Of a stretch of DNA of 64,000 bases, positions 1 to 64,000 are shown piece by piece. The stretch is from Bacteroidota bacterium (GTDB taxonomy: Bacteria; Bacteroidota; Bacteroidia; SXHM01), in the NCBI GenBank assembly GCA_947478465.1, contig CANJWH010000006.1, positions 1-64,000 on the forward strand. The letters are read 5' to 3'. Both the position numbers and the translations under genes were made by a program. Each line of letters opens with the position of its first letter. Positions within the stretch are counted from its first letter, which is position 1. Under the pieces are notes generated by a model. That model saw only the letters and a list, made by a program, of their open reading frames with translations, searched no databases and was not told where the DNA came from.

Positions 1-1
1 T

Positions 2-91
2 AACGCTCAACACCGCTTCCTGAAAATCATTTTTGTTGCTTATGCCTTAAAAAACTTACGTAAATTAGACCTCGATTACCACATTAAATAA
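2..91 (+). mobile_element. C-terminal tail of a probable transposase (cut by window edge)
   Basis: A 29-codon reading frame open from the left edge ends with TAA at 89-91. Its translation contains RFLKIIFVAYALKNLRK, which resembles the conserved end of DDE transposases of IS4/IS5-type elements. It stops about 25 bp before a glycoside hydrolase gene that has lost its 5' part, as expected if an IS inserted there. The family cannot be assigned from so short a piece, and the terminal inverted repeat cannot be confirmed because the other end lies outside the window. The call is an inference from sequence style plus context. Confidence 0.4.
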
Positions 92-118
92 ATGCCTTTT
101 GAGTCCACTTTGTTCTGA

Positions 119-727
119 CAACATACAGTATTGAGAAATATTTCGGGTGAAGGATTGAATAATCTTCCTTGTCACATCACCGGAATTCCCGACCATAGTT
201 TGGAAAATGTTCATCTTGAGAATATCTCATTCACTGTTCCCGGAGGTTCGGCAGCAGTAAATTCTAATTATGTAGTTCCCGAAAATATTGCTGACCGACC
301 TGAATTTGATTTGTTTGGAGGTACACTACCCGCATACGGAATTTATTTCCGTCATGTAAATGGATTAACGCTTGACAGCGTTTGTTTTACTCCACTGCAA
401 AGCGATGAACGTGCTATGCTCTGGATTGACGATGTTCAGAATATGACATTCAATGATGTTTGCCAGTCGCCTGTGTTTGGTGCAATTGAAGACAATAGCT
501 TGCAGAATGTTTTACACTTGATTTATGATTCACAAAATTCATTGTTGGAAATAAAAAATCCTGAGCGAGGACAACTGAGCATTTATGGGATTGATGGCAA
601 ATTGATTTACTTAAAAAATACAGACACAGAAAATTCTCTTTTCAATACTTCCATTCTACCATTTGCTTGGAAGTTTGAATCGGAAGAAGGAAAATTATCT
701 TCAGGAAAAGTGTGGAGAAAGCAATAA
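119..727 (+). pseudogene. 5'-truncated GH28 (polygalacturonase-like) protein, C-terminal part
   Basis: The frame is open only from 119, directly after an in-frame TGA at 116-118, and the best available start is a TTG at 131. The product begins in the middle of a parallel beta-helix: CHITGIPDHSLENVHLENI matches the late coil of GH28 pectin-degrading enzymes, where residues like these follow the catalytic Asp/His region, which is missing here. The last 50 residues (YGIDGKLIYLK and onward) look like a type IX sorting domain, so the intact parent was a secreted enzyme. The missing N-terminus, with a transposase tail just upstream, points to IS-mediated truncation. It is probably not functional. 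Confidence 0.6.
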
Positions 728-790
728 ATTGCTTTGCGAACTTTGCGCAAACTTTGCGTTCTTTGCGGTTAAATCTTAAAGCATAAAACT

Positions 791-1978
791 ATGTACGGAG
801 AATTGAAAAATCATCTTGAAACAGAACTGGAAAATATCCGCCAATCAGGATTATTTAAAAAAGAAAGAATAATAGAATCGCCTCAGGGCGCTGAAATCAG
901 CGTGGGCGGAAAAACAGTAATTAATTTCTGCGCGAACAATTACCTCGGGCTTTCAAGTCATCCGAAAGTTATTCAGGCAGCAAAAGATGTATTGGATACA
1001 AGAGGCTACGGCATGTCGTCCGTCCGCTTTATCTGCGGTACACAGGATATTCACAAAACATTAGAAAAGAAGATCTCTGATTTTCTGGGAACCGAAGACA
1101 CTATATTATATGCAGCAGCTTTTGATGCAAATGGTGGTGTGTTTGAGCCTCTATTCGGTGAAGAAGATGCTATCATCTCTGATGAGCTGAACCATGCTTC
1201 TATTATTGATGGTGTGCGTTTGTGCAAGGCACAACGCTATCGTTACAAAAACAATGATATGGCTGATCTGGAAGCGCAATTGAAACAGGCACAAGCTCAG
1301 CGCTTCCGAATCATTGTTACCGATGGTGCTTTCTCCATGGATGGATTTTTAGCAAAGCTGGATGAGGTGTGTGCCCTTGCAGAAAAATACAATGCATTGG
1401 TAATGGTGGACGACAGCCACTGCACCGGCTTTGTTGGAAAAACAGGAAGAGGTACACACGAACATTGCGGTGTGATGGGAAAAGTGGATATCATTACCGG
1501 AACCTTGGGTAAAGCATTGGGTGGTGCGATGGGAGGCTTTACTTCCGGAAGAAAAGAAATCATTGAAATGCTTCGTCAACGTTCGCGTCCTTATTTGTTC
1601 TCTAACTCATTAGCACCTTCTATTGTTGGTGCAGCAACAGCAGTTTTTGATCTGCTAAGTGAGACAACTGCACTCCGTGACAAGTTGATGGACAACACCG
1701 CTTACTTCCGCAAGGCTATGACTGCAGCGGGTTTTGACATACGCGAAGGAATTCATCCGATTGTTCCCATCATGTTGTATGATGCAAAAATTGCACAGAT
1801 CTTTGCAGATAAATTATTGGCTGAAGGAATTTATGTAATTGGTTTTTTCTTTCCTGTTGTACCGAAAGAGAAAGCGCGTATCCGCGTGCAGATTTCTGCC
1901 GGACATGAGAAACATCATCTTGATAAAGCGATTGCTGCGTTTACTAAAGTTGGGAAAGAATTGGGGGTGCTGAAGTAG
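791..1978 (+). CDS. kbl: Glycine C-acetyltransferase (2-amino-3-ketobutyrate CoA ligase)
   Basis: A PLP-dependent alpha-oxoamine synthase of fold type I, 395 residues, the usual length for Kbl. It cleaves 2-amino-3-ketobutyrate with CoA to glycine and acetyl-CoA in threonine breakdown. Visible landmarks are the substrate-loop sequence [14 protein letters not shown] near residues 45-58, the cofactor-binding DDSH at 207-210 and the PLP lysine K241 in [10 protein letters not shown]. The related enzymes BioF, HemA and serine palmitoyltransferase share the fold, but the N-terminus and [14 protein letters not shown] favour Kbl. It stands alone on the plus strand. The 50 bp upstream hold repeated CTTTGCG words, a low-complexity leader often seen before Bacteroidota genes. 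No threonine dehydrogenase gene is adjacent. Confidence 0.93.
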
Positions 1979-1981
1979 ATT

Positions 1982-3490
1982 TTACTTGCGTTCACCAGCA
2001 TAGTCAGAGTGATAAACTCTGAAACTGCTGATAACTTCATTGTCTTCATCAATAAGACTAAGCGTTACATAGTTGTTTTCAACAATGTCCACACGTCCGA
2101 ATGCGTTTTTAAAATTCAGATTGCCTAATCCATTGCCGCCCTGGTTCCAGACTTCGTCCTGCATCTGATACATCATAGTTCCGTTTCCAACAAGATTCAA
2201 AAAATAAGCAAGGTAAGTTCCGGTAACACTTAAACCGCTTGCATTCATTTCGGGCAGGCCTGCATTGGCTCCGTCATCCATTACATTGTGGTGTGTATCA
2301 CCGCTGATGACAATTACATCTTTGATGTTTTCCTGCTTTATAAAATTTAAAAAATCTTCCTGTTCCTTCGGAAAGCCAGCAAAATACGATGCAAAACCTG
2401 TGGCCATGTGAAAACCGTTGTATCCTTTTGCCTGTATTTTCTGAATCTTCATCCCTTTATCAATTAATTTTCTCAACGCTTTGTTAAAGGGTGCTCCGCT
2501 GACAATAAATTTCCAGTCGGCAGTGGAATTTTTCAAACCACTTTTCAGCCACTGCATTTGTTTATCGCCAAAAAGTTTAACGCTGTCTATTGGAGCAAAT
2601 GACCATTTATTCTTTTTTGCATTATAGCTGAAATTAGCTGCCAGCGGGTCTTCGTGAGCTGAACAGCGGTCAACAAAGAAGAATTCAGCATTGCCCAATG
2701 TAAAGCTGTGGTAAATTCCTTCTGTAGTATCTGCCATCGTATATCCCGGAAAAAATTCGGTGTAACCTTTTATCACATTTCTCCTCCATGAAGGAGGAAA
2801 TGAATCGATAATAAACTTATGTTCTACCTTTCCTTTGAAATTACTTCTGATGTCATTTTTATTGTATTTGCCGCCATTTCCTCCCACATAATCATTGTCA
2901 TCATAGACATAATCAATCGGAATAGAATACAACATTTCCTTCATCACTTTTTCATCATAACGCTTGCGGTACGAGTAAGCAACCTTTGCATAATCGGCAG
3001 AATAATCAGGAGCAATCTGGTAATCAGGATACGTGAAATCACCAGTGTGGAGCATAAAGCGTGGATTGTGTTTGGGTATAACATCAAACACTTTCATGTT
3101 CTCTGTTTCCTGACACGAGCCTGTTACGAAAGTGTAATTTCCTCTTTTCCCGTTCTCAGGAAAAGTTGTGAAACTGCCATGAATGCTGTCTTTTTTTTCA
3201 CCAATCAGGAAAGAATAGAAATATTTGGTGTCTGCTTTTAGTCCTGAAAAGTCAACAATAGTTGTGTTGAATTTTTCTTTGGTTGTGAAAGCCTGAAACG
3301 ATTTGGTGTTGCTTTCACTTCCATCTTCTGAAAGAAGAACAGTAATAGTTTGAGGTTGTTCTGTGCAGAGATACATCCTTGCACCGGCAGGTGTTACGCC
3401 ACCAATGGCAGGACCGTTAATGATAAACTGACTTTTTGCAGAAAAAGAAAAAAGAGTGAGAAGAAGAAAAAATAACTTATTTCTTTTCAA
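1982..3490 (-). CDS. PhoD-like metallophosphatase, exported
   Basis: A 502-residue protein with an N-terminal signal peptide (hydrophobic residues 5-19, cleavage likely after AKS). An N-terminal beta-sandwich of the PhoD type (residues about 25-110) is followed by a metallophosphatase domain. Metal-binding motifs visible are [24 protein letters not shown] and [10 protein letters not shown], the order found in alkaline phosphatase D and related phosphodiesterases. A likely role is periplasmic release of phosphate from diesters or monoesters; the substrate is not known. Its ATG lies inside the 3' end of aspS (14-bp overlap), so the two are almost surely cotranscribed. There is no T9SS tail. Confidence 0.8.
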
Positions 3491-5225
3491 GCTGAATTCC
3501 GAGTTCTTTCAGTTGCTCAGGATTTATTGTTGAAGGTGAATCAATCATCATATCGCGCCCTGAATTATTTTTCGGGAAGGCAATAAAATCACGGATTGAA
3601 TCAGAGCCGCCAAAGAGTGAGCAAAGCCTGTCGAAACCAAAGGCAATACCACCATGCGGAGGCGCACCAAATTCAAACGCATTCATCAGAAAACCAAATT
3701 GATATTGTGCATCTTCTTTTGTGAAGCCAAGAACTTCAAACATTTTTGCCTGCAAATCCTTGTTGTGAATGCGGATAGAGCCACCACCCACCTCAACACC
3801 GTTTATCACCATGTCATAAGCATTCGCACGTATTTTTCCGGGGTCAGAATTAAGGAGCGAAATATCTTCAGGCTTAGGTGAAGTAAAGGGATGGTGCATC
3901 GCATGCCAGCGGTTTGTTTCTTCGTTCCATTCGAGCAGAGGAAAGTCAACTACCCACAGCGGAGAAAAAACATCTTTATTACGGAAGCCAAGTCTGGTGC
4001 CCATTTCCAAACGCAATTCACTCAGGGCTTTTCTTGTTTTTGAATCTACACCGCCAAGAACCAAAATCAAATCTCCTGGTTGTGCGTTAAATGCAGTAGC
4101 CCATTTTTTCAATTCTTCTTCATTGTAAAATTTATCAACCGAAGATTTTAATGTTCCGTCAGCATTATAACGCAGATAAATCAGTCCGCCTGCACCAAGC
4201 TGTGGGCGTTTTACAAACTCTGTTAATTCGTCCAATTGTTTGCGGGTATATTCTGCACAGCCTTTGGCACAAATTCCTAACACTGTTTCGGCATCATCAA
4301 AAATTTTGAAACTTTTTCCTTTTACTAATTCTGTCAGTTCAACAAACTTCATTTCAAAACGGGTATCAGGCTTGTCGTTTCCATAATATTTCATGGCATC
4401 AGCATAAGTCATGCGCGGTAATGAAACGATGTCAACACCTTTCACTTTTTTGAAAAGATTTTTCACTAAACCTTCAAATGTGTTCAGAATATCTTCCTGT
4501 TCCACAAAGCTCATCTCGCAGTCTATCTGCGTAAATTCCGGTTGGCGGTCAGCACGCAAATCTTCATCACGGAAACATTTCACAATCTGATAATACTTGT
4601 CAAAACCACCCACCATCAATATCTGCTTGAAGGTTTGCGGTGATTGCGGCAAGGCATAAAACTCTCCCTGGTTCATGCGTGAAGGCACCACAAAATCGCG
4701 CGCACCTTCCGGTGTTGATTTGATTAATACAGGAGTTTCCACTTCAAGGAAACCTTGTAAATCAAGGTAATTGCGTGTTTCAATCGCCATGCGGTGGCGC
4801 AATTCTAAATTCTTTCTTACTGCGCTTCTGCGCAAATCAAGGTAACGGTATTTCATGCGCAATTCATCTCCGCCATCGGTGTTATCTTCAATGGTAAAAG
4901 GAGGTGTGATGGCTGCATTCAGCACTTCAATTTTATCCACCACAATTTCAATTTCACCGGTTGGCATTTTCAGGTTTTTGCTGCTGCGTTCAGCAACTTT
5001 TCCTGTAATTTTTATTACAAATTCCCTTCCCAGTTTGCGTGCTTCAAGGCAAAGCGTTGAGTTGGTTTCCATATTGAAAGCCAATTGCGTTAACCCATAA
5101 CGGTCGCGCAAATCTATGAAGGTCATTCCGCCCAAATCGCGTGAGCGTTGTACCCAACCGGCAAGTGTTACTGTTTTTCCTGAATCAGCTATGTTTAATT
5201 CTCCGCAAGTATGTGTTCTGTGCAT
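3477..5225 (-). CDS. aspS: Aspartyl-tRNA synthetase
   Basis: A class II aminoacyl-tRNA synthetase of 582 residues, normal for the bacterial type. The N-terminal OB-fold anticodon-binding domain (residues 1-110, [10 protein letters not shown] start with [11 protein letters not shown]) is followed by the catalytic core. Class II motif 2 is seen in [18 protein letters not shown] and motif 3 in [16 protein letters not shown] near the C-terminus. The GAD insertion typical of bacterial AspRS lies between them. It charges tRNA-Asp in the cytoplasm. The stop codon is inside the next gene of the pair (PhoD-like phosphatase), an unusual partner that is probably just cotranscribed. Start chosen at the ATG that gives the conserved MHRTH N-terminus. 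Confidence 0.97.
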
Positions 5226-5281
5226 GTTCTGTTTTTAAAGAGGCAGCGAAATTAAGAAATCATAGGAAACATTAATAATTC

Positions 5282-5358
5282 CGTCATTGCAAGCGATAGC
5301 GAAGCAATCTCTTTATTATTTATGAGATTGCTTCGGGTGAAAAACCCTCGGAATGACG
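5282..5358. repeat. Dispersed palindromic repeat, copy 1
   Basis: A 77-bp imperfect palindrome. Outer arms CGTCATT/AATGACG and inner arms GAAGCAATCTC/GAGATTGCTTC flank an AT-rich centre. One arm carries GCGATAGC and the other GGGTGAAAAACCCTC, so the element is asymmetric. A second copy in reverse orientation lies at 56405-56480. It sits between aspS and the dioxygenase gene, both of which point away from it. Confidence 0.75.
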
Positions 5359-5398
5359 AGAAACTTAGTGTATCTTAGTGCTCTAAGCGAAAAATACG

Positions 5399-6448
5399 AT
5401 GAAAACATATTTTATTGACGAGCAACAGCAGCTTCCTTTAGTAATTGAGCCGGATGGTGATAAGTCTGTACAAGGCTTAAAAGATTACATCAGTAAAAAT
5501 CAAAAAGAGTTAGTGGACAAAATGTACAAACACGGAGCAATTTTGTTCAGGGGTTTTGATATCAATTCGCCCAAACTATTTGAAGAAATTTCAGAACTTA
5601 TTGACCCGAATTTGAAAAACGATTATCTGGGAACTTCTCCACGTGATAAGGTTGCAGGAACAGATTATGTTTTTTCTGCAAGCGAACTTCCGGGGTTCTA
5701 TCCCATTCCGCAGCATTGCGAAATGAGCTATATGAAAAACAAACCAATCAAGTTGTTTTTCTACTGCAATGTAGAACCTGAATATGGAGGTGAAACTCCT
5801 GTCTGCAATTTCCGCAAAGTTTATAATGAACTTGATTCAGAAGTTAAAAGTGAGTTTGAAAAACGAGGAGTAAAATTGATACGTAATTACAGCGCACCCG
5901 GCAAGCGCAGTAAGTTTAATCTTTGGGAACTAAAAAGCTGGACAGATATTTTTCACACAACAGATAAAGAAGAAGTAGAGAAACAATTCCGCAAATACCA
6001 GGTTGATTTTGCCTGGAAAGATAAAGGTGATTTATGTTTGACACACCTTAACGATGCAGTGGTAGAACATCCTGTTACAAAAGAAAAAGTTTGGTTCAAT
6101 CACACTCAGGTTTTTAATATTGACGCAGCACCTATAGAATATGAGTTTATTCATCAGCGGCAGAAACGCCTGAAAACACTGATGATGAAATTGTTTTTAA
6201 ATGTTGCAACTAATCTGAAAAAGAGAGGAACCCCTCCTGAAGAACAAAGCATGAATATGTTGTTTGCAGATGGTACTGAAATTCCAAAATCATATATCCG
6301 CAACATAGAAGAAACCATCTGGAAAAACATGGTGATTTTTCCCTGGAAGAAAAACGATTTACTTGCAATTGATAATCTTGGAACTTCACACGGAAGACTA
6401 CCCTACGAAGGCAAACGACAAATTTTAGTTTGCTGGAGTGAGGAATAG
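5399..6448 (+). CDS. TauD/TfdA-family Fe(II)/2-oxoglutarate dioxygenase
   Basis: A 349-residue protein with the double-stranded beta-helix signature of the TauD/clavaminate-synthase group. The facial iron ligands are H106 and E108 in QHCEMSY (an H-x-E variant of the usual H-x-D) and the distal H331 in GTSHGRLPY. R340 in GKRQILV is in the place of the 2-oxoglutarate-binding arginine. KMYKHGAILFRGF near residue 41-53 is the typical N-terminal strand. Family members hydroxylate or desaturate small metabolites, often amino-acid derivatives; the substrate cannot be told and the gene has no biosynthetic neighbours. No signal peptide, so cytoplasmic. It converges with the next gene, leaving only 6 bp between stops. 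Confidence 0.82.
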   Translation: MKTYFIDEQQQLPLVIEPDGDKSVQGLKDYISKNQKELVDKMYKHGAILFRGFDINSPKLFEEISELIDPNLKNDYLGTSPRDKVAGTDYVFSASELPGFYPIPQHCEMSYMKNKPIKLFFYCNVEPEYGGETPVCNFRKVYNELDSEVKSEFEKRGVKLIRNYSAPGKRSKFNLWELKSWTDIFHTTDKEEVEKQFRKYQVDFAWKDKGDLCLTHLNDAVVEHPVTKEKVWFNHTQVFNIDAAPIEYEFIHQRQKRLKTLMMKLFLNVATNLKKRGTPPEEQSMNMLFADGTEIPKSYIRNIEETIWKNMVIFPWKKNDLLAIDNLGTSHGRLPYEGKRQILVCWSEE

Positions 6449-6454
6449 TTGGCC

Positions 6455-7975
6455 TTACCAACTATATGGAAGTTGACGAGGAATTATTGTAAAGAAATCA
6501 TATTGTACAGTTAGCAAAATCTGGTAATTATTTTCTTCTCCTTGACCAAGATTTATTCTTACTACAGGGGCGTGATCATTATGAATATCGCTGAAAGAGG
6601 CAAATAAAATTTCAGCCGAAAACTTATCGGCATCAATCAATTCTGTATAAACATAGGTCTGATCCAGTGAGTTTTTCACCTGTGTAATTAATTGATGGTA
6701 TATTTTTTTTGCTTCTTTCTCTGTGCCGACCTCTATAAAACCTGAAACTCCTTTATTACTTTCATCTGTATGGAGCGGAAAATACCTGAGTTTCCCCAAA
6801 CCGGGTAATTCAATGTTAAGATTATAACAAGCTAGAGAATCCATTCCTGCCATGCAAATATGAGCGCTGTCGTTATTAGTTAAGTTTCGAAATGAATTAC
6901 CTGCATCATTCAGCAAAAGCAATAAATTGCGGGCAAATAATGTGTCTTTTTTTTCAGGCTGTGGTACAACTTTCTTAACTTTTCCTGCACCAAAACCACA
7001 ACCCAGTTCAAGAAAATATTTCTGATCCTTTTTCCATTCGTAAATACTCAGGTACATCCAATCCTGAGAATAATAATCGCCCTCATCTTTTAAGAAGAGA
7101 TAGCGCTTGATGCATGGCGGTTCAAGTGAACTGACATCATTTATTATAATGAAATTTTTATCAGCTGATGATATCTGAGCATATACTTCAGCAAATTTCT
7201 TTACAACACTTTCAAGCGATGAAAATTCGCCATAGTTAGCCAAATAAGTATCTGCAATAATGTAACAGTTTCCCGCTCCCGGAATCTTTATCTTACTTTC
7301 ATAGGTGACTTGCCCTTTTATATTTTCAGAAACTACTTCGCCTCTTACAGATTCATAATTATCTGCACGTGCATTTTTCAGAACATTATAGGTCCGTGAA
7401 AAACCTGAAATGAAAGGAAACTCATTGATGTTATATTGCTGCAGCAGCCTGTTTATCTTATAGGTTTCAAGGTAGTAAGTTCCTCCATTTTTAAAAATTC
7501 CTCCCGGAATATATTCACCGTCTTCAAAAAACCCATCAGCAATAATGTTGTCGTTTGCATCGTAATAAACTCCTCTGCCATTTGGTTTATTATTTCTGAA
7601 TTGTCCGATGTGTTTTTTGCCATCAGGATAAAACAATGTTCCATCACCTTGCATTTCATCTTTTACCCATTCACCTTCATACTTTCTGCCATCGGAATAG
7701 GTCATCATTCCCCATCCCTGTTTTAAGTTTGAAACATAGAAGCCGGTATAAATATCGCCATTGGAGCAAGCCATTTTTGCATAGCCGCTATATAAGCCAT
7801 CTTTAAAATTCCCTGTATATAAATCTCCGTTTTGATTGATTAGTGAGCCATATCCGTTAAGACAGTCACCGCTGCAACATTGCGAAAATGTTGGTAAAAA
7901 AAATAAAAGAAAAAGCAAGGACAGTAAAGCCGTCCTTGCTTTTTCTTTTAAATTAGTACAACTAAAGTGTAACAC
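6455..7975 (-). CDS. Secreted MORN-repeat protein
   Basis: About five MORN repeats (GYGSLINQNGDLYTGNF, GYAKMACSNGDIYTGFY, GWGMMTYSDGRKYEGEW, GDGTLFYPDGKKHIGQF, GRGVYYDANDN) fill residues 35-150, followed by about 350 residues that I do not recognise. A hydrophobic stretch LLSLLFLLFFLPTFSQ near residues 17-32 is a signal peptide. The start is uncertain: the frame begins at a GTG (7973-7975) with no ATG before the signal sequence. A terminator-like hairpin (7911-7943) lies inside the first 22 codons. MORN repeats usually form elongated scaffolds or bind lipid. Function unknown. Confidence 0.75.
   Translation of the reverse strand: MLHFSCTNLKEKARTALLSLLFLLFFLPTFSQCCSGDCLNGYGSLINQNGDLYTGNFKDGLYSGYAKMACSNGDIYTGFYVSNLKQGWGMMTYSDGRKYEGEWVKDEMQGDGTLFYPDGKKHIGQFRNNKPNGRGVYYDANDNIIADGFFEDGEYIPGGIFKNGGTYYLETYKINRLLQQYNINEFPFISGFSRTYNVLKNARADNYESVRGEVVSENIKGQVTYESKIKIPGAGNCYIIADTYLANYGEFSSLESVVKKFAEVYAQISSADKNFIIINDVSSLEPPCIKRYLFLKDEGDYYSQDWMYLSIYEWKKDQKYFLELGCGFGAGKVKKVVPQPEKKDTLFARNLLLLLNDAGNSFRNLTNNDSAHICMAGMDSLACYNLNIELPGLGKLRYFPLHTDESNKGVSGFIEVGTEKEAKKIYHQLITQVKNSLDQTYVYTELIDADKFSAEILFASFSDIHNDHAPVVRINLGQGEENNYQILLTVQYDFFTIIPRQLPYSW
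7911..7943 (-). terminator. Rho-independent terminator-like hairpin overlapping the MORN gene start
   Basis: Perfect 12-bp arms AAAAGCAAGGAC / GTCCTTGCTTTT separated by 9 nt. On the minus strand the stem is followed by TCTTTTATTTTTTTT, a U-rich tract. It would end transcripts from the small gene at 8032-8370. The same bases code for KARTALLSLL of the MORN protein's signal region, so the hairpin may instead act as an attenuator for that gene. Confidence 0.6.
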
Positions 7976-8031
7976 GTAACAGAAGTGTTTTCATTGTAAA
8001 TAAAACCTTCAGTCAGTGAAGCAAAACTGAA

Positions 8032-8370
8032 TTACTTGTTCTCTTTTTTTTCCTTTTTGGACTCTCCTCTTGTAGACTCTACTTCTGTGACAGTTCCGCT
8101 TCCTTTGCTTTGCTCGGTTTTGGTTTTAGCAAGCTTCTTGTTTCTTTTATTTATCTTATAACGTGGCTCTTCTGACCATTTCTGTGATTTATCCTGATTA
8201 TCTGCAGGATGTGAAGAAGGAGCCACTTGTGTATTTGAGATTTGAGGAAAATCGGATTGTTTAGATTTTTCGGGATTGCTTTGTGAAAAAGCAAACAGAG
8301 GAAAGAATGCAACTCCGAAAAATAGCACTTGAAATTTTCTGGATATTATACCTGATAACAGCGTTTTCAT
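8032..8370 (-). CDS. Small secreted basic protein, unknown
   Basis: A 112-residue protein with a clear signal peptide (hydrophobic FQVLFFGVAFFPLFAFSQ, cleavage after about residue 30). The mature part is very hydrophilic and lysine-rich: KINKRNKKLAKTKTEQ in the middle and KKEKKENK at the end, with no predicted fold or motif. I do not recognise a family. What gives it interest is its promoter: the 5' region carries the same two-site TGA-N6-TCA plus -7 arrangement as the nosZ operon, which suggests expression under low oxygen or nitrosative conditions. Confidence 0.65.
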   Translation of the reverse strand: MKTLLSGIISRKFQVLFFGVAFFPLFAFSQSNPEKSKQSDFPQISNTQVAPSSHPADNQDKSQKWSEEPRYKINKRNKKLAKTKTEQSKGSGTVTEVESTRGESKKEKKENK

Positions 8371-8410
8371 TTTTGTAAGGGGTTAAGTTGTTTAGTAATT
8401 TATTGTGATA

Positions 8411-8475
8411 CAAAAATAGGCTAAAGGCATAATGTGCATGATGCAATTAGTCATGATTATTGATGATATACATCA
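8411..8475 (-). promoter_or_regulatory. Two-site FNR/CRP-like promoter of the 8032-8370 gene
   Basis: On the minus strand: distal site TGATGTATATCA (8464-8475), 10-bp spacer, weaker proximal site TGACTAATTGCA (8442-8453), 23-bp spacer, then the -7 element TATTTTTG (8411-8418). The -7 element lies 40 bp before the ATG. Spacings are identical to those of the nos operon promoter. The proximal site keeps the TGAC half but has GCA in place of TCA. Confidence 0.7.
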
Positions 8476-8500
8476 TTAATCGGTATCCTAGATCAGGCAG

Positions 8501-9907
8501 CTATTTTAATTTCGCAACGAAAATATCACCCTGTCCTGCATTTTTTAATAGAGTCTCGCTAAATCGCATTTCAAGGCCATCAAAGACCCCCGCAAGATAT
8601 ACATCTCCGTTTATATCAGTAGTAATACATCTGGCCATAGCGCTTCCATAAATGCTTTTTGCCCATATTACTTTACCCTCGGGACTATATTTTGAAATAA
8701 AAATATCATTGCTCGTGGCATTTTTCAATTTTACCTGACCTGATTGAGAAAAATTACTTTCAAAAATGCCGGTGAGATAAACGTCCCCAACTGCATTTGT
8801 TGTAATTCCAAACCCATAATCCTTTGCTAATCCACCTGCGCGTTTTGCCCAAACAGGTTCACCATTGTTATCATATTTTGCAATAAATACATCCCCATAT
8901 TCTACTCCGTGTGCCCGAGTTAAAATGGTGCACTCCATAAGTGTATCGCATCCAAAAACTATAGTATCACTTTTAAACCAACCGGTGAGGTATACATGAT
9001 TTAATTTATCTGTTGTTATGCTATAGACTTCATCATAATAACTTCCTCCCAGACTTTTTGCCCACATAAGTTTTCCTGAGGGATTATACTTTGCCATAAA
9101 TATATCTCCATAGTTACCATCTTTACCGGCATTGGTCAGTGATTTTTCTCCCAGACTGACTGTGGCGCTTCTGAATTTGCCCGACAGATAAATATTTCCA
9201 TCTCCATCATTTGTTACAGTGCTTCCATTATCATCGTTTTTGCCTCCAATATTTTTTGCCCATAAGACTTGTCCTGATTGATCGTAGCTGACCAGGAAAA
9301 TATCATGATTACCCACACTTGTTAAAGTAGAATTTCCAAAGTTGATTGTAGTGCTTTCATACATGCCCGTTACATATATATTGTCTTTACTGTCGCAACT
9401 AATACTGTTGCCTTCGTCATCAGCAATTCCACCAATACCTTTTGCCCAAACTACTGTTCCTTCCTCATCAAACCGTGCAATCAGGATGTCACTTCCGCCT
9501 GCATTATTTAGTGTTGTTTTTCCCAAAGAAATCACAGGGCTTTTAAACCATCCTGTAAGAACAAAAACTCCATTGTTTTTTGCTTTAATACTTATACTTC
9601 TGTCATCACCTGTTCCTCCAAAATTTTTAACCCATAACAAACTACCATTAGCGTTATATTTTGCAATAAAAATGTCACTTGTTCCTTCAATTCCATTGTT
9701 GGTAAGCACAGTGCTGCCGAAAGAAATGGTAGAGCTGTTGAACCACCCGGTAAGATATAAATTACGGTTTGCATCAACAGAAATGCTGGTTCCATAATCA
9801 AGAGAACTTCCGCCTGCACCATTTGCCCATGCCCATTCAGGTACTTGCCCAAATAATGATGCACTGCCAAGTGCTAATATCAACAATGTGTTAAGAATAG
9901 TTTTCAT
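8501..9907 (-). CDS. Secreted SBBP-repeat beta-propeller protein
   Basis: A signal peptide (residues 1-20, SLFGQ) is followed by about seven repeats of near 55 residues. Their consensus has GDIFIAKYN, G-x-L-x-WAK, GG-x3-D-x-G and G-x-VYLTG-x-F, the seven-bladed-propeller SBBP repeat of Bacteroidota. There is no T9SS tail and no catalytic motif; the protein ends right after the last strand (DIFVAKLK). It may be a binding or structural periplasmic or surface protein. It lies 29 bp after the universal stress protein gene and almost surely shares its promoter, which is of the FNR/CRP-like type described here. Confidence 0.75.
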   Translation of the reverse strand: MKTILNTLLILALGSASLFGQVPEWAWANGAGGSSLDYGTSISVDANRNLYLTGWFNSSTISFGSTVLTNNGIEGTSDIFIAKYNANGSLLWVKNFGGTGDDRSISIKAKNNGVFVLTGWFKSPVISLGKTTLNNAGGSDILIARFDEEGTVVWAKGIGGIADDEGNSISCDSKDNIYVTGMYESTTINFGNSTLTSVGNHDIFLVSYDQSGQVLWAKNIGGKNDDNGSTVTNDGDGNIYLSGKFRSATVSLGEKSLTNAGKDGNYGDIFMAKYNPSGKLMWAKSLGGSYYDEVYSITTDKLNHVYLTGWFKSDTIVFGCDTLMECTILTRAHGVEYGDVFIAKYDNNGEPVWAKRAGGLAKDYGFGITTNAVGDVYLTGIFESNFSQSGQVKLKNATSNDIFISKYSPEGKVIWAKSIYGSAMARCITTDINGDVYLAGVFDGLEMRFSETLLKNAGQGDIFVAKLK

Positions 9908-9936
9908 GCTTTCTTTAAATTTTTACCCTGTTAGTA

Positions 9937-10755
9937 TTAGTCTTTTGGAATTTGAATACTTAGGATTGGAATATTGGAGTGGTTGACAATGTTCTCAGCC
10001 TTACTTCCAATAATTAGCATATCCCATCCCGTTCTTCCATGCGCGCCAATCGTTATAAGACCTGCTTTAATTGAATTACTGAATTTAACAATTCCTGATT
10101 CAATGTGTTTTGCATTGTAAACATTTACTGTGTAATTTTTAAGGTGTGTCTTTTTTGCAAAGTCTTCCATACGCTCAATTGCATTATCTGTAAATTCAAA
10201 ATCAGATGTTGAGCAAACCCGCAGTAAATGAATTTTGCTGTCATAAATTTTTACCAGTTCAGAAATCTTCCAAAAAATCTTTTCGGTTTCAACGCCAAAA
10301 TCAGATGCAAAAACAATATTGCTGAAATCAAAATTTTCAGGTTTCCCTTTAACTGTAAGAACAGGACACTCAGCCATTCTTACTACTTTTTGTGTATTCG
10401 ATCCCAGAAACATGTCTGAAATGCCACTAATGCCATGTGTTCCCATTACAATCAAATCAATATCATGCTGTTTTGCATGTTTCCAGATTTGGTCATAAAT
10501 CTGTTCAAATTGTAATGCAATTACAACATTCACTCCTTCAAAAAATGGTTTCGCTATTAATGCATCCATCTTTTTTTTCACGAGTTTCATTACAAACAAT
10601 TTTTTTGCAACCTCATCCTCATCCCCATATTCAAGAAGGTTTACAACATGAAGCAAATAAATTGTAGCGTTAGTTTTCTTAGCAATAATTGCCGCCATCT
10701 CGGCAGCCGAATTTGCAGTTTCTGAAAAATCGGTTGGAAGCAAAATATTTTTCAT
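9937..10755 (-). CDS. Tandem universal stress protein (two UspA domains)
   Basis: 272 residues holding two Usp domains. Each ends with the nucleotide-binding motif G-x2-G-x9-G-[ST]: MGTHGISGISDMFLGSN (near residue 104-120) and IGAHGRTGWDMLIIGSK (near residue 237-253). The start MKNILLPTDFSE is typical. Both motifs are intact, so ATP binding is expected. Usp proteins of this tandem kind are often induced by anoxia or nitric oxide, which fits its promoter: two TGA-N6-TCA sites and a -7 element with the same spacing as before the nos operon. It is the first gene of a two-gene unit with the SBBP protein. Cytoplasmic. Confidence 0.9.
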   Translation of the reverse strand: MKNILLPTDFSETANSAAEMAAIIAKKTNATIYLLHVVNLLEYGDEDEVAKKLFVMKLVKKKMDALIAKPFFEGVNVVIALQFEQIYDQIWKHAKQHDIDLIVMGTHGISGISDMFLGSNTQKVVRMAECPVLTVKGKPENFDFSNIVFASDFGVETEKIFWKISELVKIYDSKIHLLRVCSTSDFEFTDNAIERMEDFAKKTHLKNYTVNVYNAKHIESGIVKFSNSIKAGLITIGAHGRTGWDMLIIGSKAENIVNHSNIPILSIQIPKD

Positions 10756-10781
10756 CTGAATTTGTGATTTTATTTCAAAAG

Positions 10782-10846
10782 CAAAGGTGAAAAATTGTTG
10801 AAATGAACAGCATGACAGCAGTCATTCATCTATATGATAAAAATCA
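10782..10846 (-). promoter_or_regulatory. Two-site FNR/CRP-like promoter of the universal stress operon
   Basis: Minus strand: distal TGATTTTTATCA (10835-10846), 10-bp spacer, proximal TGACTGCTGTCA (10813-10824), 23-bp spacer, -7 element CACCTTTG (10782-10789), 26 bp before the ATG. Both 12-mers have perfectly symmetrical half-sites (TGAT/ATCA and TGAC/GTCA). Confidence 0.8.
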
Positions 10847-10859
10847 TTATCTGTATATT

Positions 10860-10897
10860 AAAGAAGAACCCCGAGTTTTCGCCCGGGGTTCTTCTTT
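10860..10897. terminator. Bidirectional terminator after the redox operon
   Basis: Perfect 14-bp arms AAAGAAGAACCCCG / CGGGGTTCTTCTTT with a 10-nt loop. It lies between the stop of the last cytochrome gene (10922) and the promoter of the universal stress operon, so it separates the two transcription units, both on the minus strand. Confidence 0.8.
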
Positions 10898-10921
10898 AAT
10901 AAATAAATGAAATTATATTAA

Positions 10922-11344
10922 CTATTTAGCGGAAAGGGTTCTTATATAATCTACTATTAACCAAACATCTTCATCTTCAGAAATTTTACTTTTAAAAGAA
11001 GGCATATCTTTTCTTCCTTCTTTTGTTTTATAGAAAATAGTACCATCTGTTTGTGCCTGAAATTCTTTAGTTGAAAAATCTCCGCTTGGTGTATCTAATT
11101 CACCTGATTTTGGTCCATCTCCTTTTCCGGTAGCACCATGACATGATTTGCAATGCTGGGCAAATAATGTTTTTCCAACTTTGATATTTTCTGCAGTTGC
11201 CTCAGTAGGGTTCTTCATTTTTTTAGCTGATTCCGGAACGACCCACACTTTTGCATCCTGCTTAAAGATTTTTGCGGGGTAAATGAATGACATTGCAAAT
11301 ACTGCAATAGCAATTATTGAAAAGAGAAGTGCTGATTTTTTCAT
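10922..11344 (-). CDS. Exported monohaem cytochrome c
   Basis: A 140-residue class I cytochrome c. The N-terminal hydrophobic segment (residues 4-23) is a signal peptide or anchor; the haem motif is C65-K-S-C68-H69 followed by GATGKGDGP, and the likely distal ligand is M114 in RKDMPSF. Its ATG overlaps the stop of the preceding membrane-protein gene by 4 bp (ATGA). It is the last gene of a nine-gene unit with an NrfD-type quinol dehydrogenase module, so it is the natural electron acceptor of that module in the periplasm. A terminator follows. Confidence 0.9.
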   Translation of the reverse strand: MKKSALLFSIIAIAVFAMSFIYPAKIFKQDAKVWVVPESAKKMKNPTEATAENIKVGKTLFAQHCKSCHGATGKGDGPKSGELDTPSGDFSTKEFQAQTDGTIFYKTKEGRKDMPSFKSKISEDEDVWLIVDYIRTLSAK

Positions 11345-12246
11345 GTTATTTGGTTTTTGTGTTTGTTTAATGATTTGATTTTAAATAATTGAAGAATGAT
11401 ATACAATATTACTGCCCAAACTGCGATAATTATAGTGTTGGAAACTATGACCAGGAAAAGCGGTGCATTTTTTCTTGAGCCCGACAATAATCGTTCTTCG
11501 CCTTGTGTTATTATTAGAGGTATTCCCCATTTTTCCTGAGCGGATGCAATTAAAGTGCCATAATTTTCATTCGCGTCTATCTTCACGACAATATTTAAAT
11601 TCCCAAGACTATCTCCTTTTAATCCCTTTGGGAATTCCAGTATAGCTTCTCCATTTTCATCTGTTGAAACAGGATATTCTGCCACGGATAGTAAACTGAA
11701 ATATCGTTTAACAAAAAATCCTATTTCTACTTCCGGTACAGGAATCCATTGGCCTTCTGTATTTTTTTCTTTCAAAATTGCTTTTGCATATCTTATTGAA
11801 TCTTCTTGGTAAAGAGATAATTCAAGAGTAGCAGATTTAATTGTAAGTTCTGTTTCAGTGCCTGTGAAACGCGGATCATTCATTAAACTTCCAATAAAAT
11901 TAAACTCTGTTAAGGAATCGCTCAGGTCTGCAAATTTTTTCGAAAGCGGAACAGAGCCTTCTCCGTTTTCATTGGTAGTAATATTGCCCATCATGCCCAA
12001 CTTCGAATTTTCATTAAGATAAAGGTTTACAATAGTAAACTGCACTGGATTTTTCTTTTTCTCTTCTTTTGTAAAAACTTTGAAATCTACTTTTCCATTA
12101 CCATTCTCTTTTACAAACTTCATTGTTACAAACACTTTCTGTTTTTCAGAAGTTGAGTCTTGAGCCAGTAGCAAAACAGGAAATACCCAGACAATAATTA
12201 GTGAGGTAATTAATGATGAAATGTTATATTTCTTTAAACGGTTCAT
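11341..12246 (-). CDS. Membrane-anchored periplasmic protein of the redox operon, unknown
   Basis: 301 residues: signal peptide (LITSLIIVWVFPVLLLAQ), about 230 residues of predicted beta-rich periplasmic domain, then one transmembrane helix near residues 262-290 (FLVIVSNTIIIAVWAVILYIIL) and a short basic tail. The middle contains repeated strand pairs such as TTNENGEGSVPL and STDENGEAILEF, which look like two immunoglobulin- or transthyretin-like modules. There are no cysteines for haem or metal centres. It sits between nrfD-like and cytochrome genes with no gaps, so it probably holds or assembles that complex. No known family recognised. Confidence 0.7.
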   Translation of the reverse strand: MNRLKKYNISSLITSLIIVWVFPVLLLAQDSTSEKQKVFVTMKFVKENGNGKVDFKVFTKEEKKKNPVQFTIVNLYLNENSKLGMMGNITTNENGEGSVPLSKKFADLSDSLTEFNFIGSLMNDPRFTGTETELTIKSATLELSLYQEDSIRYAKAILKEKNTEGQWIPVPEVEIGFFVKRYFSLLSVAEYPVSTDENGEAILEFPKGLKGDSLGNLNIVVKIDANENYGTLIASAQEKWGIPLIITQGEERLLSGSRKNAPLFLVIVSNTIIIAVWAVILYIILQLFKIKSLNKHKNQIT

Positions 12247-13584
12247 TTATTTAATTTCTTCCGGGTGAATACCATGTTCTTTAGCGGTTTCCCAGATTGG
12301 AATAATCGGGAAGTAACGAACGAAAAAAGTAATAACAAGTAATACACCTGCAAGCGAAGCTGCTGTTATTGACCATTCGGGCCATGTTGGAAAATAATGA
12401 GTGTATTCTACAGGGACATCCTGCATTGGAAGATATGGGTGCATCATTGTAGGAATTACAATAAGAAATCTTTTAAACCATGCCCCTACAACAACCATTA
12501 CTCCTAATACGAACATTACAAGCGGTTTTCTTCCCGAATTGAATAACATTACTATTAAAGGAATAATCATCCCTATTATTTGCACCGACCAGAAAAGAGG
12601 AGCATAGCTTCCTGTAAGCAACTCATTAAGATGGTCCGCGTCAACTTTTTTCATCTTAAATCCGGGTACAAAATATTCGTTAATATTAAAGTAAAGGTAT
12701 AGCAGTAACAATAAAACCAACAACCTTCCCATGTAATCAAAATGTTTCAGAGTAATGTATTTTTCCAACTTGTAATGTTCTCTTAAAATGTACATGGCGC
12801 AAATAACAGAAGCAGCACCAACTACAAAAGCTCCTGAAATAAAATATGCTCCCAAATTAGTGCTATCCCAGCCGGGGCGAGCAGTAGTTGCAAATAACCA
12901 TGAAGTAACAGTGTGTATTGAGAATGCTAAAGGAATTACCACAACTGCGAGAATTTTTACTGAGTTTTCAATTATTTTATATTGCTCTTTTGTGCCCTGC
13001 CAACCTATTGCAAGAAAAGTATAAAATTTTTTCAGCCATTTATTTTCTGCAGGTGTTGCATCTCTGCATATTGCAATATCTGGTATCATAGGAATATAGA
13101 GTAACAACATGCTTACAACAAGGTAAGTAGTTATTACAATTACATCCCAGATTATTGGTGATTGAATTCTTCCGTAAACGAAAAGATGCCAGAATCTTTC
13201 GGGTCTTCCCATGTCAACGATTATAATGATCCCTGCAAACGTGATTCCTGCAACCGCAATAACCTCTGCAATTCTCGTAAGCGGAGTTTGCCAGTGAGCA
13301 TTTGATAATTTAAGTATTGCACTAATCAAAGAGCCCACTAAACTGATGGCAACAAAAAATACAAAATTGGAAATGTAAATTCCCCATGAAACATAATCCC
13401 GCATAGAGGTTATTATCAATCCTTCGCGTAGTTGTCTGAAAAAATAATAATACAGACCGGTAACAAAAATGAGCGATAAAACACCTACCCATATTTTGCC
13501 CGATAAACTGAACTTTTTAGGCAGCATATCCTCTTTCAGTTTTTTCATCTGCAAGGCAGTTTTTTCGGCTTCGCTGTTATTCAT
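12247..13584 (-). CDS. NrfD/PsrC-family membrane quinol oxidoreductase subunit
   Basis: 445 residues with about nine to ten transmembrane helices and the NrfD signature arrangement: an N-terminal cytoplasmic stretch, then GIYISNFVFFVAISLVGSL, IIIIVDMGRPERFWHLF and SFSIHTVTSWLFATTARPGW. Subunits of this family carry no haem. They bind menaquinol or ubiquinol at the outer membrane face and pass electrons to a partner four-cluster Fe-S protein, here the next upstream gene. The family covers PsrC, DsrP, HmeB, TtrC and ActC/ActF of alternative complex III. No molybdenum subunit is encoded anywhere in the operon. Gaps on either side are 0-9 bp. Confidence 0.87.
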   Translation of the reverse strand: MNNSEAEKTALQMKKLKEDMLPKKFSLSGKIWVGVLSLIFVTGLYYYFFRQLREGLIITSMRDYVSWGIYISNFVFFVAISLVGSLISAILKLSNAHWQTPLTRIAEVIAVAGITFAGIIIIVDMGRPERFWHLFVYGRIQSPIIWDVIVITTYLVVSMLLLYIPMIPDIAICRDATPAENKWLKKFYTFLAIGWQGTKEQYKIIENSVKILAVVVIPLAFSIHTVTSWLFATTARPGWDSTNLGAYFISGAFVVGAASVICAMYILREHYKLEKYITLKHFDYMGRLLVLLLLLYLYFNINEYFVPGFKMKKVDADHLNELLTGSYAPLFWSVQIIGMIIPLIVMLFNSGRKPLVMFVLGVMVVVGAWFKRFLIVIPTMMHPYLPMQDVPVEYTHYFPTWPEWSITAASLAGVLLVITFFVRYFPIIPIWETAKEHGIHPEEIK

Positions 13585-13593
13585 GAGTTTGAT

Positions 13594-14523
13594 TTATTCC
13601 TCAGTTTTTTCTTTATCTTCTTTTGTGAACGGGAAAAGACGATCAACCGGAGGCAGATAATACACCCTTGGTTTGGTTCCTAAATCTTCCATGTAACGGT
13701 AACCTGCTTTATCCCTAAGTAGCTGGCTTAATGCAAATGTTTCACTTCCGTTTGTTACAGTATCTTCATTTTCATCTCCCATAAAAAAAACTCCGTTCGG
13801 GCATGCTGTAACACAGTGCGGTAATTTGCCTTGCTCAAGCATGTGGGGACAGAAATCACATTTTTCAACAACGCCCTTTTTTCTAGGCTGACTTGTTGCA
13901 CAGGTATGTTCGCCTGTTGCAATATGTATTGGTTGTTTTGGTTCTTCCCAGTTGAATACGCGTGTTGAATAAGGGCACGCAGCCATGCAAAACCGGCAAC
14001 CAATGCAGCGCTCATTATCAATAGCGACAATGCCATCTTCGCGTTTAAATGTTGCATCAACCGGGCAAACTTTTGTGCAAGGTGGATTGTCGCAATGCAG
14101 ACAGGGCTTTGGCATCCAGTAGGGCGAACTTTCTTCATTATCCTGCATTTCGTATACTTTCAACCATTGATTTGGTCCGGTGAGAGCGTGAGCTTTATTA
14201 CAGGCGCTCTGACATTTTCTCGCATTTTTACAACGCGATAAATCAATTACCATTACCCATTTTTTACCGGGAATTCCTTTTCTTTCATCATTATTTGCCA
14301 GGGCAGAAAGCGTGTCTGTTGCTATTTTTATTTTTGAACGGTCAACCTCTACTAACTGACCTTCGGCAGTCATTACCTTTACTTTTTCACCGCTTGTTTC
14401 TTCGCTTGCTGAAAGTGTATTTGAGAGAATAGTTCCTGCAACTGCACTTCCACCAAGAAACAAACCGGCACGCAGAAAATTGCGCCTGTCATTTGTCTGG
14501 TTATCATTATTCTCTTCAGCCAT
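13594..14523 (-). CDS. Tat-exported four-cluster Fe-S protein (NrfC/DsrO/TtrB-like)
   Basis: 309 residues. A twin-arginine signal (DRRNFLRAGLFLGG, R13-R14) directs the folded protein to the periplasm. Cysteine motifs: C141/C144/C149/C153, C173/C176/C179/C183 and C222/C225/C237/C241 are complete. The first motif is C98-x5-C104-x3-C108, where the second cysteine of the standard C-x2-C-x2-C-x3-C is replaced by A101. This suggests three [4Fe-4S] clusters and one [3Fe-4S] or otherwise altered cluster. It would bind the periplasmic face of the NrfD-like subunit encoded 9 bp downstream and carry electrons between quinol and cytochromes. No dedicated catalytic partner is encoded. Confidence 0.9.
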   Translation of the reverse strand: MAEENNDNQTNDRRNFLRAGLFLGGSAVAGTILSNTLSASEETSGEKVKVMTAEGQLVEVDRSKIKIATDTLSALANNDERKGIPGKKWVMVIDLSRCKNARKCQSACNKAHALTGPNQWLKVYEMQDNEESSPYWMPKPCLHCDNPPCTKVCPVDATFKREDGIVAIDNERCIGCRFCMAACPYSTRVFNWEEPKQPIHIATGEHTCATSQPRKKGVVEKCDFCPHMLEQGKLPHCVTACPNGVFFMGDENEDTVTNGSETFALSQLLRDKAGYRYMEDLGTKPRVYYLPPVDRLFPFTKEDKEKTEE

Positions 14524-14546
14524 TTTTATTTTTTTGGTTATTGATA

Positions 14547-15452
14547 TTATTTAACGAAACCCCATTTTCTGGTGATATTAAATCCAAGTATCAGACCTTC
14601 TTTAGGCTTTGTAAAATCGTTAGAGTTATAAACTATACTTTGTTGCGGGATAATTCCGTTCGCAGAGGCAACAAAAATCTGGAACGCATGTGAACTTGTT
14701 GCAATTTCCCATCCCAGCCCCAGGTTTGGATGTGTTTTTGTGGCATCATTTCCGGTGTTGGTTAATGGATAATCAAATTCAAATAATACGGAAGATTGCG
14801 GACTTACCTTGAACCTGCCGGACGCACTGAGCGCAAAATTGTCGTGCTTGGTTCCGGCAACCGAGTCTACAATGTTATAATGAGCATAGCTGGCAGAAAA
14901 CTGCATAGAAAACCAATCTGCAAATTTTCTTGAAATAATTATCTGATGAAAATAAGACATACGCTGAGCCCCTTTTTTATATCGTGTCTCATCTCTTTTT
15001 GCTGATATTGCCATCTCACCAAAATAGGTAACTGCAATGGGCATGCTGTTAGAACGGGTTTGTTCCAGAATAGCGCCCTTTGTTCTGAAATCCCAAAGCG
15101 AACCATTTTTTGTTACACCAAATCCCGCCTGTATCCTGTCTATAATACCGTAATCAAAACCAATACGGATATTGGATGATCCATATACTCCCCACAAATC
15201 TTCATATCCTTTATCAAATGTTCCGAAACGATGCTGCATCATCATTTCCAGTGTTTTCTTTTTCAGATTTACTGTGGTTTGGTTATTTAGCACTGTGCCA
15301 CAGGCAAAAGGCGAACGCACCGGACGTTTATCTTTTTCATTTTTGCCGGATGTTTTTGTTGAGTCGCTATCAATTGTTTCTGTTTCCTGCGCCCATGAAA
15401 TTATTCCAAAACACATCAGAACTATTGTTAGGTATATTTTTATGTTTTTCAT
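14547..15452 (-). CDS. DUF5777-type outer-membrane beta-barrel protein
   Basis: About 301 residues. I chose the ATG at 15452 because it gives a normal signal peptide (MKNIKIYLTIVLMCFGIISWAQ); an upstream frame start at 15473 overlaps the previous gene. The mature part starts with a charged stretch, then PFACGTVLNNQTTVNLKKK, then alternating amphipathic strands with HRFGTFDKGYEDLWGVYGSS and a terminal aromatic-rich strand (ITRKWGFVK), as in Bacteroidota DUF5777 barrels. These are found beside YceI and cytochrome genes, but their function is not established. In this operon it could be an outer-membrane component for transport or cytochrome docking. Confidence 0.72.
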   Translation of the reverse strand: MKNIKIYLTIVLMCFGIISWAQETETIDSDSTKTSGKNEKDKRPVRSPFACGTVLNNQTTVNLKKKTLEMMMQHRFGTFDKGYEDLWGVYGSSNIRIGFDYGIIDRIQAGFGVTKNGSLWDFRTKGAILEQTRSNSMPIAVTYFGEMAISAKRDETRYKKGAQRMSYFHQIIISRKFADWFSMQFSASYAHYNIVDSVAGTKHDNFALSASGRFKVSPQSSVLFEFDYPLTNTGNDATKTHPNLGLGWEIATSSHAFQIFVASANGIIPQQSIVYNSNDFTKPKEGLILGFNITRKWGFVK

Positions 15453-15469
15453 ATTCCTGATTTTAAAAA

Positions 15470-15856
15470 TCAATTATTATTTCCTCCCTGATCTATCCAT
15501 GCCAGTACCGTTGCAATTTGTAATGGAGGTAGTTTTCCGCTCGAAGGCATTGGTTTAGAACTTGAGTTCATTCTTTCATATAACACACTCAATTCGGGGT
15601 TAGCTGTATCAACAAGATTATAAAGGAATAAATTGTTGTAAGCATTAAGAGGCGTGAGGTCAGGAGCAATTCCACCAGTATTATGACATCCGCTGGTATT
15701 GCAACTATTGTTGAATATTGGTAAAATATCATTAGCGAAGCTTACAGTATCTGTAATCTCATAATGAGGTTCTACATAATAATCATAATTGCAGGATGAA
15801 ATTGAAATAATCAATCCGAAGAAAAGAAAGAGGATATAGGTAGTAAAGTTTTTCAT
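15470..15856 (-). CDS. Cytochrome-c-like lipoprotein with a CX4CH motif
   Basis: 128 residues: lipoprotein signal with lipobox ISSC (C22), then FANDILPIFNNSCNTSGCH, where C52-N-T-S-G-C57-H58 is a CX4CH haem-type motif instead of CXXCH. The rest (PDLTPLNAYNNL, then KPMPSSGKLPPLQIATVLAWIDQG) matches the small planctomycete/Bacteroidota cytochrome-like domain, with M in KPMP as a likely sixth ligand. CX4CH is used for c-type haem in some other bacteria, but whether haem is attached here is inference. Its ATG overlaps the preceding EB_dh gene's stop by 4 bp, and the DUF5777 gene follows by 17 bp. Confidence 0.8.
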   Translation of the reverse strand: MKNFTTYILFLFFGLIISISSCNYDYYVEPHYEITDTVSFANDILPIFNNSCNTSGCHNTGGIAPDLTPLNAYNNLFLYNLVDTANPELSVLYERMNSSSKPMPSSGKLPPLQIATVLAWIDQGGNNN

Positions 15857-17214
15857 TTCTCCAGGAATGTGAGTGTTTCTTTTAGTGAGCCTATATGATT
15901 TTTCCCATCATTATCCATTAATGCAATACCAAAAATATATTCCATGTTTTGTGTAAGGTCAAATACAGCATCATCAGTGTTTGTGGTGTTCAATTCTCTT
16001 ATGAGTAATACTTTGTATTGTGAATGACCGGCATAAGTATTAACATTTACAAGGTTGGTATTGCTTGCTGAAATAATATCGGCATTGCTTCCGTCAGGTT
16101 CCTGTAAATAATATCCGGGAACACCCGACATTCCGCGGATATAGGCAATTACGTTTTCTCTTTCAGTTGAATTTAACTGGTTGAAATATGAAAAGCCTGT
16201 ATGAACGGTAGAGCTTGAATAGTCAATAATATTTTGTCTTGAATAGCGGTTTACTTCTGGTCTTGTAAAAGATGGACCATCTCCAAAATCTCCTCCTCCT
16301 TCACCATTTTCACCATGGCAGTGTGTACAACCTTTTACGCTATTATGATACACCGCATCACCCGATTCGATGTTTCCTGTAAATGGAGTTTTATTAAGAA
16401 TATAGTAAGCAGGATCTAAAATGGAAGCAACTCCATTTCCCTTGGTTATATTTTGCACAACTCCATCCCATTCATAAGCAGGGCCGCTGCGATCAGTTAA
16501 GCCTGCATTATTGCGCACAAACATTGGTTGTCCTGAATCATAGGAAAGTCCTGTTGTTGCTTCAGTTACCATATCACCTGAATAACCAAATGGCTCTGAA
16601 AATGCGAGATTCCAATTCCAGATATCCACTTTGCCTACCTCTGGCTTCATCTCATTGTTGTGGCAAGAAGCTGCACAACCTACACTACTGAAAGTGCCTG
16701 CTGAACCGGAGGCCGCTTCAATCTCAAATGCAAGTGCTACTTTATCGTTATTTTTTTGTGAAGTCCAGCCTGTTGCTGTATCGCTTTTCAGAGGATCAGT
16801 CGGGCCATTGTGTAACCACGAAGCATTAGAAAGATTTAATGACAAATCAGTCCATTCAAGAAGAATATAAAGTTTCTGATCATCATAAGCTGCTTTCATT
16901 ACTAATTCCGGTGAACTTCCTCCGTTAAAACTGCCTGTGCCATTATAGGTGCCGGTCATATTTAATAAGCCATCTGAATAAAGGTTGCCTGTACTTAGAT
17001 TAACAGCTGTTACGTGATGAAAATCAGCAGTTGACCAATATGCGCTTGATATTGTAGTTGGTGGAGTGCCTACATATTTAGCTTCCAGCGTTGCAGTTTC
17101 TTTAGCTGGTTCCGGAACTTCCGGAACAGGAAAATAATCATACGTACAAGCCTGCAACATCACCACTTGTATGATAAGCAGCAAACGCATCCAATTTGCA
17201 TGATTAATTTTCAT
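15853..17214 (-). CDS. EB_dh-domain cytochrome c lipoprotein
   Basis: 453 residues. Lipobox LQAC (C23). Residues about 45-270 form an ethylbenzene-dehydrogenase gamma/cytochrome-b558-558-like domain (EB_dh), including WSTADFHHVTAVNL, YILLEWTD and VALAFEIE. An insert with C180-A-A-S-C184-H185 (CX3CH) is followed by VDIWNWNLAFSEPFGY, a pattern known from EB_dh proteins fused to c-type haem. Residues about 285-345 are a small cytochrome c domain with C296-T-H-C299-H300. The protein could therefore hold up to three haems: one b-type in EB_dh, two c-type. Members of the DMSO-reductase family usually supply the catalytic partner, but none is present. Operon with the CX4CH lipoprotein. Confidence 0.82.
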   Translation of the reverse strand: MKINHANWMRLLLIIQVVMLQACTYDYFPVPEVPEPAKETATLEAKYVGTPPTTISSAYWSTADFHHVTAVNLSTGNLYSDGLLNMTGTYNGTGSFNGGSSPELVMKAAYDDQKLYILLEWTDLSLNLSNASWLHNGPTDPLKSDTATGWTSQKNNDKVALAFEIEAASGSAGTFSSVGCAASCHNNEMKPEVGKVDIWNWNLAFSEPFGYSGDMVTEATTGLSYDSGQPMFVRNNAGLTDRSGPAYEWDGVVQNITKGNGVASILDPAYYILNKTPFTGNIESGDAVYHNSVKGCTHCHGENGEGGGDFGDGPSFTRPEVNRYSRQNIIDYSSSTVHTGFSYFNQLNSTERENVIAYIRGMSGVPGYYLQEPDGSNADIISASNTNLVNVNTYAGHSQYKVLLIRELNTTNTDDAVFDLTQNMEYIFGIALMDNDGKNHIGSLKETLTFLEK

Positions 17215-17315
17215 TCTGAAATTTTTGCTTTAGTTTTATTTAAAAAAAACGAGACGAAATAATTTTAAAATCAATAGTAAAATTCTTTCGCCCCGTTTAG
17301 TTGAGACAATACTGC

Positions 17316-17684
17316 TTATTGCAATTCAAGATTTACTGTAGCATCAGATTTATCTGAACCTAACTCAACATGTGCACCGCCTGTTTGAAAAGTATATCCA
17401 AGGCTATTGGTGTATGTAGCATCCACAAAATAATCACCTTTACTTAGTGCTTCAAAACTGTATTTGCCTGTAGAATCGGTAACAGTTGAATAATCAAAAT
17501 CTGAAGTTTCCGTTGTTGCTCCGAAGGCTATTGAAACAACCGCGCCTGAAGCATTTCCTCCCGGATATGTTACAGTACCCTCTATTTTCCCTTTTCCTGT
17601 AAAACCTTCTTCTTTGGTACAGGATGTTATTGATAAGGTCAGTGTTGCAATAACAAATACTGACATATATTTTATCGTTTTCAT
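17316..17684 (-). CDS. Lipoprotein with carboxypeptidase-regulatory-like domain
   Basis: 122 residues; lipobox ITSC (C22), followed by a single beta-sandwich of the carboxypeptidase regulatory/CnaB type (IEGTVTYPGGNASGAVVSI, STVTDSTGKYSFEALSKGDYFVDATY). No catalytic or haem residues. It is the second gene of the redox operon, 34 bp after the YceI gene and about 100 bp before the EB_dh gene. The gap has no obvious terminator. Role unknown; possibly a periplasmic scaffold. Confidence 0.72.
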   Translation of the reverse strand: MKTIKYMSVFVIATLTLSITSCTKEEGFTGKGKIEGTVTYPGGNASGAVVSIAFGATTETSDFDYSTVTDSTGKYSFEALSKGDYFVDATYTNSLGYTFQTGGAHVELGSDKSDATVNLELQ

Positions 17685-17718
17685 TTTTTTTAAGTTTTTG
17701 AGTTATAAATTCTTTTTA

Positions 17719-18453
17719 TCAGATTTTTTTGGCATTCACATTAAGTTTCACTTTTACCAAATCAGCAATAGATGTAGATGTTACACCAAAAACTGATTGT
17801 GCTTTCATATCAAACTGTCCGCTGAAACCTGTTTTATAAGTTGGAGCACCTCCTGTAGTGCTGGCGTATTCATGAACGCCTGCATATTCAAAATAAAGAT
17901 CTATTGGAGCTTCAACACCTTTGAAATTCAGTGTGCCGCGAGCTACATAACCACTTCCAAATCTTTCAGTGCTGGTGCTATTAAACCATGCTGTATCAGA
18001 AGCAGGCTGAACGGTGTAAACATCCGGTGTTGGATTGGTATCAACATCAAATACAACTCCCATATAACCAGGTCCGCATTTTCCGGCAGCATCTCTTCCC
18101 GGTTCCCCTGTATTGAAAGTTGAAAGTTGAACCCAAGAACTTATAGTTGTGTTCTCTGGGTTTTCCTGATCAAAATGTAAGGTAACTCCAAAATTGTTAA
18201 ATCTTCCAGTCAAAAGTGCATTGCTTCCAAAGTAAAATGTTTCCCATCCAACATTTGAATGTGTTTTGTCTATTGTCCAAGTTGGAGCAGTACCACCAAT
18301 ATCTACCATATCAGTACCTGTGCTTATATTAGTAGGAAGCGGGTCAATAACATCTTCTTTGTTGCATGATGAAATAAATAGTGCTGATGATGTGAGAAGA
18401 ATTGCTGATGCTGCAACATACATCAAAGTTCTTCCTGTTGTTTTTGTTTTCAT
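17719..18453 (-). CDS. YceI-family lipoprotein, first gene of the redox operon
   Basis: 244 residues; lipobox ISSC (C30) after a long hydrophobic signal. Residues about 55-244 form a YceI lipocalin-like barrel: TWTIDKTHSNVGWETFYFG, LTGRFNNFGVTLHFD, YVARGTLNFKGVEAPIDLYFEY and FSGQFDMKAQSVFGV are the family landmarks. YceI proteins bind isoprenoid quinones or related amphiphiles in the periplasm, which suits an operon that also encodes an NrfD-type quinol oxidoreductase. It is preceded by three TGA-N6-TCA sites spaced 10 bp apart and a -7 element, the longest of the FNR/CRP-like arrays found in this window. Confidence 0.88.
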   Translation of the reverse strand: MKTKTTGRTLMYVAASAILLTSSALFISSCNKEDVIDPLPTNISTGTDMVDIGGTAPTWTIDKTHSNVGWETFYFGSNALLTGRFNNFGVTLHFDQENPENTTISSWVQLSTFNTGEPGRDAAGKCGPGYMGVVFDVDTNPTPDVYTVQPASDTAWFNSTSTERFGSGYVARGTLNFKGVEAPIDLYFEYAGVHEYASTTGGAPTYKTGFSGQFDMKAQSVFGVTSTSIADLVKVKLNVNAKKI

Positions 18454-18494
18454 TTTTTGCTTTTAGGGTTTAATTGTTAGAGTAATTCTCGGAG

Positions 18495-18581
18495 CAAATA
18501 TGGCCCAAGCATTATAGTCATTGACTGACAGAAGTCACCTAACCGGCTGATTGATTTCATTATTTTTAATGATATAAATCA
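18495..18581 (-). promoter_or_regulatory. Three-site FNR/CRP-like promoter of the redox operon
   Basis: Minus strand, in order: TGATTTATATCA (18570-18581), 10 bp, TGAAATCAATCA (18548-18559), 10 bp, TGACTTCTGTCA (18526-18537), 23 bp, -7 element CATATTTG (18495-18502), 41 bp before the YceI ATG. The extra middle site is exactly one 22-bp period, so the array is phased on one face of the helix. The divergent ceramidase-like gene starts about 125 bp on the other side. Confidence 0.82.
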
Positions 18582-18705
18582 TAAAGAAACAAGTTAGTCC
18601 CCTTTCTCTTTAGATGATTTTATTATTACAAACCTTTTTCCAACTTCTTGCAAATCCTTTTAATTCCTGTTACTTTTAACCTCAGAAATTTAATCCCCTG
18701 ATTTT

Positions 18706-20478
18706 ATGTTTGAAGTAGGAACCGGTAAAGCAGATATTACCGTTGATAAAAAAGGTGTAGGCATGATGGGTTACGGAATGTTTCGCAACATTGTGCTTGG
18801 AGTAGAAACTCCCATTTATGCGCGTGCTATCGTGTTTCGTGATTCCAAAACAGGAAAAAAAATTGCATATGTAAATGCTGAAATATGTTTTATCACCATT
18901 GCTATAAAAAGCGGTGTTATAAAACGTTTTGCCCGAAACCATGAAGAGTTGGGCTATACTGAAAGTAATCTTTTCCTTACTGCGCAGCACACACATAGCG
19001 CACCGGGAGGTTATTCAAACTACGGTTTGTACAATATGAGTATTCCGGGTTTTGTGCCCGAAGTGTATACCAAGATAGTTGACGGAATTGTGGATGCAAT
19101 TCTGGAAGCAGAAAAAAATTTGCAGCCGGCTGAGTTAAAAATTGCAACAGGAATTTTTGAACCTGACCAGGAAGTTGCATTTAACCGTTCAGTTTTTGCT
19201 TATAACCTAAATCCTGAAGTTGAAATTAAGCGTACTGAAAAAGATAAACATCTTGCAGTTGACAGAGAGATGACCTTAATGCGGATTGATTCGCCTGATG
19301 GAAAACCTATCGCCTCTGTAAATTGGTTTGGAACACATACAACCAGTCTTAGTAATGACAACCATCTTATCAGTAGCGATAATAAAGGTTATGCAGCTCA
19401 TTACCATGAAGAGGAAATGAAAAAACATGGAAGAGAAAAATTCATTTCCATTTTTGCGCAACATGTTTCGGGTGATGTAACCCCCAATTTTATCTGGGAT
19501 AAGAAAAAGAAATGGACAAGAGGAAAATTTGAAAACGATTTTGACAGCGCAAAATTTAATGGCAATCTTCAGTTCGAAAAAGCAAAAGAAATTTCAGAAA
19601 AAGCAAAAGACGTATCACCTCTTTTGCCTGAGATAGATTACCTGAAAATGAATTTTGATTTTCGAAATATAATATGCGATCCTGAATTTACAAACGGAAA
19701 AACTGATGCAAGAACAGGGCCTTCCTGTCACGGCATAGCTTTCTTTGCCGGAACAGAAGAAGGACCGGGAATGGCTCCACCTATAACCTTTGCCGCAAAA
19801 ATGCTTTCGAAATTTATCAGGCTTTGGGAGCATATAAAGATGCCATTTATGAAACCGGAACGGAGAGAAAGTGTGAAGGAAAAATACCTTGTTCAGGGAA
19901 ACAAAGACATTCTGATCGAAACATGCGACCGAAAAATACTTGGAACATCGGATATTAAAAATCTGTTTATCCCAGGTTGGGCAGACAGGAATATTGCCGT
20001 TTTTAAAGAATATCACCGCAACGGAAGTCTGGATAATAAGCCTTGGATTCCTCAGGTATTGCCATTTCATATTGCCATACTAGGTAATATGGCATTGGTT
20101 GGAATTCCTTGTGAAATTACCACCATTGCAGGACAACGTTTAAGAAAAACAGTTGCTGATGTGCTCAAAAAACGTGGAGTAGAACGTGTAATTATTTCGT
20201 CTTACACAAATGCTTATTGCGGATATGTTACAACTTACGAAGAATATCAGATGCAATGTTATGAAGGCGGACACACCGTTTTTGGTGAATATACTTTAGC
20301 GGCTTTTCAAACTAAATTTAAGTTATTAGCCGAAGAACTTTTGAAAAAACCGGAAGAAAGAAATGCAACAGAAATTGTAGAACCTGCAAAATTTACAGAA
20401 GAAGAAATTTCAAAGCGAACTTTTAAAGCTGAACGTCAGAAGAGATTGATTAAACTGGCTACAGCAGGTAAGATATAG
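18706..20478 (+). CDS. Neutral ceramidase-family protein
   Basis: 590 residues matching the N-terminal catalytic domain of neutral/alkaline ceramidases (PF04734). Zinc-site motifs are seen in QHTHSAPGG (H95/H97), NWFGTHTTS (H211), GIPCEITTIAGQRLR and the C-terminal YVTTYEEYQMQCYEGG. The loop that carries the nucleophilic serine in characterised enzymes (GDVSPN) reads GDVTPN here, with T259. There is no signal peptide (it starts MFEVGTGKADITV), while studied bacterial ceramidases are secreted. It may hydrolyse another amide. It is divergent from the redox operon and followed 70 bp later by gmhA on the same strand. Confidence 0.8.
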   Translation: MFEVGTGKADITVDKKGVGMMGYGMFRNIVLGVETPIYARAIVFRDSKTGKKIAYVNAEICFITIAIKSGVIKRFARNHEELGYTESNLFLTAQHTHSAPGGYSNYGLYNMSIPGFVPEVYTKIVDGIVDAILEAEKNLQPAELKIATGIFEPDQEVAFNRSVFAYNLNPEVEIKRTEKDKHLAVDREMTLMRIDSPDGKPIASVNWFGTHTTSLSNDNHLISSDNKGYAAHYHEEEMKKHGREKFISIFAQHVSGDVTPNFIWDKKKKWTRGKFENDFDSAKFNGNLQFEKAKEISEKAKDVSPLLPEIDYLKMNFDFRNIICDPEFTNGKTDARTGPSCHGIAFFAGTEEGPGMAPPITFAAKMLSKFIRLWEHIKMPFMKPERRESVKEKYLVQGNKDILIETCDRKILGTSDIKNLFIPGWADRNIAVFKEYHRNGSLDNKPWIPQVLPFHIAILGNMALVGIPCEITTIAGQRLRKTVADVLKKRGVERVIISSYTNAYCGYVTTYEEYQMQCYEGGHTVFGEYTLAAFQTKFKLLAEELLKKPEERNATEIVEPAKFTEEEISKRTFKAERQKRLIKLATAGKI

Positions 20479-20548
20479 TATTTCTGTAACAACGGGCTCT
20501 TTCGCCCCGGCATACTATTTTTTTTACTTTTGGAACAAAGCAATAATT

Positions 20549-21121
20549 ATGAGTAAAAATATTCGCAAGCATTTTGAAGAAGCAAAAGTCATTCTCGACA
20601 AGTTTTTGTCTGATGAAAAAAATATTCTTGCTATTGAAAAAGCAGGAGACATTTTAGTTGCAGCTTTGAAAAACGAAAAGAAAATAATTTCGTGTGGCAA
20701 TGGCGGCTCAATGAGCGATGCTATGCACTTTGCAGAAGAAATGACCGGACGTTTTCGTGATGAGCGCAAACCTTTGGCGGCTATTGCTATTGCTGATCCA
20801 TCTTATATCACCTGCACTGCTAATGATTACGGATTTGAATTTATTTTTTCACGCTTTGTTGAGGCACATGGAAAAACCGGTGATATATTGTTAGCTATCA
20901 GCACCAGCGGCAATTCAAAAAATATTTTGAAAGCAGCAGAGGTTGCTAAAGCAAACGGAGTTCTAGTAATTGGCTTGACAGGTAAAGACGGAGGGAGACT
21001 TGCTTCGCTTTGTGATATTGAAATACGTGCACCGCACTCTGAATATGCAGACAGGGCTCAGGAGATTCACATTAAAGTCATTCACTCACTCATTGATTTT
21101 GTGGAACAGAACTTGAAATAA
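20549..21121 (+). CDS. gmhA: D-sedoheptulose-7-phosphate isomerase
   Basis: A 190-residue SIS-domain protein. Motifs are ISCGNGGSMSDAMHFAEEM (substrate phosphate loop), STSGNSKNI and a C-terminal AQEIHIKVIHSLIDFVE carrying the histidine used in isomerisation. It converts sedoheptulose 7-phosphate to D-glycero-D-manno-heptose 7-phosphate, the first step of heptose supply for lipopolysaccharide core or S-layer glycans. Length and motif order are as in GmhA; other SIS sugar isomerases lack the AEEMTGRF segment. No hld or waa genes are next to it. Cytoplasmic. Confidence 0.9.
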   Translation: MSKNIRKHFEEAKVILDKFLSDEKNILAIEKAGDILVAALKNEKKIISCGNGGSMSDAMHFAEEMTGRFRDERKPLAAIAIADPSYITCTANDYGFEFIFSRFVEAHGKTGDILLAISTSGNSKNILKAAEVAKANGVLVIGLTGKDGGRLASLCDIEIRAPHSEYADRAQEIHIKVIHSLIDFVEQNLK

Positions 21122-21123
21122 TA

Positions 21124-22101
21124 TTATTGATTTTCGTAATATTCGAAGGCGTCAATAATATCTAAATACACTCCGTCAAAGCCTGCATTCAGTATTTTTT
21201 TCAGATAAGAAGAATCATTTCCGTAGATAACATTTTTCCAGTCTTGTTCCCAGTAACGGACTTTGTAATTGCCTACCCAGTTAGGATTTTCTTCATCCAG
21301 CCATGTCGGCTTATCATTGTTCCATGATGACTGCCAATAGTACCGATAATCTTCCGCTTCGCCAATGCTCATGTAGCAAATTATTAATCGTGTTCCGCCA
21401 TTTGCTTTTTCTTTCAATGCAGTAATTTCACTCGATGAAAACGCTTCATCGTTAAAGTATAAATCCATTACCAATGCATCGTAATTAGTTGCAGTTACTG
21501 CATTGATAAAATCCTGTTTGGTTGAAAAGGTTGCAGGATTTATAAGGTAAAGAAAATTCTTTGCCTCTGCTAATGTGCTGATAGCACTGGAATTTACTTC
21601 ATAGGGCTGTGCAGGAAAGGAGGGAATATTATCCAGCTCGCGATGGTCGGCAGCAAATGAGACATAGCCCTTTGCATTATTCTGTGTGTATGAATTATCC
21701 ATGAATAAAGGCGTGCTACAATAATCAATAGCAAGAATTTGTTTGCCATTATTTTTTGCCAGGTCAAGAAAGCCTGTAATGTATTCTCTGTCATCTGTGG
21801 GTGTTGCTTCATTGTCGTTGATATAGCCATAAAATAAATCTTCGCGACCTAATCCATCAATTGCAGAGAGGTAGTCGGTTGCCGGTGCACCATTACTATC
21901 TTCAGTTGAAGAAACTAATTCTTGACCGTTTTGAGGAATGACAATAAATCCGGAATGAATTGCTCTTCCATATTCACTTATTCCTTTTACAAACTCGCGC
22001 ATCTCATGCCTGAAGTCTAAATCAGGAATATCGTTCTGCTTTTTGCAGCCTGCAAGAAACAGAATAGAGACAGATAATATAAGGAAGAGAATCTTTTTCA
22101 T
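21124..22101 (-). CDS. GH114/TM1410-like lipoprotein (endo-alpha-1,4-polygalactosaminidase-like)
   Basis: 325 residues; lipobox LAGC (C19). The body is a TIM barrel of the MJ1477/TM1410 group related to GH114. Typical segments are YDALVMDLYFND, LIICYMSIGEAEDYRYYW, NWVGNYKVRYWEQDWK and GFDGVYLDIIDAFEYYE, with acidic residues at strand ends (D in VMDLYF, E in IGEAEDY, D in YLDIID) as possible catalytic groups. Some relatives cut galactosaminogalactan or similar polysaccharides. The enzyme is anchored in a membrane. It converges with gmhA, with only 2 bp between stop codons, and is transcribed divergently from tpx. Confidence 0.75.
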   Translation of the reverse strand: MKKILFLILSVSILFLAGCKKQNDIPDLDFRHEMREFVKGISEYGRAIHSGFIVIPQNGQELVSSTEDSNGAPATDYLSAIDGLGREDLFYGYINDNEATPTDDREYITGFLDLAKNNGKQILAIDYCSTPLFMDNSYTQNNAKGYVSFAADHRELDNIPSFPAQPYEVNSSAISTLAEAKNFLYLINPATFSTKQDFINAVTATNYDALVMDLYFNDEAFSSSEITALKEKANGGTRLIICYMSIGEAEDYRYYWQSSWNNDKPTWLDEENPNWVGNYKVRYWEQDWKNVIYGNDSSYLKKILNAGFDGVYLDIIDAFEYYENQ

Positions 22102-22163
22102 TTGGTTTTATTTTAGTTTTGCAGCCTGAAACTTAATCAAAGATAAAATTATATAATTCATTT

Positions 22164-22676
22164 ATGGCAACCGTAACATTAAAAGGAAAAGAAGTTCAAC
22201 TAAAAGGAAATTTACCCAAAGTAGGAGCAAAGGCTGAAGATTTTACAGCAGTAAAAACAGACCTTAGTGAAGTAAGTCTTTATGATTTTGAAGATAAAGT
22301 AAAAGTAGTGATAGGAGTTCCAAGTCTTGATACAGGTGTTTGTGCTATGGAAACACGAACCTTTAATCAAAAGCTGGCAAAAAAAGAAGGGGTGATTGGA
22401 ATAGTGGTTTCAAAAGATTTGCCTTTTGCACAGCGCAGATTTTGCGAAACAGAAGGAATAAAAAATGTAGTGGCACTTTCTGATTACCGCTACAATGATT
22501 TTTGCAATGAATATAAAACTGAGATTCTTACAGGTGGCATGAAAGGATTAAGTGCACGTGCAGTTTTTGTGGTGGATAAAGCAAACGTTATCCGATATGT
22601 ACAACTTGTTCCTGAGATTTCAACCGAGCCTAATTATGATGAAGTTTTGGCAGCTGTTGATGAGTTGCTGAAATAA
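22164..22676 (+). CDS. tpx: Thiol peroxidase, atypical 2-Cys peroxiredoxin
   Basis: 170 residues. The peroxidatic cysteine is C60 in PSLDTGVCAMETRTF and the resolving cysteine is C94 in RRFCETEGIKNV, the Tpx spacing. It reduces H2O2 and alkyl hydroperoxides with thioredoxin. The start MATVTLKGKEVQLKGNLP is typical of the family. It lies alone between the GH114-like gene (divergent) and pyrF (convergent, 1 bp apart). No signal peptide, so cytoplasmic. Confidence 0.94.
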   Translation: MATVTLKGKEVQLKGNLPKVGAKAEDFTAVKTDLSEVSLYDFEDKVKVVIGVPSLDTGVCAMETRTFNQKLAKKEGVIGIVVSKDLPFAQRRFCETEGIKNVVALSDYRYNDFCNEYKTEILTGGMKGLSARAVFVVDKANVIRYVQLVPEISTEPNYDEVLAAVDELLK

Positions 22677-22677
22677 G

Positions 22678-23502
22678 TCAGATAAGTTCTGCTCTCTCCA
22701 GCAAAACTTTCATTTCTTTTTGCATTTTTTTTGCTTCTTCGCGAGCCGCTTCGGCAAAATCGGTTCCGCTGGAAGCATAGATAATACCCCGAGAGGAGTT
22801 TACCAGCAGTCCACAGTGGTCGTTGAATCCGTATCTGGCAACTTCTTCAAGATTTCCACCTTGTGCGCCAACTCCAGGAACTAACAGAAAATGGTCGGGA
22901 ATAATTTCTCGAATGTGTTCAAGCATATTAGCTTTGGTAGCACCTACAACATACATCATGTTATCGGTATTACCCCAGTTGCGTGAGGTGGTGATAATCT
23001 TTTCGTAAACTTTTTCATTGCTTTCTGCAATGGGTAAAAACTGAAAATCAAATGCGCCCAAATTGGAAGTAACTGCCAGCACAATTACCCATCGATTTTT
23101 GTAATCAAGATATGGCTTAACTGAATCTTCACCCATATAAGGTGAGACAGTAATTGAATCAAAATCCAACTGATCGAAGAAGGCGCGGGCATACATATTT
23201 GTTGTGTTGCCTATATCGCCCCGTTTAGCATCCGCTATTTTAAAAATTCCCGGAGGAATTTCATTCATTGTTTTTTCCAGACTAAGCCAACTTTCTGAGC
23301 CGCGGGATTCGTAAAATGCTATGTTGGGTTTGTATGCCACACATAAATCATGTGTTGCCTTTATAATCTGTTTATTAAATTCATAAACCGGGTCGTGAAA
23401 ATCCAGCAGATGCAGCGGAATTTTTGCAATATCAGTATCAAGTCCTATACACAGAAAGGACTGTTTTTGTTTGATACGATTATATAAATCTTCGCGGTTC
23501 AT
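22678..23502 (-). CDS. pyrF: Orotidine-5'-phosphate decarboxylase (type 2)
   Basis: 274 residues, the length of the longer type 2 PyrF. Visible are the start region [14 protein letters not shown], the catalytic lysine loop [27 protein letters not shown] and the phosphate-binding end [12 protein letters not shown] plus [12 protein letters not shown]. It makes UMP from OMP, the last step of de novo pyrimidine synthesis. It is not in a pyr operon here. The divergent esterase gene begins about 100 bp away. Confidence 0.95.
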
Positions 23503-23598
23503 GGTTATTGGGGCTATCCGAATGGGCTTTAACAGAGTTTAGCCGTTGAATGTTTCATCTTGTTTATTTACGAGCAGATTTTTTCCACCTTTGGGGCA

Positions 23599-24585
23599 AT
23601 GTTAAAATTCTTTATTTCTCTCTTTTCGGCATTTATTTTTTCGGTTTGTTCCTTTGCTCTTGACATCACTGAAATTGAAAACTTCGGGTCTAACCCCGGA
23701 AATCTGAAGATGTATTATTACAAGCCTAAAAACCTTTCAGACAGTTTGAAAGCGCCTGTTGTTTTTGTTCTTCATGGTTGCCTGCAAAATGCCGAAAGCG
23801 TTTCGGAACTTTCAGGGTGGAATAAGCTGGCCGATATTAATGGCTTTATAGTGGTCTACCCGCAGCAGAAATATACTAACAACACCTCCGGTTGTTTTAA
23901 CTGGTTTAAGAAAAAGGATATTACCCGTGGAAGCGGTGAGGTACATTCCATTAAGGAGATGATTGATTACATGAATGCTAATTTCAATACAGATTCCTCA
24001 CGTGTTTTTGTGGCGGGTTTATCAGCAGGTGCAGCAATGGCTGTGGCATTGATGGCTTGTTACCCTGATGATGTTAATGCAGGTGCCATTTTTGCAGGAG
24101 CACCATACAAAGTGGCCCGTAATCCGTTTGAAGCCATGTTTGCTTTCTGGTTGCCACCAAATAAATCGCCTGAGAAATGGGCTAAGCGTGTGTTCAAACA
24201 AAATCCTGATTACACGGGCAAATATCCACGAATGGTTGTGGTTCATGGCAGACTGGATTTTGTGGTTTTTATCCGCAACGGCTATGAGCTGGTGCAACAG
24301 TGGGCAGGAGTTCATAAAACTGATGTAAAGCCTGAAAAAAAAGAACGCCCTTTTAACAAGAACCCTGATATAACACGTTTGGCCTACAACGATTCTGAAG
24401 ATAGGGAAGTAGTGGTTATGTATATTATTAAGGGTATAGGTCATGCTCTTGCACTCAATCCGGGGGATAAAGATGATGAAGGAGGTAAGTTAGGTATGTT
24501 TGGTAAGGATGTAAATTTTCATTCCATCTGGTGGGTGGCAAAAGATTTTGGGTTAATAAAACAGCCCGTTATTCCTAATCCCTGA
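23599..24585 (+). CDS. PHB depolymerase-family (CE1-like) secreted esterase
   Basis: 328 residues from the ATG at 23599, chosen because it begins a signal peptide (MLKFFISLFSAFIFSVCSFA); the frame is open 13 codons further upstream but without a sensible N-terminus. The alpha/beta-hydrolase core shows the oxyanion loop VLHGCLQNAE, the nucleophile elbow GLSAGAAM and the catalytic histidine in KGIGHALAL. The segment YYYKPKNLSDSLKAPVVFVLHGC is the usual start of PHB depolymerase-like esterases, a family that also includes feruloyl and acetylxylan esterases. It lacks a T9SS tail. The polymer or ester it acts on is unknown. Confidence 0.82.
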   Translation: MLKFFISLFSAFIFSVCSFALDITEIENFGSNPGNLKMYYYKPKNLSDSLKAPVVFVLHGCLQNAESVSELSGWNKLADINGFIVVYPQQKYTNNTSGCFNWFKKKDITRGSGEVHSIKEMIDYMNANFNTDSSRVFVAGLSAGAAMAVALMACYPDDVNAGAIFAGAPYKVARNPFEAMFAFWLPPNKSPEKWAKRVFKQNPDYTGKYPRMVVVHGRLDFVVFIRNGYELVQQWAGVHKTDVKPEKKERPFNKNPDITRLAYNDSEDREVVVMYIIKGIGHALALNPGDKDDEGGKLGMFGKDVNFHSIWWVAKDFGLIKQPVIPNP

Positions 24586-24611
24586 AAGATTTTTACTTTT
24601 GCCGCCCTCAT

Positions 24612-24685
24612 GGGGGATTAGCTCAGCTGGCTAGAGCGTTTGCATGGCATGCAAGAGGTCATCGGTTCGACTCCGATATTCTCCA
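24612..24685 (+). tRNA. tRNA-Ala (anticodon GGC)
   Basis: A full cloverleaf of 74 nt. The acceptor GGGGGAT pairs with ATTCTCC (two G-T pairs), with D-stem GCTC/GAGC, anticodon stem TTTGC/GCAAG around loop ATGGCAT (anticodon GGC, alanine codon GCC) and T-arm ATCGG-TTCGACT-CCGAT, discriminator A. The CCA end is not encoded. It stands alone, 26 bp after the esterase gene. Confidence 0.95.
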
Positions 24686-24697
24686 CGGTTTATTAAT

Positions 24698-24734
24698 AAA
24701 GGCTTTCATGAAAATTGGAGGCCTTTCTTTTTTT
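24698..24734 (+). terminator. Terminator after tRNA-Ala
   Basis: Stem AAAGGC (24698-24703) with GCCTTT (24721-24726) followed by CTTTTTTTT. The loop is long (17 nt), so it is a modest candidate, but its place right after the tRNA fits. Confidence 0.45.
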
Positions 24735-24761
24735 GTCTGGTTTAAACATGGTTTAAACATT

Positions 24762-25529
24762 TTAATTCACCGAAAACTCAAACCACACAGGTATATGATC
24801 TGAAATATCATCAGCTTCGTCAAGGCTACTGAAACTTTTATAAAAATGAATAACCCCTGAACGGATAAATTTTACTTTGTTGGAATTGTAAAAAATATTA
24901 TCAAATTCAGAAGCAAGACAATCATCCGCAACACACGCCTGTTTTAGCGAAGTATTTTGTCCAGTTATAACAGACTTATATCCCATAGTTTTCAATGAAT
25001 TAAAAACTGTATGCGATTGAGGGCAATTAAAATCTCCCACAAAAATCAGATTCTTGTCAGGGTATTCTTCAGGCATAAATTTAAAATACATAATTTCTGT
25101 TTCAGGTTGCATACTCTTCGTTATCGCGTGAAAAGCCGCAACAGTAAACGACTTCCCTTCCTTGGTTTTAAAATTTGCAAAAAAGGGTTCTCTGTCTATT
25201 TCTAAATGGTATTTTTTTTCCAACCAAGCATCACCAAACTTGGTTAACTTACTCGTTTTCCATATAAAAGCATACCGCTCAGTTTTGTAAACACTACTAC
25301 TGGTAGGGTTGCTAATAGTATAATCCCACTTTGCCCCTTTTCTGTTTAAAGCATCTGCCAACCTTGCTACAGCCTGTGCTCCGCCATCACTTGCCACCAC
25401 TTCCTCAATAGCTAATACATCATACCCTTTAACAGTATTTGCAATAAAATTTATTTCTGTTTCATTTTTTGTTTTGCCGCAATCTTTAAGATTCCAACAA
25501 GAAATGGAAACAGGATTCTGTGCAAGCGC
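24762..25529 (-). pseudogene. Endonuclease/exonuclease/phosphatase-family protein, lost its start and signal peptide
   Basis: The minus-strand frame is open from 25529 to the stop at 24762 and reads ALAQNPVSISCWNLKDCG and onward, exactly how the mature part of an exported EEP nuclease begins after a signal-peptidase site. An in-frame TAA precedes it at 25530-25532 and there is no ATG, GTG or TTG upstream of the GTG at 25400, which lies past conserved strand EEP residues (VLAIEEV). Core EEP motifs are otherwise intact: LIFVGDFNCPQ and the C-terminal SDHIPVWFEF. The gene therefore lacks its start and leader, probably through the rearrangement whose junction lies at 25530-25534. Confidence 0.7.
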
Positions 25530-25533
25530 TTAT

Positions 25534-26868
25534 ATGCATACGGGGCAATATGAAGTATTGGCAGACAGGCTTAATGCTAAGTATCAGTATTTTGGCGACC
25601 GTCATGATTTTGAACTGGCTGCTGCTGATGTATTGCAGCAATATGGTTATTATAAAAGTGCTTACTGGTATTATAAATTAGTGAATCGAAGCAGTCATAA
25701 GCTTGATGGCTATGAGTTGGGATATTCGGTTACAGCTGCAAGAGAAGGCGAAGAGTGGGTAGCAGAAAATGCTTTTTCATCATTAATGGAAGCAACCAAT
25801 AATGACCCGGGCAATTATTATAACCGTGCATTGGCTTTTCTGAATGTAAAAAATCCTTCACGAGAGTTGGCACTTCAGGACCTTGTTACGTTTGTAACTA
25901 AAACTACCGAAACGTTAGATGCTTATTTGCTGATGGCAAAAATATATTCGGCTAAAGGAAATTCGGAAGAGTGTATTGCCAGTGCAAAGCAATACCTGAA
26001 ACTGCATGAAAGTAAAGAGTGTGAAGAAATGATTGCAAAAGCGGAAGCGGAGATAGCCGACAGACCAAGAAAGGAAGCATTACTGAGGGCCGAAGAAAAA
26101 GAAAGACAAGTCCGAAAGGAAAAGATGGAAATGCAACGGGCAGAGGAGAAAAGAATAGAAGAAATTAAGTTAGCAGAAAAGCAATTGGAAGAACAATTGG
26201 CTATTGAAAAAGAACTTGCCGCAATAAAACTGAAGCAGGAACAATACCAATTAAATTATGCTGCCTATGAGCAGGAATTTTACCGGTATCTGCAACAGCA
26301 TAATCTTGCAGAAAAGATAAATGAAGAGGACAGCGATTATGGAAAACATATGACTTACTTTGATGCTATACTAAAAGGTGATTTTAAATCGGTTTATATA
26401 TTATATAAAAATGGTTATGATTTTAAAGAAAAGGACGATAAGCCCTATAATTATAATCTGCACAGAGCAATAGCCTCAGGTCATCATGATATAGCCGGCT
26501 TTTTAATTGATAATGGTTTTGATATAAAGATAGCAGATGATAAAAACTATACGCCATTATATCATGCATGCAATGCAACAGTATTTGATAGAAAAACAAT
26601 GAGTTTTTCGTATTTGCCCGGGTCTTTAAATTTTGTTAAAAGATTAATTGCATCAGGTGCTGATGTAAATGCAGTAAACAATTCGGGCCAATCGCCTTTG
26701 CACATTGCTGCATGGCAGGGTAACGCAGAAATAATAAAAGTGCTTTTAGATAATGGTGCCGATCCGAATATTGGCAGAGATTTTCAGAATAACACACCCC
26801 TTGATAATGCAATCGTTAAAAAACATAAAGAGGCGATTAAAGTATTGAAGGAACACGGAGCTAAATAA
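25534..26868 (+). CDS. TPR-like, coiled-coil and ankyrin-repeat protein (probably 5'-truncated)
   Basis: From the ATG at 25534 the product has about 444 residues. Residues 1-170 contain TPR-like helical pairs (FELAAADVLQQYGYYKSAYWYYKL, YYNRALAFLNVKNPSRELAL). Residues about 180-255 are a highly charged coiled coil rich in E, K and R. Residues about 280-440 contain three to four ankyrin repeats (PLHIAAWQGNAEIIKVLLDNGADPN is the clearest). An upstream TTG at 25474 would add 20 residues that are only the antisense of the EEP gene. There is no signal peptide and the first TPR starts abruptly, so the 5' part may have been lost at the same junction. A scaffold role is likely. Confidence 0.65.
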   Translation: MHTGQYEVLADRLNAKYQYFGDRHDFELAAADVLQQYGYYKSAYWYYKLVNRSSHKLDGYELGYSVTAAREGEEWVAENAFSSLMEATNNDPGNYYNRALAFLNVKNPSRELALQDLVTFVTKTTETLDAYLLMAKIYSAKGNSEECIASAKQYLKLHESKECEEMIAKAEAEIADRPRKEALLRAEEKERQVRKEKMEMQRAEEKRIEEIKLAEKQLEEQLAIEKELAAIKLKQEQYQLNYAAYEQEFYRYLQQHNLAEKINEEDSDYGKHMTYFDAILKGDFKSVYILYKNGYDFKEKDDKPYNYNLHRAIASGHHDIAGFLIDNGFDIKIADDKNYTPLYHACNATVFDRKTMSFSYLPGSLNFVKRLIASGADVNAVNNSGQSPLHIAAWQGNAEIIKVLLDNGADPNIGRDFQNNTPLDNAIVKKHKEAIKVLKEHGAK

Positions 26869-26880
26869 AACCCCGAACCC

Positions 26881-27354
26881 ATGAAAACCAACCTCATTCT
26901 TCTTTCCATCTTATTGTTTTCCCTTTCTTCCTGCGACCTTAATGAAGATCCCGGAAGCGGAGATACTCCCTTTTATTTACGAGCAACTATTGATGGTGTG
27001 GCATGGGCTGCATCACCCAATAATATTGGTGCGGAGGTTAACAGCAGTATATGGCCTTACGGTATTAGAATCCATGGCGACCTTGCCGGAACCAGTGAAT
27101 ATTTCTACATCTTTTTTCCGGATATTACCGGAACGGATACTACCATTGTATTAACAGCTTTTGCAAACCGTATGGAGTTTCACCGCAACTCGCAAACATG
27201 GACTTCAGTAAGCGGTAATCTTACTATTCATTATGGAGGAAGCCCCACGTATCGCGAATATAGCGGTATTTTTTCCGGCACATTTTTTAACAGCAACGAC
27301 AGCACCACCATTACTGTTACCAATGGCGAGTATCTGGCTCAGGGGCAATTTTAA
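26881..27354 (+). CDS. Lipoprotein of the DUF6252-like type, unknown
   Basis: 157 residues; lipobox LSSC (C19). After FYLRATIDGVAWAASPNN, a start typical of small Bacteroidota lipoproteins that form a single beta-sandwich (DUF6252-like), there are alternating strands and no cysteines or catalytic motifs. It lies 12 bp after the ankyrin gene and is probably cotranscribed with it. Function unknown. Confidence 0.7.
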   Translation: MKTNLILLSILLFSLSSCDLNEDPGSGDTPFYLRATIDGVAWAASPNNIGAEVNSSIWPYGIRIHGDLAGTSEYFYIFFPDITGTDTTIVLTAFANRMEFHRNSQTWTSVSGNLTIHYGGSPTYREYSGIFSGTFFNSNDSTTITVTNGEYLAQGQF

Positions 27355-27451
27355 ATATTCTTCACTACTCTCCGCAGCTATCAGGACCTACTCACCCCAT
27401 CACTTAGCGGTATTATGGATGGAAAAATATAATTAATACATTTGCTACGCT

Positions 27452-27961
27452 ATTAATAAAATCGTTTACATATCACTGCTGGCAATTCTGTTTCTTCAAA
27501 CAGGAGGACTCTTTTTTGTTTATAAAATGCAGCAGAGCCATGTGCAGCATAAAATGCAGCAAACGTTACGCAGCGGTGATACCGGCTTTCAAAAAATCAC
27601 ACTCTCGCTGAAGCAGTACGAGAAAAGCAAAGTCAATGCGTTTGAAATTTCACTTAACGGAAAAATGTATGATGTTAAATCTGTTACCATTTCAGGTGAT
27701 ATTGCCGAACTTCTGGTGATTAACGACAGAGAAGAGGAAAACATCCTGAAAGAAATCAAGGCTTTCTTAACCATGAATGATCATAAAGCCAACTCTATAC
27801 CACCTCAGTTAAAAGTTCTTCTGTCATTGAATTATCTTCTTCCTGAAGTAAAGCAACTCTTTTTTATTCCTTCTCTGTCTGCACATTCTTTTTATTTCAG
27901 CTGTCTGCATTTTAGTTCAGTTACTGCTGAAGTTTCGGTGCCTCCTCCCGAGTTGATGTAA
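27452..27961 (+). CDS. Small membrane-anchored protein upstream of a TonB receptor; possible ATT start
   Basis: The obvious ATG is at 27527, but the frame is open upstream and encodes NKIVYISLLAILFLQTGGLFFVYK, a complete signal anchor. The only codon in the right place is ATT at 27452, giving 169 residues; a promoter -7 element TACATTTG lies at 27437-27444, which would put the transcript start at or near that codon. The C-terminal part has predicted alpha/beta character (FQKITLSLKQYEKS, FEISLNGKMYDVKSV) and scattered histidines (SHVQHKM, SAHSFYFSCLHF). It precedes a TonB receptor by 76 bp and may help sense or handle its substrate. No family recognised. Confidence 0.6.
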   Translation: MNKIVYISLLAILFLQTGGLFFVYKMQQSHVQHKMQQTLRSGDTGFQKITLSLKQYEKSKVNAFEISLNGKMYDVKSVTISGDIAELLVINDREEENILKEIKAFLTMNDHKANSIPPQLKVLLSLNYLLPEVKQLFFIPSLSAHSFYFSCLHFSSVTAEVSVPPPELM

Positions 27962-28037
27962 TACAATCTTTTCAGGATAAGACTCAGCCTCTGGCTGTGT
28001 CAGAACTATTGTATTTAATTAATTCTATCATCAACAA

Positions 28038-30260
28038 ATGAAAATTACTAAAGCAGCAATCGCAGGATTGCTTATCATACATTCATACTCGGGCATTGCC
28101 CAGTCAAATGAACCCGACACCGCAAAAAACAAATCTGTTTCGTTAAATGAAACGGTGGTTTCGGTTAATAAAACAGAAGAAACACTAAAGACCGTAGCAC
28201 AGCAGGTGCAGGTTATGGACATAAAAAGTATTTCAAACCTGCAGGCACAATCAACCGCAGATGTTGTGGCAAACAGCGGAAATGTATTTATACAAAAAAG
28301 CCAGTTAGGCGGAGGCAGTGTAACCATAAGAGGGTTTGAAGCCAACCGCACCCTGCTTATGATTGACGGTGTGCGAATGAATAACATTATTTACCGGGCA
28401 GGACACCTGCAGAACATTGTTACAACGGATAACAATTCACTGGACAGAGTGGAGATTTTATTTGGTCCTTCATCAACCGTTTATGGTAGTGATGCGCTGG
28501 GCGGTGTGGTTCACCTTTACACTAAAAAAGCTTTGCTTGCTACAGGTGATGATAAAACAAATATTAAGGTCAATTTCCTGAGCCGTTACGGAAGCGTTAA
28601 CAATGAGCTTACCAACCACCTTGATTTTAATATCGGTGGAAAAAGGTTTGCCTCACTTACTTCATTCACCTATTCAAAGTTTGACGACCTGCGTGGCGGA
28701 CGAAATCAAAACCCGTTTTACAATGGCTCGTATGGCGAGCGCCCTTGCCATGTTGAACAGATTAACGGAGTGGATTCACTGGTAAAAAACAGCGACCGTT
28801 ATCTGCAAAAACAAAGCGGCTATTCGCAGTATGACCTGATGCAGAAATTTCTGTTTCAGCAAAACGAACACCTTTCGCATGGTTTAAATCTTCAGTTCTC
28901 AAACTCTACCAATGTTCCGCGTTACGACCGCCTTACCGACCCAACACCTACAGGTTTGAGTTATGCTGAATGGTATTACGGTCCGCAAAGACGATTGATG
29001 GGTGCGTATGACCTGAACTATAAAAATGAATCTTCTGCTATACAGCAAATTCATTTCGGGGTCAATTACCAGAACATTGAAGAAAGCCGTCATTCAAGAA
29101 GATTTAACAGCAGCAACCTCTCGCACCGCATTGAAAATGTAAATGTAGTTGGAGCCAATCTTGATTTTCAGAAAACGGCTAACAACCATACTATACGTTT
29201 TGGAATTGACGGACAATTCAACACGCTGAAATCAACAGCGAATAAGGAAAACATTACATCAGGAGTAAGCGTGCCGCTTGATACCCGTTATCCCGATGGA
29301 AATAACACCATGCTGAATACTGCCATTTATGCTTCACACACCTGGCAGATAAATGATGAGCTTACTCTGGTTGACGGACTGCGTGCAGGATTTATTTCAT
29401 TGCACTCTACTTTTGTTGATACTTCGTTTTTTCACCTGCCTTATAACAAAGCCGACCAGAATAACATTGTTTACTCGGGCAACATAGGGTTAATAAGCAC
29501 ACCTTCTGACGACTGGAAATTATCATTACTGGTTTCAACCGGTTTTCGTGCACCCAATGTGGATGATTTAAGCAAAGTGTTTGAATCAGCACCGGGCGCA
29601 GTAATTGTTCCTAACAATAAACTGAAAGCTGAAAAAACAATTAACTATGAAGCGGGTATCACCAAAATTTTCAACGGAAAAACCCGTTGGGAAAACAACG
29701 TGTATTACACCCAGATGATTGATGCCATTGTAACTGATAAATTTCAATTCAACGGCAGTGATTCAATTCTGTATGATGGCGCCATGAGTTTGGTACTTGC
29801 AAACCAGAACAAGGGAAGCGCCTATATCTATGGTGTTTCTTCTAACCTTGTTTCGCAGCTGAGTAAAAACTTCAGGGTATCGTTAGCGGTAAATTATACC
29901 TACGGAAGAATAAAAACCGACAGCGTTGATACTCCGCTTGACCACATACCTCCGTTTATGGCACGTCTGGCACTGAACTATACCAACAAAAATTTCAGTT
30001 CCGATTTATTTGTAAACTTCAATGGCGCTAAAAAACTCAAAGACTATCACCTGAATGGTGAAGACAATGAGCAATATGCTACCGCAGACGGTATGCCGGC
30101 ATGGGTTACGGTAAACCTGCGCTTATCATACAAAGTATGCAAATGGGTAACCCTGCAAACCGGTGTTGACAATATTTTTGATACACAATACCGCACATTT
30201 GCAAGCGGAATAAACGCTCCCGGAAGAAATATTTTTGCGGCAGTAAGGTTTCAATATTGA
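28038..30260 (+). CDS. TonB-dependent receptor (haem/vitamin-type)
   Basis: 740 residues: signal peptide (residues 1-21), plug domain (about 35-165; SVTIRGFEANRTLLMIDGVRMNN and VEILFGPSSTVYGSDALGGVVHL), then a 22-strand barrel ending NIFAAVRFQY with a C-terminal aromatic. There is no N-terminal carboxypeptidase-like or STN domain, so it is a classical receptor and not a SusC. The closest subfamily in appearance is the haem/haemoglobin/vitamin B12 group, but the ligand cannot be told. It follows the small membrane-anchored gene, and a strong terminator lies 18 bp after its stop. Confidence 0.9.
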   Translation: MKITKAAIAGLLIIHSYSGIAQSNEPDTAKNKSVSLNETVVSVNKTEETLKTVAQQVQVMDIKSISNLQAQSTADVVANSGNVFIQKSQLGGGSVTIRGFEANRTLLMIDGVRMNNIIYRAGHLQNIVTTDNNSLDRVEILFGPSSTVYGSDALGGVVHLYTKKALLATGDDKTNIKVNFLSRYGSVNNELTNHLDFNIGGKRFASLTSFTYSKFDDLRGGRNQNPFYNGSYGERPCHVEQINGVDSLVKNSDRYLQKQSGYSQYDLMQKFLFQQNEHLSHGLNLQFSNSTNVPRYDRLTDPTPTGLSYAEWYYGPQRRLMGAYDLNYKNESSAIQQIHFGVNYQNIEESRHSRRFNSSNLSHRIENVNVVGANLDFQKTANNHTIRFGIDGQFNTLKSTANKENITSGVSVPLDTRYPDGNNTMLNTAIYASHTWQINDELTLVDGLRAGFISLHSTFVDTSFFHLPYNKADQNNIVYSGNIGLISTPSDDWKLSLLVSTGFRAPNVDDLSKVFESAPGAVIVPNNKLKAEKTINYEAGITKIFNGKTRWENNVYYTQMIDAIVTDKFQFNGSDSILYDGAMSLVLANQNKGSAYIYGVSSNLVSQLSKNFRVSLAVNYTYGRIKTDSVDTPLDHIPPFMARLALNYTNKNFSSDLFVNFNGAKKLKDYHLNGEDNEQYATADGMPAWVTVNLRLSYKVCKWVTLQTGVDNIFDTQYRTFASGINAPGRNIFAAVRFQY

Positions 30261-30277
30261 TTTTTTAAGATGATATA

Positions 30278-30314
30278 AATAAACGAGCCCCGCCATTGGC
30301 GGGGCTCGTTTATT
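30278..30314 (+). terminator. Terminator after the TonB receptor gene
   Basis: Perfect 17-bp arms with a 3-nt loop (ATT), core AAACGAGCCCCGCC / GGCGGGGCTCGTTT, ending in TTTATT. Because of the symmetry it may work in both directions. Confidence 0.85.
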
Positions 30315-30333
30315 ATGATCTGTTGTCTTCTAC

Positions 30334-30390
30334 CTACAACTCAATCACCTTCCTACTCACCGCCAGACTCCACGGACTTGCACCGCTTTT
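30334..30390 (-). pseudogene. Remnant of the 3' end of a gene like that at 31167-31886
   Basis: The minus strand reads SGASPWSLAVSRKVIEL followed by a stop. This matches the last residues of the 239-residue protein encoded at 31167-31886 (GGVSPLSDAVSKKVIEL). Only about 18 codons survive, next to the same repeat family that borders the intact gene. This suggests a lost second copy or a repeat that carries gene ends with it. Confidence 0.55.
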
Positions 30391-30393
30391 TTT

Positions 30394-30517
30394 AACTCAC
30401 CCCGTCACTTTGTGACACCCCTCTCTTTGGGAAAGAGAAGGGAATGGCATTTTTATTTTTTGTTTAGGCAATTCTCTCTCCCCTCTCTTTATTTCAAAGA
30501 GAGGGGCCGGGGATGAG
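30394..30517. repeat. Composite GAGAGGGG/TGAGTT repeat, copy left of the DUF559 gene
   Basis: Two hairpin units in a row. The first contains AACTCACCCCGTC and CACCCCTCTCTTT with a degenerate AAAGAGAAGGG. The second contains CCCCTCTCTTT / AAAGAGAGGGG followed by CCGGGGATGAGTT. The stop codon of the DUF559 gene overlaps the final GAGTTA. Further copies lie at 30955-31163. Confidence 0.75.
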
Positions 30518-30877
30518 TTACAAATACGCTGCAATCTTGTTTTTAACTGCAGTCATATCATCAAGTTCCTCATTTTTTATGCGCAGAACACGATTTCCCA
30601 TTTCAGTTATAACATAGTCCCTGCCTTCATCATATTCTTTTTGAAACTCGTGAATTTTTCCATCCAGTTCAATTACCAGCTTAGCTTCGGCACAATAGAA
30701 ATCAGCAATAAAAAATTTATAGCCTTGATAATATCCGTAAATAAGAGGATGCTGACGCAAAAATTTCTTGCCAAGAAAACGTCTGTTGCGCAACACTTCC
30801 CACAACTCCTGTTCAGCAGGTGTTGACAGTTGCCTGAGTTCACGTGCAAGATCAATAATTGATTTACGCGATTTCAT
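30518..30877 (-). CDS. DUF559 endonuclease-like protein
   Basis: 119 residues of the DUF559 family, a small PD-(D/E)XK fold related to the very-short-patch repair endonuclease. Landmarks: LRQLSTPAEQELWEVLRNRRF, FLRQHPLIYGY, FIADFYCAEAKLVIELDGKIH (the D and E of the nuclease core) and YVITEMGNRVLRIKNEEL. Whether it cleaves DNA in vivo is not known for the family. It is sandwiched between copies of a composite GAGAGGGG repeat, an arrangement that makes me suspect a link between this nuclease and the repeats. Confidence 0.85.
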   Translation of the reverse strand: MKSRKSIIDLARELRQLSTPAEQELWEVLRNRRFLGKKFLRQHPLIYGYYQGYKFFIADFYCAEAKLVIELDGKIHEFQKEYDEGRDYVITEMGNRVLRIKNEELDDMTAVKNKIAAYL

Positions 30878-30954
30878 AAAGCAATATTCAGAAAATGAAA
30901 AATAAATTGCAAATAAAACGCATCATAATGTCATTTATACAGTTTGTGTGGGCT

Positions 30955-31163
30955 GATCTTTCCCCCCTCTCTTTCTTTCAAAGAGAGGGGCCGGGGGTGA
31001 GTTTTTTAACTGTAACTCACCCCGTCTCGCAAGCTCGACACCCCTCTCTTTATTAAAGAGAGGGGAATGGCATTTTATCTAGTTTGTGTCTGCTGTTTCC
31101 TCCCCCCTCTCTTTTTTTCAAAGAGAGGGGCCGGGGGTGAGTTTTTTCAACCCGGGGGTGAGT
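30955..31163. repeat. Composite GAGAGGGG/TGAGTT repeats right of the DUF559 gene
   Basis: One half unit (CCCCTCTCTTT...AAAGAGAGGGGCCGGGGGTGAGTT at about 30963-31003), one full two-hairpin unit (from AACTCACCCCGTC at 31013 to GGGGGTGAGTT near 31145), and a last CCGGGGGTGAGTT at about 31151-31163. The full unit also contains AATGGCATTTT and a G/T-rich stretch also found in the left copy. No gene is seen in this stretch. Confidence 0.78.
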
Positions 31164-31166
31164 TTT

Positions 31167-31886
31167 TTACAACTCAATCACCTTCTTACTCACCGCATCA
31201 CTCAGCGGGCTTACACCGCCTGCATTCATAGCCCAGAAGTAAACGTAATAAGTAACACCTGTCTGCAGGTTGCTGAATTTTTTCTTGCGTGTTTTAGTAA
31301 GGTCAAGTATTCCGCCTATGCTGCCGGGTGTTGGCGCTGACGGTGGAATAGGAGCAGGCGCAGGATTATTTCCCTGTTGTATAACAACCTGTCCAAATCC
31401 GTTTATAACAAACCATGACGGCAGTGGCTCGGCTACTAATACAGCACCATAACTGTCGGCACCCGGTATGGCAGCACACTCGGCTACCAGCTGATCCTGT
31501 ATGCCGCGTTCAAGCGTAACCCCTATTGGCTGTATAGGTTTAATAACAGTGCTTGAGTTACCTTTGGTAGGCTCAAAACCGGCAAGCGAAATAATTGTTG
31601 CATTTCCGTTTGCTACCGTATCAATATACGGTCTGATAAGGTCAAGCTCTGCCATCAGCAAATCACGTGCATCATCCACTTCTGATTGTGAAGCCGTGTG
31701 CAGTTTAAAGTCATCGTATTTGGCAGAATAGTCATCTATCACTGATTGCAAGGCAGCAAGCGTTACAGTTGGAGCTGTAAAAGGCGGATTGTTATTAAAA
31801 ACACCATCGCGCACACCTTTGGCGAATATGGTTATTTTGTTAGTTTTTAATTCGTGATAATTTAGTTTACATCTGATTTTTACCAT
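31167..31886 (-). CDS. Hypothetical protein with a C-terminal fibronectin-III-like segment
   Basis: 239 residues, no signal peptide. Residues 1-110 are largely helical (AALQSVIDDYSAKYDDFKLHTAS, VDDARDLLMAELDLIRPYID). A Pro/Ala linker PAPAPIPPSAPTPGSIGG near residue 178 follows. The end, FSNLQTGVTYYVYFWAMNAGGVSPLSD, has the look of the last strands of a fibronectin type III domain. Such proteins are seen in many Bacteroidota without a known role. A partial duplicate of its 3' end is at 30334-30390, and a 42-bp repeat array begins 58 bp before its start. Confidence 0.6.
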   Translation of the reverse strand: MVKIRCKLNYHELKTNKITIFAKGVRDGVFNNNPPFTAPTVTLAALQSVIDDYSAKYDDFKLHTASQSEVDDARDLLMAELDLIRPYIDTVANGNATIISLAGFEPTKGNSSTVIKPIQPIGVTLERGIQDQLVAECAAIPGADSYGAVLVAEPLPSWFVINGFGQVVIQQGNNPAPAPIPPSAPTPGSIGGILDLTKTRKKKFSNLQTGVTYYVYFWAMNAGGVSPLSDAVSKKVIEL

Positions 31887-31944
31887 TTTGTTTGTTTTTA
31901 AAGGTTAATAATTGATTGTTGATTTTATAAAAAATGAGCAGGAA

Positions 31945-32364
31945 GTTTCTTTTCCATGCAGGGGAATTCCTTTTTATCAGCAGGTAGTTACTTTGCTGCG
32001 CAACTGAACTTCCTTTTATTTTTTGGGAGTTACTTACTTGCGCAACAGAATTCCCTTTTATTTTTCGGCAGTTACTTTCTCGCGCAACTGAACTCCCTTT
32101 TATTTTTCGGCAGTTACTTTCTCGCGCAACTAAACTTCCTTTTATTTTTCGGGAGTTACTTACTTGCGCAACTGAACGCCTTTTTATTTTCAGGGAATTA
32201 CTTTCTTAAAAAACTGCACACCCTTTTATTTTTTGAGAGTTACTTTCTGGCGCAACTGCACTCCTTATTCTTTTAACGGAGTTACTTTGTTACAGAAATG
32301 AACTCCTTATTGTTTTCACAGAGTTCCTTAACTGTGCAACGGAACCCCAACGTGATTTTGTGTG
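31945..32364. repeat. Ten-unit tandem repeat with exact 42-bp period
   Basis: The word (A)GTTACTT or a variant recurs at 31945, 31987, 32029, 32071, 32113, 32155, 32197, 32239, 32281 and 32323, always 42 bp apart, with substitutions but no indels. The consensus unit has AACTCCC-TTTTATTTTTC-GGGAGTT (a hairpin) and a GCGCAACTG link. One plus-strand frame reads 14-residue hydrophobic repeats (LLFFGSYFLAQLNS) for 106 codons from a TTG and is then broken by a TAA in the eighth unit. Whether it is coding, structural or regulatory is not clear. The remainder of 31887-32536 holds no gene. Confidence 0.85.
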
Positions 32365-32460
32365 GTTGCTTGCTGCTTTTTTCAGTATGTCAAAGAACTG
32401 ATTTCAGCGGCAATACTATTTCACAAAACTGTTTTAATCAAAAAATGAGTACAACAAGTG

Positions 32461-32511
32461 TTGCTTTATAAAGCAATCTCCTTTTAATAAATTAAAGATT
32501 ATATATTTTTG
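32461..32511 (+). promoter_or_regulatory. Palindromic operator candidate and promoter of the XRE gene
   Basis: A perfect 16-bp palindrome TTGCTTTATAAAGCAA (32461-32476) lies 27 bp before a -7 element TATTTTTG (32504-32511), which is 26 bp from the ATG. The palindrome is placed where a regulator would control the promoter; autoregulation by the XRE protein is an inference. Confidence 0.55.
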
Positions 32512-32536
32512 TTTATCATCTTTAGTTCTTAGTGCT

Positions 32537-32908
32537 ATGAGCCAATCATTAAAATGGATAGGCAAAGAATTTAAACAGTTTAGGCGCGAAATAAATAAGA
32601 GCCTTAAACAAGTTGCCTTACGCTGCGGTAAAAAAAGCACAGCTGAGTTATCGCGGATTGAAAATGGAAAGCAGAACGTAGAAATGACTACGTTGATGAA
32701 TTACCTTGATAAATACAGGTACACCATAATTATGGTGACAAAGCCTGATGCAACAAAAAAGATAAACAAAGAATTATGTGAACTTCTTAAACATTATACT
32801 GAACAGGATATTTTTGAAGTATGGTATGAGCGCAGAAAGAAAAGGAGAAGGAGAAAGCTAAGTAGCTTGAAAAAAGTTTTGATAAGTTTGTTTGTTAACA
32901 TAATATAA
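32537..32908 (+). CDS. XRE-family helix-turn-helix regulator
   Basis: 123 residues. Residues about 5-65 are an HTH_XRE domain (RREINKSLKQVALRCGKKSTAELSRIENGKQNVEMTTL). The tail is very basic (RRKKRRRRKLSSLKKV) and ends with a short hydrophobic stretch. It has no toxin partner next to it, although HTH proteins of this size often belong to toxin-antitoxin pairs. It lies just after the 42-bp repeat array, and a perfect palindrome sits in front of its promoter. Confidence 0.8.
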   Translation: MSQSLKWIGKEFKQFRREINKSLKQVALRCGKKSTAELSRIENGKQNVEMTTLMNYLDKYRYTIIMVTKPDATKKINKELCELLKHYTEQDIFEVWYERRKKRRRRKLSSLKKVLISLFVNII

Positions 32909-33126
32909 ATATTGCGAAACTAAGCGAAGCGCTCTCATGAGTGCGATTACAAACAAAGAATAATTATGAAATAAACGCAAACCTTTGCAAAGCCATTCAG
33001 TTTTGGTTGAGAAAGAGGAAGTATTAGTAAGTTTGCTTCTTGTAATAGTTTGTTATTGCTAATGCAAAAAAGACATTAACTCTGCCAAACAATTGTTTAA
33101 CAGTATGACAACGACAAACTAAAAAT

Positions 33127-34878
33127 ATGAAAAAATTAATACTAATCGCATTCTTACTATTTAGCTTGCAAAATGGTTTTGCACAATCTTATTTTTCTTA
33201 CGATACCATTGTTTTGCCATATTATTCAAGCAATACTGAAGAGCTTTTTATTATTGATTATAACTCGGATAATAAAAATGATTTAATAGTTCCTCGTATC
33301 GTTTATCCTCCTACATATCCCGCAACGTATGCTCCTATACAATGTGTAAAAAATAACGGAACAATGGTATTTACAAACGACTCGCCTATAATCGGAGTTG
33401 ATAGCCTAGTTCATCCACGCGATTTTGCAATTGCTGATTTTAACGGGGATGATAAATCTGATATCATTATTGCAGATCATGGTACGGATGTAAACCCATT
33501 TCCCGGAGGTCAAAACAAATTGTATTTTCAAAATTCCAATGGACAACTTGTAGAATCCTCATCCGGAAATATTCCTACAGTATTAGATTTCTCTCATAAT
33601 ATGGCAACTGCCGATATTGATAATGATGGCGATCAGGATATTTATGTATGCAATATTGGGGGACAACAAGGAATTGGTCCCAGATTATTAATTAATAATG
33701 GTACAGGCCAGTTTACAGTTAACACCGCAAATCTACCTTCTAATATTGTTAACCTCACTAATCAATATATGTCAAGCAGATTTGTAGATATTGATAAAGA
33801 CAATGATATGGATATAATTCTTGGGGCAGCAGATTATGCCGGTCTTTCTAATGATGCTATTCTTCTTAATAACGGAACGGGAGTTTTTTCACTTTCAAAC
33901 GGTCTGCCAAACAGGTATGGCGGAACGAGTTGGGGAACCGTTGCAATTATAGAAATGGATGTGAATAATGATACATGGCCTGATATTATCATGTCAACTT
34001 TATATCAATACCAGAATTGTCATCTTCAGCTGTTGATAAACAATCGTGATGGTACTTTTAGTGATTCTACGCAAAATATTCTACAAAATTGGCCTGTCTC
34101 TAATGCCTGGATTAAATGGATTGAAAAAGGAGACTTTAATAATGATGGATGGATGGATTTTGTTGTTTGCCTGCATGGTGCACAACCCTTTTTATATTTA
34201 AATACCGGCAATACAAAATTCACAGATGCTAGTTTTCTGCTAAACTCTTCCATCACAAATATTGCCAGTTATAGAACATCCGATTTTGATAACGATGAAT
34301 TAACAGATATTGCTTTTTTAGACTATTATGGAAACATCATTATTGCCAAAAATTTACAACCGTATTCTGTTTCTATTGACTCATCTGCCGCAATAAGCTT
34401 ATCCTCTCTGCCATCTAATGCAGGCACAACAGAGGGTGGAGGAGTATATCAACTTGGAGAAACAATACCATTGAATGCTTTACCAAACACAGGATGGACA
34501 TTTTTAAATTGGACGGATAATGGTAATATCATTTCTACTAATTCTTCATTAAGTTACCTTGTTAACTATGGCACTAATTTAGTAGCCAACTTTTCTTCAA
34601 CATCTAATATAAATGAAGAGGGTGAACTGAAAAATAAAATTCAAATTTCTCCAAATCCTTTTACTGCACAAACAACTTTGCAGACAGACAAAATTTTCAA
34701 AAATGCAACCTTGACACTTTACAACTCATTAGGACAACAGGTAAGACAAGTAAATAACATTAGCGGGCAGACTGTAACAATACAACGCAACAATTTATCA
34801 AGCGGACTGTATTACTTTCAACTGACAAATAACAACCAAACTATTGCTACTGACAAATTAGTAGTCACAGACTATTGA
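33127..34878 (+). CDS. FG-GAP/VCBS repeat protein with T9SS sorting domain
   Basis: 583 residues: signal peptide (residues 1-19, QNGFAQ), then six or more FG-GAP/VCBS calcium-binding repeats (DFNGDDKSDIIIADHG, DIDNDGDQDIYVCNIGG, DIDKDNDMDIILGAAD, DVNNDTWPDIIMS, DFNNDGWMDFVVCLHG, DFDNDELTDIAFLDY) forming a beta-propeller. A short insert (TGWTFLNWTDNG, InlB_B-like) follows, and a type A T9SS sorting domain ends the protein (ISPNPFTAQTTLQ to KLVVTDY). It is exported through the outer membrane and probably attached to the surface or released. First of a row of T9SS cargo genes. Confidence 0.85.
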   Translation: MKKLILIAFLLFSLQNGFAQSYFSYDTIVLPYYSSNTEELFIIDYNSDNKNDLIVPRIVYPPTYPATYAPIQCVKNNGTMVFTNDSPIIGVDSLVHPRDFAIADFNGDDKSDIIIADHGTDVNPFPGGQNKLYFQNSNGQLVESSSGNIPTVLDFSHNMATADIDNDGDQDIYVCNIGGQQGIGPRLLINNGTGQFTVNTANLPSNIVNLTNQYMSSRFVDIDKDNDMDIILGAADYAGLSNDAILLNNGTGVFSLSNGLPNRYGGTSWGTVAIIEMDVNNDTWPDIIMSTLYQYQNCHLQLLINNRDGTFSDSTQNILQNWPVSNAWIKWIEKGDFNNDGWMDFVVCLHGAQPFLYLNTGNTKFTDASFLLNSSITNIASYRTSDFDNDELTDIAFLDYYGNIIIAKNLQPYSVSIDSSAAISLSSLPSNAGTTEGGGVYQLGETIPLNALPNTGWTFLNWTDNGNIISTNSSLSYLVNYGTNLVANFSSTSNINEEGELKNKIQISPNPFTAQTTLQTDKIFKNATLTLYNSLGQQVRQVNNISGQTVTIQRNNLSSGLYYFQLTNNNQTIATDKLVVTDY

Positions 34879-34891
34879 CAAAGGAGATCCC

Positions 34892-35000
34892 CCGCTGGTC
34901 GGGATTTGCAACTGCGCAGCAATCTTGAATACCTATAAAAAACAAATTATTCAATTCAAAATCCCGACCTTAGAGCATGGGATTTATAATCCAGATAAAA
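34892..35000. repeat. Dispersed CTGGTCGGGATTTGCAA repeat, copy A (split)
   Basis: Begins GCTGGTCGGGATTTGCAA, is interrupted by about 50 bp, and resumes ATCCCGACCTTAGAG and GGATTTATAATCC. The two parts are complementary (TCGGGAT/ATCCCGA). A compact copy with no interruption lies at 41770-41825 and a partial one at 39395-39416. All lie just after T9SS cargo genes. Confidence 0.7.
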
Positions 35001-35018
35001 TCCTTTTCTGCTTTTAAT

Positions 35019-35026
35019 TAACTTTG
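35019..35026 (+). promoter_or_regulatory. Promoter -7 element before the GH31 gene
   Basis: TAACTTTG within TTCTGCTTTTAATTAACTTTGTTTCGGTGC. The same module, with few changes, is found at 39433-39466 (TAACTTTG at 39447-39454), so a promoter segment has been copied. Between here and the ATG (100 bp) there is a small CCCGATAGCCATCGGG palindrome. Confidence 0.5.
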
Positions 35027-35127
35027 TTTCGGTGCAACAGTGAAGTGCTTTTATCCCGATAGCCATCGGGAGTCCGCCTTCGCCAAGCCCTCAAACGTTA
35101 GAATAAATCTTAAAGACCGCGACAGAA

Positions 35128-37770
35128 ATGAGAAGTGTATTTAAAAAGTTGACTTTAGCTGTAAGTGTTTCACTTATTAGTTTTAGCAACCTTTTCTCTC
35201 AAACACTATTGCATCAAATAAACAGAGGCGATATTAGTTTCAGTCTGTATGATGATGGCTTTAAAATAAATAGCATCAGTTCAGGCAGCACATTGTTAGA
35301 AACCTATAAACTAGGTGCAGAATTACCCCTTGGCATAGCCAGCTATCCGTTCTCTGATGTAAACTATGCCAACTACATTCATTTGGTAGTGCAGGATAAT
35401 GCCTTGTTCAACCAATGGTTCACTAACAGCATTCCTTCATGGACAGCAAATGACCAGTTATATCAGGTAGATGCCGTTTTTCAGAATACCATTTTAAATG
35501 AAGGGTTTAGTTTTCATGCTGAAATACTGGCCGACAACAGAATAAAAATTGACATTCAGAAAACAAATAATCTTACCCAGCCCTGGAAATACAGAACTAA
35601 ACTGCGTCTAAAACTTTTTCCTGATGAATACTTCATGGGATTTGGTGAGCGACTGGAAGGTATTGCATTCCGAAATAAAAAAATGCTGAACTGGATAAGT
35701 GAAGGGCAGGCAGATACAGTCCCTTCACCAAACCCCGAAAATCAGGGAAACTATCGTGTACCATTTTATTTATCTACACGCGGGTATGGATTGTTATTAA
35801 ATGAAAACTCTTGCAGTTCATTTGACTTAGGTGAGACCAACACAAACATCAATGAAATTGCCGTGTGGGACCAGAAACTAAGTTTTACTGTTTACACCGG
35901 AGCTAATCCTGCTGAGATTATTCAAAACTATACCGAAGATGCAGGCAGAATTTTGCGAACTCCTGAACCCTGGGTGTTTGGCGTTTGGATGATGGCAAAA
36001 AACAGAAATGGTTTTCAAACTGAGACAGACAGATCGATTCAAGTTGCACAACTTTTAAGAGACGATAGCATCACTTGCAGTGCTATTTGGCACAGCTACT
36101 GGTCAGAGAAAATGAATGACATATTAGGAGTAGGAAAAAAATGGGATTTAGATGTGGTCAAATATCCCAACTACACCAATTTAGTAAACAACCATCATGC
36201 TGATGGTTTCAAGGTGTTACATTATTACTGGCCATATATTTTTAATAACGATTACGATTACAACGCTGGAAATACAAATGGCTATTTCATGAAAAACTCT
36301 TCAAACCAAACATATCTCAATCAATGGCTTTCATTTTGGGCACAAGTAGCAGAACCCGATTTAACCAGACAAACAGTTCGCAACTGGTTTAAGAATGATA
36401 TCTTGATTAATGCATACAACAGGGGCAGCAGCGGAGGTATGATAGATTTTGGAGAACACCACCGGATTGACATGGTTGATTCAGCCAATGTAAATCCTTA
36501 TGCAGTGCATAACGAATATCCTTTGTGGTGGGCTAAAACCAATCAGGAGTTTTGGGAACAACATCAACCCGATGGTGATTATACCTACTGGATGCGTGGA
36601 GGTTGGACGGGCATTCAAAAATATTCACCGCTAATGTGGATTGGCGACCCGCAATTTGATTGGTCGGCTGTTGATGGAATAAAAACAATTATACCTGCCA
36701 TACTCAGTGCAGGTATTTCAGGGCATCCACTGGTTTCCTCGCATATTGCCGGTTATGAGTATAACACCTTACCCTCTAATTCCGAAGAACTTTGGATTCG
36801 CTGGCTGCAAGCATGCACCATGTTTCCTGTTATGTGGACGCATGAAGGAAGTGAGCTATTCTTTGGCACTAAACTCGTTTTTGACCAATCGCCACAAACA
36901 CAAGCAATGTTCAAGAAATTTGCAAAGCAGCACGTGCAGTTCTTTCCTTATTTCTACACCTTAGTTAAAGAAGGAAAAGAAAAAGGCATTCCGGTGGCAC
37001 GTTCGCTTTACTTTCATTATCCAAATGATGTAAACACAATTGCAATAAAAGACCAATTTCTTTTAGGCGACCGCGTAATGGTTGCTCCGGTTTTGGCATC
37101 AGGTGCAACAACCCGAAGTGTATATTTTCCTGAAGGCAACTGGTACGACTTCTGCAGCGGAACACTCGCAGCAACAGGTCCAACAACCTTAACGGTAGAT
37201 GCTCCTCTAGACTATCTTCCCATATACGTAAAAGAAGGAACCATCATTCCTTTGTATAATCAACCTCACATTGAAACGCTGGTAAAAAATGTGCCGGGCA
37301 TAAATGACTTTGCTTATGCCGACAGCACAATGGAATTCAGGTTCTACGGTTGCGGAACTGACCAACTCCAACTTTGGGACAGCACCGTTGTTGAAATGCA
37401 TCGCTACACAGGCGATTCTGCCACCACTATTTCAGGCGGACATCCCCGCCAATATACTTCATCTTTCATCCATGACAACTCATTGAATTGCGTAATGGGA
37501 ATTCTGGAACTGGGCGACAGAATAACATTGAATGTTTATCCAAATCCAACATCAGGTATAGCTACCGTTACCATTGACGTTGCACAATTTACTACAACTA
37601 AGGTTGACATTTATTCTATCAATGGCTCTTTGCTGCAAACCAAAACGCTTGAAATAACATCAGGCGTTACCACCCAGCAAATTGATATCAGCAATTTGGC
37701 AAGCGGTATCTATATGCTAACCGTTTCACAAAAGAATTCATCTAAGACCTTTAAAATTGTGAAGCATTGA
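35128..37770 (+). CDS. GH31 glycoside hydrolase with T9SS sorting domain
   Basis: 880 residues: signal peptide (ISFSNLFSQ), N-terminal beta-sandwich, GH31 TIM barrel from about residue 280. The catalytic nucleophile is D440 in GGMIDFGEHHRID and the acid/base is D507 in LMWIGDPQFDW. The DFGE form is that of the sulfoquinovosidase/bacterial alpha-glucosidase branch of GH31, but the R and W residues that bind the sulfonate in YihQ are not evident around WHSYWSEKMND, so sulfoquinovose is doubtful. The C-terminal T9SS domain starts at about residue 805 (LNVYPNPTSG) and ends KTFKIVKH. Alpha-glucan or glycoside breakdown outside the cell is likely. A GH5 gene follows by 36 bp, so the two are cotranscribed. 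Confidence 0.87.
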   Translation: MRSVFKKLTLAVSVSLISFSNLFSQTLLHQINRGDISFSLYDDGFKINSISSGSTLLETYKLGAELPLGIASYPFSDVNYANYIHLVVQDNALFNQWFTNSIPSWTANDQLYQVDAVFQNTILNEGFSFHAEILADNRIKIDIQKTNNLTQPWKYRTKLRLKLFPDEYFMGFGERLEGIAFRNKKMLNWISEGQADTVPSPNPENQGNYRVPFYLSTRGYGLLLNENSCSSFDLGETNTNINEIAVWDQKLSFTVYTGANPAEIIQNYTEDAGRILRTPEPWVFGVWMMAKNRNGFQTETDRSIQVAQLLRDDSITCSAIWHSYWSEKMNDILGVGKKWDLDVVKYPNYTNLVNNHHADGFKVLHYYWPYIFNNDYDYNAGNTNGYFMKNSSNQTYLNQWLSFWAQVAEPDLTRQTVRNWFKNDILINAYNRGSSGGMIDFGEHHRIDMVDSANVNPYAVHNEYPLWWAKTNQEFWEQHQPDGDYTYWMRGGWTGIQKYSPLMWIGDPQFDWSAVDGIKTIIPAILSAGISGHPLVSSHIAGYEYNTLPSNSEELWIRWLQACTMFPVMWTHEGSELFFGTKLVFDQSPQTQAMFKKFAKQHVQFFPYFYTLVKEGKEKGIPVARSLYFHYPNDVNTIAIKDQFLLGDRVMVAPVLASGATTRSVYFPEGNWYDFCSGTLAATGPTTLTVDAPLDYLPIYVKEGTIIPLYNQPHIETLVKNVPGINDFAYADSTMEFRFYGCGTDQLQLWDSTVVEMHRYTGDSATTISGGHPRQYTSSFIHDNSLNCVMGILELGDRITLNVYPNPTSGIATVTIDVAQFTTTKVDIYSINGSLLQTKTLEITSGVTTQQIDISNLASGIYMLTVSQKNSSKTFKIVKH

Positions 37771-37806
37771 TTAGTCCGGGAGTTCGGCAATCTTAAAATA
37801 ACAGAG

Positions 37807-39246
37807 ATGAAAAATCTATTTTTCGTAACAGTATTTTTAATTTCTAATGCAACTGTTCAGGCACAAGCCGTTTGGAATAATACCTCATTTGTTCACCGTA
37901 ACAATCAACAGATTTTTGATGGACAAAACAATGCTATCCTTCTTGATGGAGTAAATATTGGTTCATGGCTGCTATGGGAAGGATTGATGTGGTCTGGTGG
38001 AACACTTTCAGAAAAAGATATTACTGCTAAAATGCAATCTGTAGTTGGTCCTGCAGCTGTTCAGGCTTTTAGAGATTCCGTTTATAAAAACTATATCACA
38101 CGGGCCGACATCAGGAAAATTTCTGAACAGTGTTTTAATGTTGTTCGCATTCCCTTCAATCATACCATACTGGAAGATGATTCAAATCCCTATGTATATA
38201 AATCATCCGGCTGGGTTATTCTGGATAGTGTATTAAATTGGTGCGAGGATTATAATGTATATGCCGTTTTAGATTTGCATTCAGCACCGGGTGGTCAATC
38301 TACCTTGTTTACAGCCGATCCTGATTCAGTAAATCTATGGCAATCACCTGCCAATAAGGACAGAACGATTCAACTTTGGAAAGCAATTGCGAACAGATAT
38401 AAAGATCGTGGAATAATTGCCGCTTACGACTTATTAAACGAACCAAATAACTGGTGGTGGCCAGATATTGTAAGTTTATATGACGCTATAATTGACACCC
38501 TAAGGACGGTAGATAATAATCACATGATTATGCTTGAAGGAAATAACTACGCACAAGACTTTTCCATGTTCACTTCATTGCCAGATACGAACATTTGTTT
38601 TCAATTCCATTATTATACACTTTTTGGTACACCCAATATGAACGATTATCTTACGCTTTCCAACAACTTAAACGCTCCCATTTGGTGTGGCGAATGGGGC
38701 GAAGATAATTTAAGCGGATTGGAAAATAAATTGGTCCTCTTAACTGATCCCGAATATAAAGTAAGAGGGAATGCCTTCTGGACGTGGAAAACTGTTCCTA
38801 ATTCATTTTCTTTTCCTCATTATCATTATGCAATAAATCATCCGGACTGGAACAATGTAATGTTGTGGGCAACTTATGGTTCGCCCATTGTTGATGCTGC
38901 GCAAATGCAAAGCGGTATTGATAATTTTATAATCAATATGAAAATACAAAACTGTGAGATGGATACAGGAGTTGCAGAATTATTAGACTTATGTTCATCC
39001 ACTGGAATTCGATACTGCGTAGAATTAGATAGTTTAAGGGTATATCCTAATCCTTTTACCTCTACTATAAATACCATTAGTAATGAGGAAAACAGATCTT
39101 ATGAATTGTTTAGTTCGTTAGGGGAATTTATCTGGTCCGGAAAACAAATAGGTATGCTTGACTTTTCTTCATTGTCAAGCGGTGTTTATTATTTAAAGAT
39201 ATACTATGGTAAATCGTTGTGTACAAAAAAACTAATTAAGAATTAA
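37807..39246 (+). CDS. GH5 endoglucanase-like hydrolase with T9SS sorting domain
   Basis: 479 residues with a signal peptide (ATVQAQ). The GH5 barrel shows LDGVNIGSWLLWEGLMW, VVRIPFNHTI, the acid/base E212 in YDLLNEPNNWWW, FQFHYYTLF and the nucleophile E296 in IWCGEWGED. It resembles the exo-beta-1,3-glucanase/cellulase part of GH5. The T9SS domain is at the C-terminus (VYPNPFTSTINT to KKLIKN). With the GH31 enzyme just upstream it forms a small extracellular polysaccharide-degrading unit; there are no susCD genes in the window. Confidence 0.87.
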   Translation: MKNLFFVTVFLISNATVQAQAVWNNTSFVHRNNQQIFDGQNNAILLDGVNIGSWLLWEGLMWSGGTLSEKDITAKMQSVVGPAAVQAFRDSVYKNYITRADIRKISEQCFNVVRIPFNHTILEDDSNPYVYKSSGWVILDSVLNWCEDYNVYAVLDLHSAPGGQSTLFTADPDSVNLWQSPANKDRTIQLWKAIANRYKDRGIIAAYDLLNEPNNWWWPDIVSLYDAIIDTLRTVDNNHMIMLEGNNYAQDFSMFTSLPDTNICFQFHYYTLFGTPNMNDYLTLSNNLNAPIWCGEWGEDNLSGLENKLVLLTDPEYKVRGNAFWTWKTVPNSFSFPHYHYAINHPDWNNVMLWATYGSPIVDAAQMQSGIDNFIINMKIQNCEMDTGVAELLDLCSSTGIRYCVELDSLRVYPNPFTSTINTISNEENRSYELFSSLGEFIWSGKQIGMLDFSSLSSGVYYLKIYYGKSLCTKKLIKN

Positions 39247-39251
39247 AATTC

Positions 39252-39388
39252 ATGAGAAAATCGATGTTACAATCGTTTTAACTTTAAGTGTTTCTCTTTT
39301 TGTTTGTAATAATATTTTCAGTCAGATTCTACTTAAATAATTGAGCAGAGGTAATCTTGATTTTAAACTCTATGGCAAAAGGGTTTAA
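39252..39388 (+). pseudogene. Remnant of a GH31-type gene start
   Basis: A frame reads LTLSVSLFVCNNIFSQILLK, stop, LSRGNLDFKLYGKRV. This matches the beginning of the GH31 protein (LTLAVSVSLISFSNLFSQTLLHQINRGDISFSLYDDGF). An ATG at 39252 is in a different frame (MRKSMLQSF, stop). It is therefore a decayed duplicate of the signal peptide and first strands, with at least one frameshift and one stop. The rest of 39389-39562 holds a partial dispersed repeat (39395-39416) and a copied promoter module (39433-39466). Confidence 0.65.
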
Positions 39389-39394
39389 GTTATC

Positions 39395-39416
39395 CACTGG
39401 TCGGGATTTGCAATCC
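39395..39416. repeat. Dispersed CTGGTCGGGATTTGCAA repeat, copy B (partial)
   Basis: Only the left half of the palindrome (CACTGGTCGGGATTTGCAATCC) is present, right after the GH31 remnant. Confidence 0.6.
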
Positions 39417-39562
39417 AATTAAACAACAACCATTTCTGCTTTTAACTAACTTTGTTTTGGTGCGACAAATGAATTGCTCCCGATTACAATTGGTTTAATT
39501 GCCCACATGCAACCAGTAAGCCGTTATCCTTCATTATAAAACAACAACACAAATAATTACTA

Positions 39563-39886
39563 ATGCTAGTATCAATAACCAAAATCGAGTTAAATTCTTA
39601 TTCAAAACTTTTTTCTTTTATAAATTTTAACAGAAAAATTATCAATGAACTGAAACAGTCGCCCTGCAAAAAATTTAAAGTAACAAACAATTGGAATCTT
39701 AAAGTCTGGTACACCATGACTTTATGGGAAAATGAAAATGAACTAAATAACTTTTACCGCAGCGGCATCCATTTAGAAGCAATGAAACAATCTAAAGCAT
39801 TCTCTTCTAAAATTCAATCTAAACGAAAACATAACAATGAATTGATAACTTGGAAGGAAGCAAAGAATTTATTTGTCAGCCATTGA
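39563..39886 (+). CDS. DUF3291-like dimeric alpha/beta-barrel protein
   Basis: 107 residues. MLVSITKIELNSYSKLFSFINFNRKI, then NWNLKVWYTMTLWENENELNNFYRSGIHLEAMKQSK, is the pattern of small ABM/DUF3291-type proteins (ferredoxin-like dimers), in which W-Y-T-x-T-x-W and a later H are conserved. Related proteins include quinol or aromatic monooxygenases, but DUF3291 has no established activity. Cytoplasmic. It is flanked by T9SS cargo genes and is probably unrelated to them. Its promoter may be the copied TAACTTTG module at 39447. Confidence 0.6.
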   Translation: MLVSITKIELNSYSKLFSFINFNRKIINELKQSPCKKFKVTNNWNLKVWYTMTLWENENELNNFYRSGIHLEAMKQSKAFSSKIQSKRKHNNELITWKEAKNLFVSH

Positions 39887-40020
39887 TCAGATTAACATTT
39901 CTTCTAAATCTGTTTGGTAAAAACAATATGCATTGTTTGGCAAGCCGCTGAGTTAACGCTTGCTCATCTGGCTTGTACTGAAAAAGAAAAATGCTGAATA
40001 ACAACAATAGTTAGTAAATT

Positions 40021-40068
40021 TGTTTAATATTTAGAGTGTCAGCAACAATGCTTGCTGAATATTAAACA
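40021..40068. other. Long inverted repeat upstream of the Kelch gene
   Basis: Arms TGTTTAATATTTAG (40021-40034) and CTGAATATTAAACA (40055-40068), with one mismatch, enclose an inner AGCA-ACAA-TGCT hairpin. It lies 39 bp before the Kelch-repeat gene. It could be a leader structure, a weak terminator or a small mobile-element trace; there is no U-tract. Confidence 0.5.
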
Positions 40069-40106
40069 GTGCTACTCCCGCACTGATAATTGAAAATAAA
40101 TTCAAA

Positions 40107-41765
40107 ATGAAAACAAAATTACTTCTCCTGCTTATTTCAGTGTGCACCATTGCCACTGCACAAAACACATGGGTACAAAAACCTTTTTACGGGGGAGGAA
40201 CACGCAGCCTTGCTTCCGGTTTTTCAATCGGCTCCAAAGCATATATTTTTGTTGGCGGCAGTGATACCGCTTTAACAAGAGACATGTGGGAATACGATAC
40301 ATTAACCACAACATGGACTCAGAAAAACGATTTTCCCGGAACAGCACGCGAGGCAGCAGTTGCCTTTGCCATTGGCAACAAAGGCTATATGGGCACCGGC
40401 ATGGACTGGAGCGGTAACTTCAACAGAGAATTTTGGGAGTACGACCCCGCCAATGATACCTGGACACAGAAAGCCGATTTTGCAGGAACAGGAAGATACT
40501 CTGCCGTAGGATTTTCAATCGGCAACAAAGGATATATTGGAACAGGTAATGACGGTGCCAACCAGAATGATTTTTATGAATACAACCCCGCAAACGATAC
40601 CTGGACACAAAAAGCATTTTTTACTGGCCTTGAACGCTATGGAGCTTTTGGTTTCTCCATCGGAAACAAAGGCTATCTGGGCGGTGGCGGAACCTACAAT
40701 GATTTCTATGAATACAATCCTGCCAATGATACATGGACACAAAAAGCCAATGTAATTGGTTCAGGTTTAATTTACGCTACAGGTTTTTCTATCAACAATA
40801 CCGGTTATGCATTGGTTGGTACCAGTTCATATGGCAGCAATCTTTATGGTTATAGCCCTGTATCAAATACATGGGTGCTTATGAGTAACTTAACACAAAC
40901 CAGAGATCAGGCCGTATCGTTTTCAATCGGTAATAAAGGATATATAGGTACAGGCCATGATGGCAGCGGTAGAAGAAGAGATTTCTGGCAATACACTCCT
41001 TGTTCTACTTTACCTATAGCCACTATTACAGCAAGCGGCCCTCTTGAATTTTGTACAGGCGATACTTTAATACTTACTGCAAATAACGGAACAAGTTATG
41101 TATGGACTGAAAACGGGGTTACTACACAAAGCCTTGCCGTAACACATTCAGGCACTTATGCCGTAATGGTAACCGATGGATGCGGCACTGCCACATCAGA
41201 TGATGTTGTAGTTACAGTGCATACAGCTACCGCGTCTTCTAATTTTGAGCTTTACCCGGATACTACTCAGCCCATGCACTATCTTGCAGAAAATCTTGCA
41301 ACAGGAACTGCACCGCTTAGCTACATCTGGGCTTGGGGTGACGGAACAACGGACAATACAGCTTATCCGAGTCATACCTATGATATACCGGGCTTGTACA
41401 CTATTTGTTTAACGGTTGCAGATGCTAATGGCTGCAGCGATACGTATTGTAATGACTATACCTTTAAAACAGAAAGTCCTATTGCATATGTTCAGGTTAT
41501 TGACCCTCTTACCGGCATTGAAAACAATACGCTAAACACATTTAAGCTTTACCCAAATCCAGTTGCAAATACAGTTACCATTGAAACTCAAACCGCATCC
41601 GGCAATTACCAGTTACACGATGTAACAGGCAAGCTGATGTTAAGCGGTACTGTAAATGCTGCAAAGTTTAATTTAGATGTGAGTGCATTAAGCAAAGGAG
41701 TTTATTTCCTAAGCTTGCAAACCATTAAAGGAAGAACAACAAGGAAGATAGAAGTAGTAAAATGA
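40107..41765 (+). CDS. Kelch-repeat and PKD protein with T9SS sorting domain
   Basis: 552 residues: signal peptide (ISVCTIATAQ), six Kelch repeats (units near 48 residues such as GNKGYIGTGNDGANQNDFYEYNPANDTWTQK) forming a propeller, an Ig/PKD-like segment with GTSYVWTENGVTTQSLAVTHSG, a PKD domain (WAWGDGTTDNTAYPSHTYDIPGLYTICL) and a type A T9SS domain from about residue 477 to KIEVVK. The Kelch repeats are so alike at DNA level that the array may expand or shrink by recombination. Surface adhesion or glycan binding is likely. The last 219 bp are nearly copied in the next gene. Confidence 0.87.
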   Translation: MKTKLLLLLISVCTIATAQNTWVQKPFYGGGTRSLASGFSIGSKAYIFVGGSDTALTRDMWEYDTLTTTWTQKNDFPGTAREAAVAFAIGNKGYMGTGMDWSGNFNREFWEYDPANDTWTQKADFAGTGRYSAVGFSIGNKGYIGTGNDGANQNDFYEYNPANDTWTQKAFFTGLERYGAFGFSIGNKGYLGGGGTYNDFYEYNPANDTWTQKANVIGSGLIYATGFSINNTGYALVGTSSYGSNLYGYSPVSNTWVLMSNLTQTRDQAVSFSIGNKGYIGTGHDGSGRRRDFWQYTPCSTLPIATITASGPLEFCTGDTLILTANNGTSYVWTENGVTTQSLAVTHSGTYAVMVTDGCGTATSDDVVVTVHTATASSNFELYPDTTQPMHYLAENLATGTAPLSYIWAWGDGTTDNTAYPSHTYDIPGLYTICLTVADANGCSDTYCNDYTFKTESPIAYVQVIDPLTGIENNTLNTFKLYPNPVANTVTIETQTASGNYQLHDVTGKLMLSGTVNAAKFNLDVSALSKGVYFLSLQTIKGRTTRKIEVVK

Positions 41766-41769
41766 TGAA

Positions 41770-41825
41770 TATCATCGCTGGTCGGGATTTGCAATCCCGA
41801 CCTTAGAGTATAGGATTTATAATCC
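41770..41825. repeat. Dispersed CTGGTCGGGATTTGCAA repeat, copy C (complete)
   Basis: GCTGGTCGGGATTTGCAATCCCGACC is a hairpin (GGTCGGGAT/ATCCCGACC), followed by TTAGAGTATAGGATTTATAATCC with a second small palindrome GGATTTATAATCC. It begins within 10 bp of the Kelch gene's stop. Confidence 0.75.
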
Positions 41826-41854
41826 CTGACAGTATTTATAAACACTAAAACAAA

Positions 41855-42790
41855 ATGAAAAAAATAATTTACTCGCTTTGTTTTCTTTATACTCTCACAA
41901 CTTCTTACTCATTTGGCCAGTCCTCTGCATTGTATTGTCAAAATAAAGGTTACCCAGCGGACTTGACACAGGGTTATAATATTCTATATTCAATTGATGA
42001 TTCTGTTCAAGAATATTTAGCTTGTGGACAGACTAATATTGCAATTAATCAAGTATTAGTTGCAGTCATAGACCCAATCACTTGTGAACCTTGGTGTTCA
42101 CCTGGCATTAGTCCTTACACTAATACCGACACATGCCAGCAAAACATGTTTGGACAAATGAATGTAAATGGAAGTTGTGGCAGAATAAGACCTGAAAAAC
42201 TTTTCTATTGGAATCAGGGCAGTTCATCTTCCATGACTTCTCTTAGCGACTTTATAGACAATATTATTCCTGATAGTGCTTATGTCTTAATCTATAGTTG
42301 GATATTAAATCCAACTAATGTTTATGGTTTACAAGCATCAGGTAGTTTCTCAGCTTGGTCTTCAAATATTTTAAATTCTTTTCACAGTTTAGGTTTTGCA
42401 GCTATCGACACCATTGCACTTACCCGACCTTGGATTTTCTTTACCAAAAAAGGAGACCTTAACACATCTGTTTTTGTAATTGGGTCTCATGCTGAAGACA
42501 CCATTAGTTTGACACAAAACATTTGTGGAACGGGAGTAGGGATAAGTGAAGATTTATTTCAACCATTTACACTTTACCCAAATCCAGTTGCAAATACAGT
42601 TACCATTGAAACTAAAACCGGATCAGGCAATTACCAGTTGCACGATGTAACAGGCAAGTTGTTATTAAGTGGTACTCTAAATGCAACCAGGTTTAATCTT
42701 GATGTGAGCGCATTAAGCAAAGGAGTTTATTTCCTAAGCTTGCAAACCATTAAAGGAAGAACAACAAGGAAGATTGAAGTAGTAAAATAA
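41855..42790 (+). CDS. Secreted protein of unknown function with T9SS sorting domain
   Basis: 311 residues. Signal peptide (TTSYSFGQ), then about 210 residues of unknown fold with several cysteines (CEPWCSPG, CQQNMFGQ, CGRIRPE) and the segment PWIFFTKKGDLNTSVFVIGSHAEDT, which resembles the interblade part of large Bacteroidota surface proteins. The T9SS domain (from about residue 239) is nearly identical to that of the Kelch protein upstream: 219 aligned bases without indels and about 18 differences by eye. This looks like an export tag copied by duplication or gene conversion. Confidence 0.7.
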   Translation: MKKIIYSLCFLYTLTTSYSFGQSSALYCQNKGYPADLTQGYNILYSIDDSVQEYLACGQTNIAINQVLVAVIDPITCEPWCSPGISPYTNTDTCQQNMFGQMNVNGSCGRIRPEKLFYWNQGSSSSMTSLSDFIDNIIPDSAYVLIYSWILNPTNVYGLQASGSFSAWSSNILNSFHSLGFAAIDTIALTRPWIFFTKKGDLNTSVFVIGSHAEDTISLTQNICGTGVGISEDLFQPFTLYPNPVANTVTIETKTGSGNYQLHDVTGKLLLSGTLNATRFNLDVSALSKGVYFLSLQTIKGRTTRKIEVVK

Positions 42791-42794
42791 AAAA

Positions 42795-42908
42795 ATGAAT
42801 ACAAAACGTTTATCCTCTCTTTACTTAACCCTTGTTGTATTATTTATAACCATTGGTTTTACAGGCTGTTCAAACAGTTGTAATAACCTTATTCATCTTT
42901 CAAATTAA
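42795..42908 (+). CDS. Short lipoprotein-like peptide
   Basis: A 37-codon frame: MNTKRLSSLYLTLVVLFITIGFTGC and a 12-residue tail. It has a basic start, hydrophobic core and GC at the end of the h-region, i.e. a lipoprotein signal with almost no mature part. It starts 4 bp after the T9SS gene. It may be a decayed gene start or a genuine small lipoprotein. Too short for more. Confidence 0.4.
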   Translation: MNTKRLSSLYLTLVVLFITIGFTGCSNSCNNLIHLSN

Positions 42909-43020
42909 ATATTTTACAAAAGTACTGCTTTCCCCTTTTTCGGCCAATAATATTGTCATATTTAACATTGATTTAAATCATATTCTGAACAAAAAAGGTG
43001 TCAGAATGTTATAAAAAAGT

Positions 43021-43983
43021 ATGAAAAAAGCTTTACGCATCGTATTGACCGGTTTGGTTTCTTTGCTGCTTTTGTTGTTTCTTTTGCCTTATGCATTTTC
43101 AGTTCCTGACTATGTTCCAGCTTCAAATTATAAGCCCTTTCCTGAAAGCTATTTCACAAACATCAATGGTGTGAGCATTCACTACCGGGAGTGGAAACCG
43201 GCAGCAGACAGCTCAAAAGGGAATATTCTGTTTATTCATGGTTTCTCTGGTTCCACATTCTCGTGGCGAAAAAATATTGACACACTTGTTGCTCAAGGTT
43301 ATCATGTGGTAGCTGTTGATGTTCCGCCTTTTGGTTACAGCTCCAAACAAAAAAATGTAAATCACTCAATGTCTGCAAATGCAAATCTGTTATGGAAACT
43401 TGCCGACAGTCTTAGTAACAACGTTTGGATATTAACAGGCCATAGCATGGGAGCAGGTATTGCAGGTGCAATGGCAGCAATGAGCCCCGAAAAAACTGAT
43501 AAGCTAATACTGGTTGACGGCACCTTTAACGGAACCGTACAATCTGAAGGTTCAGGTTTTACTTCATTACTCATTTCCTCCGGACCTGTAAAACAAGTTG
43601 CCTCGGTTATTGCATCCAACTATTATTACACTTTTCCAAAGTTTAAAAAGCTACTTGCTTCCGCCTATTCACAGGAACCCGATTCGTTTGCCGTGGCAGG
43701 ATATCTTGAGCCATTTACAATTAAGCGTACAACAGCAGCTATACTTGAATTATCACGTGCTTATGAAACCCAGTCGCTTAGCCTTTCATCAATAAAAGCT
43801 CCGGTATTGCTGATCTGGGGCAGCAAAGACAAATGGATACCAATTGATGCAGCACAAAGTTTCATTAAAAAAATGCCTGCTGTGCAATACTCTGTTATAG
43901 AAGGCGCAGGTCATTGCCCTATGGAAACCCATGCAACCGAATTTAACCGGTTATTAATTAAGTTTATTAATCAAACACCATAA
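43021..43983 (+). CDS. Membrane-anchored alpha/beta hydrolase
   Basis: 320 residues: an N-terminal anchor (residues 8-29, VLTGLVSLLLLLFLLPYAF), then an alpha/beta-hydrolase fold with oxyanion loop FIHGFSGSTFSW, nucleophile elbow LTGHSMGAGIAG, acidic residue in LLIWGSKDKWIP and histidine in IEGAGHCPMETH. The catalytic triad Ser-Asp-His is complete. Relatives include haloalkane dehalogenase-like and C-C bond hydrolases and lipases; the substrate is unknown. A single TGATTTAAATCA lies at 42969-42980 before it, but without the -7 spacing seen in the FNR-like promoters. Confidence 0.85.
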   Translation: MKKALRIVLTGLVSLLLLLFLLPYAFSVPDYVPASNYKPFPESYFTNINGVSIHYREWKPAADSSKGNILFIHGFSGSTFSWRKNIDTLVAQGYHVVAVDVPPFGYSSKQKNVNHSMSANANLLWKLADSLSNNVWILTGHSMGAGIAGAMAAMSPEKTDKLILVDGTFNGTVQSEGSGFTSLLISSGPVKQVASVIASNYYYTFPKFKKLLASAYSQEPDSFAVAGYLEPFTIKRTTAAILELSRAYETQSLSLSSIKAPVLLIWGSKDKWIPIDAAQSFIKKMPAVQYSVIEGAGHCPMETHATEFNRLLIKFINQTP

Positions 43984-44040
43984 ACTTTTTAAAAGCCTGA
44001 TGTTATATAACAAGTAGGGTAAAGCTGTAAAACCCTTATT

Positions 44041-45618
44041 CTACTTGGGCATTAAAACAATTTTGCTGCTGCTTGTGGTTTTTCCTGCACGTATAGTATA
44101 GTAGTAAACTCCTGCCGGAAGTTTAACTCCGTTTTCGTTTTTTCCGTCCCATGTAACACTGTACTGTCCCGGTGCAAGAATACTGTTGCCAAAATTTCTT
44201 ACTTCCGTTCCTGTTAAGTTAAAAACTGAAACAGAAACCGCTGCAGTTTTGTTCAGTTCATAACCTATTTTTATAAAATCAGAAAAAGGATTAGGGTAAG
44301 TGTAAGCAGAAATTTCCGGATTTGAAATGTCTGCAATGCCTAATGGTGCAAGCAATGAATCATTTGCAAGCAATGCCCCGATATCAATATTCTCATCACC
44401 CTGTTGATATAAAAGCCACTGGAATGCATCAAAAAGCATTTCATCACTGGTACTGGTTCCGGCACTTACAAATTGTGGATTAGGATTATTTGGATTGTTG
44501 GTTGTGTTATCATAAAAATGACTTGACCGAATTGTATAACCGCTTGGAATCTTTACCATGTTCCGGTAAGTGTAATACCCCTGCCAGTTAAAATCCCAGT
44601 TATTGATTCGTATCAGAGGAATAGTATTGCTTCCATTATCAGCCCAGTTTTCAATACTTCTGCAGATACCATGAGAGTGGGGGAAGGCACTGAAAATAGA
44701 AATTGGAACCGGCAATCCGCCCGAAGCAGGATATTGTGCAGTGTAAGTTGCTGTGGTATTCGCAAGAATAAACATCAACCAGTTTTGCAATGGAACTGAA
44801 CTGTATACCTCGCGAATGCCTTGCGTTCCCTGAGGATAAAAATACATACGTATTTTGGTGCTGTCTTTTTGTCCTTCAGAACCTGCCGGATAATGTATCT
44901 GCATAATAAGTTTTGAACCTGCTTTAATTCTCACTCCTGCTTTAAGAGGAGCTACTCCCGGAAAAACAGTTGGGTTTGAACCGGGGGCATAGCCACCTAT
45001 TCCAAAATCGCCCGGCTGGGTAAAACAGTTGCCGGATAAATCACTGGTTAGCGTGCCTGTTGTATCAATACTCAACACCACATGATGAACAATTCCGGCA
45101 TTACCGGGAACAATTTCAAATGCACGCAGGTACTTGTCTTCGTTAATACCCATGGGCAAAGCAAAACAATTATACACATCATTATTTGCAGTGGCGTTAC
45201 TGGTAAATGTTGGTATCTGAAGTGTAAGTGATGGCGTTCCGGAAAGTTTGTATTCAGCAAAAGTAGGTGGTGGCGGAATAAGAGTTGTATCGCCCGGTAA
45301 AGCACCTGAAAGTACACAGGATAAAATGGAATTCCGTTCATTCTCGGTTAATATTCGCTCATGAAGAAAGCGGGAGTAAATGGTATCGGGGCTCCAGGGT
45401 GGCATAATTCCGTTCGCCAGATTATACTGAATCATACCTGCATAAGGCACAGTTTCAGAGTAACTCAAAAACGATGGCGCATGTTGATTTTCGTGATGAC
45501 ACGAAGCACATTTGTTATAAATTATTTCTGCCACATCGCTGTAGGTGTTTTGGGCATTTGCTGTTTGCAGAAATAAAAATCCTGATAAAACAGCAAGAAG
45601 GTATAGTTTGCTTTTCAT
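44041..45618 (-). CDS. Copper type II monooxygenase-like (PHM-fold) protein with cytochrome c motif and T9SS domain
   Basis: 525 residues with a signal peptide (LQTANAQ). A short cytochrome-like head has C37-A-S-C40-H41, followed by HAPSFLSYSETVPYAGMI. The middle shows the PHM/DBM copper fold: GNAGIVHHVVLSID, GSKLIMQIHYPAG and AFPHSHGICRS supply the histidines (and a possible Met) for two copper sites. The C-terminus is a T9SS domain of the FlgD-like kind (VFNLTGTEVRNFG, WDGKNENGVKLPAGVYYYTIRAG). Family members in Bacteroidota lack assigned substrates. It is 86 bp after nosY with its own upstream region, so not clearly part of the nos operon, though both use copper. Confidence 0.82.
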   Translation of the reverse strand: MKSKLYLLAVLSGFLFLQTANAQNTYSDVAEIIYNKCASCHHENQHAPSFLSYSETVPYAGMIQYNLANGIMPPWSPDTIYSRFLHERILTENERNSILSCVLSGALPGDTTLIPPPPTFAEYKLSGTPSLTLQIPTFTSNATANNDVYNCFALPMGINEDKYLRAFEIVPGNAGIVHHVVLSIDTTGTLTSDLSGNCFTQPGDFGIGGYAPGSNPTVFPGVAPLKAGVRIKAGSKLIMQIHYPAGSEGQKDSTKIRMYFYPQGTQGIREVYSSVPLQNWLMFILANTTATYTAQYPASGGLPVPISIFSAFPHSHGICRSIENWADNGSNTIPLIRINNWDFNWQGYYTYRNMVKIPSGYTIRSSHFYDNTTNNPNNPNPQFVSAGTSTSDEMLFDAFQWLLYQQGDENIDIGALLANDSLLAPLGIADISNPEISAYTYPNPFSDFIKIGYELNKTAAVSVSVFNLTGTEVRNFGNSILAPGQYSVTWDGKNENGVKLPAGVYYYTIRAGKTTSSSKIVLMPK

Positions 45619-45704
45619 GGTACGTATTGTTTTGAATGAAAAAGGTTATCCATTACAAAGATGCAAAAGATATTTGTAACTTCTTATTTTGCAGGGGGCT
45701 ATGC

Positions 45705-46472
45705 CTATAAATTCTTTTTTCTGAAAATGCGCAGCGCAATCAGCAGCGGAAAAATAATCCACATCAGCATAATGGATAGGCTGTAGATAATACCAAAGCT
45801 GCTTCCGAAAAACTGTTTGTAAACAGCCCCTGTCAGCCCCATTAATGCCGAAATATCCATTTTCATCAGAATAATTATTCTGCCCAGATCAATAGGGTTG
45901 AAGGATGCAAGAGCAATCACTGCTTTCTCTAACGGATATTCATTGAACGAAAAGAGAATTCCTAAAACAAGCCCGTCATAAATCACCGAAAAATAAAACC
46001 ACAGCATCAGCGACATGCCAATGCCTTTTGCTTTGTCGCGCATGGCAACCGAAGAGAAAAATGCCAGTGATATAAACGAAAGCGTAAGCGCAAAACCTGA
46101 AATCATTAATACTAACCCGGTTGAGTCGGGTGCGTAAATCAGAACAGGAATACCAACTCCTATAAGCAATGCAGTAAGCAATGAAACGGAAACACCTAAA
46201 AATTCGCCCAATAATATAGAGCTGCGACTTATAGGTTGAGCCACCAGTAATTCTATAAACTGATAAGCATTATAGAAATACGTTGTTGAGAAAATAATAC
46301 TTACCAGCGGAACAATAATCATTACCACACTCATGAGGCTTATAAGGCTCTTTGAACTGTTCTCTTCCATGCTGAACAGACTGAATGAAACCAGCAGCAG
46401 AAACAGGGAATAAGCAATCAATACCTTGCTGCGCAAGATATCATACATCACATATTTTGCTATCTTAAACAT
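45705..46472 (-). CDS. nosY: NosY, ABC transporter permease of the nos operon
   Basis: 255 residues with about six transmembrane helices and the ABC-2 permease layout. It works with NosF (ATPase) and NosD (periplasmic) to deliver a sulfur species or copper for CuZ assembly in N2O reductase. The start overlaps nosF by 8 bp. It is the last gene of the unit in this strain. By sequence alone it could be any ABC-2 permease; the order nosL-D-F-Y settles the call. Confidence 0.88.
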   Translation of the reverse strand: MFKIAKYVMYDILRSKVLIAYSLFLLLVSFSLFSMEENSSKSLISLMSVVMIIVPLVSIIFSTTYFYNAYQFIELLVAQPISRSSILLGEFLGVSVSLLTALLIGVGIPVLIYAPDSTGLVLMISGFALTLSFISLAFFSSVAMRDKAKGIGMSLMLWFYFSVIYDGLVLGILFSFNEYPLEKAVIALASFNPIDLGRIIILMKMDISALMGLTGAVYKQFFGSSFGIIYSLSIMLMWIIFPLLIALRIFRKKNL

Positions 46473-47178
46473 GCGCTGATTCTTTCATGATTTTAGCAAT
46501 CGCTTTTCCCACTTTTTCTTCACCTGTTTGTTTCTTCAGTTCCGTTACTGAATTATAGAAATTCACTTTGCCTTCATATAAATACATCACGGTATCAGCC
46601 ATTTCTTCTACTTCACTCATAATGTGCGAGGTAATGATGACAAGCTTTCCTTTACTCTTTGCTTCTATAATTTTTGCTTTTAAAATTTCAGAAGCTAAAG
46701 GGTCTAGTCCCGCTGTGGGCTCATCTAATATTAGCACTTTAGGATTAAATAAGAAAGCAAGTGATGCACTAACCTTTTGTGTTGTTCCTCCCGAAAGGGC
46801 GTGCATAGGTTTTTCAAAAAGTTCTGAAAGTTTGTATTCTTCCATTAAACTTTCATCTAACGATACAGCATTTTTCCGCAGGTCTTTCATCATTCTGAAA
46901 ATCTGACCAATCTTCATGTTCTCGGGATAGTGCCCTATTTGCGGCATATAGCCAATATTCTCGCGGTAGCGGAAATCACCGGCAATGTTTTTTTCGTCAA
47001 CATAAATGTTGCCTTTATCTGCTACCACCATTCCCAGTATACATTTGATAAGTGTGGTTTTTCCCGAACCATTGTGACCTATAACACTTACCACCTGACC
47101 TGCTTTAAATTCCACATCAATTCCTTTCAGAATATTCAGTTTGCCAAAACTTTTTTCTACCTTTTCAATTCGTATCAT
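46465..47178 (-). CDS. nosF: NosF, ABC transporter ATPase of the nos operon
   Basis: 237 residues. Walker A is GHNGSGKTT (residues 34-42), the Q-loop lies in NIGYMPQIGHYP, the signature is ALSGGTTQKVSAS and Walker B is VLILDEPTAGLDP, all intact. It powers NosY for maturation of the copper-sulfur centre of NosZ. It overlaps nosD by 4 bp and nosY by 8 bp, so translation is probably coupled. Confidence 0.92.
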   Translation of the reverse strand: MIRIEKVEKSFGKLNILKGIDVEFKAGQVVSVIGHNGSGKTTLIKCILGMVVADKGNIYVDEKNIAGDFRYRENIGYMPQIGHYPENMKIGQIFRMMKDLRKNAVSLDESLMEEYKLSELFEKPMHALSGGTTQKVSASLAFLFNPKVLILDEPTAGLDPLASEILKAKIIEAKSKGKLVIITSHIMSEVEEMADTVMYLYEGKVNFYNSVTELKKQTGEEKVGKAIAKIMKESAHV

Positions 47179-48413
47179 AAAGAATGTGGTTTCATCATGG
47201 GTGCATAATCCTGAAATGTTTCAGGAACAATTCCCGGAATACTTTTTTCAGCGCGATTTAAAATCTCTACTGTAAAACTACGCAGCAACATTACGGCATA
47301 AGGCATTTGTTCAATTATCATAGAATACAAACTTACAGGACGAAAGGGTATGTCGCCAATCTTATCGCGGTTTAAATCATAACCTTCGTATTTATCCCAG
47401 TAATTATACTTAAAACTATTCTCACGCAATTCTCCATTGGTAGCGGCATCAAAGGTGTTTGCGGTAAAGTTATTATACATAAATGTATCACGGATGCAAT
47501 TGGCCATCACCTTTAGTGCATAACCGTTGGATGCAAAATTGTTTTTTGAAAATGTTATGCTGTTTGAACCTTCCATAGTTACACCAACGGTGTTATTGGT
47601 AAAAGTATTCCTTTCAATAATGCTGTTGCTGATATCTTTTAAAAGCAAACCGTAAGCCGCATCGCCCCAGTTATTCCGAAAAATGTTGTCATACATTTCA
47701 ACGTTTTTAGTGTACATCACAGCTACACCGGTTCCGTTATTCTGAAAAGTATTTTTGCGGTATACATCACTATCAGAAAACATGAAGTGCAAGCCGTAAC
47801 GGAAATTTTTTTCACAGAGGTTTTTTTCAATCAAACAAAAATGAGCAAACTCAAAATAAATACCGTCACGGTGACCTTCCATGTGGTTGTTCTCAATTTT
47901 TATACTGTCGCATTTCCATAGTTGTACACCGTTTCCCGTATCGCTGTTGCCATAGTTAGCACCTTTACTGTGGTTGCCGCTTATGAGGCAGTTCTTTGAA
48001 TTTGCTAAGTATATTCCGAAAAAGGTATTCTCCAGTTTGCAGTTGATTATTTTCACATTGCGCGAATCAACTACTCTTATTCCTGCATAATCTTTCATGC
48101 TTCCGCGCTTTGAGTTTTTTATCCATAAACCCGAAAGAATAACGTTATCTGCTTTTACTACCAGCACTTCATCTTTCTCCTGTCCGTCAATTACCGGATA
48201 ATTTTCACCAATAATAACAACCTGTTTTTTTATTTCTGTGTTTACAGAAGTGTAGATGCCCTTTTTTACAAGAATGGTGTCGAAATCAGCAGCTAGATCA
48301 AGTGCAGTTGTTAGTTGTGTTACTTTGCATTCGCTGCAAACAATAATGGTTTTTGCTTCGGAAAAGAAGCAGGAAACAAGAAGCAGGAAGCAAGATAATG
48401 CAAGTGATTTCAA
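47175..48413 (-). CDS. nosD: NosD, periplasmic copper-centre maturation protein
   Basis: 412 residues. Signal peptide (SCFLLLVSCFFSEAK), then a right-handed parallel beta-helix with CASH-type repeats (NVILSGLWIKNS, GIRVVDSRNVKIINCKLENT, GIYLANSKNCLISGN, GLLLKDISNSIIERN). Segments GTGVAVMYTKNVEMYDN and FNYNYWDKYEGYDLN-like YWDKYEGYDL are characteristic of NosD. It forms a complex with NosF and NosY needed to assemble CuZ. ATGA-type 4-bp overlaps link it to nosL and nosF. Confidence 0.93.
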   Translation of the reverse strand: MKSLALSCFLLLVSCFFSEAKTIIVCSECKVTQLTTALDLAADFDTILVKKGIYTSVNTEIKKQVVIIGENYPVIDGQEKDEVLVVKADNVILSGLWIKNSKRGSMKDYAGIRVVDSRNVKIINCKLENTFFGIYLANSKNCLISGNHSKGANYGNSDTGNGVQLWKCDSIKIENNHMEGHRDGIYFEFAHFCLIEKNLCEKNFRYGLHFMFSDSDVYRKNTFQNNGTGVAVMYTKNVEMYDNIFRNNWGDAAYGLLLKDISNSIIERNTFTNNTVGVTMEGSNSITFSKNNFASNGYALKVMANCIRDTFMYNNFTANTFDAATNGELRENSFKYNYWDKYEGYDLNRDKIGDIPFRPVSLYSMIIEQMPYAVMLLRSFTVEILNRAEKSIPGIVPETFQDYAPMMKPHSL

Positions 48414-48841
48414 AAGTTAATCTTTTTTAAATCGTTCCACAAAATAAGTTCAGCTCCAAATTCTTCATTTAGTTTTTCTGCATCGGCTTTTGTTTTAAAT
48501 GCAGCAAGGTTGCCCCCCATTGGACTTACAACACTTCCGCCATGCAGGTAAAATGCCTCCGAGGCATTTATCAGTTCGCCTTCTGAAGTATAATTAACAA
48601 CAAGGTATTGTGCAGCTTCAAATTTGTTTTCACTGTTCAGGTAGCTTACCATGCATTCACCTGAATCAAATTTTAGAGATTTACCTTTTGAGTTTACCAT
48701 TTCAGCTCCAAATTTTTTATCCATAATGGTCATGCTGCAATGTGCGCATAAATCTTTTCCAAAGTTAATTGGTTGTGGTTCGGTAGAACACGAAACAATA
48801 AATATACATACACTAAAAACGGACGCAAGAATTCTATTCAT
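48410..48841 (-). CDS. nosL: NosL, copper-chaperone lipoprotein
   Basis: 143 residues; lipobox IVSC (C18). The NosL signature is LCAHCSMTIMDKKFGAE (C32, C35, M37), with FDSGECMVSYL and a later FYLHGGSVVSPMGG rich in Met and His. NosL binds Cu(I) and supplies it to NosZ in the periplasm. It starts 28 bp after the nos-associated membrane protein gene. Confidence 0.93.
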   Translation of the reverse strand: MNRILASVFSVCIFIVSCSTEPQPINFGKDLCAHCSMTIMDKKFGAEMVNSKGKSLKFDSGECMVSYLNSENKFEAAQYLVVNYTSEGELINASEAFYLHGGSVVSPMGGNLAAFKTKADAEKLNEEFGAELILWNDLKKINF

Positions 48842-48869
48842 CTTTATTTAAACTTTAAATGTAATAATA

Positions 48870-49445
48870 TTAGTTTTTTCTGAAGAATTGCTCGTAAGCC
48901 AGAACTAAGAGAACGATAGCTGAGGCACCGATTATAAGCCACCCACCCACATCAGGGAATGAGCCTGCAAGAAAGTTTAATAATTGTTTCCATCCGAATA
49001 GCGGAGGCTGATAGGCCATACCTTCAATTTTGATGGCAGCGTGGGTATCAAGATTGTGTCCGTATTCATATTCCCATTTCCAGAAATCATACATGCCCCA
49101 CACACCACATAAAACCTGGTAAACAGCAAATATCCACAGTATCCATCTTTTGCCGGTTGCTGCAACAAGTAGTCCTAAAACTCCCATTGCAATAATAAGG
49201 TAAGACATGATTTTAAACTCCGGAAAGTTTTCTTCTTTTATAAGAGCCATACCTATATAATGGTTTAGCCCGTTTATTTTATTTACATCTCCGGCAATAT
49301 GGTCAGACCAAATTTCCATCTTTAATCCTTCAGGATATTGTGGTGCTTCCAGTAAAATTTTCCATGCAGGAAACTTCAGGGAAACAAACATGGCAACTCC
49401 GCATAACAACAGCACTACCCTTAGGAAAGGTTTGATCGTCTTCAT
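48870..49445 (-). CDS. nosZ-linked membrane protein, unknown
   Basis: 191 residues with four transmembrane helices: near residues 8-25, 78-95, 101-118 and 166-185. A periplasmic loop after the first helix has APQYPEGLKMEIWSDHIAGDVNKINGLNHYIGM, a pattern with conserved W, H and D residues. Genes of this type sit between nosZ and nosL in several Bacteroidota nos clusters, but have no known function. A role in electron delivery or copper handling for NosZ is a guess. It lies 66 bp after nosZ. Confidence 0.75.
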   Translation of the reverse strand: MKTIKPFLRVVLLLCGVAMFVSLKFPAWKILLEAPQYPEGLKMEIWSDHIAGDVNKINGLNHYIGMALIKEENFPEFKIMSYLIIAMGVLGLLVAATGKRWILWIFAVYQVLCGVWGMYDFWKWEYEYGHNLDTHAAIKIEGMAYQPPLFGWKQLLNFLAGSFPDVGGWLIIGASAIVLLVLAYEQFFRKN

Positions 49446-49511
49446 AAATTTTATTTTTAAAAGTTAAAAAAAAGGGGAGGTAAACCCTCCCTCCCCTTTT
49501 CAAAGCTCAAC

Positions 49512-51494
49512 CTATTTAGCAGAAACTGCTTCCTCTCCGGTTGAGTATTTTAATGTTGGATTGCTGCCCGCAGGAGATACACGAATATATCCTTGCATTT
49601 CCTGATGCAGTGCAGAACAAAAGTCGGTGCAATACATTGGGAATACACCTGCTCTGTCTGGCGTCCATTTAAGTGTTGATGTTTCACCTGGCAGTATTAA
49701 TAACTCCGAATTGTTAGCCCCTTTGATTGAGAAACCATGTGGCACATCCCAATCCTGTTCAAGGTTTGTAATATGGAAATACACATTGTCGCCAACTTTT
49801 ACACCTTCAATGTTATCAGGCGTAAAGTGTGAACGGATTGCTGTTGCATAAACATGCACGTCATTCCCGGTACGAACCACTTTTGCATCTTTCTCATTTT
49901 TTACAACAGCAGCGTGGTTGTTATTCTCTAATTTATAGAACTTAACTTCATGTTTGCGCACAATTTCAGCAGGACAAGCCTGAGCATAGTGTGGCTCACC
50001 TATAGTTGGGAAGTCAAGTAACAATTGCATTTTTTCTCCTTCAATAGAATACAACTGCGCTGATTGGGTCAACTCAGGACCTGTAGGCAGGTAACGGTCT
50101 TTGGTAATCTTGTTCAAAGCAATTACATATTTTCCGTAAGGGGTAATATTATCGCCCATTGGCACACAAAGGTGACCTATTGAATAATAAGTAGGAATTC
50201 GGTCAATAACCTGTTTGGTTTTAACATTCCACTTAACTATTTCTGATGAAACGAAGAATGAAGTGTAGGCATTTCCGTTTGCATCAAACTCTGTATGCAG
50301 AGGTCCAAGTCCCGGACGTTCTACTTCGCCATCAAGAGCTGCTTCGTATTTTATTACAGGAACTCCGTCATAATCTCCTTCAAAGTCTTTTGCTTCAATA
50401 GCTTTTATCATTTTGCTGAAAGAGTAAACCGGAATTACTGCAGCCAGTTTACCTGAAGCGCAGATGTATTCGCCAGTTGGGTCAACATCACAACCGTGTG
50501 GTGATTTTGGGCAAGGAATAAAATAACATACTCCCGGAAGATCTTTAACATCCAACACAGTAACTTCTTTTTCCATGGTAGTGGTAGCAGTATGAGTTCC
50601 TTCATCATATACATTGTGTGCATAATTTGCAGCCCATTTTTGTCCTTTACCTGCTGCTAAATATTCTTCGGCTTTTTTCCAGTTCACAGCCATAATAAAG
50701 TCTTTATCGCGTTGTGAAGCATTTACTTCTAACAATGAGTGTGCTTTTTCGCTGTTATAGCAACTGAAAAATACCCATCCGTCAGAAACTGCTTTACCTG
50801 CGCGAGCTAAATCATAGTCAACTCCGGGAACCAGCAACTGAAAGTTCAAATTCATGCGACCGGTTTCTTTGTCAACTTTTATAAAAGAAATGGTGCCTTT
50901 AAATTTGTCTTTGTATTCAGCAATAGCCTCATCACCTTGTTTGTCATAAGGAACAGAGAAACGAGAAGCTCCAACAACATACTCGGTATTTTGAGTAGTA
51001 AAAGGAGAAGCATGATTACCACCTGTATTAGGTAACTCAATAATTTCACGGGTTTTAAAAACGCCTAAGTCTACACGGGCAATACGTGGAGTATTGTTGG
51101 CATTGATAAATAACCAACGTCCGTCATCCTGACCTTCAGTACGTGAAAGTTGAGGATGGTGACTATCATCCCAGGGAACAAAACCATGAGAGGTCATTAA
51201 CATTGGTTTTGTTTCTTCGCTGTATCCCCATCCTGTTTCGGCATCCATAGAAAAGATTGGAACCTGTTTCAACATACGTCCTGATGGAATTCCGTAAACG
51301 CCTATTTGACCGCTGAAGCCACCTGAGGTAAAGAGGTAAACTTCATCGTATTTGCCGGGAGCAACATAAACTTTCGATGCTGCATCACCGGAGAGAGCAG
51401 AGTCAACCTTTTTGGGTTTACAACTGCTGATAATACCTGCCGCTGCTATGCAGGAGGCAAATATTCCTATTGATTTTAATGTGATTTTTTTCAT
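49512..51494 (-). CDS. nosZ: Nitrous oxide reductase, clade II (Sec/lipoprotein type)
   Basis: 660 residues. It reduces N2O to N2 in the periplasm. The N-terminus is a Sec signal with a lipobox-like IISSC (C25), not a twin-arginine signal, which marks the clade II (atypical) group. The seven-bladed propeller with the CuZ histidines starts with WDDSHHPQLSRTEGQDDGRW (H112, H113). The C-terminal cupredoxin domain carries CuA: C622, C626, H630 and M633 in YCTDFCSALHQEM, with another His in WDVPHGFSIKG. All key ligands are present, so it should be active. The gene follows a lipoprotein cytochrome c by 37 bp. Confidence 0.96.
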   Translation of the reverse strand: MKKITLKSIGIFASCIAAAGIISSCKPKKVDSALSGDAASKVYVAPGKYDEVYLFTSGGFSGQIGVYGIPSGRMLKQVPIFSMDAETGWGYSEETKPMLMTSHGFVPWDDSHHPQLSRTEGQDDGRWLFINANNTPRIARVDLGVFKTREIIELPNTGGNHASPFTTQNTEYVVGASRFSVPYDKQGDEAIAEYKDKFKGTISFIKVDKETGRMNLNFQLLVPGVDYDLARAGKAVSDGWVFFSCYNSEKAHSLLEVNASQRDKDFIMAVNWKKAEEYLAAGKGQKWAANYAHNVYDEGTHTATTTMEKEVTVLDVKDLPGVCYFIPCPKSPHGCDVDPTGEYICASGKLAAVIPVYSFSKMIKAIEAKDFEGDYDGVPVIKYEAALDGEVERPGLGPLHTEFDANGNAYTSFFVSSEIVKWNVKTKQVIDRIPTYYSIGHLCVPMGDNITPYGKYVIALNKITKDRYLPTGPELTQSAQLYSIEGEKMQLLLDFPTIGEPHYAQACPAEIVRKHEVKFYKLENNNHAAVVKNEKDAKVVRTGNDVHVYATAIRSHFTPDNIEGVKVGDNVYFHITNLEQDWDVPHGFSIKGANNSELLILPGETSTLKWTPDRAGVFPMYCTDFCSALHQEMQGYIRVSPAGSNPTLKYSTGEEAVSAK

Positions 51495-51531
51495 GTTATT
51501 TTGGTTTTGATTGGGTTAATAATTTTCTTTT

Positions 51532-52026
51532 TTATTTTTGGACTGAAGCACCTTCACCATCAATTTCTCTCAGGTATTCGAGAATGGCTTTTGCCTCATC
51601 GTCTGTTACATTCTGAAAAGTCATTTGGGTAAGGTGTTCTTCCAGCAACTTCATAGCCTGAGGATCTTTTTTGGTCATCTCTTCAGGATTGGTGATCATA
51701 TTTAAAATCCAGGTTGGTTTTCTGCGTTGTGTTACACCTTTTAGTCCCGGACCTACAACTTTCTGGTCTGTTACTTTGTGGCATGCAGAGCATTTGGTTT
51801 CAAATACTGTTTTACCTGATGCTGCAACTGCTGCATCAAAAGCAGCCAACGTTACACCGCTGAACTTTCCTATTCCTTCGCCATTATCTGCAACTTCTTC
51901 CTTTTTTACCATACTTTCAGGTGCAGCACCTGTGTTGGTGGTTTCGCTGCCGGAGCATCCTGCCATTAAAGCAACTCCTGTTGCTAAAATGCTTCCGGTA
52001 ATTAATTTGAATATTGTGTTTTTCAT
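51532..52026 (-). CDS. Cytochrome c lipoprotein, first gene of the nos operon
   Basis: 164 residues; lipobox MAGC (C24), an acidic linker, then a class I cytochrome c with C79-S-A-C82-H83, VGPGLKGVTQRRKPTW and a distal methionine probably in LTQMTFQN. Cytochromes at this position in clade II clusters are thought to pass electrons to CuA of NosZ. It is the promoter-proximal gene: two TGA-N6-TCA sites and a -7 TACTTTTG lie directly upstream. No nosR, nosB or nosG/H genes accompany it. Confidence 0.92.
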   Translation of the reverse strand: MKNTIFKLITGSILATGVALMAGCSGSETTNTGAAPESMVKKEEVADNGEGIGKFSGVTLAAFDAAVAASGKTVFETKCSACHKVTDQKVVGPGLKGVTQRRKPTWILNMITNPEEMTKKDPQAMKLLEEHLTQMTFQNVTDDEAKAILEYLREIDGEGASVQK

Positions 52027-52050
52027 ATGTATAGTTTTTGATTACGGGGT

Positions 52051-52115
52051 CAAAAGTATTTCGTCTTTATGCTCAAGGTAATGAGGTTGGTCAGCAAAAA
52101 ACATGATTAATATCA
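52051..52115 (-). promoter_or_regulatory. Two-site FNR/CRP-like promoter of the nos operon
   Basis: Minus strand: distal TGATATTAATCA (52104-52115), 10-bp spacer, proximal TGACCAACCTCA (52082-52093), 23-bp spacer, -7 element TACTTTTG (52051-52058), 24 bp before the ATG. The whole block, plus the upstream AAGGTCTTTTTAT, is nearly identical to the fasciclin promoter at 53304-53368. Confidence 0.85.
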
Positions 52116-52166
52116 ATAAAAAGACCTTTTTATCTTCTATTAATTAAGGAAACAGGTTTGCACTTG

Positions 52167-52237
52167 GTCACCCTGAACTTGTTTCAGGGTCTCAGAGATG
52201 CTGAAACAATCCCGTTAGCTATCGGGACAGCATGACG
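52167..52237. repeat. Dispersed palindrome of the TCACCCTGAA type
   Basis: A hairpin CCCTGAA-CTTGT-TTCAGGG (52171-52189), then ATGCTGAAAC, CCCGTTAGCTATCGGG and CAGCATGACG, the style of a common Bacteroidota intergenic element. It lies between the nos promoter and the end of the Rrf2 gene. Confidence 0.6.
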
Positions 52238-52258
52238 ATAACCTTTGCTGCAGAATAA

Positions 52259-52699
52259 TTACTGAAGATTGGAAATAAACGATTTACCTGCTATAATACT
52301 ATCCGAAAACTCTTGAATGGTTTTCTTTTCCAGCAAATTTTTGAGCTTGTTTGAATAGCTCGTAAATTCATTGTGAATAGGGCAGGGATGATCTGCATCG
52401 CAATTTTTTAAACCCAAACCGCAACGCTCAAAGGCAGATTTGCCATCCATAATTTCTACAATATCCATTACCACAATAGGCTTTGCTTTTTTATCAATAA
52501 AGAAACCACCACCCGGACCTTTGGATGATGAAATGATTTTGTGTTTTACCAATGTCTGCAAAATTTTAGCCGTAAAAGGCTCAGGCGATTCAATCTCCTC
52601 AGCAATTTCGTGTATGCTCAGTTTGCTTCCTTCCTTTGTATTTATACATATATGCAGCACTGCTTTAATAGCATACTCACAACTTTTAGAAAACATCAT
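52259..52699 (-). CDS. Rrf2-family transcription regulator with Fe-S cysteines
   Basis: 146 residues. A winged-helix N-terminus (MMFSKSCEYAIKAVLHI, SIHEIAEEIESPEPFTAKILQTLVKHKIISSSKGPGGGF) and three cysteines C93, C100 and C106 (ERCGLGLKNCDADHPC) that match the cluster ligands of IscR/NsrR-type sensors. It could sense NO, oxygen or iron-sulfur status. It lies directly downstream of the nos promoter region and is the second gene after a lipoprotein gene that has its own TGA-N6-TCA promoter, so it may be a regulated regulator of this locus. Confidence 0.88.
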   Translation of the reverse strand: MMFSKSCEYAIKAVLHICINTKEGSKLSIHEIAEEIESPEPFTAKILQTLVKHKIISSSKGPGGGFFIDKKAKPIVVMDIVEIMDGKSAFERCGLGLKNCDADHPCPIHNEFTSYSNKLKNLLEKKTIQEFSDSIIAGKSFISNLQ

Positions 52700-52719
52700 A
52701 ATAGATAGCAGTTATGTTT

Positions 52720-53181
52720 TTAGTTTCGGAATGCAAATGAAGAATCGATTTTTGAAAAAAGAGAATAGATTTCATTACTTGCCTGAGTTGCGGCAGCTAC
52801 ATCGTTTTTCTGAAGCGCAGGAACTCTTTCGCTGATAAGATTAAGGTTGTTACAAAGCAAAGTTTTAGAATCTCTATCAAGGCCGCAATAGTTTGTAGTC
52901 CGCTCAATATGATTTCGGAGCAGGTTGCCATATTCATTATAAGCAGCCAGATTATTCGGCTGTCGTTTTATCATCAGCGAAAAATTAACTATTGTGTTTT
53001 CCATCACTTTAAGTTCTTCTGCTGTGGAGCGGTCAACTGTATATTTTCCGTTTATTTTTTCTGAGACAAAATTTTCTGTTGTAGCCGATGAACTGTTTTT
53101 TGTCCCTGCAAAATCATTGCATCCAATTGCAATGAAAATACTGCAGCATATCAGAAGTGCGGATTTAAAGTTGTTCAACAT
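52720..53181 (-). CDS. Lipoprotein of unknown function, cotranscribed with the Rrf2 gene
   Basis: 153 residues from the ATG at 53181, which gives MLNNFKSALLICCSIFIAIGC with lipobox AIGC (C21). A start at 53217 would add 12 residues but lies almost on top of the -7 element (53231-53238), so the inner start is preferred. The mature part is mostly helical (AEELKVMENTIVNFSLMIKRQPNNLAAYNEYGNLLRNHIERT), a four-helix-bundle look. It has two later cysteines (NYCGLD, LLCNNL). No family recognised. 20 bp separate it from the Rrf2 gene. Confidence 0.68.
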   Translation of the reverse strand: MLNNFKSALLICCSIFIAIGCNDFAGTKNSSSATTENFVSEKINGKYTVDRSTAEELKVMENTIVNFSLMIKRQPNNLAAYNEYGNLLRNHIERTTNYCGLDRDSKTLLCNNLNLISERVPALQKNDVAAATQASNEIYSLFSKIDSSFAFRN

Positions 53182-53230
53182 GTTTTGAATTCTATAAAAT
53201 GTGGGTGTAAAGTTCATGATCTCTCTGAAA

Positions 53231-53315
53231 TAAATGTATGATTAATACTTTATTTTATAATGATGTTGGTCACAAAGAAAAGAAGACAATAAGGTCTTTT
53301 TATTGATAATTATCA
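53231..53315 (-). promoter_or_regulatory. FNR/CRP-like promoter of the lipoprotein-Rrf2 unit
   Basis: Minus strand: TGATAATTATCA (53304-53315, shared with the divergent fasciclin promoter), 31 bp, TGACCAACATCA (53261-53272), 22 bp, -7 element TACATTTA (53231-53238). Spacings are each 1 bp short of the periodic pattern (32 and 23), and the -7 element ends in A and not G, so it is the weakest of the set. Confidence 0.6.
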
Positions 53316-53368
53316 TATTTTTTAATGACCAACCTCATTACTGCTGCTCTTTTTGCAAAATACATTTG
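53304..53368 (+). promoter_or_regulatory. Two-site FNR/CRP-like promoter of the fasciclin gene
   Basis: Plus strand: TGATAATTATCA (53304-53315), 10 bp, TGACCAACCTCA (53326-53337), 23 bp, -7 element TACATTTG (53361-53368), 29 bp before the ATG at 53398. This position rules out translation starting at the upstream in-frame TTG (53353). Confidence 0.85.
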
Positions 53369-53397
53369 TCACCGAAACCATAAACATATATACTAAA

Positions 53398-53961
53398 ATG
53401 AAAACAATTTCTTCAATCTCAAAAATTATTGCATTAGGCTTTTTTGTAGCAGCCTGCAGTTCACCCGATGAAAAAGCTGCAACATCAGCAACCAGTGAGC
53501 AAGGTGCTCCGCTTTCAGGACAATCTGCCGTTAAAGACGATATGTCTCAAAAAGATGTTGTAAAAGTTGCTGTTGGCTCGCCTGATCATACAACCCTGGT
53601 TGCAGCAGTTCAGGCTGCAGGTTTGGTTGATGTACTTTCCAATGCAGGACCATTTACTGTATTTGCTCCTGTTAACAAAGCATTTGATGCCTTGCCTGCA
53701 GGCACTGTTGAAGGTTTGCTAAAACCTGAAGCAAAAGGTGATTTGACCAACATTCTCGAGTATCATGTAACAACCAGCGCCCTTCGTGAAGATTACCTGA
53801 AAGACGGAATGGTGCTTGGAATGGTGAATGGTGGAAAAGCAACCATTACCATTAAAGACGGTAAAAAGCAAATTAACGGAGCCAATATTCTTGGTGCTGT
53901 TCAAGCTTCAAACGGTATGGTATATGTGATTGATGCGGTGTTGTTGCCTCCGCAGAAGTAA
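53398..53961 (+). CDS. Fasciclin (FAS1) domain lipoprotein
   Basis: 188 residues from the ATG at 53398; lipobox VAAC near residue 20 (FFVAACSSPDEKA). Residues about 55-187 form one FAS1 domain: TLVAAVQAAGLVDVLSNAG, FTVFAPVNKAFDALPAGTV, ILEYHV and a C-terminal MVYVIDAVLLP. FAS1 proteins act in adhesion or unknown envelope functions. Its promoter is a near copy of the nos operon promoter, so it is presumably expressed along with N2O reductase. A terminator follows. Confidence 0.9.
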   Translation: MKTISSISKIIALGFFVAACSSPDEKAATSATSEQGAPLSGQSAVKDDMSQKDVVKVAVGSPDHTTLVAAVQAAGLVDVLSNAGPFTVFAPVNKAFDALPAGTVEGLLKPEAKGDLTNILEYHVTTSALREDYLKDGMVLGMVNGGKATITIKDGKKQINGANILGAVQASNGMVYVIDAVLLPPQK

Positions 53962-53985
53962 ACGGCAACGTGGGTTTTAGAGTTG

Positions 53986-54027
53986 GAAAACTCCGTTATG
54001 CACAAGCATGGCGGAGTTTTCTTTTTT
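53986..54027 (+). terminator. Terminator after the fasciclin gene
   Basis: Arms GAAAACTCCG (53986-53995) and CGGAGTTTTC (54012-54021), with an inner ATGC-ACAA-GCAT stem, followed by TTTTTT. It shows that the next gene must start downstream of here. Confidence 0.85.
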
Positions 54028-54039
54028 AATTTAGCACCC

Positions 54040-55500
54040 GTGGATATTATCAATCGTATTATAGAAAGCATGACCAAAGAAGAACTGCGGTTCTTCAAAA
54101 TCTATATTTCGCGCAATACTGCCGAAGGCGATAGAAAAGATGTATTGCTATTTGATTACATCCGTAAAAAAGGTGAAGCTTATGATGAAGATAAAGTTGC
54201 ACTGAAGCTTTATCCCAATGGTGAAAAAAATTCGTTCTACCGTTTGAAAAACCGAATGACCGAAGAAGTAAACAAGAGTTTAATGCTTCAGCATTTTGGC
54301 GAAGACGAAGCATCTAATACTTTGCAATTAATATCACTGGCCTATTTATTTTTTAATCGTAACAACTATCCTGTTTCCTATCATTTCATCCGTAAAGCTG
54401 AGAAAAAAGCAAGCATACAGGAGAACTATGAGTTGCTGGATATTATCTACAGTGAGTATATTAAACTTTCGCATGAGATGGTTTCCATTAATCCAGAAAC
54501 CTATATTAAACTACGCAAAGAAAATAGCGCGCGCCTGCACGATATCCGACAGATTGATGATATTCTGGCAGCAGTAAAGTACAAACTGAAAATAACACAA
54601 AATTTCTCACCGGGCGAAAATCCCGTTGTTGAAATGCTTAGCAAAACCGTAGATGATTTTTCGCACGACAGTGAATTGAAAAAAAGTCCTGCCTTGCGAT
54701 TTAAAATTTATCAGGCTGTTAGTCAGGTATTGTTACAACGCCATGATTATAAAAACCTGGAAGATTATCTTTTAACAACCTACAACCAGTTTACAGAAGA
54801 GCATTTGTTCAACAAAGGAAATCACCTTACCAAGTTGCAGATGCTTACCTACAGCGTAAACACCTTGTTTAAAAACGGAAAAGTACAGGAAAGCCTTGCC
54901 TATGCAGAAAAGCTGAAGGCTGCAATGGAAGAGTTCGGTAGACTGCATTACGATAAGTATCTGTTCTTCTATTACAATTCGCTGGTGATTAACTATTCAA
55001 AAATTGATATTGATAAAGCCATTGAAATACTGGAACAATTAGAGAACAACGAACAACTTAAAAACTCACCGTTCTATGAAGTGTTTGTTTATCTGAATCT
55101 TGCCATCTTCCGTTTCGAGAAAGGAGATTTCCGTAACTCAATAAAAAACCTGAACAAACTTTTTCTGCACAAGAGTTATCAGAATGCCGATCGTTCGTTG
55201 CGCTTCCGGATTGCTATTGCCGAACTTATTATTCGTCTTGAACTGGATGATATGGAATTTCTTGATTATCGCACCACACAGATAAAGAAAGAATACAAAG
55301 ACCTGTTGCAGAACGAAGAGAACAAACGCGAACTGAAGTTGATAGAAATCATTCGTTATGTAGCATTAAACGGCATTACTAAAAAGAATAAAAAGCTGAA
55401 TGAACAGGTTGCTCAATTCCTTAAAGAAGAACAGCAAACCAGCAGTGATACAGATGTTATTAATTACAACAAATGGCTGAAAGGTAAGTTTCAGTCATAG
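54040..55500 (+). CDS. Large cytoplasmic helical protein, unknown (conserved in Bacteroidota)
   Basis: About 486 residues. The frame opens at 53983, inside the fasciclin terminator, so the start is later: the GTG at 54040 gives (V)DIINRIIESMTKEELRFFKIYISR, a beginning I associate with a Bacteroidota family; the ATG at 54070 is the alternative. The rest is all-helical with TPR-like spacing (YVSYHFIRKAEKKA-type segments, HDYKNLEDYLLTTYNQF, SLAYAEKLKAAMEEFGRLHYDKYLFFYYNSLVINYSK) and no signal or transmembrane region. Function unknown; a TPR-like scaffold is plausible. nadK follows 16 bp later, so they are probably cotranscribed. Confidence 0.75.
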   Translation: MDIINRIIESMTKEELRFFKIYISRNTAEGDRKDVLLFDYIRKKGEAYDEDKVALKLYPNGEKNSFYRLKNRMTEEVNKSLMLQHFGEDEASNTLQLISLAYLFFNRNNYPVSYHFIRKAEKKASIQENYELLDIIYSEYIKLSHEMVSINPETYIKLRKENSARLHDIRQIDDILAAVKYKLKITQNFSPGENPVVEMLSKTVDDFSHDSELKKSPALRFKIYQAVSQVLLQRHDYKNLEDYLLTTYNQFTEEHLFNKGNHLTKLQMLTYSVNTLFKNGKVQESLAYAEKLKAAMEEFGRLHYDKYLFFYYNSLVINYSKIDIDKAIEILEQLENNEQLKNSPFYEVFVYLNLAIFRFEKGDFRNSIKNLNKLFLHKSYQNADRSLRFRIAIAELIIRLELDDMEFLDYRTTQIKKEYKDLLQNEENKRELKLIEIIRYVALNGITKKNKKLNEQVAQFLKEEQQTSSDTDVINYNKWLKGKFQS

Positions 55501-55516
55501 TTCCTATATTTGACAC

Positions 55517-56395
55517 ATGAACATTGCGCTCTACGGCAAAAAATACAACTCCGATTTTTTCTCTGGCTTTTCAGAATTACTGAAAACACTGGCAGAAAAT
55601 AATGTTCAGGTTTTTATTCACCGCGAGTTTCATGAACAATTGCCAAATGAAATTCCTGCACTTGCAGCAGCAAAAGTTTTTGAATCAAAAGAAGATATTG
55701 AAGGCAAAGTAGATTTTCTCTTCTCTATTGGAGGTGACGGTACATTGCTTCAAAGTGCTTTATTGGTAGGTAGTTCAGGAATTCCTGTGCTAGGAATTAA
55801 TACAGGTAGGTTGGGTTTTCTCTCAGGTATTTCGCAGGAAAATATAAAGCAGGCACTACAGAATATTTTTGAAAAAAAGTATTCAATTGAGCAACGTACA
55901 TTAGTTAGTTTCATAAACGGAGCTGAATATTTTGGCGAAAATAATTTCGCGCTGAATGAGTTAACTGTTACAAAAAAAGACACCTCAAGCATGATAACCA
56001 TACATACCTGGGTGGATGATGAATTTGTAAACTCCTATTGGGCAGATGGATTAATTATAGCCACATCAACAGGCTCAACAGGTTATTCACTTAGTTGCGG
56101 AGGACCTATTCTTAGTCCGGGTTGCGGAAATTTTGTAATTACTCCTATTGCACCGCATGGACTAACTGTACGTCCTTTTGTTATTTCCAACAAAAGCAAA
56201 ATAAAACTGAAGGTTGAAAGCCGAAGTGAAAATTTTCTTGCAACATTGGACTCGCGCTCGGTTACCTTACCCAGCTCATTCGAGCTTCAGATTTCAAGAG
56301 CTGTGTTTACTTTAGGTCTGGTGCGTTTTCCGGGTGATAATTTCATCAGCACTCTGCGTAACAAAATGATGTGGGGAGCAGATAAGAGGAACTAG
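55517..56395 (+). CDS. nadK: NAD kinase
   Basis: 292 residues of the PpnK family. The GGDGT motif is in FSIGGDGTLLQSAL, with GINTGRLGFLSG, the NE/D pair in NELTVTKKD and the second glycine-rich loop TSTGSTGYSLSCGGPI. It phosphorylates NAD+ to NADP+ in the cytoplasm. All motifs and the length are normal. Confidence 0.96.
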   Translation: MNIALYGKKYNSDFFSGFSELLKTLAENNVQVFIHREFHEQLPNEIPALAAAKVFESKEDIEGKVDFLFSIGGDGTLLQSALLVGSSGIPVLGINTGRLGFLSGISQENIKQALQNIFEKKYSIEQRTLVSFINGAEYFGENNFALNELTVTKKDTSSMITIHTWVDDEFVNSYWADGLIIATSTGSTGYSLSCGGPILSPGCGNFVITPIAPHGLTVRPFVISNKSKIKLKVESRSENFLATLDSRSVTLPSSFELQISRAVFTLGLVRFPGDNFISTLRNKMMWGADKRN

Positions 56396-56404
56396 AATTT
56401 AAAT

Positions 56405-56480
56405 CGACATTGCGAGGGTTTTTCACCCGAAGCAATCTTACTAACTAAAAGAGATTGCTTCGCTATCGCTCGCAATGACG
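56405..56480. repeat. Dispersed palindromic repeat, copy 2 (reverse of copy 1)
   Basis: 76 bp that, when reverse-complemented, align with 5282-5358: CGTCATTGCGAGCGATAGC, GAAGCAATCTC, an AT-rich centre, GATTGCTTCGGGTGAAAAA and CCCTCGCAATG. It lies right after nadK. Confidence 0.75.
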
Positions 56481-56484
56481 ATAC

Positions 56485-57048
56485 CTATCTCTTGCAATAA
56501 TTATCCGACTGTTCTACCGGAAATTTATTTTCCAGATCAACATCATTAAAACTTCTTCTCTTTCCCCAATTGAATAACTTTTCAAAAAAGGGCAACAACT
56601 TACTTCCCTTTACTTTTTCAAGAAAAAAAACTTCGTGTTCTTTTTCCTTGATAGCCATTTCATATAGAATTTGGTCATGCTCCTTAATACCCAACTCATG
56701 AAAATAATGAATCATCACAAAATATTCACACACATTTCCGCTTTCTAATCTGCCCGCAAAGTAATAAGGCATAAACCAACCTATAACATAGCAGCTGAAT
56801 GAAATGGTCTTTCCGATAACATGAAACTGAAATTCATATTTCTTTGAAACAGGTATTTGATACTGTTTCATAATCTTCAGTACTTCTTCGCGGTGTTTCC
56901 ATTCGTCTAGTTCTATCTGGCGAACAGGAATTTTTTCATCTTGATTTTTTAAGGAGCCTGCATGTCCCTGATAAGCAAAAGCCGCAGCTTTTTCAGCAGA
57001 GTATGCCTGTTGAAGAAGCTTGGTCAGTTTAGGATGGGTAATAAGCAC
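56485..57048 (-). CDS. Ferritin-like di-iron protein (COQ7-like)
   Basis: 187 residues. The pattern AYSAEKAAAFAYQGHAGSL, IELDEWKHREEVLKIM, NVCEYFVMIHYFHELG and IKEKEHEVFF supplies the E...ExxH...E...ExxH ligands of a di-iron ferritin-like protein. The layout is close to COQ7 (demethoxyubiquinone hydroxylase) with a hydrophobic YVIGWFMPYYFAG segment in the middle. Bacteroidota use menaquinone, so ubiquinone synthesis is unlikely; another membrane-associated hydroxylation is possible. It stands alone between a repeat and the RAYT locus. Confidence 0.72.
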   Translation of the reverse strand: MLITHPKLTKLLQQAYSAEKAAAFAYQGHAGSLKNQDEKIPVRQIELDEWKHREEVLKIMKQYQIPVSKKYEFQFHVIGKTISFSCYVIGWFMPYYFAGRLESGNVCEYFVMIHYFHELGIKEHDQILYEMAIKEKEHEVFFLEKVKGSKLLPFFEKLFNWGKRRSFNDVDLENKFPVEQSDNYCKR

Positions 57049-57143
57049 AGGAAGGAAATTCTGTGCGAAATTAAGAATAAGGTGATTTTAAAGTAAATTA
57101 ATCTGAACGATTTTCTTGCAGAACATTTTGATTTGCTTCTATA

Positions 57144-57227
57144 AAATCCCGAAGGGATTTAATTTGAATAACCCCTGATGAAATCAGGGGTGCCTGAAGC
57201 AGAGATAAAACAACCACAACGTGGTTG
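57144..57227. repeat. Three triloop hairpins on the right (3') flank of the RAYT gene
   Basis: AAATCCC-GAA-GGGATTT (57144-57160), CCCCTGAT-GAA-ATCAGGGG (57172-57190) and CAACCAC-AAC-GTGGTTG (57211-57227). Each has a perfect 7-8-bp stem and a 3-nt loop. The last ends 9 bp before the stop codon of the transposase gene. Confidence 0.85.
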
Positions 57228-57235
57228 AATTATTA

Positions 57236-57682
57236 TTACAAAAGGAATTTCTCATCGAATACAATCCCATGCTCATTCAGCAAATCGATATACTCTTCCC
57301 TGAATGTTTTATTTCGATGATGTTCTTCCTGATTTTTTACATATTCTATTGGTCGGTCTTTATCTTTAATAGAATATGTAAATGCTCCGTATCCTTCCTG
57401 CCATCCTGAAAAGCCTTCAAATAGATTATGACTTTTTATATGCTCTGAGCTTGCCAGTTTTATGTCTTTAATTAATGATGAAAGCGCTATGGAAGGATGT
57501 AAGTGAGTTATAATATGAATATGGTCAGCAATACCACCTATCTGATACAAATGACATTTTTTATTTTTTAATATACCCCAAATGTATTTATATAATTCTT
57601 TCCTGTTTTCAGACTGAAGGGCGTGTTCGCGGTTCTTAGTGCTGAAAACTAGTTGATATATTATTTGAGTATACGTACTCAT
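57236..57682 (-). mobile_element. REP-associated Y1 transposase (RAYT/IS200-like)
   Basis: A 148-residue Y1 HUH transposase. The HUH motif is in GGIADHIHIITHLHP; the nucleophile is the tyrosine in RPIEYVKNQEEHHR, with the helix residues that complete the metal site. The start MSTYTQIIYQLVFSTKNREH is characteristic of the RAYT/TnpA-REP and IS200-like group. It is alone, without a TnpB, and is flanked on both sides by clusters of three small hairpins with 3-nt loops, the usual substrates of RAYTs. It would act on single-stranded DNA at such hairpins. Confidence 0.9.
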
Positions 57683-57693
57683 GATGTTTTATT

Positions 57694-57775
57694 CAACTCC
57701 TTAGGAGTTGGTTGTTAGTTCTGCTTTTTCCCCGAATTACATTCGGGGTTATTCATGTTTAAGTCCTTCGGACTT
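57694..57775. repeat. Three triloop hairpins on the left (5') flank of the RAYT gene
   Basis: CAACTCC-TTA-GGAGTTG (57694-57710), CCCCGAAT-TAC-ATTCGGGG (57730-57748) and AAGTCC-TTC-GGACTT (57761-57775), perfect stems of 6-8 bp with 3-nt loops. A palindrome GAGTATACGTACTC (57667-57680) also overlaps the gene's start. Confidence 0.85.
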
Positions 57776-57806
57776 TGTTTAATTTTTTCTGATAAAATCA
57801 GCCATG

Positions 57807-59585
57807 TTATTCCTTATACATCTGCTCAATTTCAGCGCTGAATTTTTCCAGAATTATTTTGCGCTTTAGTTTCAGTGTAGGAGTAAGTTCACCTGTGGCA
57901 ACTCCCCATTCTGCAGGCAGCAGCGTAAATTTCTTTATCTGCTCCACATGATTAATATCCTGATTAATGCGTTCCACTTCTTTTTCTATGGCTTCTACTA
58001 CTTCAGGAATGCGAATTACTCCTTCATTTCCAGGAAAAATAACATTGTTGTCTTTGCACCATGCTTCCAGATTTACAAACGAAGGCACAATCAAGCCCGA
58101 AACAAATTTGCGCTCGTTACCTACTACCATCACTTGTTCAATCAGTGAAGATTCTTTCATCTTGTTTTCTATTGGCTGAGGAGCCACATATTTTCCTCCC
58201 GAAGTTTTGAAAAGTTCTTTTTTGCGGTCGGTTATTTTCAAAAACTTTCCGTCATATACACCTATATCACCCGTGTGAAACCAACTATCTTTGTCAATCA
58301 CTTCAGCTGTTAAGTCGGGACGTTTATAATAACCGAGCATAATGTTGGGGCCTTTGGCAATTATCTCACCGTCTTCAGCAATTTTTATCTCAACACCCGG
58401 AATTGGAATACCAATGGTGCCGAGTTTCCGGTCAACTTCTTCCAAACGATTGGATGTAAGCACAGGTGATGTTTCAGTTAATCCGTAACCTTCAATAATA
58501 GGAATCCCTGCGCCCGTAAATAAAGTTCCAAGTTTGGCATTTAATGCAGCAGCACCGCTTACAATGGCTTCCACTTCACCGCCCAATGCTTCTTTCCATT
58601 TTGAGAAAACTATTTTTCGTGCAACAGCAAGTTGAAGTGTGTATGATAATCCCTGAAATTTATTCAGTTCGTATTTCAGCCCCAAATCAATACTCCAGAA
58701 AAATAATTTCTTGCGGAAACCTTCCAGCGTATTTCCTTTCTGCATGATTTTTTCATAAACTTTTTCAAGCAAACGGGGAACTGTGGTAAAGAAATGTGGC
58801 TTTACTTCTTTCAGGTTTTCACCAATGGTTTCCAATGTTTCTGCATAGTAAACCGACATACCAACCGCCATATACGTGTAAACTACCATACGCTCAAAGC
58901 TGTGACAAAGGGGTAAAAAACTGATACTCCTTTTGCCTGCAACCATCATCTGCTGAATAGAAAGTGTTGATTTGATATTGCTGATAATATTGTTGTGAGA
59001 AAGCATTACACCTTTTGGATTTCCTGTAGTACCTGAAGTGTAAATAATCGTAGCTAAATCATTTGGCTTTATTGCTGCTTTCAGTATTTCAATCTTTTTC
59101 AGGTCATCCGCACTTACTTCTTCCAGCAATGTTTTCCAGTTTGTAGCTCCCTGAACTTCATTAAAGGTGAATACATCTTTCAATGAAGGAATATCGGATT
59201 TTATACTTTGAATTTTTGTAAACAAATCAACATCTGAAACAAAACAGTAAACAATTTCGGCATCGTTGAAAATGAATTTGTATTCACTTTCTGTAATTGT
59301 AGGATACACCGGTACATTAATAGCGCCTATTTGTTGTGCGGCTAAATCAACAAAATTCCATTGCGGACGATTGTTAGCAATCAGCCCGATTTTATCGTTT
59401 GGTTTAACACCCAGTTTCAGCAAGGCTTTGCTGAGTTGATTGATGATGTTGATACACTCCTGTGTACTATAACCTTTGTAGAATTTTTCTCCGTTTTCGG
59501 TTACTTTTTCGGCAAGACAAATTTCTTGAGGATGATTTGCCTGCTGAAAGGGAAGCAAATCAAACAGGCGTGTATAGTCTTTCAT
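57807..59585 (-). CDS. Long-chain acyl-CoA synthetase (AMP-binding enzyme)
   Basis: 592 residues of the ANL superfamily. Motifs in order: TIIYTSGTTGNPKGVMLSHN (P-loop), the aromatic/acid segment EGYGLTETSPV, WFHTGDIG and the hinge with DRKKELFKTSGGKYVAP containing the conserved lysine. The length and lack of a signal match the FadD15-like synthetases found in Bacteroidota. It activates fatty acids to acyl-CoA at the inner membrane. An isochorismatase-like gene precedes it with a 3-bp gap, so they form one unit. Confidence 0.92.
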   Translation of the reverse strand: MKDYTRLFDLLPFQQANHPQEICLAEKVTENGEKFYKGYSTQECINIINQLSKALLKLGVKPNDKIGLIANNRPQWNFVDLAAQQIGAINVPVYPTITESEYKFIFNDAEIVYCFVSDVDLFTKIQSIKSDIPSLKDVFTFNEVQGATNWKTLLEEVSADDLKKIEILKAAIKPNDLATIIYTSGTTGNPKGVMLSHNNIISNIKSTLSIQQMMVAGKRSISFLPLCHSFERMVVYTYMAVGMSVYYAETLETIGENLKEVKPHFFTTVPRLLEKVYEKIMQKGNTLEGFRKKLFFWSIDLGLKYELNKFQGLSYTLQLAVARKIVFSKWKEALGGEVEAIVSGAAALNAKLGTLFTGAGIPIIEGYGLTETSPVLTSNRLEEVDRKLGTIGIPIPGVEIKIAEDGEIIAKGPNIMLGYYKRPDLTAEVIDKDSWFHTGDIGVYDGKFLKITDRKKELFKTSGGKYVAPQPIENKMKESSLIEQVMVVGNERKFVSGLIVPSFVNLEAWCKDNNVIFPGNEGVIRIPEVVEAIEKEVERINQDINHVEQIKKFTLLPAEWGVATGELTPTLKLKRKIILEKFSAEIEQMYKE

Positions 59586-59588
59586 ATC

Positions 59589-60140
59589 TTATCTTATTAA
59601 TTTACTGATTTGTTTGAATTCTTCTGTTCCTGCTGCATCCATTAACTGAAATAAAACCATTTCTGTGGTGGCAATAAATGCTCCTGCTTGTCGCATTCTC
59701 TCCAATGCAATTTGTTTGCTGTATTCTTTACGTGATGAAACAGCATCGGCAACTACATGAACCTGTAACCCGCTGTTCAATGCATCTAATGCAGTTTTTA
59801 AAACACAAATATGGCTTTCAACTCCGGCAATAACAACCTGCTCAATACCGAGCGTTTTTAGTTTGCCATTCACAGGATCGGAAAGCAGACAAGAGAAACA
59901 AACCTTTTCAATCACTTCTTGTCCTTCCGGGATATTTACTTCAGCGCAGGTTTTACCCAATCCTTTAGGATATTGTTCGGTAATAAGAAGTGGAACATCC
60001 AGAATTTTTGAGCCTTCAATCAAGCGGTTTACATTCTCAAAAACCTCTGTATTATTAAAGATAACTGGCATTAATCGTTCCTGAACATCAATGATGATAA
60101 AGGCTGTTTTGCCTTTTTTAAGAATTCCTGTTTCGGTCAT
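59589..60140 (-). CDS. Isochorismatase-family cysteine hydrolase
   Basis: 183 residues from the ATG at 60140; an upstream in-frame start at 60164 adds eight residues that look non-native. The catalytic triad is D18 (FIIIDVQERLM), K79 (VIEKVCFSC) and C112 (VESHICVLKTAL). Relatives of this type (YcaC-like, nicotinamidase-like) hydrolyse amides or imides; the substrate is not predictable. It lies directly before the acyl-CoA synthetase gene and diverges from the AsmA-like gene. Confidence 0.85.
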   Translation of the reverse strand: MTETGILKKGKTAFIIIDVQERLMPVIFNNTEVFENVNRLIEGSKILDVPLLITEQYPKGLGKTCAEVNIPEGQEVIEKVCFSCLLSDPVNGKLKTLGIEQVVIAGVESHICVLKTALDALNSGLQVHVVADAVSSRKEYSKQIALERMRQAGAFIATTEMVLFQLMDAAGTEEFKQISKLIR

Positions 60141-60221
60141 AGAATTAAGATTTAATGCCTTCAAAACTAAAACAATTTTTATTCTGCATTTCCGTTAATA
60201 GCTTTACAGCGTATTTAAACT

Positions 60222-62906
60222 ATGGAAGAAGTACAGGAACAGCCAAAACGATTTAATATTTTCAAAACAATACTTATTGTTTTGCTTTCGCTTATAGTTC
60301 TGATTCCATTGACAAGTCTGGTTCTTGCTACTCTGTATCGCGATAAAATTAAAGACTATGTCCTGGCTGAAGTAAACAAGGAATTACTTACACCAATCAG
60401 CATCAACGATAAAGTTGATCTTACTTTGTTTCAGCAATTCCCTTATGTGTCTCTAGAATTAAAGGATGTGTTTGTACGCGAAGTATCAGCACAGAGTAAA
60501 AAGGATACTTTGTTTTACTTCCGCGAAATGTATCTTGGATTTAATATGCTTGATATCATTAATAAGAATTACAACATCAAAAAAATATCAGCAGAACATG
60601 GTGTTGTAAAAATTGTACGTGACAAAGAAGGAAAAGGCAACTATGAAATTTTCAGAACTCGGAAAGATACTCTTCAGTCCTCTTTTTCACTTGCCTTGAA
60701 TGAAGTAAAGCTACTGGACACACGACTTTTTTACCGAGATGATGCACTGGAGCAGAATATTTCTTCTTATCAGGAAAAGATAAAATTAAAAGGAAATTTT
60801 TCTGAGAAACAATTTAGTCTTGACATTGTCAGTCAGGGACAATTGTATTTATATGAGCAGAGTAAAAAAGAAATCCTGAGCGATAAAGAACTGGGAATTG
60901 AATTAGTCCTGAATGTTAATTCAGAACAAGGAATTTATACGTTTGAAAAAGGAGATGTAATAATAGCGCAGATGGAGGTTATGTTGACCGGAAGCATTCA
61001 TTCAGCACGTGCAGGGGGTGAAACAGATTTGATTGTAGAAGGTAAAAATTTTGATGTCAGCGAAATCATTTCACTACTTCCTGAAAACGCTTCTAAGAAA
61101 CTAGCTGACTACAGCAGCGATGGAAGTCTTTATTTTAAAGCAAATTATAAAGGGAAAAAAGGCGAAGGAAATTCTCCATCATTGAATGCCGATTTCGGAA
61201 TTGAAAGAGGAGACATAAATCATAAACCTTCCGGCATTTCGTTGGAAGAAGTAAGTGTAAAAGGAAATTTTGTGATGAAGGATTTCCGTAAAACAGAAAC
61301 AGCAATCTTAAGTGTTTCATCTTTCCATGCATCGCTTGCTGATGGCAGATTGAGTGGAGCTTTCAGTATCCGTAATTTCTTACATCCCGATGTGCAAACT
61401 ACTTTGGATGCTGAATTTGACCTTGAAAAATTATCACGTTTTTTAAGACTTGATACATTGGAAGAAATCTCTGGTAATGCAACACTTAATGCGTCATTCC
61501 GTGCGTCATTCGCTGATATAGAAAATATTACTGCTGCAGAAATCACCGGTGCCGCTACTTCCGGAAACGTTACTTTGAGAGATGCATCATTTAAATTGAA
61601 GGGAAATAACCGAAGCTTTAATGAACTTAATGGTGATTTTGCTTTCCACAATAATGAACTTAAAATAGAAAAATTCTCAGGAGTAATTTCAGGAACGGAT
61701 TTCGCTCTCACTGGATATTTTCGCAATATTCTGCAATACTTTCTTTTACCTGACCAGCAACTTTATATTAATGCAACTGCAAAATCAAAGCTCATTAACC
61801 TTGACCAATTGCTGGAAGAAGGAAATACAGCGGAAACAGCAACTGTCAATAATGAAGAGTATCATCTCAACCTTTCACCTAATCTTGCTTTTGATCTGAT
61901 GTTTTCAGCCCAGGAATTAAAATTCAGGAAATTTTCAGCAAAAGAAATTCAAGGTGTGGTGAAATTAAAAGACGGTTATTTTACAGCAAGCAATCTTTCA
62001 TTTAACGGAATGGGAGGATTGGCAAAAGCTGACCTTTCACTGATGAAGAATCCGGAAAATAATTTTGATATTTTATGCAATGCAGTAATCTCTGATATTG
62101 ATGTTCAGCAACTATTTTATGAGTGCGAAAATTTTGGTCAAAAATTTATTACGGATGAAAATCTGAGAGGAAGAGCAACAGCAAATATTAATCTCTCAGG
62201 AGTATTGTCATCTTCATTGAAAATGGATTTATCTGAACTGGCAGTAAAAAGCACTCTTGCAATCAGCAAAGGCGAGTTGGTTGATTTCAGCCCACTGGAA
62301 GAGCTTTCGAAGTTTATTAAAGTTGACGATCTTAACCATGTGAAATTTGCCAGTATGAGCAATAACGTTGAGATTAAAGATAAAAAGGTAATCATACCAT
62401 TAATGAAAATTCAATCATCTGCACTTGACCTTGATGTTTCAGGCACACATAGTTTTGATAATGATGTTGAATATCATTTCCGTGTTTTTCTTTCTGATAT
62501 ATTATTTGGGAAAGCTCGCAAAGCAAAAAAGGAAAACGAGGAGTTCGGTTATCTAGAAGACGATGGTCGCGGAAAGACTTCGCTTTATTTGACTATGAAA
62601 GGAAGCGGAGGGAATTATAAGTTTTCGTATGACAATAAATCCGTCCGAGATAAAATTAAGACCGACATGAAAAAAGAAAATCAGAATATGAAAGCGTTAT
62701 TGAATGAAGAGTTTGGCTGGTTTAAAAAGGATAGTGCATCATTCGAACAAAAAGAACCAGAGCAAAATACCGAACTAAAAATTGAATGGGATGAAATTCC
62801 GGATACAGTTGGAAAATCTGAAAAAGAAAAGAAAAAGATTTTGAAAAAAGTGAAAGCTGATCAGAATAAAAAAGAAGAAACAGAAATAAAGATTGAATTT
62901 GAATAA
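60222..62906 (+). CDS. AsmA-family envelope protein
   Basis: 894 residues. One N-terminal transmembrane helix (residues 13-35, ILIVLLSLIVLIPLTSLVLATLY), then a long beta-rich periplasmic region. The AsmA N-terminal pattern is visible (INDKVDLTLFQQFPYVSLELKDVFVRE), as is the AsmA-like C-terminal part (ATANINLSGVLSSSLKMDLSEL, KGELVDFSPLEELSKFI). The protein ends in a charged, lysine-rich tail. AsmA-type proteins are thought to be bridge-like lipid carriers or to affect outer-membrane assembly. Sirtuin and another gene follow with gaps of 9 bp and less, so this may be a three-gene unit. Confidence 0.85.
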   Translation: MEEVQEQPKRFNIFKTILIVLLSLIVLIPLTSLVLATLYRDKIKDYVLAEVNKELLTPISINDKVDLTLFQQFPYVSLELKDVFVREVSAQSKKDTLFYFREMYLGFNMLDIINKNYNIKKISAEHGVVKIVRDKEGKGNYEIFRTRKDTLQSSFSLALNEVKLLDTRLFYRDDALEQNISSYQEKIKLKGNFSEKQFSLDIVSQGQLYLYEQSKKEILSDKELGIELVLNVNSEQGIYTFEKGDVIIAQMEVMLTGSIHSARAGGETDLIVEGKNFDVSEIISLLPENASKKLADYSSDGSLYFKANYKGKKGEGNSPSLNADFGIERGDINHKPSGISLEEVSVKGNFVMKDFRKTETAILSVSSFHASLADGRLSGAFSIRNFLHPDVQTTLDAEFDLEKLSRFLRLDTLEEISGNATLNASFRASFADIENITAAEITGAATSGNVTLRDASFKLKGNNRSFNELNGDFAFHNNELKIEKFSGVISGTDFALTGYFRNILQYFLLPDQQLYINATAKSKLINLDQLLEEGNTAETATVNNEEYHLNLSPNLAFDLMFSAQELKFRKFSAKEIQGVVKLKDGYFTASNLSFNGMGGLAKADLSLMKNPENNFDILCNAVISDIDVQQLFYECENFGQKFITDENLRGRATANINLSGVLSSSLKMDLSELAVKSTLAISKGELVDFSPLEELSKFIKVDDLNHVKFASMSNNVEIKDKKVIIPLMKIQSSALDLDVSGTHSFDNDVEYHFRVFLSDILFGKARKAKKENEEFGYLEDDGRGKTSLYLTMKGSGGNYKFSYDNKSVRDKIKTDMKKENQNMKALLNEEFGWFKKDSASFEQKEPEQNTELKIEWDEIPDTVGKSEKEKKKILKKVKADQNKKEETEIKIEFE

Positions 62907-62915
62907 ATTTGGTAA

Positions 62916-63611
62916 ATGAAGAGATTGGTTGTCTTTACCGGAGCTGGAATTAGCGCTGAAAGTGGTATCAAAACATTTCGCGACAGCAATGGTTTATGGG
63001 AAGAACATAAAATTGAAGATGTTGCTACACCGCAAGCATGGGTTAAGAACCCAGCTTTAGTACAGGAGTTTTATAACCAACGGAGAAAAAATCTACTCGA
63101 AGCAAAACCGAATGCTGGACATCAGGCCATAGCAGAGTTACAGAAATATTTTAATGTTCAGGTAATTACTCAAAATGTTGATGATTTGCATGAACGTGCT
63201 GGCTCACAAAATGTATTGCATTTACATGGTGAACTGATGAAAGTTAGAAGCAGCGGTTATCCGGAACTGATTTATTCCGTAAAAGGCTGGGAAGTGAAAA
63301 TGGGTGATCTTTGCGAAAAGGGTTCTCAACTTCGTCCTCATATTGTGTGGTTCGGAGAAATGGTTCCCGAAATGGATAATGCAATAGAGTTGGTTCAGCA
63401 AGCAGACATTTTTATTGTAGTTGGAACTTCGCTTAACGTTTATCCTGCTGCTAATTTGCTTGATTATGCATCTGCTGAAATTTCAAAATTTTATGTGGAT
63501 CCAAATCCTGATCTGGTTTATAATTTTGCAGACATTAAAGTAATTAAGCAAAAAGCTGGTATAGGTTTACCCGATTTGGCTGATAAACTTATTAAAGAAC
63601 TTTTTAATTGA
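62916..63611 (+). CDS. cobB: NAD-dependent deacylase, sirtuin class III
   Basis: 231 residues. NAD-binding FTGAGISAESGIKTFRDSNGLWE, TQNVDDLHERAG and the catalytic H104 in LHLHGELMKV are intact. The zinc-binding four-cysteine module is absent (only one Cys, in GDLCEKGSQLRP), a known feature of part of this family. Y53 and R56 in EFYNQRR match the Y-x2-R motif that recognises succinyl or malonyl groups in SIRT5/CobB. It removes acyl groups from lysines in the cytoplasm. Confidence 0.9.
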   Translation: MKRLVVFTGAGISAESGIKTFRDSNGLWEEHKIEDVATPQAWVKNPALVQEFYNQRRKNLLEAKPNAGHQAIAELQKYFNVQVITQNVDDLHERAGSQNVLHLHGELMKVRSSGYPELIYSVKGWEVKMGDLCEKGSQLRPHIVWFGEMVPEMDNAIELVQQADIFIVVGTSLNVYPAANLLDYASAEISKFYVDPNPDLVYNFADIKVIKQKAGIGLPDLADKLIKELFN

Positions 63612-64000
63612 ACGACTCATTAGAATTACTTTTTAAAATTTCTGAGTTTCAGTCAAAAGGAGATAAATATTATGCTCCCGGACTTTTCCCTTCTCAGCGT
63701 TTTCATCTGAATTTTCCTTTTGAACGCAAAGACAACAATATATTTTTCACAGCCAGCATAGTTTTTACACTTCAAAATCTGAGAGATAAGTTATCACACA
63801 AAGAACAAAAACTTGTGGATGATATTTGTAAAAAAGCAATTGCTAATTATCCTGATTATAAAAACAAAGATGGACTTGACACTTATAATTTCTGGCGAAC
63901 TGATGGTTCAGCACATTTTCCGAATGGTAAAATTTTATCACGCCTAAACAAAGTAAGGATACCTGATGATGCTGATGATACTTCTTTGATTTACCTTACT
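63608..64000 (+). CDS. Conserved hypothetical protein, incomplete at the right edge
   Basis: An open frame from a TTG at 63608 that overlaps the sirtuin stop (TTGA) runs 131 codons off the window. It reads NDSLELLFKISEFQSKGDKYY, later FFTASIVFTLQNLRDKLS and DTYNFWRTDGSAHFPNG. No signal peptide or known catalytic motif is visible; I do not recognise the family. Coupled translation with the sirtuin gene is likely. Confidence 0.6.
   Translation, partial: MNDSLELLFKISEFQSKGDKYYAPGLFPSQRFHLNFPFERKDNNIFFTASIVFTLQNLRDKLSHKEQKLVDDICKKAIANYPDYKNKDGLDTYNFWRTDGSAHFPNGKILSRLNKVRIPDDADDTSLIYLT

Follow-up and report, generated by a model that had tools for sequence, protein, structure and literature searches.

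Phased tandem TGA-N6-TCA promoters in Bacteroidia and a receiver-Crp fusion as their candidate regulator

In the class II systems of E. coli FNR and Pseudomonas Anr/Dnr, a palindrome with a TGA-N6-TCA core lies near -41.5, the target genes serve low-oxygen and nitrogen-oxide metabolism, and the regulator combines a cNMP-binding fold with a Crp helix-turn-helix (HTH). We found the same features, the placement as a predicted one and the regulator as a candidate, in a 64,000-nucleotide stretch of DNA from a Bacteroidota bacterium (the window) and in the genome to which it belongs. Unlike the FNR/Dnr systems, the window holds no full TTGAT-N4-ATCAA palindrome (0 matches), only the inner TGAY-N4-RTCA being conserved; the commonest predicted arrangement is a pair of dimers held in a fixed 22-bp phase, and the cysteines of FNR are missing from the candidate regulator, which also carries a receiver domain. 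The rhizobial FixLJ-FixK system is similar in that a FixL-like PAS kinase stands beside a response regulator and ccoNO and ccoI/fixI are targets. However, FixJ has a LuxR-type output that acts on the fixK promoter, whereas here the receiver and a Crp/FixK-type body form one protein.

The Bacteroidota promoter consensus combines TTTG at -33 with TAnnTTTG at -7 (PMC7366714). Compared with such sigma-ABfr promoters, the promoters reported here have an identical -7 element but no conserved -33 element, whose place is taken by a regulator site that keeps a fixed distance. Neither the fusion nor the tandem code was described in the open-access literature that we searched, and because the search covered open-access sources, the novelty of both is provisional.

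Six promoters in the window

A base-by-base check confirmed the positions of six promoters given in a preliminary description, and TGA-N6-TCA sites are present at all six, with one mismatch in the proximal site of promoter 1. Promoter 1 (8411-8475, minus strand) has a distal site at 8464-8475, the degenerate proximal site at 8442-8453 (TGACTAATTGCA on the minus strand) and a -7 element at 8411-8418 (TATTTTTG); its gene (8032-8370) encodes a 112-aa basic secreted protein for which a Pfam search gave no match. Promoter 2 (10782-10846, minus strand), with sites at 10835-10846 and 10813-10824 and a -7 element at 10782-10789 (CACCTTTG), precedes the gene of a 272-aa universal stress protein (9937-10755, minus strand; PF00582, E 6.7e-44). 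Promoter 3 (18495-18581, minus strand) belongs to the redox operon and has three in-phase sites (18570-18581, 18548-18559 and 18526-18537) with a -7 element at 18495-18502 (CATATTTG). Its first gene, YceI-like (17719-18453, minus strand; PF04264), heads an NrfD/cytochrome cluster that extends to 10922 and includes NrfD (PF03916, 12247-13584) and Fe-S proteins identified by Pfam.

Promoter 4 (52051-52115, minus strand), with sites at 52104-52115 and 52082-52093 and a -7 element at 52051-52058 (TACTTTTG), is followed by a cytochrome c gene (51532-52026) and then by nosZ, encoding a 660-aa nitrous oxide reductase (49512-51494, minus strand; PF18764 nos_propeller, E 7e-33). The earlier assignment of this gene as nosZ is borne out by this propeller domain and by the NosL, NosD and ABC-pair genes that a Pfam check found downstream. 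Promoter 6 (53304-53368, plus strand) has sites at 53304-53315 and 53326-53337 and a -7 element at 53361-53368 (TACATTTG), and serves a fasciclin-domain lipoprotein gene (53353-53961, plus strand; Pfam), whose true start is probably the ATG 3' of that element. In these five promoters the spacer between sites is 10 bp and the -7 element begins 23 bp past the proximal site, as had been reported. Promoter 5 (53231-53315, minus strand) departs from both values: its proximal site (53261-53272) and next site (53304-53315) are 31 bp apart, and the gap to the -7 element (53231-53238, TACATTTA) is 22 bp. It precedes a gene without a Pfam match (52720-53217) and an Rrf2 gene (52259-52699). The -7 elements, described earlier as TAnnTTTG-like, were all located; two of the six start with CA and one ends in A.

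The same block occurs, duplicated and inverted, at promoters 4 and 6 (52082-52140 and 53280-53337; TGAGGTTGGTCA ... AATAAAAAGACCTT), which suggests that one array may have been copied from the other. An IS200-like (Y1) transposase gene lies at 57236-57682, downstream of the promoter region.

Five perfect tandem matches occur in the window, whereas its dinucleotide-shuffled versions average 0.02; when up to two mismatches are allowed, the window alone has 8 matches with 4.6 expected, which is not significant. The genome assembly (3.41 Mb, 131 contigs, 91% complete) contains 16 tandem matches, and the pattern read backwards has none. The six window promoters thus share one rigid design, above chance. 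Fifteen of the 16 genomic matches are intergenic, the exception lying within an 805-aa open reading frame (ORF) on contig C118 (L027). This contig, the only one with an intragenic tandem match, is small and GC-richer, and is probably contamination or otherwise foreign. Outside the window, paired promoters precede ccoNO, ccoI (a FixI-like P-type ATPase gene) and genes of several secreted or unknown proteins, as well as a row of arsR, kinase and REC-Crp genes that diverges from a universal stress protein gene.

Recurrence and geometry across Bacteroidia

Among 294 Bacteroidia genomes, pairs of TGAY-N4-RTCA at spacer 10 numbered 378, compared to 1 for the reversed-pattern control, and 89 genomes of other Bacteroidota classes had 3 pairs; two genomes of family f57 (G279 and G296) were excluded from these class-wide statistics. 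In G279 we observed a dispersed palindromic repeat with a 22-bp period that mimics tandem FNR boxes (for example C1:179424-179501; 109 matches, control 61). When the spacer was left free between 0 and 30 in seven genomes, 54 of 70 pairs fell at 10 and 8 at 11. For 138 pairs with flanks, 62 lay between divergent genes, 70 between co-directional and 2 between convergent ones, and only 4 were inside ORFs, though about 90% of the flanking DNA is coding. The genome scan for tandem sites with a -7 element that had been proposed as a check was strongly positive, both in number (16 versus 0) and in non-random placement (4/138 in ORFs).

The -7 motif of the Bacteroidota primary sigma factor, TAnnTTTG with at most one mismatch, begins exactly 23 bp past the proximal site in 51 of 68 unique co-directional promoters, with a chance expectation of 0.76 per position; the set includes orthologous promoters of congeners, and outside the genus the gap of 23 holds in 33 of 49. 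Apart from this motif the DNA 3' of the proximal site is featureless, and no -33 element is visible in the 68 promoters. Given the usual placement of the -7 element, the proximal site would be centred at about -41 and the distal one at about -63. A gap of 23 would fit an activator site near -41.5, in keeping with the class II position that had been proposed. The pair as an absolute rule was rejected: when 28 unique single sites were taken that match strictly and are followed at gap 23 by a perfect -7 element, a partner was found at spacer 10 in 12 cases and at spacer 11 in 3, most of the others being without a clear partner. The tandem layout had been called unusual for FNR, and it is, but it is a Bacteroidia-wide promoter code and not a peculiarity of this genome, and it also accompanies FNR-like proteins that have no receiver domain.

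The 104 predicted target proteins include 15 universal stress proteins, 9 CcoN-CcoO fusions, 6 CcoI-type ATPases, 8 hemerythrin-like proteins (5 with ScdA_N), 4 cytochromes c and 3 YceI-like proteins. The low-oxygen and nitrogen-oxide character proposed earlier for the targets is supported, and Pfam identified the Usp, YceI, cytochrome c, Rrf2, fasciclin and NrfD products in the window. The six promoters appear to belong to one regulon, and the targets together with the PAS domain of the kinase described below point to anoxia or nitrogen oxides as the probable signal. With a code this rigid, raw sequence is enough to list the members of the regulon throughout a large bacterial class, including uncultured members; among the genes so listed are nosZ, whose product removes the greenhouse gas N2O, and those of the high-affinity cbb3 oxidase.

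Candidate readers of the tandem sites

A search of the genome for Crp-type genes yielded two, which encode a 351-aa fusion and a 212-aa protein. The fusion (L020:10312-11367, contig C12, outside the window) consists of an N-terminal receiver (PF00072, E 3e-29), a cNMP-binding domain (PF00027, E 1e-19) and a Crp HTH (PF13545, E 5e-16), which places it in the Crp/Fnr family; its nearest solved relative is 2gau, a Crp/Fnr-family protein of Porphyromonas gingivalis. A structure model (pLDDT 83, pTM 0.59) agrees with this domain order and is uninformative on oligomers, and a fold search returned Crp/Fnr structures only. The output domain is Crp-type, not the LuxR type of FixJ, and the Crp parts of the fusions contain 0 to 2 cysteines, short of the FNR cysteine cluster. 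Receiver residues Asp53, Thr83 and Lys105 are invariant in 28 homologs. By domain, residues and adjoining kinase the fusion is a response regulator, for which phosphotransfer is predicted.

The fusion gene sits between ccoI and the gene of a PAS/PAS histidine kinase, with ccoNO nearby and four tandem pairs within 10 kb. In 43 genomes, 36 of 148 tandem sites were no more than 6 kb from a fusion gene, with 0.6 expected. Genomes with a fusion, as counted by an E-value cut-off and not as a curated family, average 2.15 pairs, compared to 0.46 in those without (Fisher p 6e-12), and the association persists within the 22 families that have both kinds (permutation p 0.0002); a perfect pair is missing from 49 of the 144 genomes with the fusion. 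Among the named carriers are Chitinophaga filiformis, Mucilaginibacter psychrotolerans, Arcticibacter svalbardensis, Sphingobacterium corticibacter, Jiulongibacter sediminis, Salinimicrobium nanhaiense and an uncultured Aquimarina.

We consider it probable that the window promoters are members of a class found throughout Bacteroidia and are read by the REC-Crp fusion under control of the PAS kinase. A Crp/Fnr-family dimer, in this organism most likely the fusion on contig C12, would occupy the proximal TGAY-N4-RTCA, centred near -41, stand in for the absent -33 element and activate, rather than repress, RNA polymerase with the primary sigma factor of Bacteroidota. A second dimer, which would sit on the same face of the helix exactly two turns further upstream, may reinforce the complex cooperatively, a mechanism open to study with simple spacing mutants. 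Phosphorylated by the adjoining PAS/PAS kinase at low O2, or when NO occupies the heme, the fusion would switch on nosZ, the NrfD/cytochrome cluster and the genes of the universal stress proteins and of the cbb3 oxidase with its copper pump, as well as its own sensor operon. The single Crp/Fnr-family regulator proposed in the preliminary description was right in kind, the best candidate being this fusion and not a classical FNR/Dnr protein.

That the pairs arise by chance or from a dispersed repeat family can practically be dismissed. The look-alike repeats in G279 and the duplicated flanks of promoters 4 and 6 would fit such an origin, but it is refuted by the counts, the control being near zero elsewhere, and the intergenic placement, exact -7 geometry and diverse flanks also speak against it. 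It is very unlikely that another DNA-binding protein, such as the 212-aa Crp relative or the Rrf2 or ArsR product, reads the sites, even though all three are encoded in this genome and arrays precede the Rrf2 and ArsR genes. The symmetry of TGA-N6-TCA matches that of sites for Crp/Fnr dimers, and tandem sites track the fusion across the class. In CRP and FNR, TGA is read by a Glu and an Arg of the recognition helix; both are present in the fusion (STESVIR), whereas the 212-aa protein (SRVVVSR) lacks the conserved Glu.

A one-component, FNR-like Fe-S protein would be a more serious competitor, reading the pairs in this organism and leaving the fusion a smaller or overlapping role. Such proteins, REC-less with a CxxC...C motif near the N terminus (FNR-like by this motif; the Fe-S cluster is putative) and the recognition helix T-[AT]-TET-x-IR, similar to that of the fusion, are encoded next to tandem pairs in four fusion-less genomes (L210, L271, L276 and L279). 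An additional FNR-like gene with a similar recognition helix also occurs in three congeners (G001, G003 and G006), but the sites adjoining it are single and the pairs surround the fusion gene. We found no REC-less FNR-like gene in the 91% complete assembly, nor any match to the neighbourhood of the congeners' gene, which is weak evidence, being an empty result; a second regulator may be absent through incomplete assembly. On balance we regard this alternative as unlikely for the present organism.

The fusion remains the preferred reader here, but spacer-10 pairs also occur in genomes without it (19 of 29 free-spacer pairs; for 12 of 19 places the -7 element starts at gap 23), so it is not the only protein to go with this code. 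These pairs weaken the receiver domain as a candidate cause of the tandem layout, and because REC-less sisters abut pairs where no fusion exists, the layout appears to be independent of that domain. Two sensory inputs thus seem to share one promoter code. When a tree was built from 53 Crp bodies, a single branch (100/100) separated the fusions from the rest, with the root unsettled; most simply, the fusion arose once from an FNR-like ancestor and the DNA code was kept, the direction of this change being presumed. We put at about even the chances of the fuller scenario, in which Bacteroidia have a dedicated two-dimer code (sites in 22-bp phase, the -7 element 23 bp on, no -33 element) and an Fe-S, FNR-like one-component lineage once produced a REC-Crp fusion controlled by a heme-PAS kinase; the fusion would have kept the code and would now share or replace the regulon. 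If true, a one-component redox sensor lineage gained two-component control with its DNA code unchanged.

The PAS histidine kinase

A related kinase, which would phosphorylate the fusion, adjoins it in 33 of 39 fusion loci. The first PAS domain matches those of the heme O2 sensors DosP and FixL, and the histidine at the proximal heme-ligand position is kept in all 29 aligned first PAS domains. Three kinases, all from Sphingobacteriaceae, are the only ones with the distal arginine of FixL, which the kinase of this genome lacks. From these residues heme and O2 are the likely ligand and signal of the kinase, and NO is a possible signal. The kinase ORF (L020:11379-13259, contig C12) starts with a TTG that lies within the first PAS domain, with no in-frame upstream ATG; the start codon may be an unusual one, or the assembly may contain an error. 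The kinases of two congeners are about 15 residues longer.
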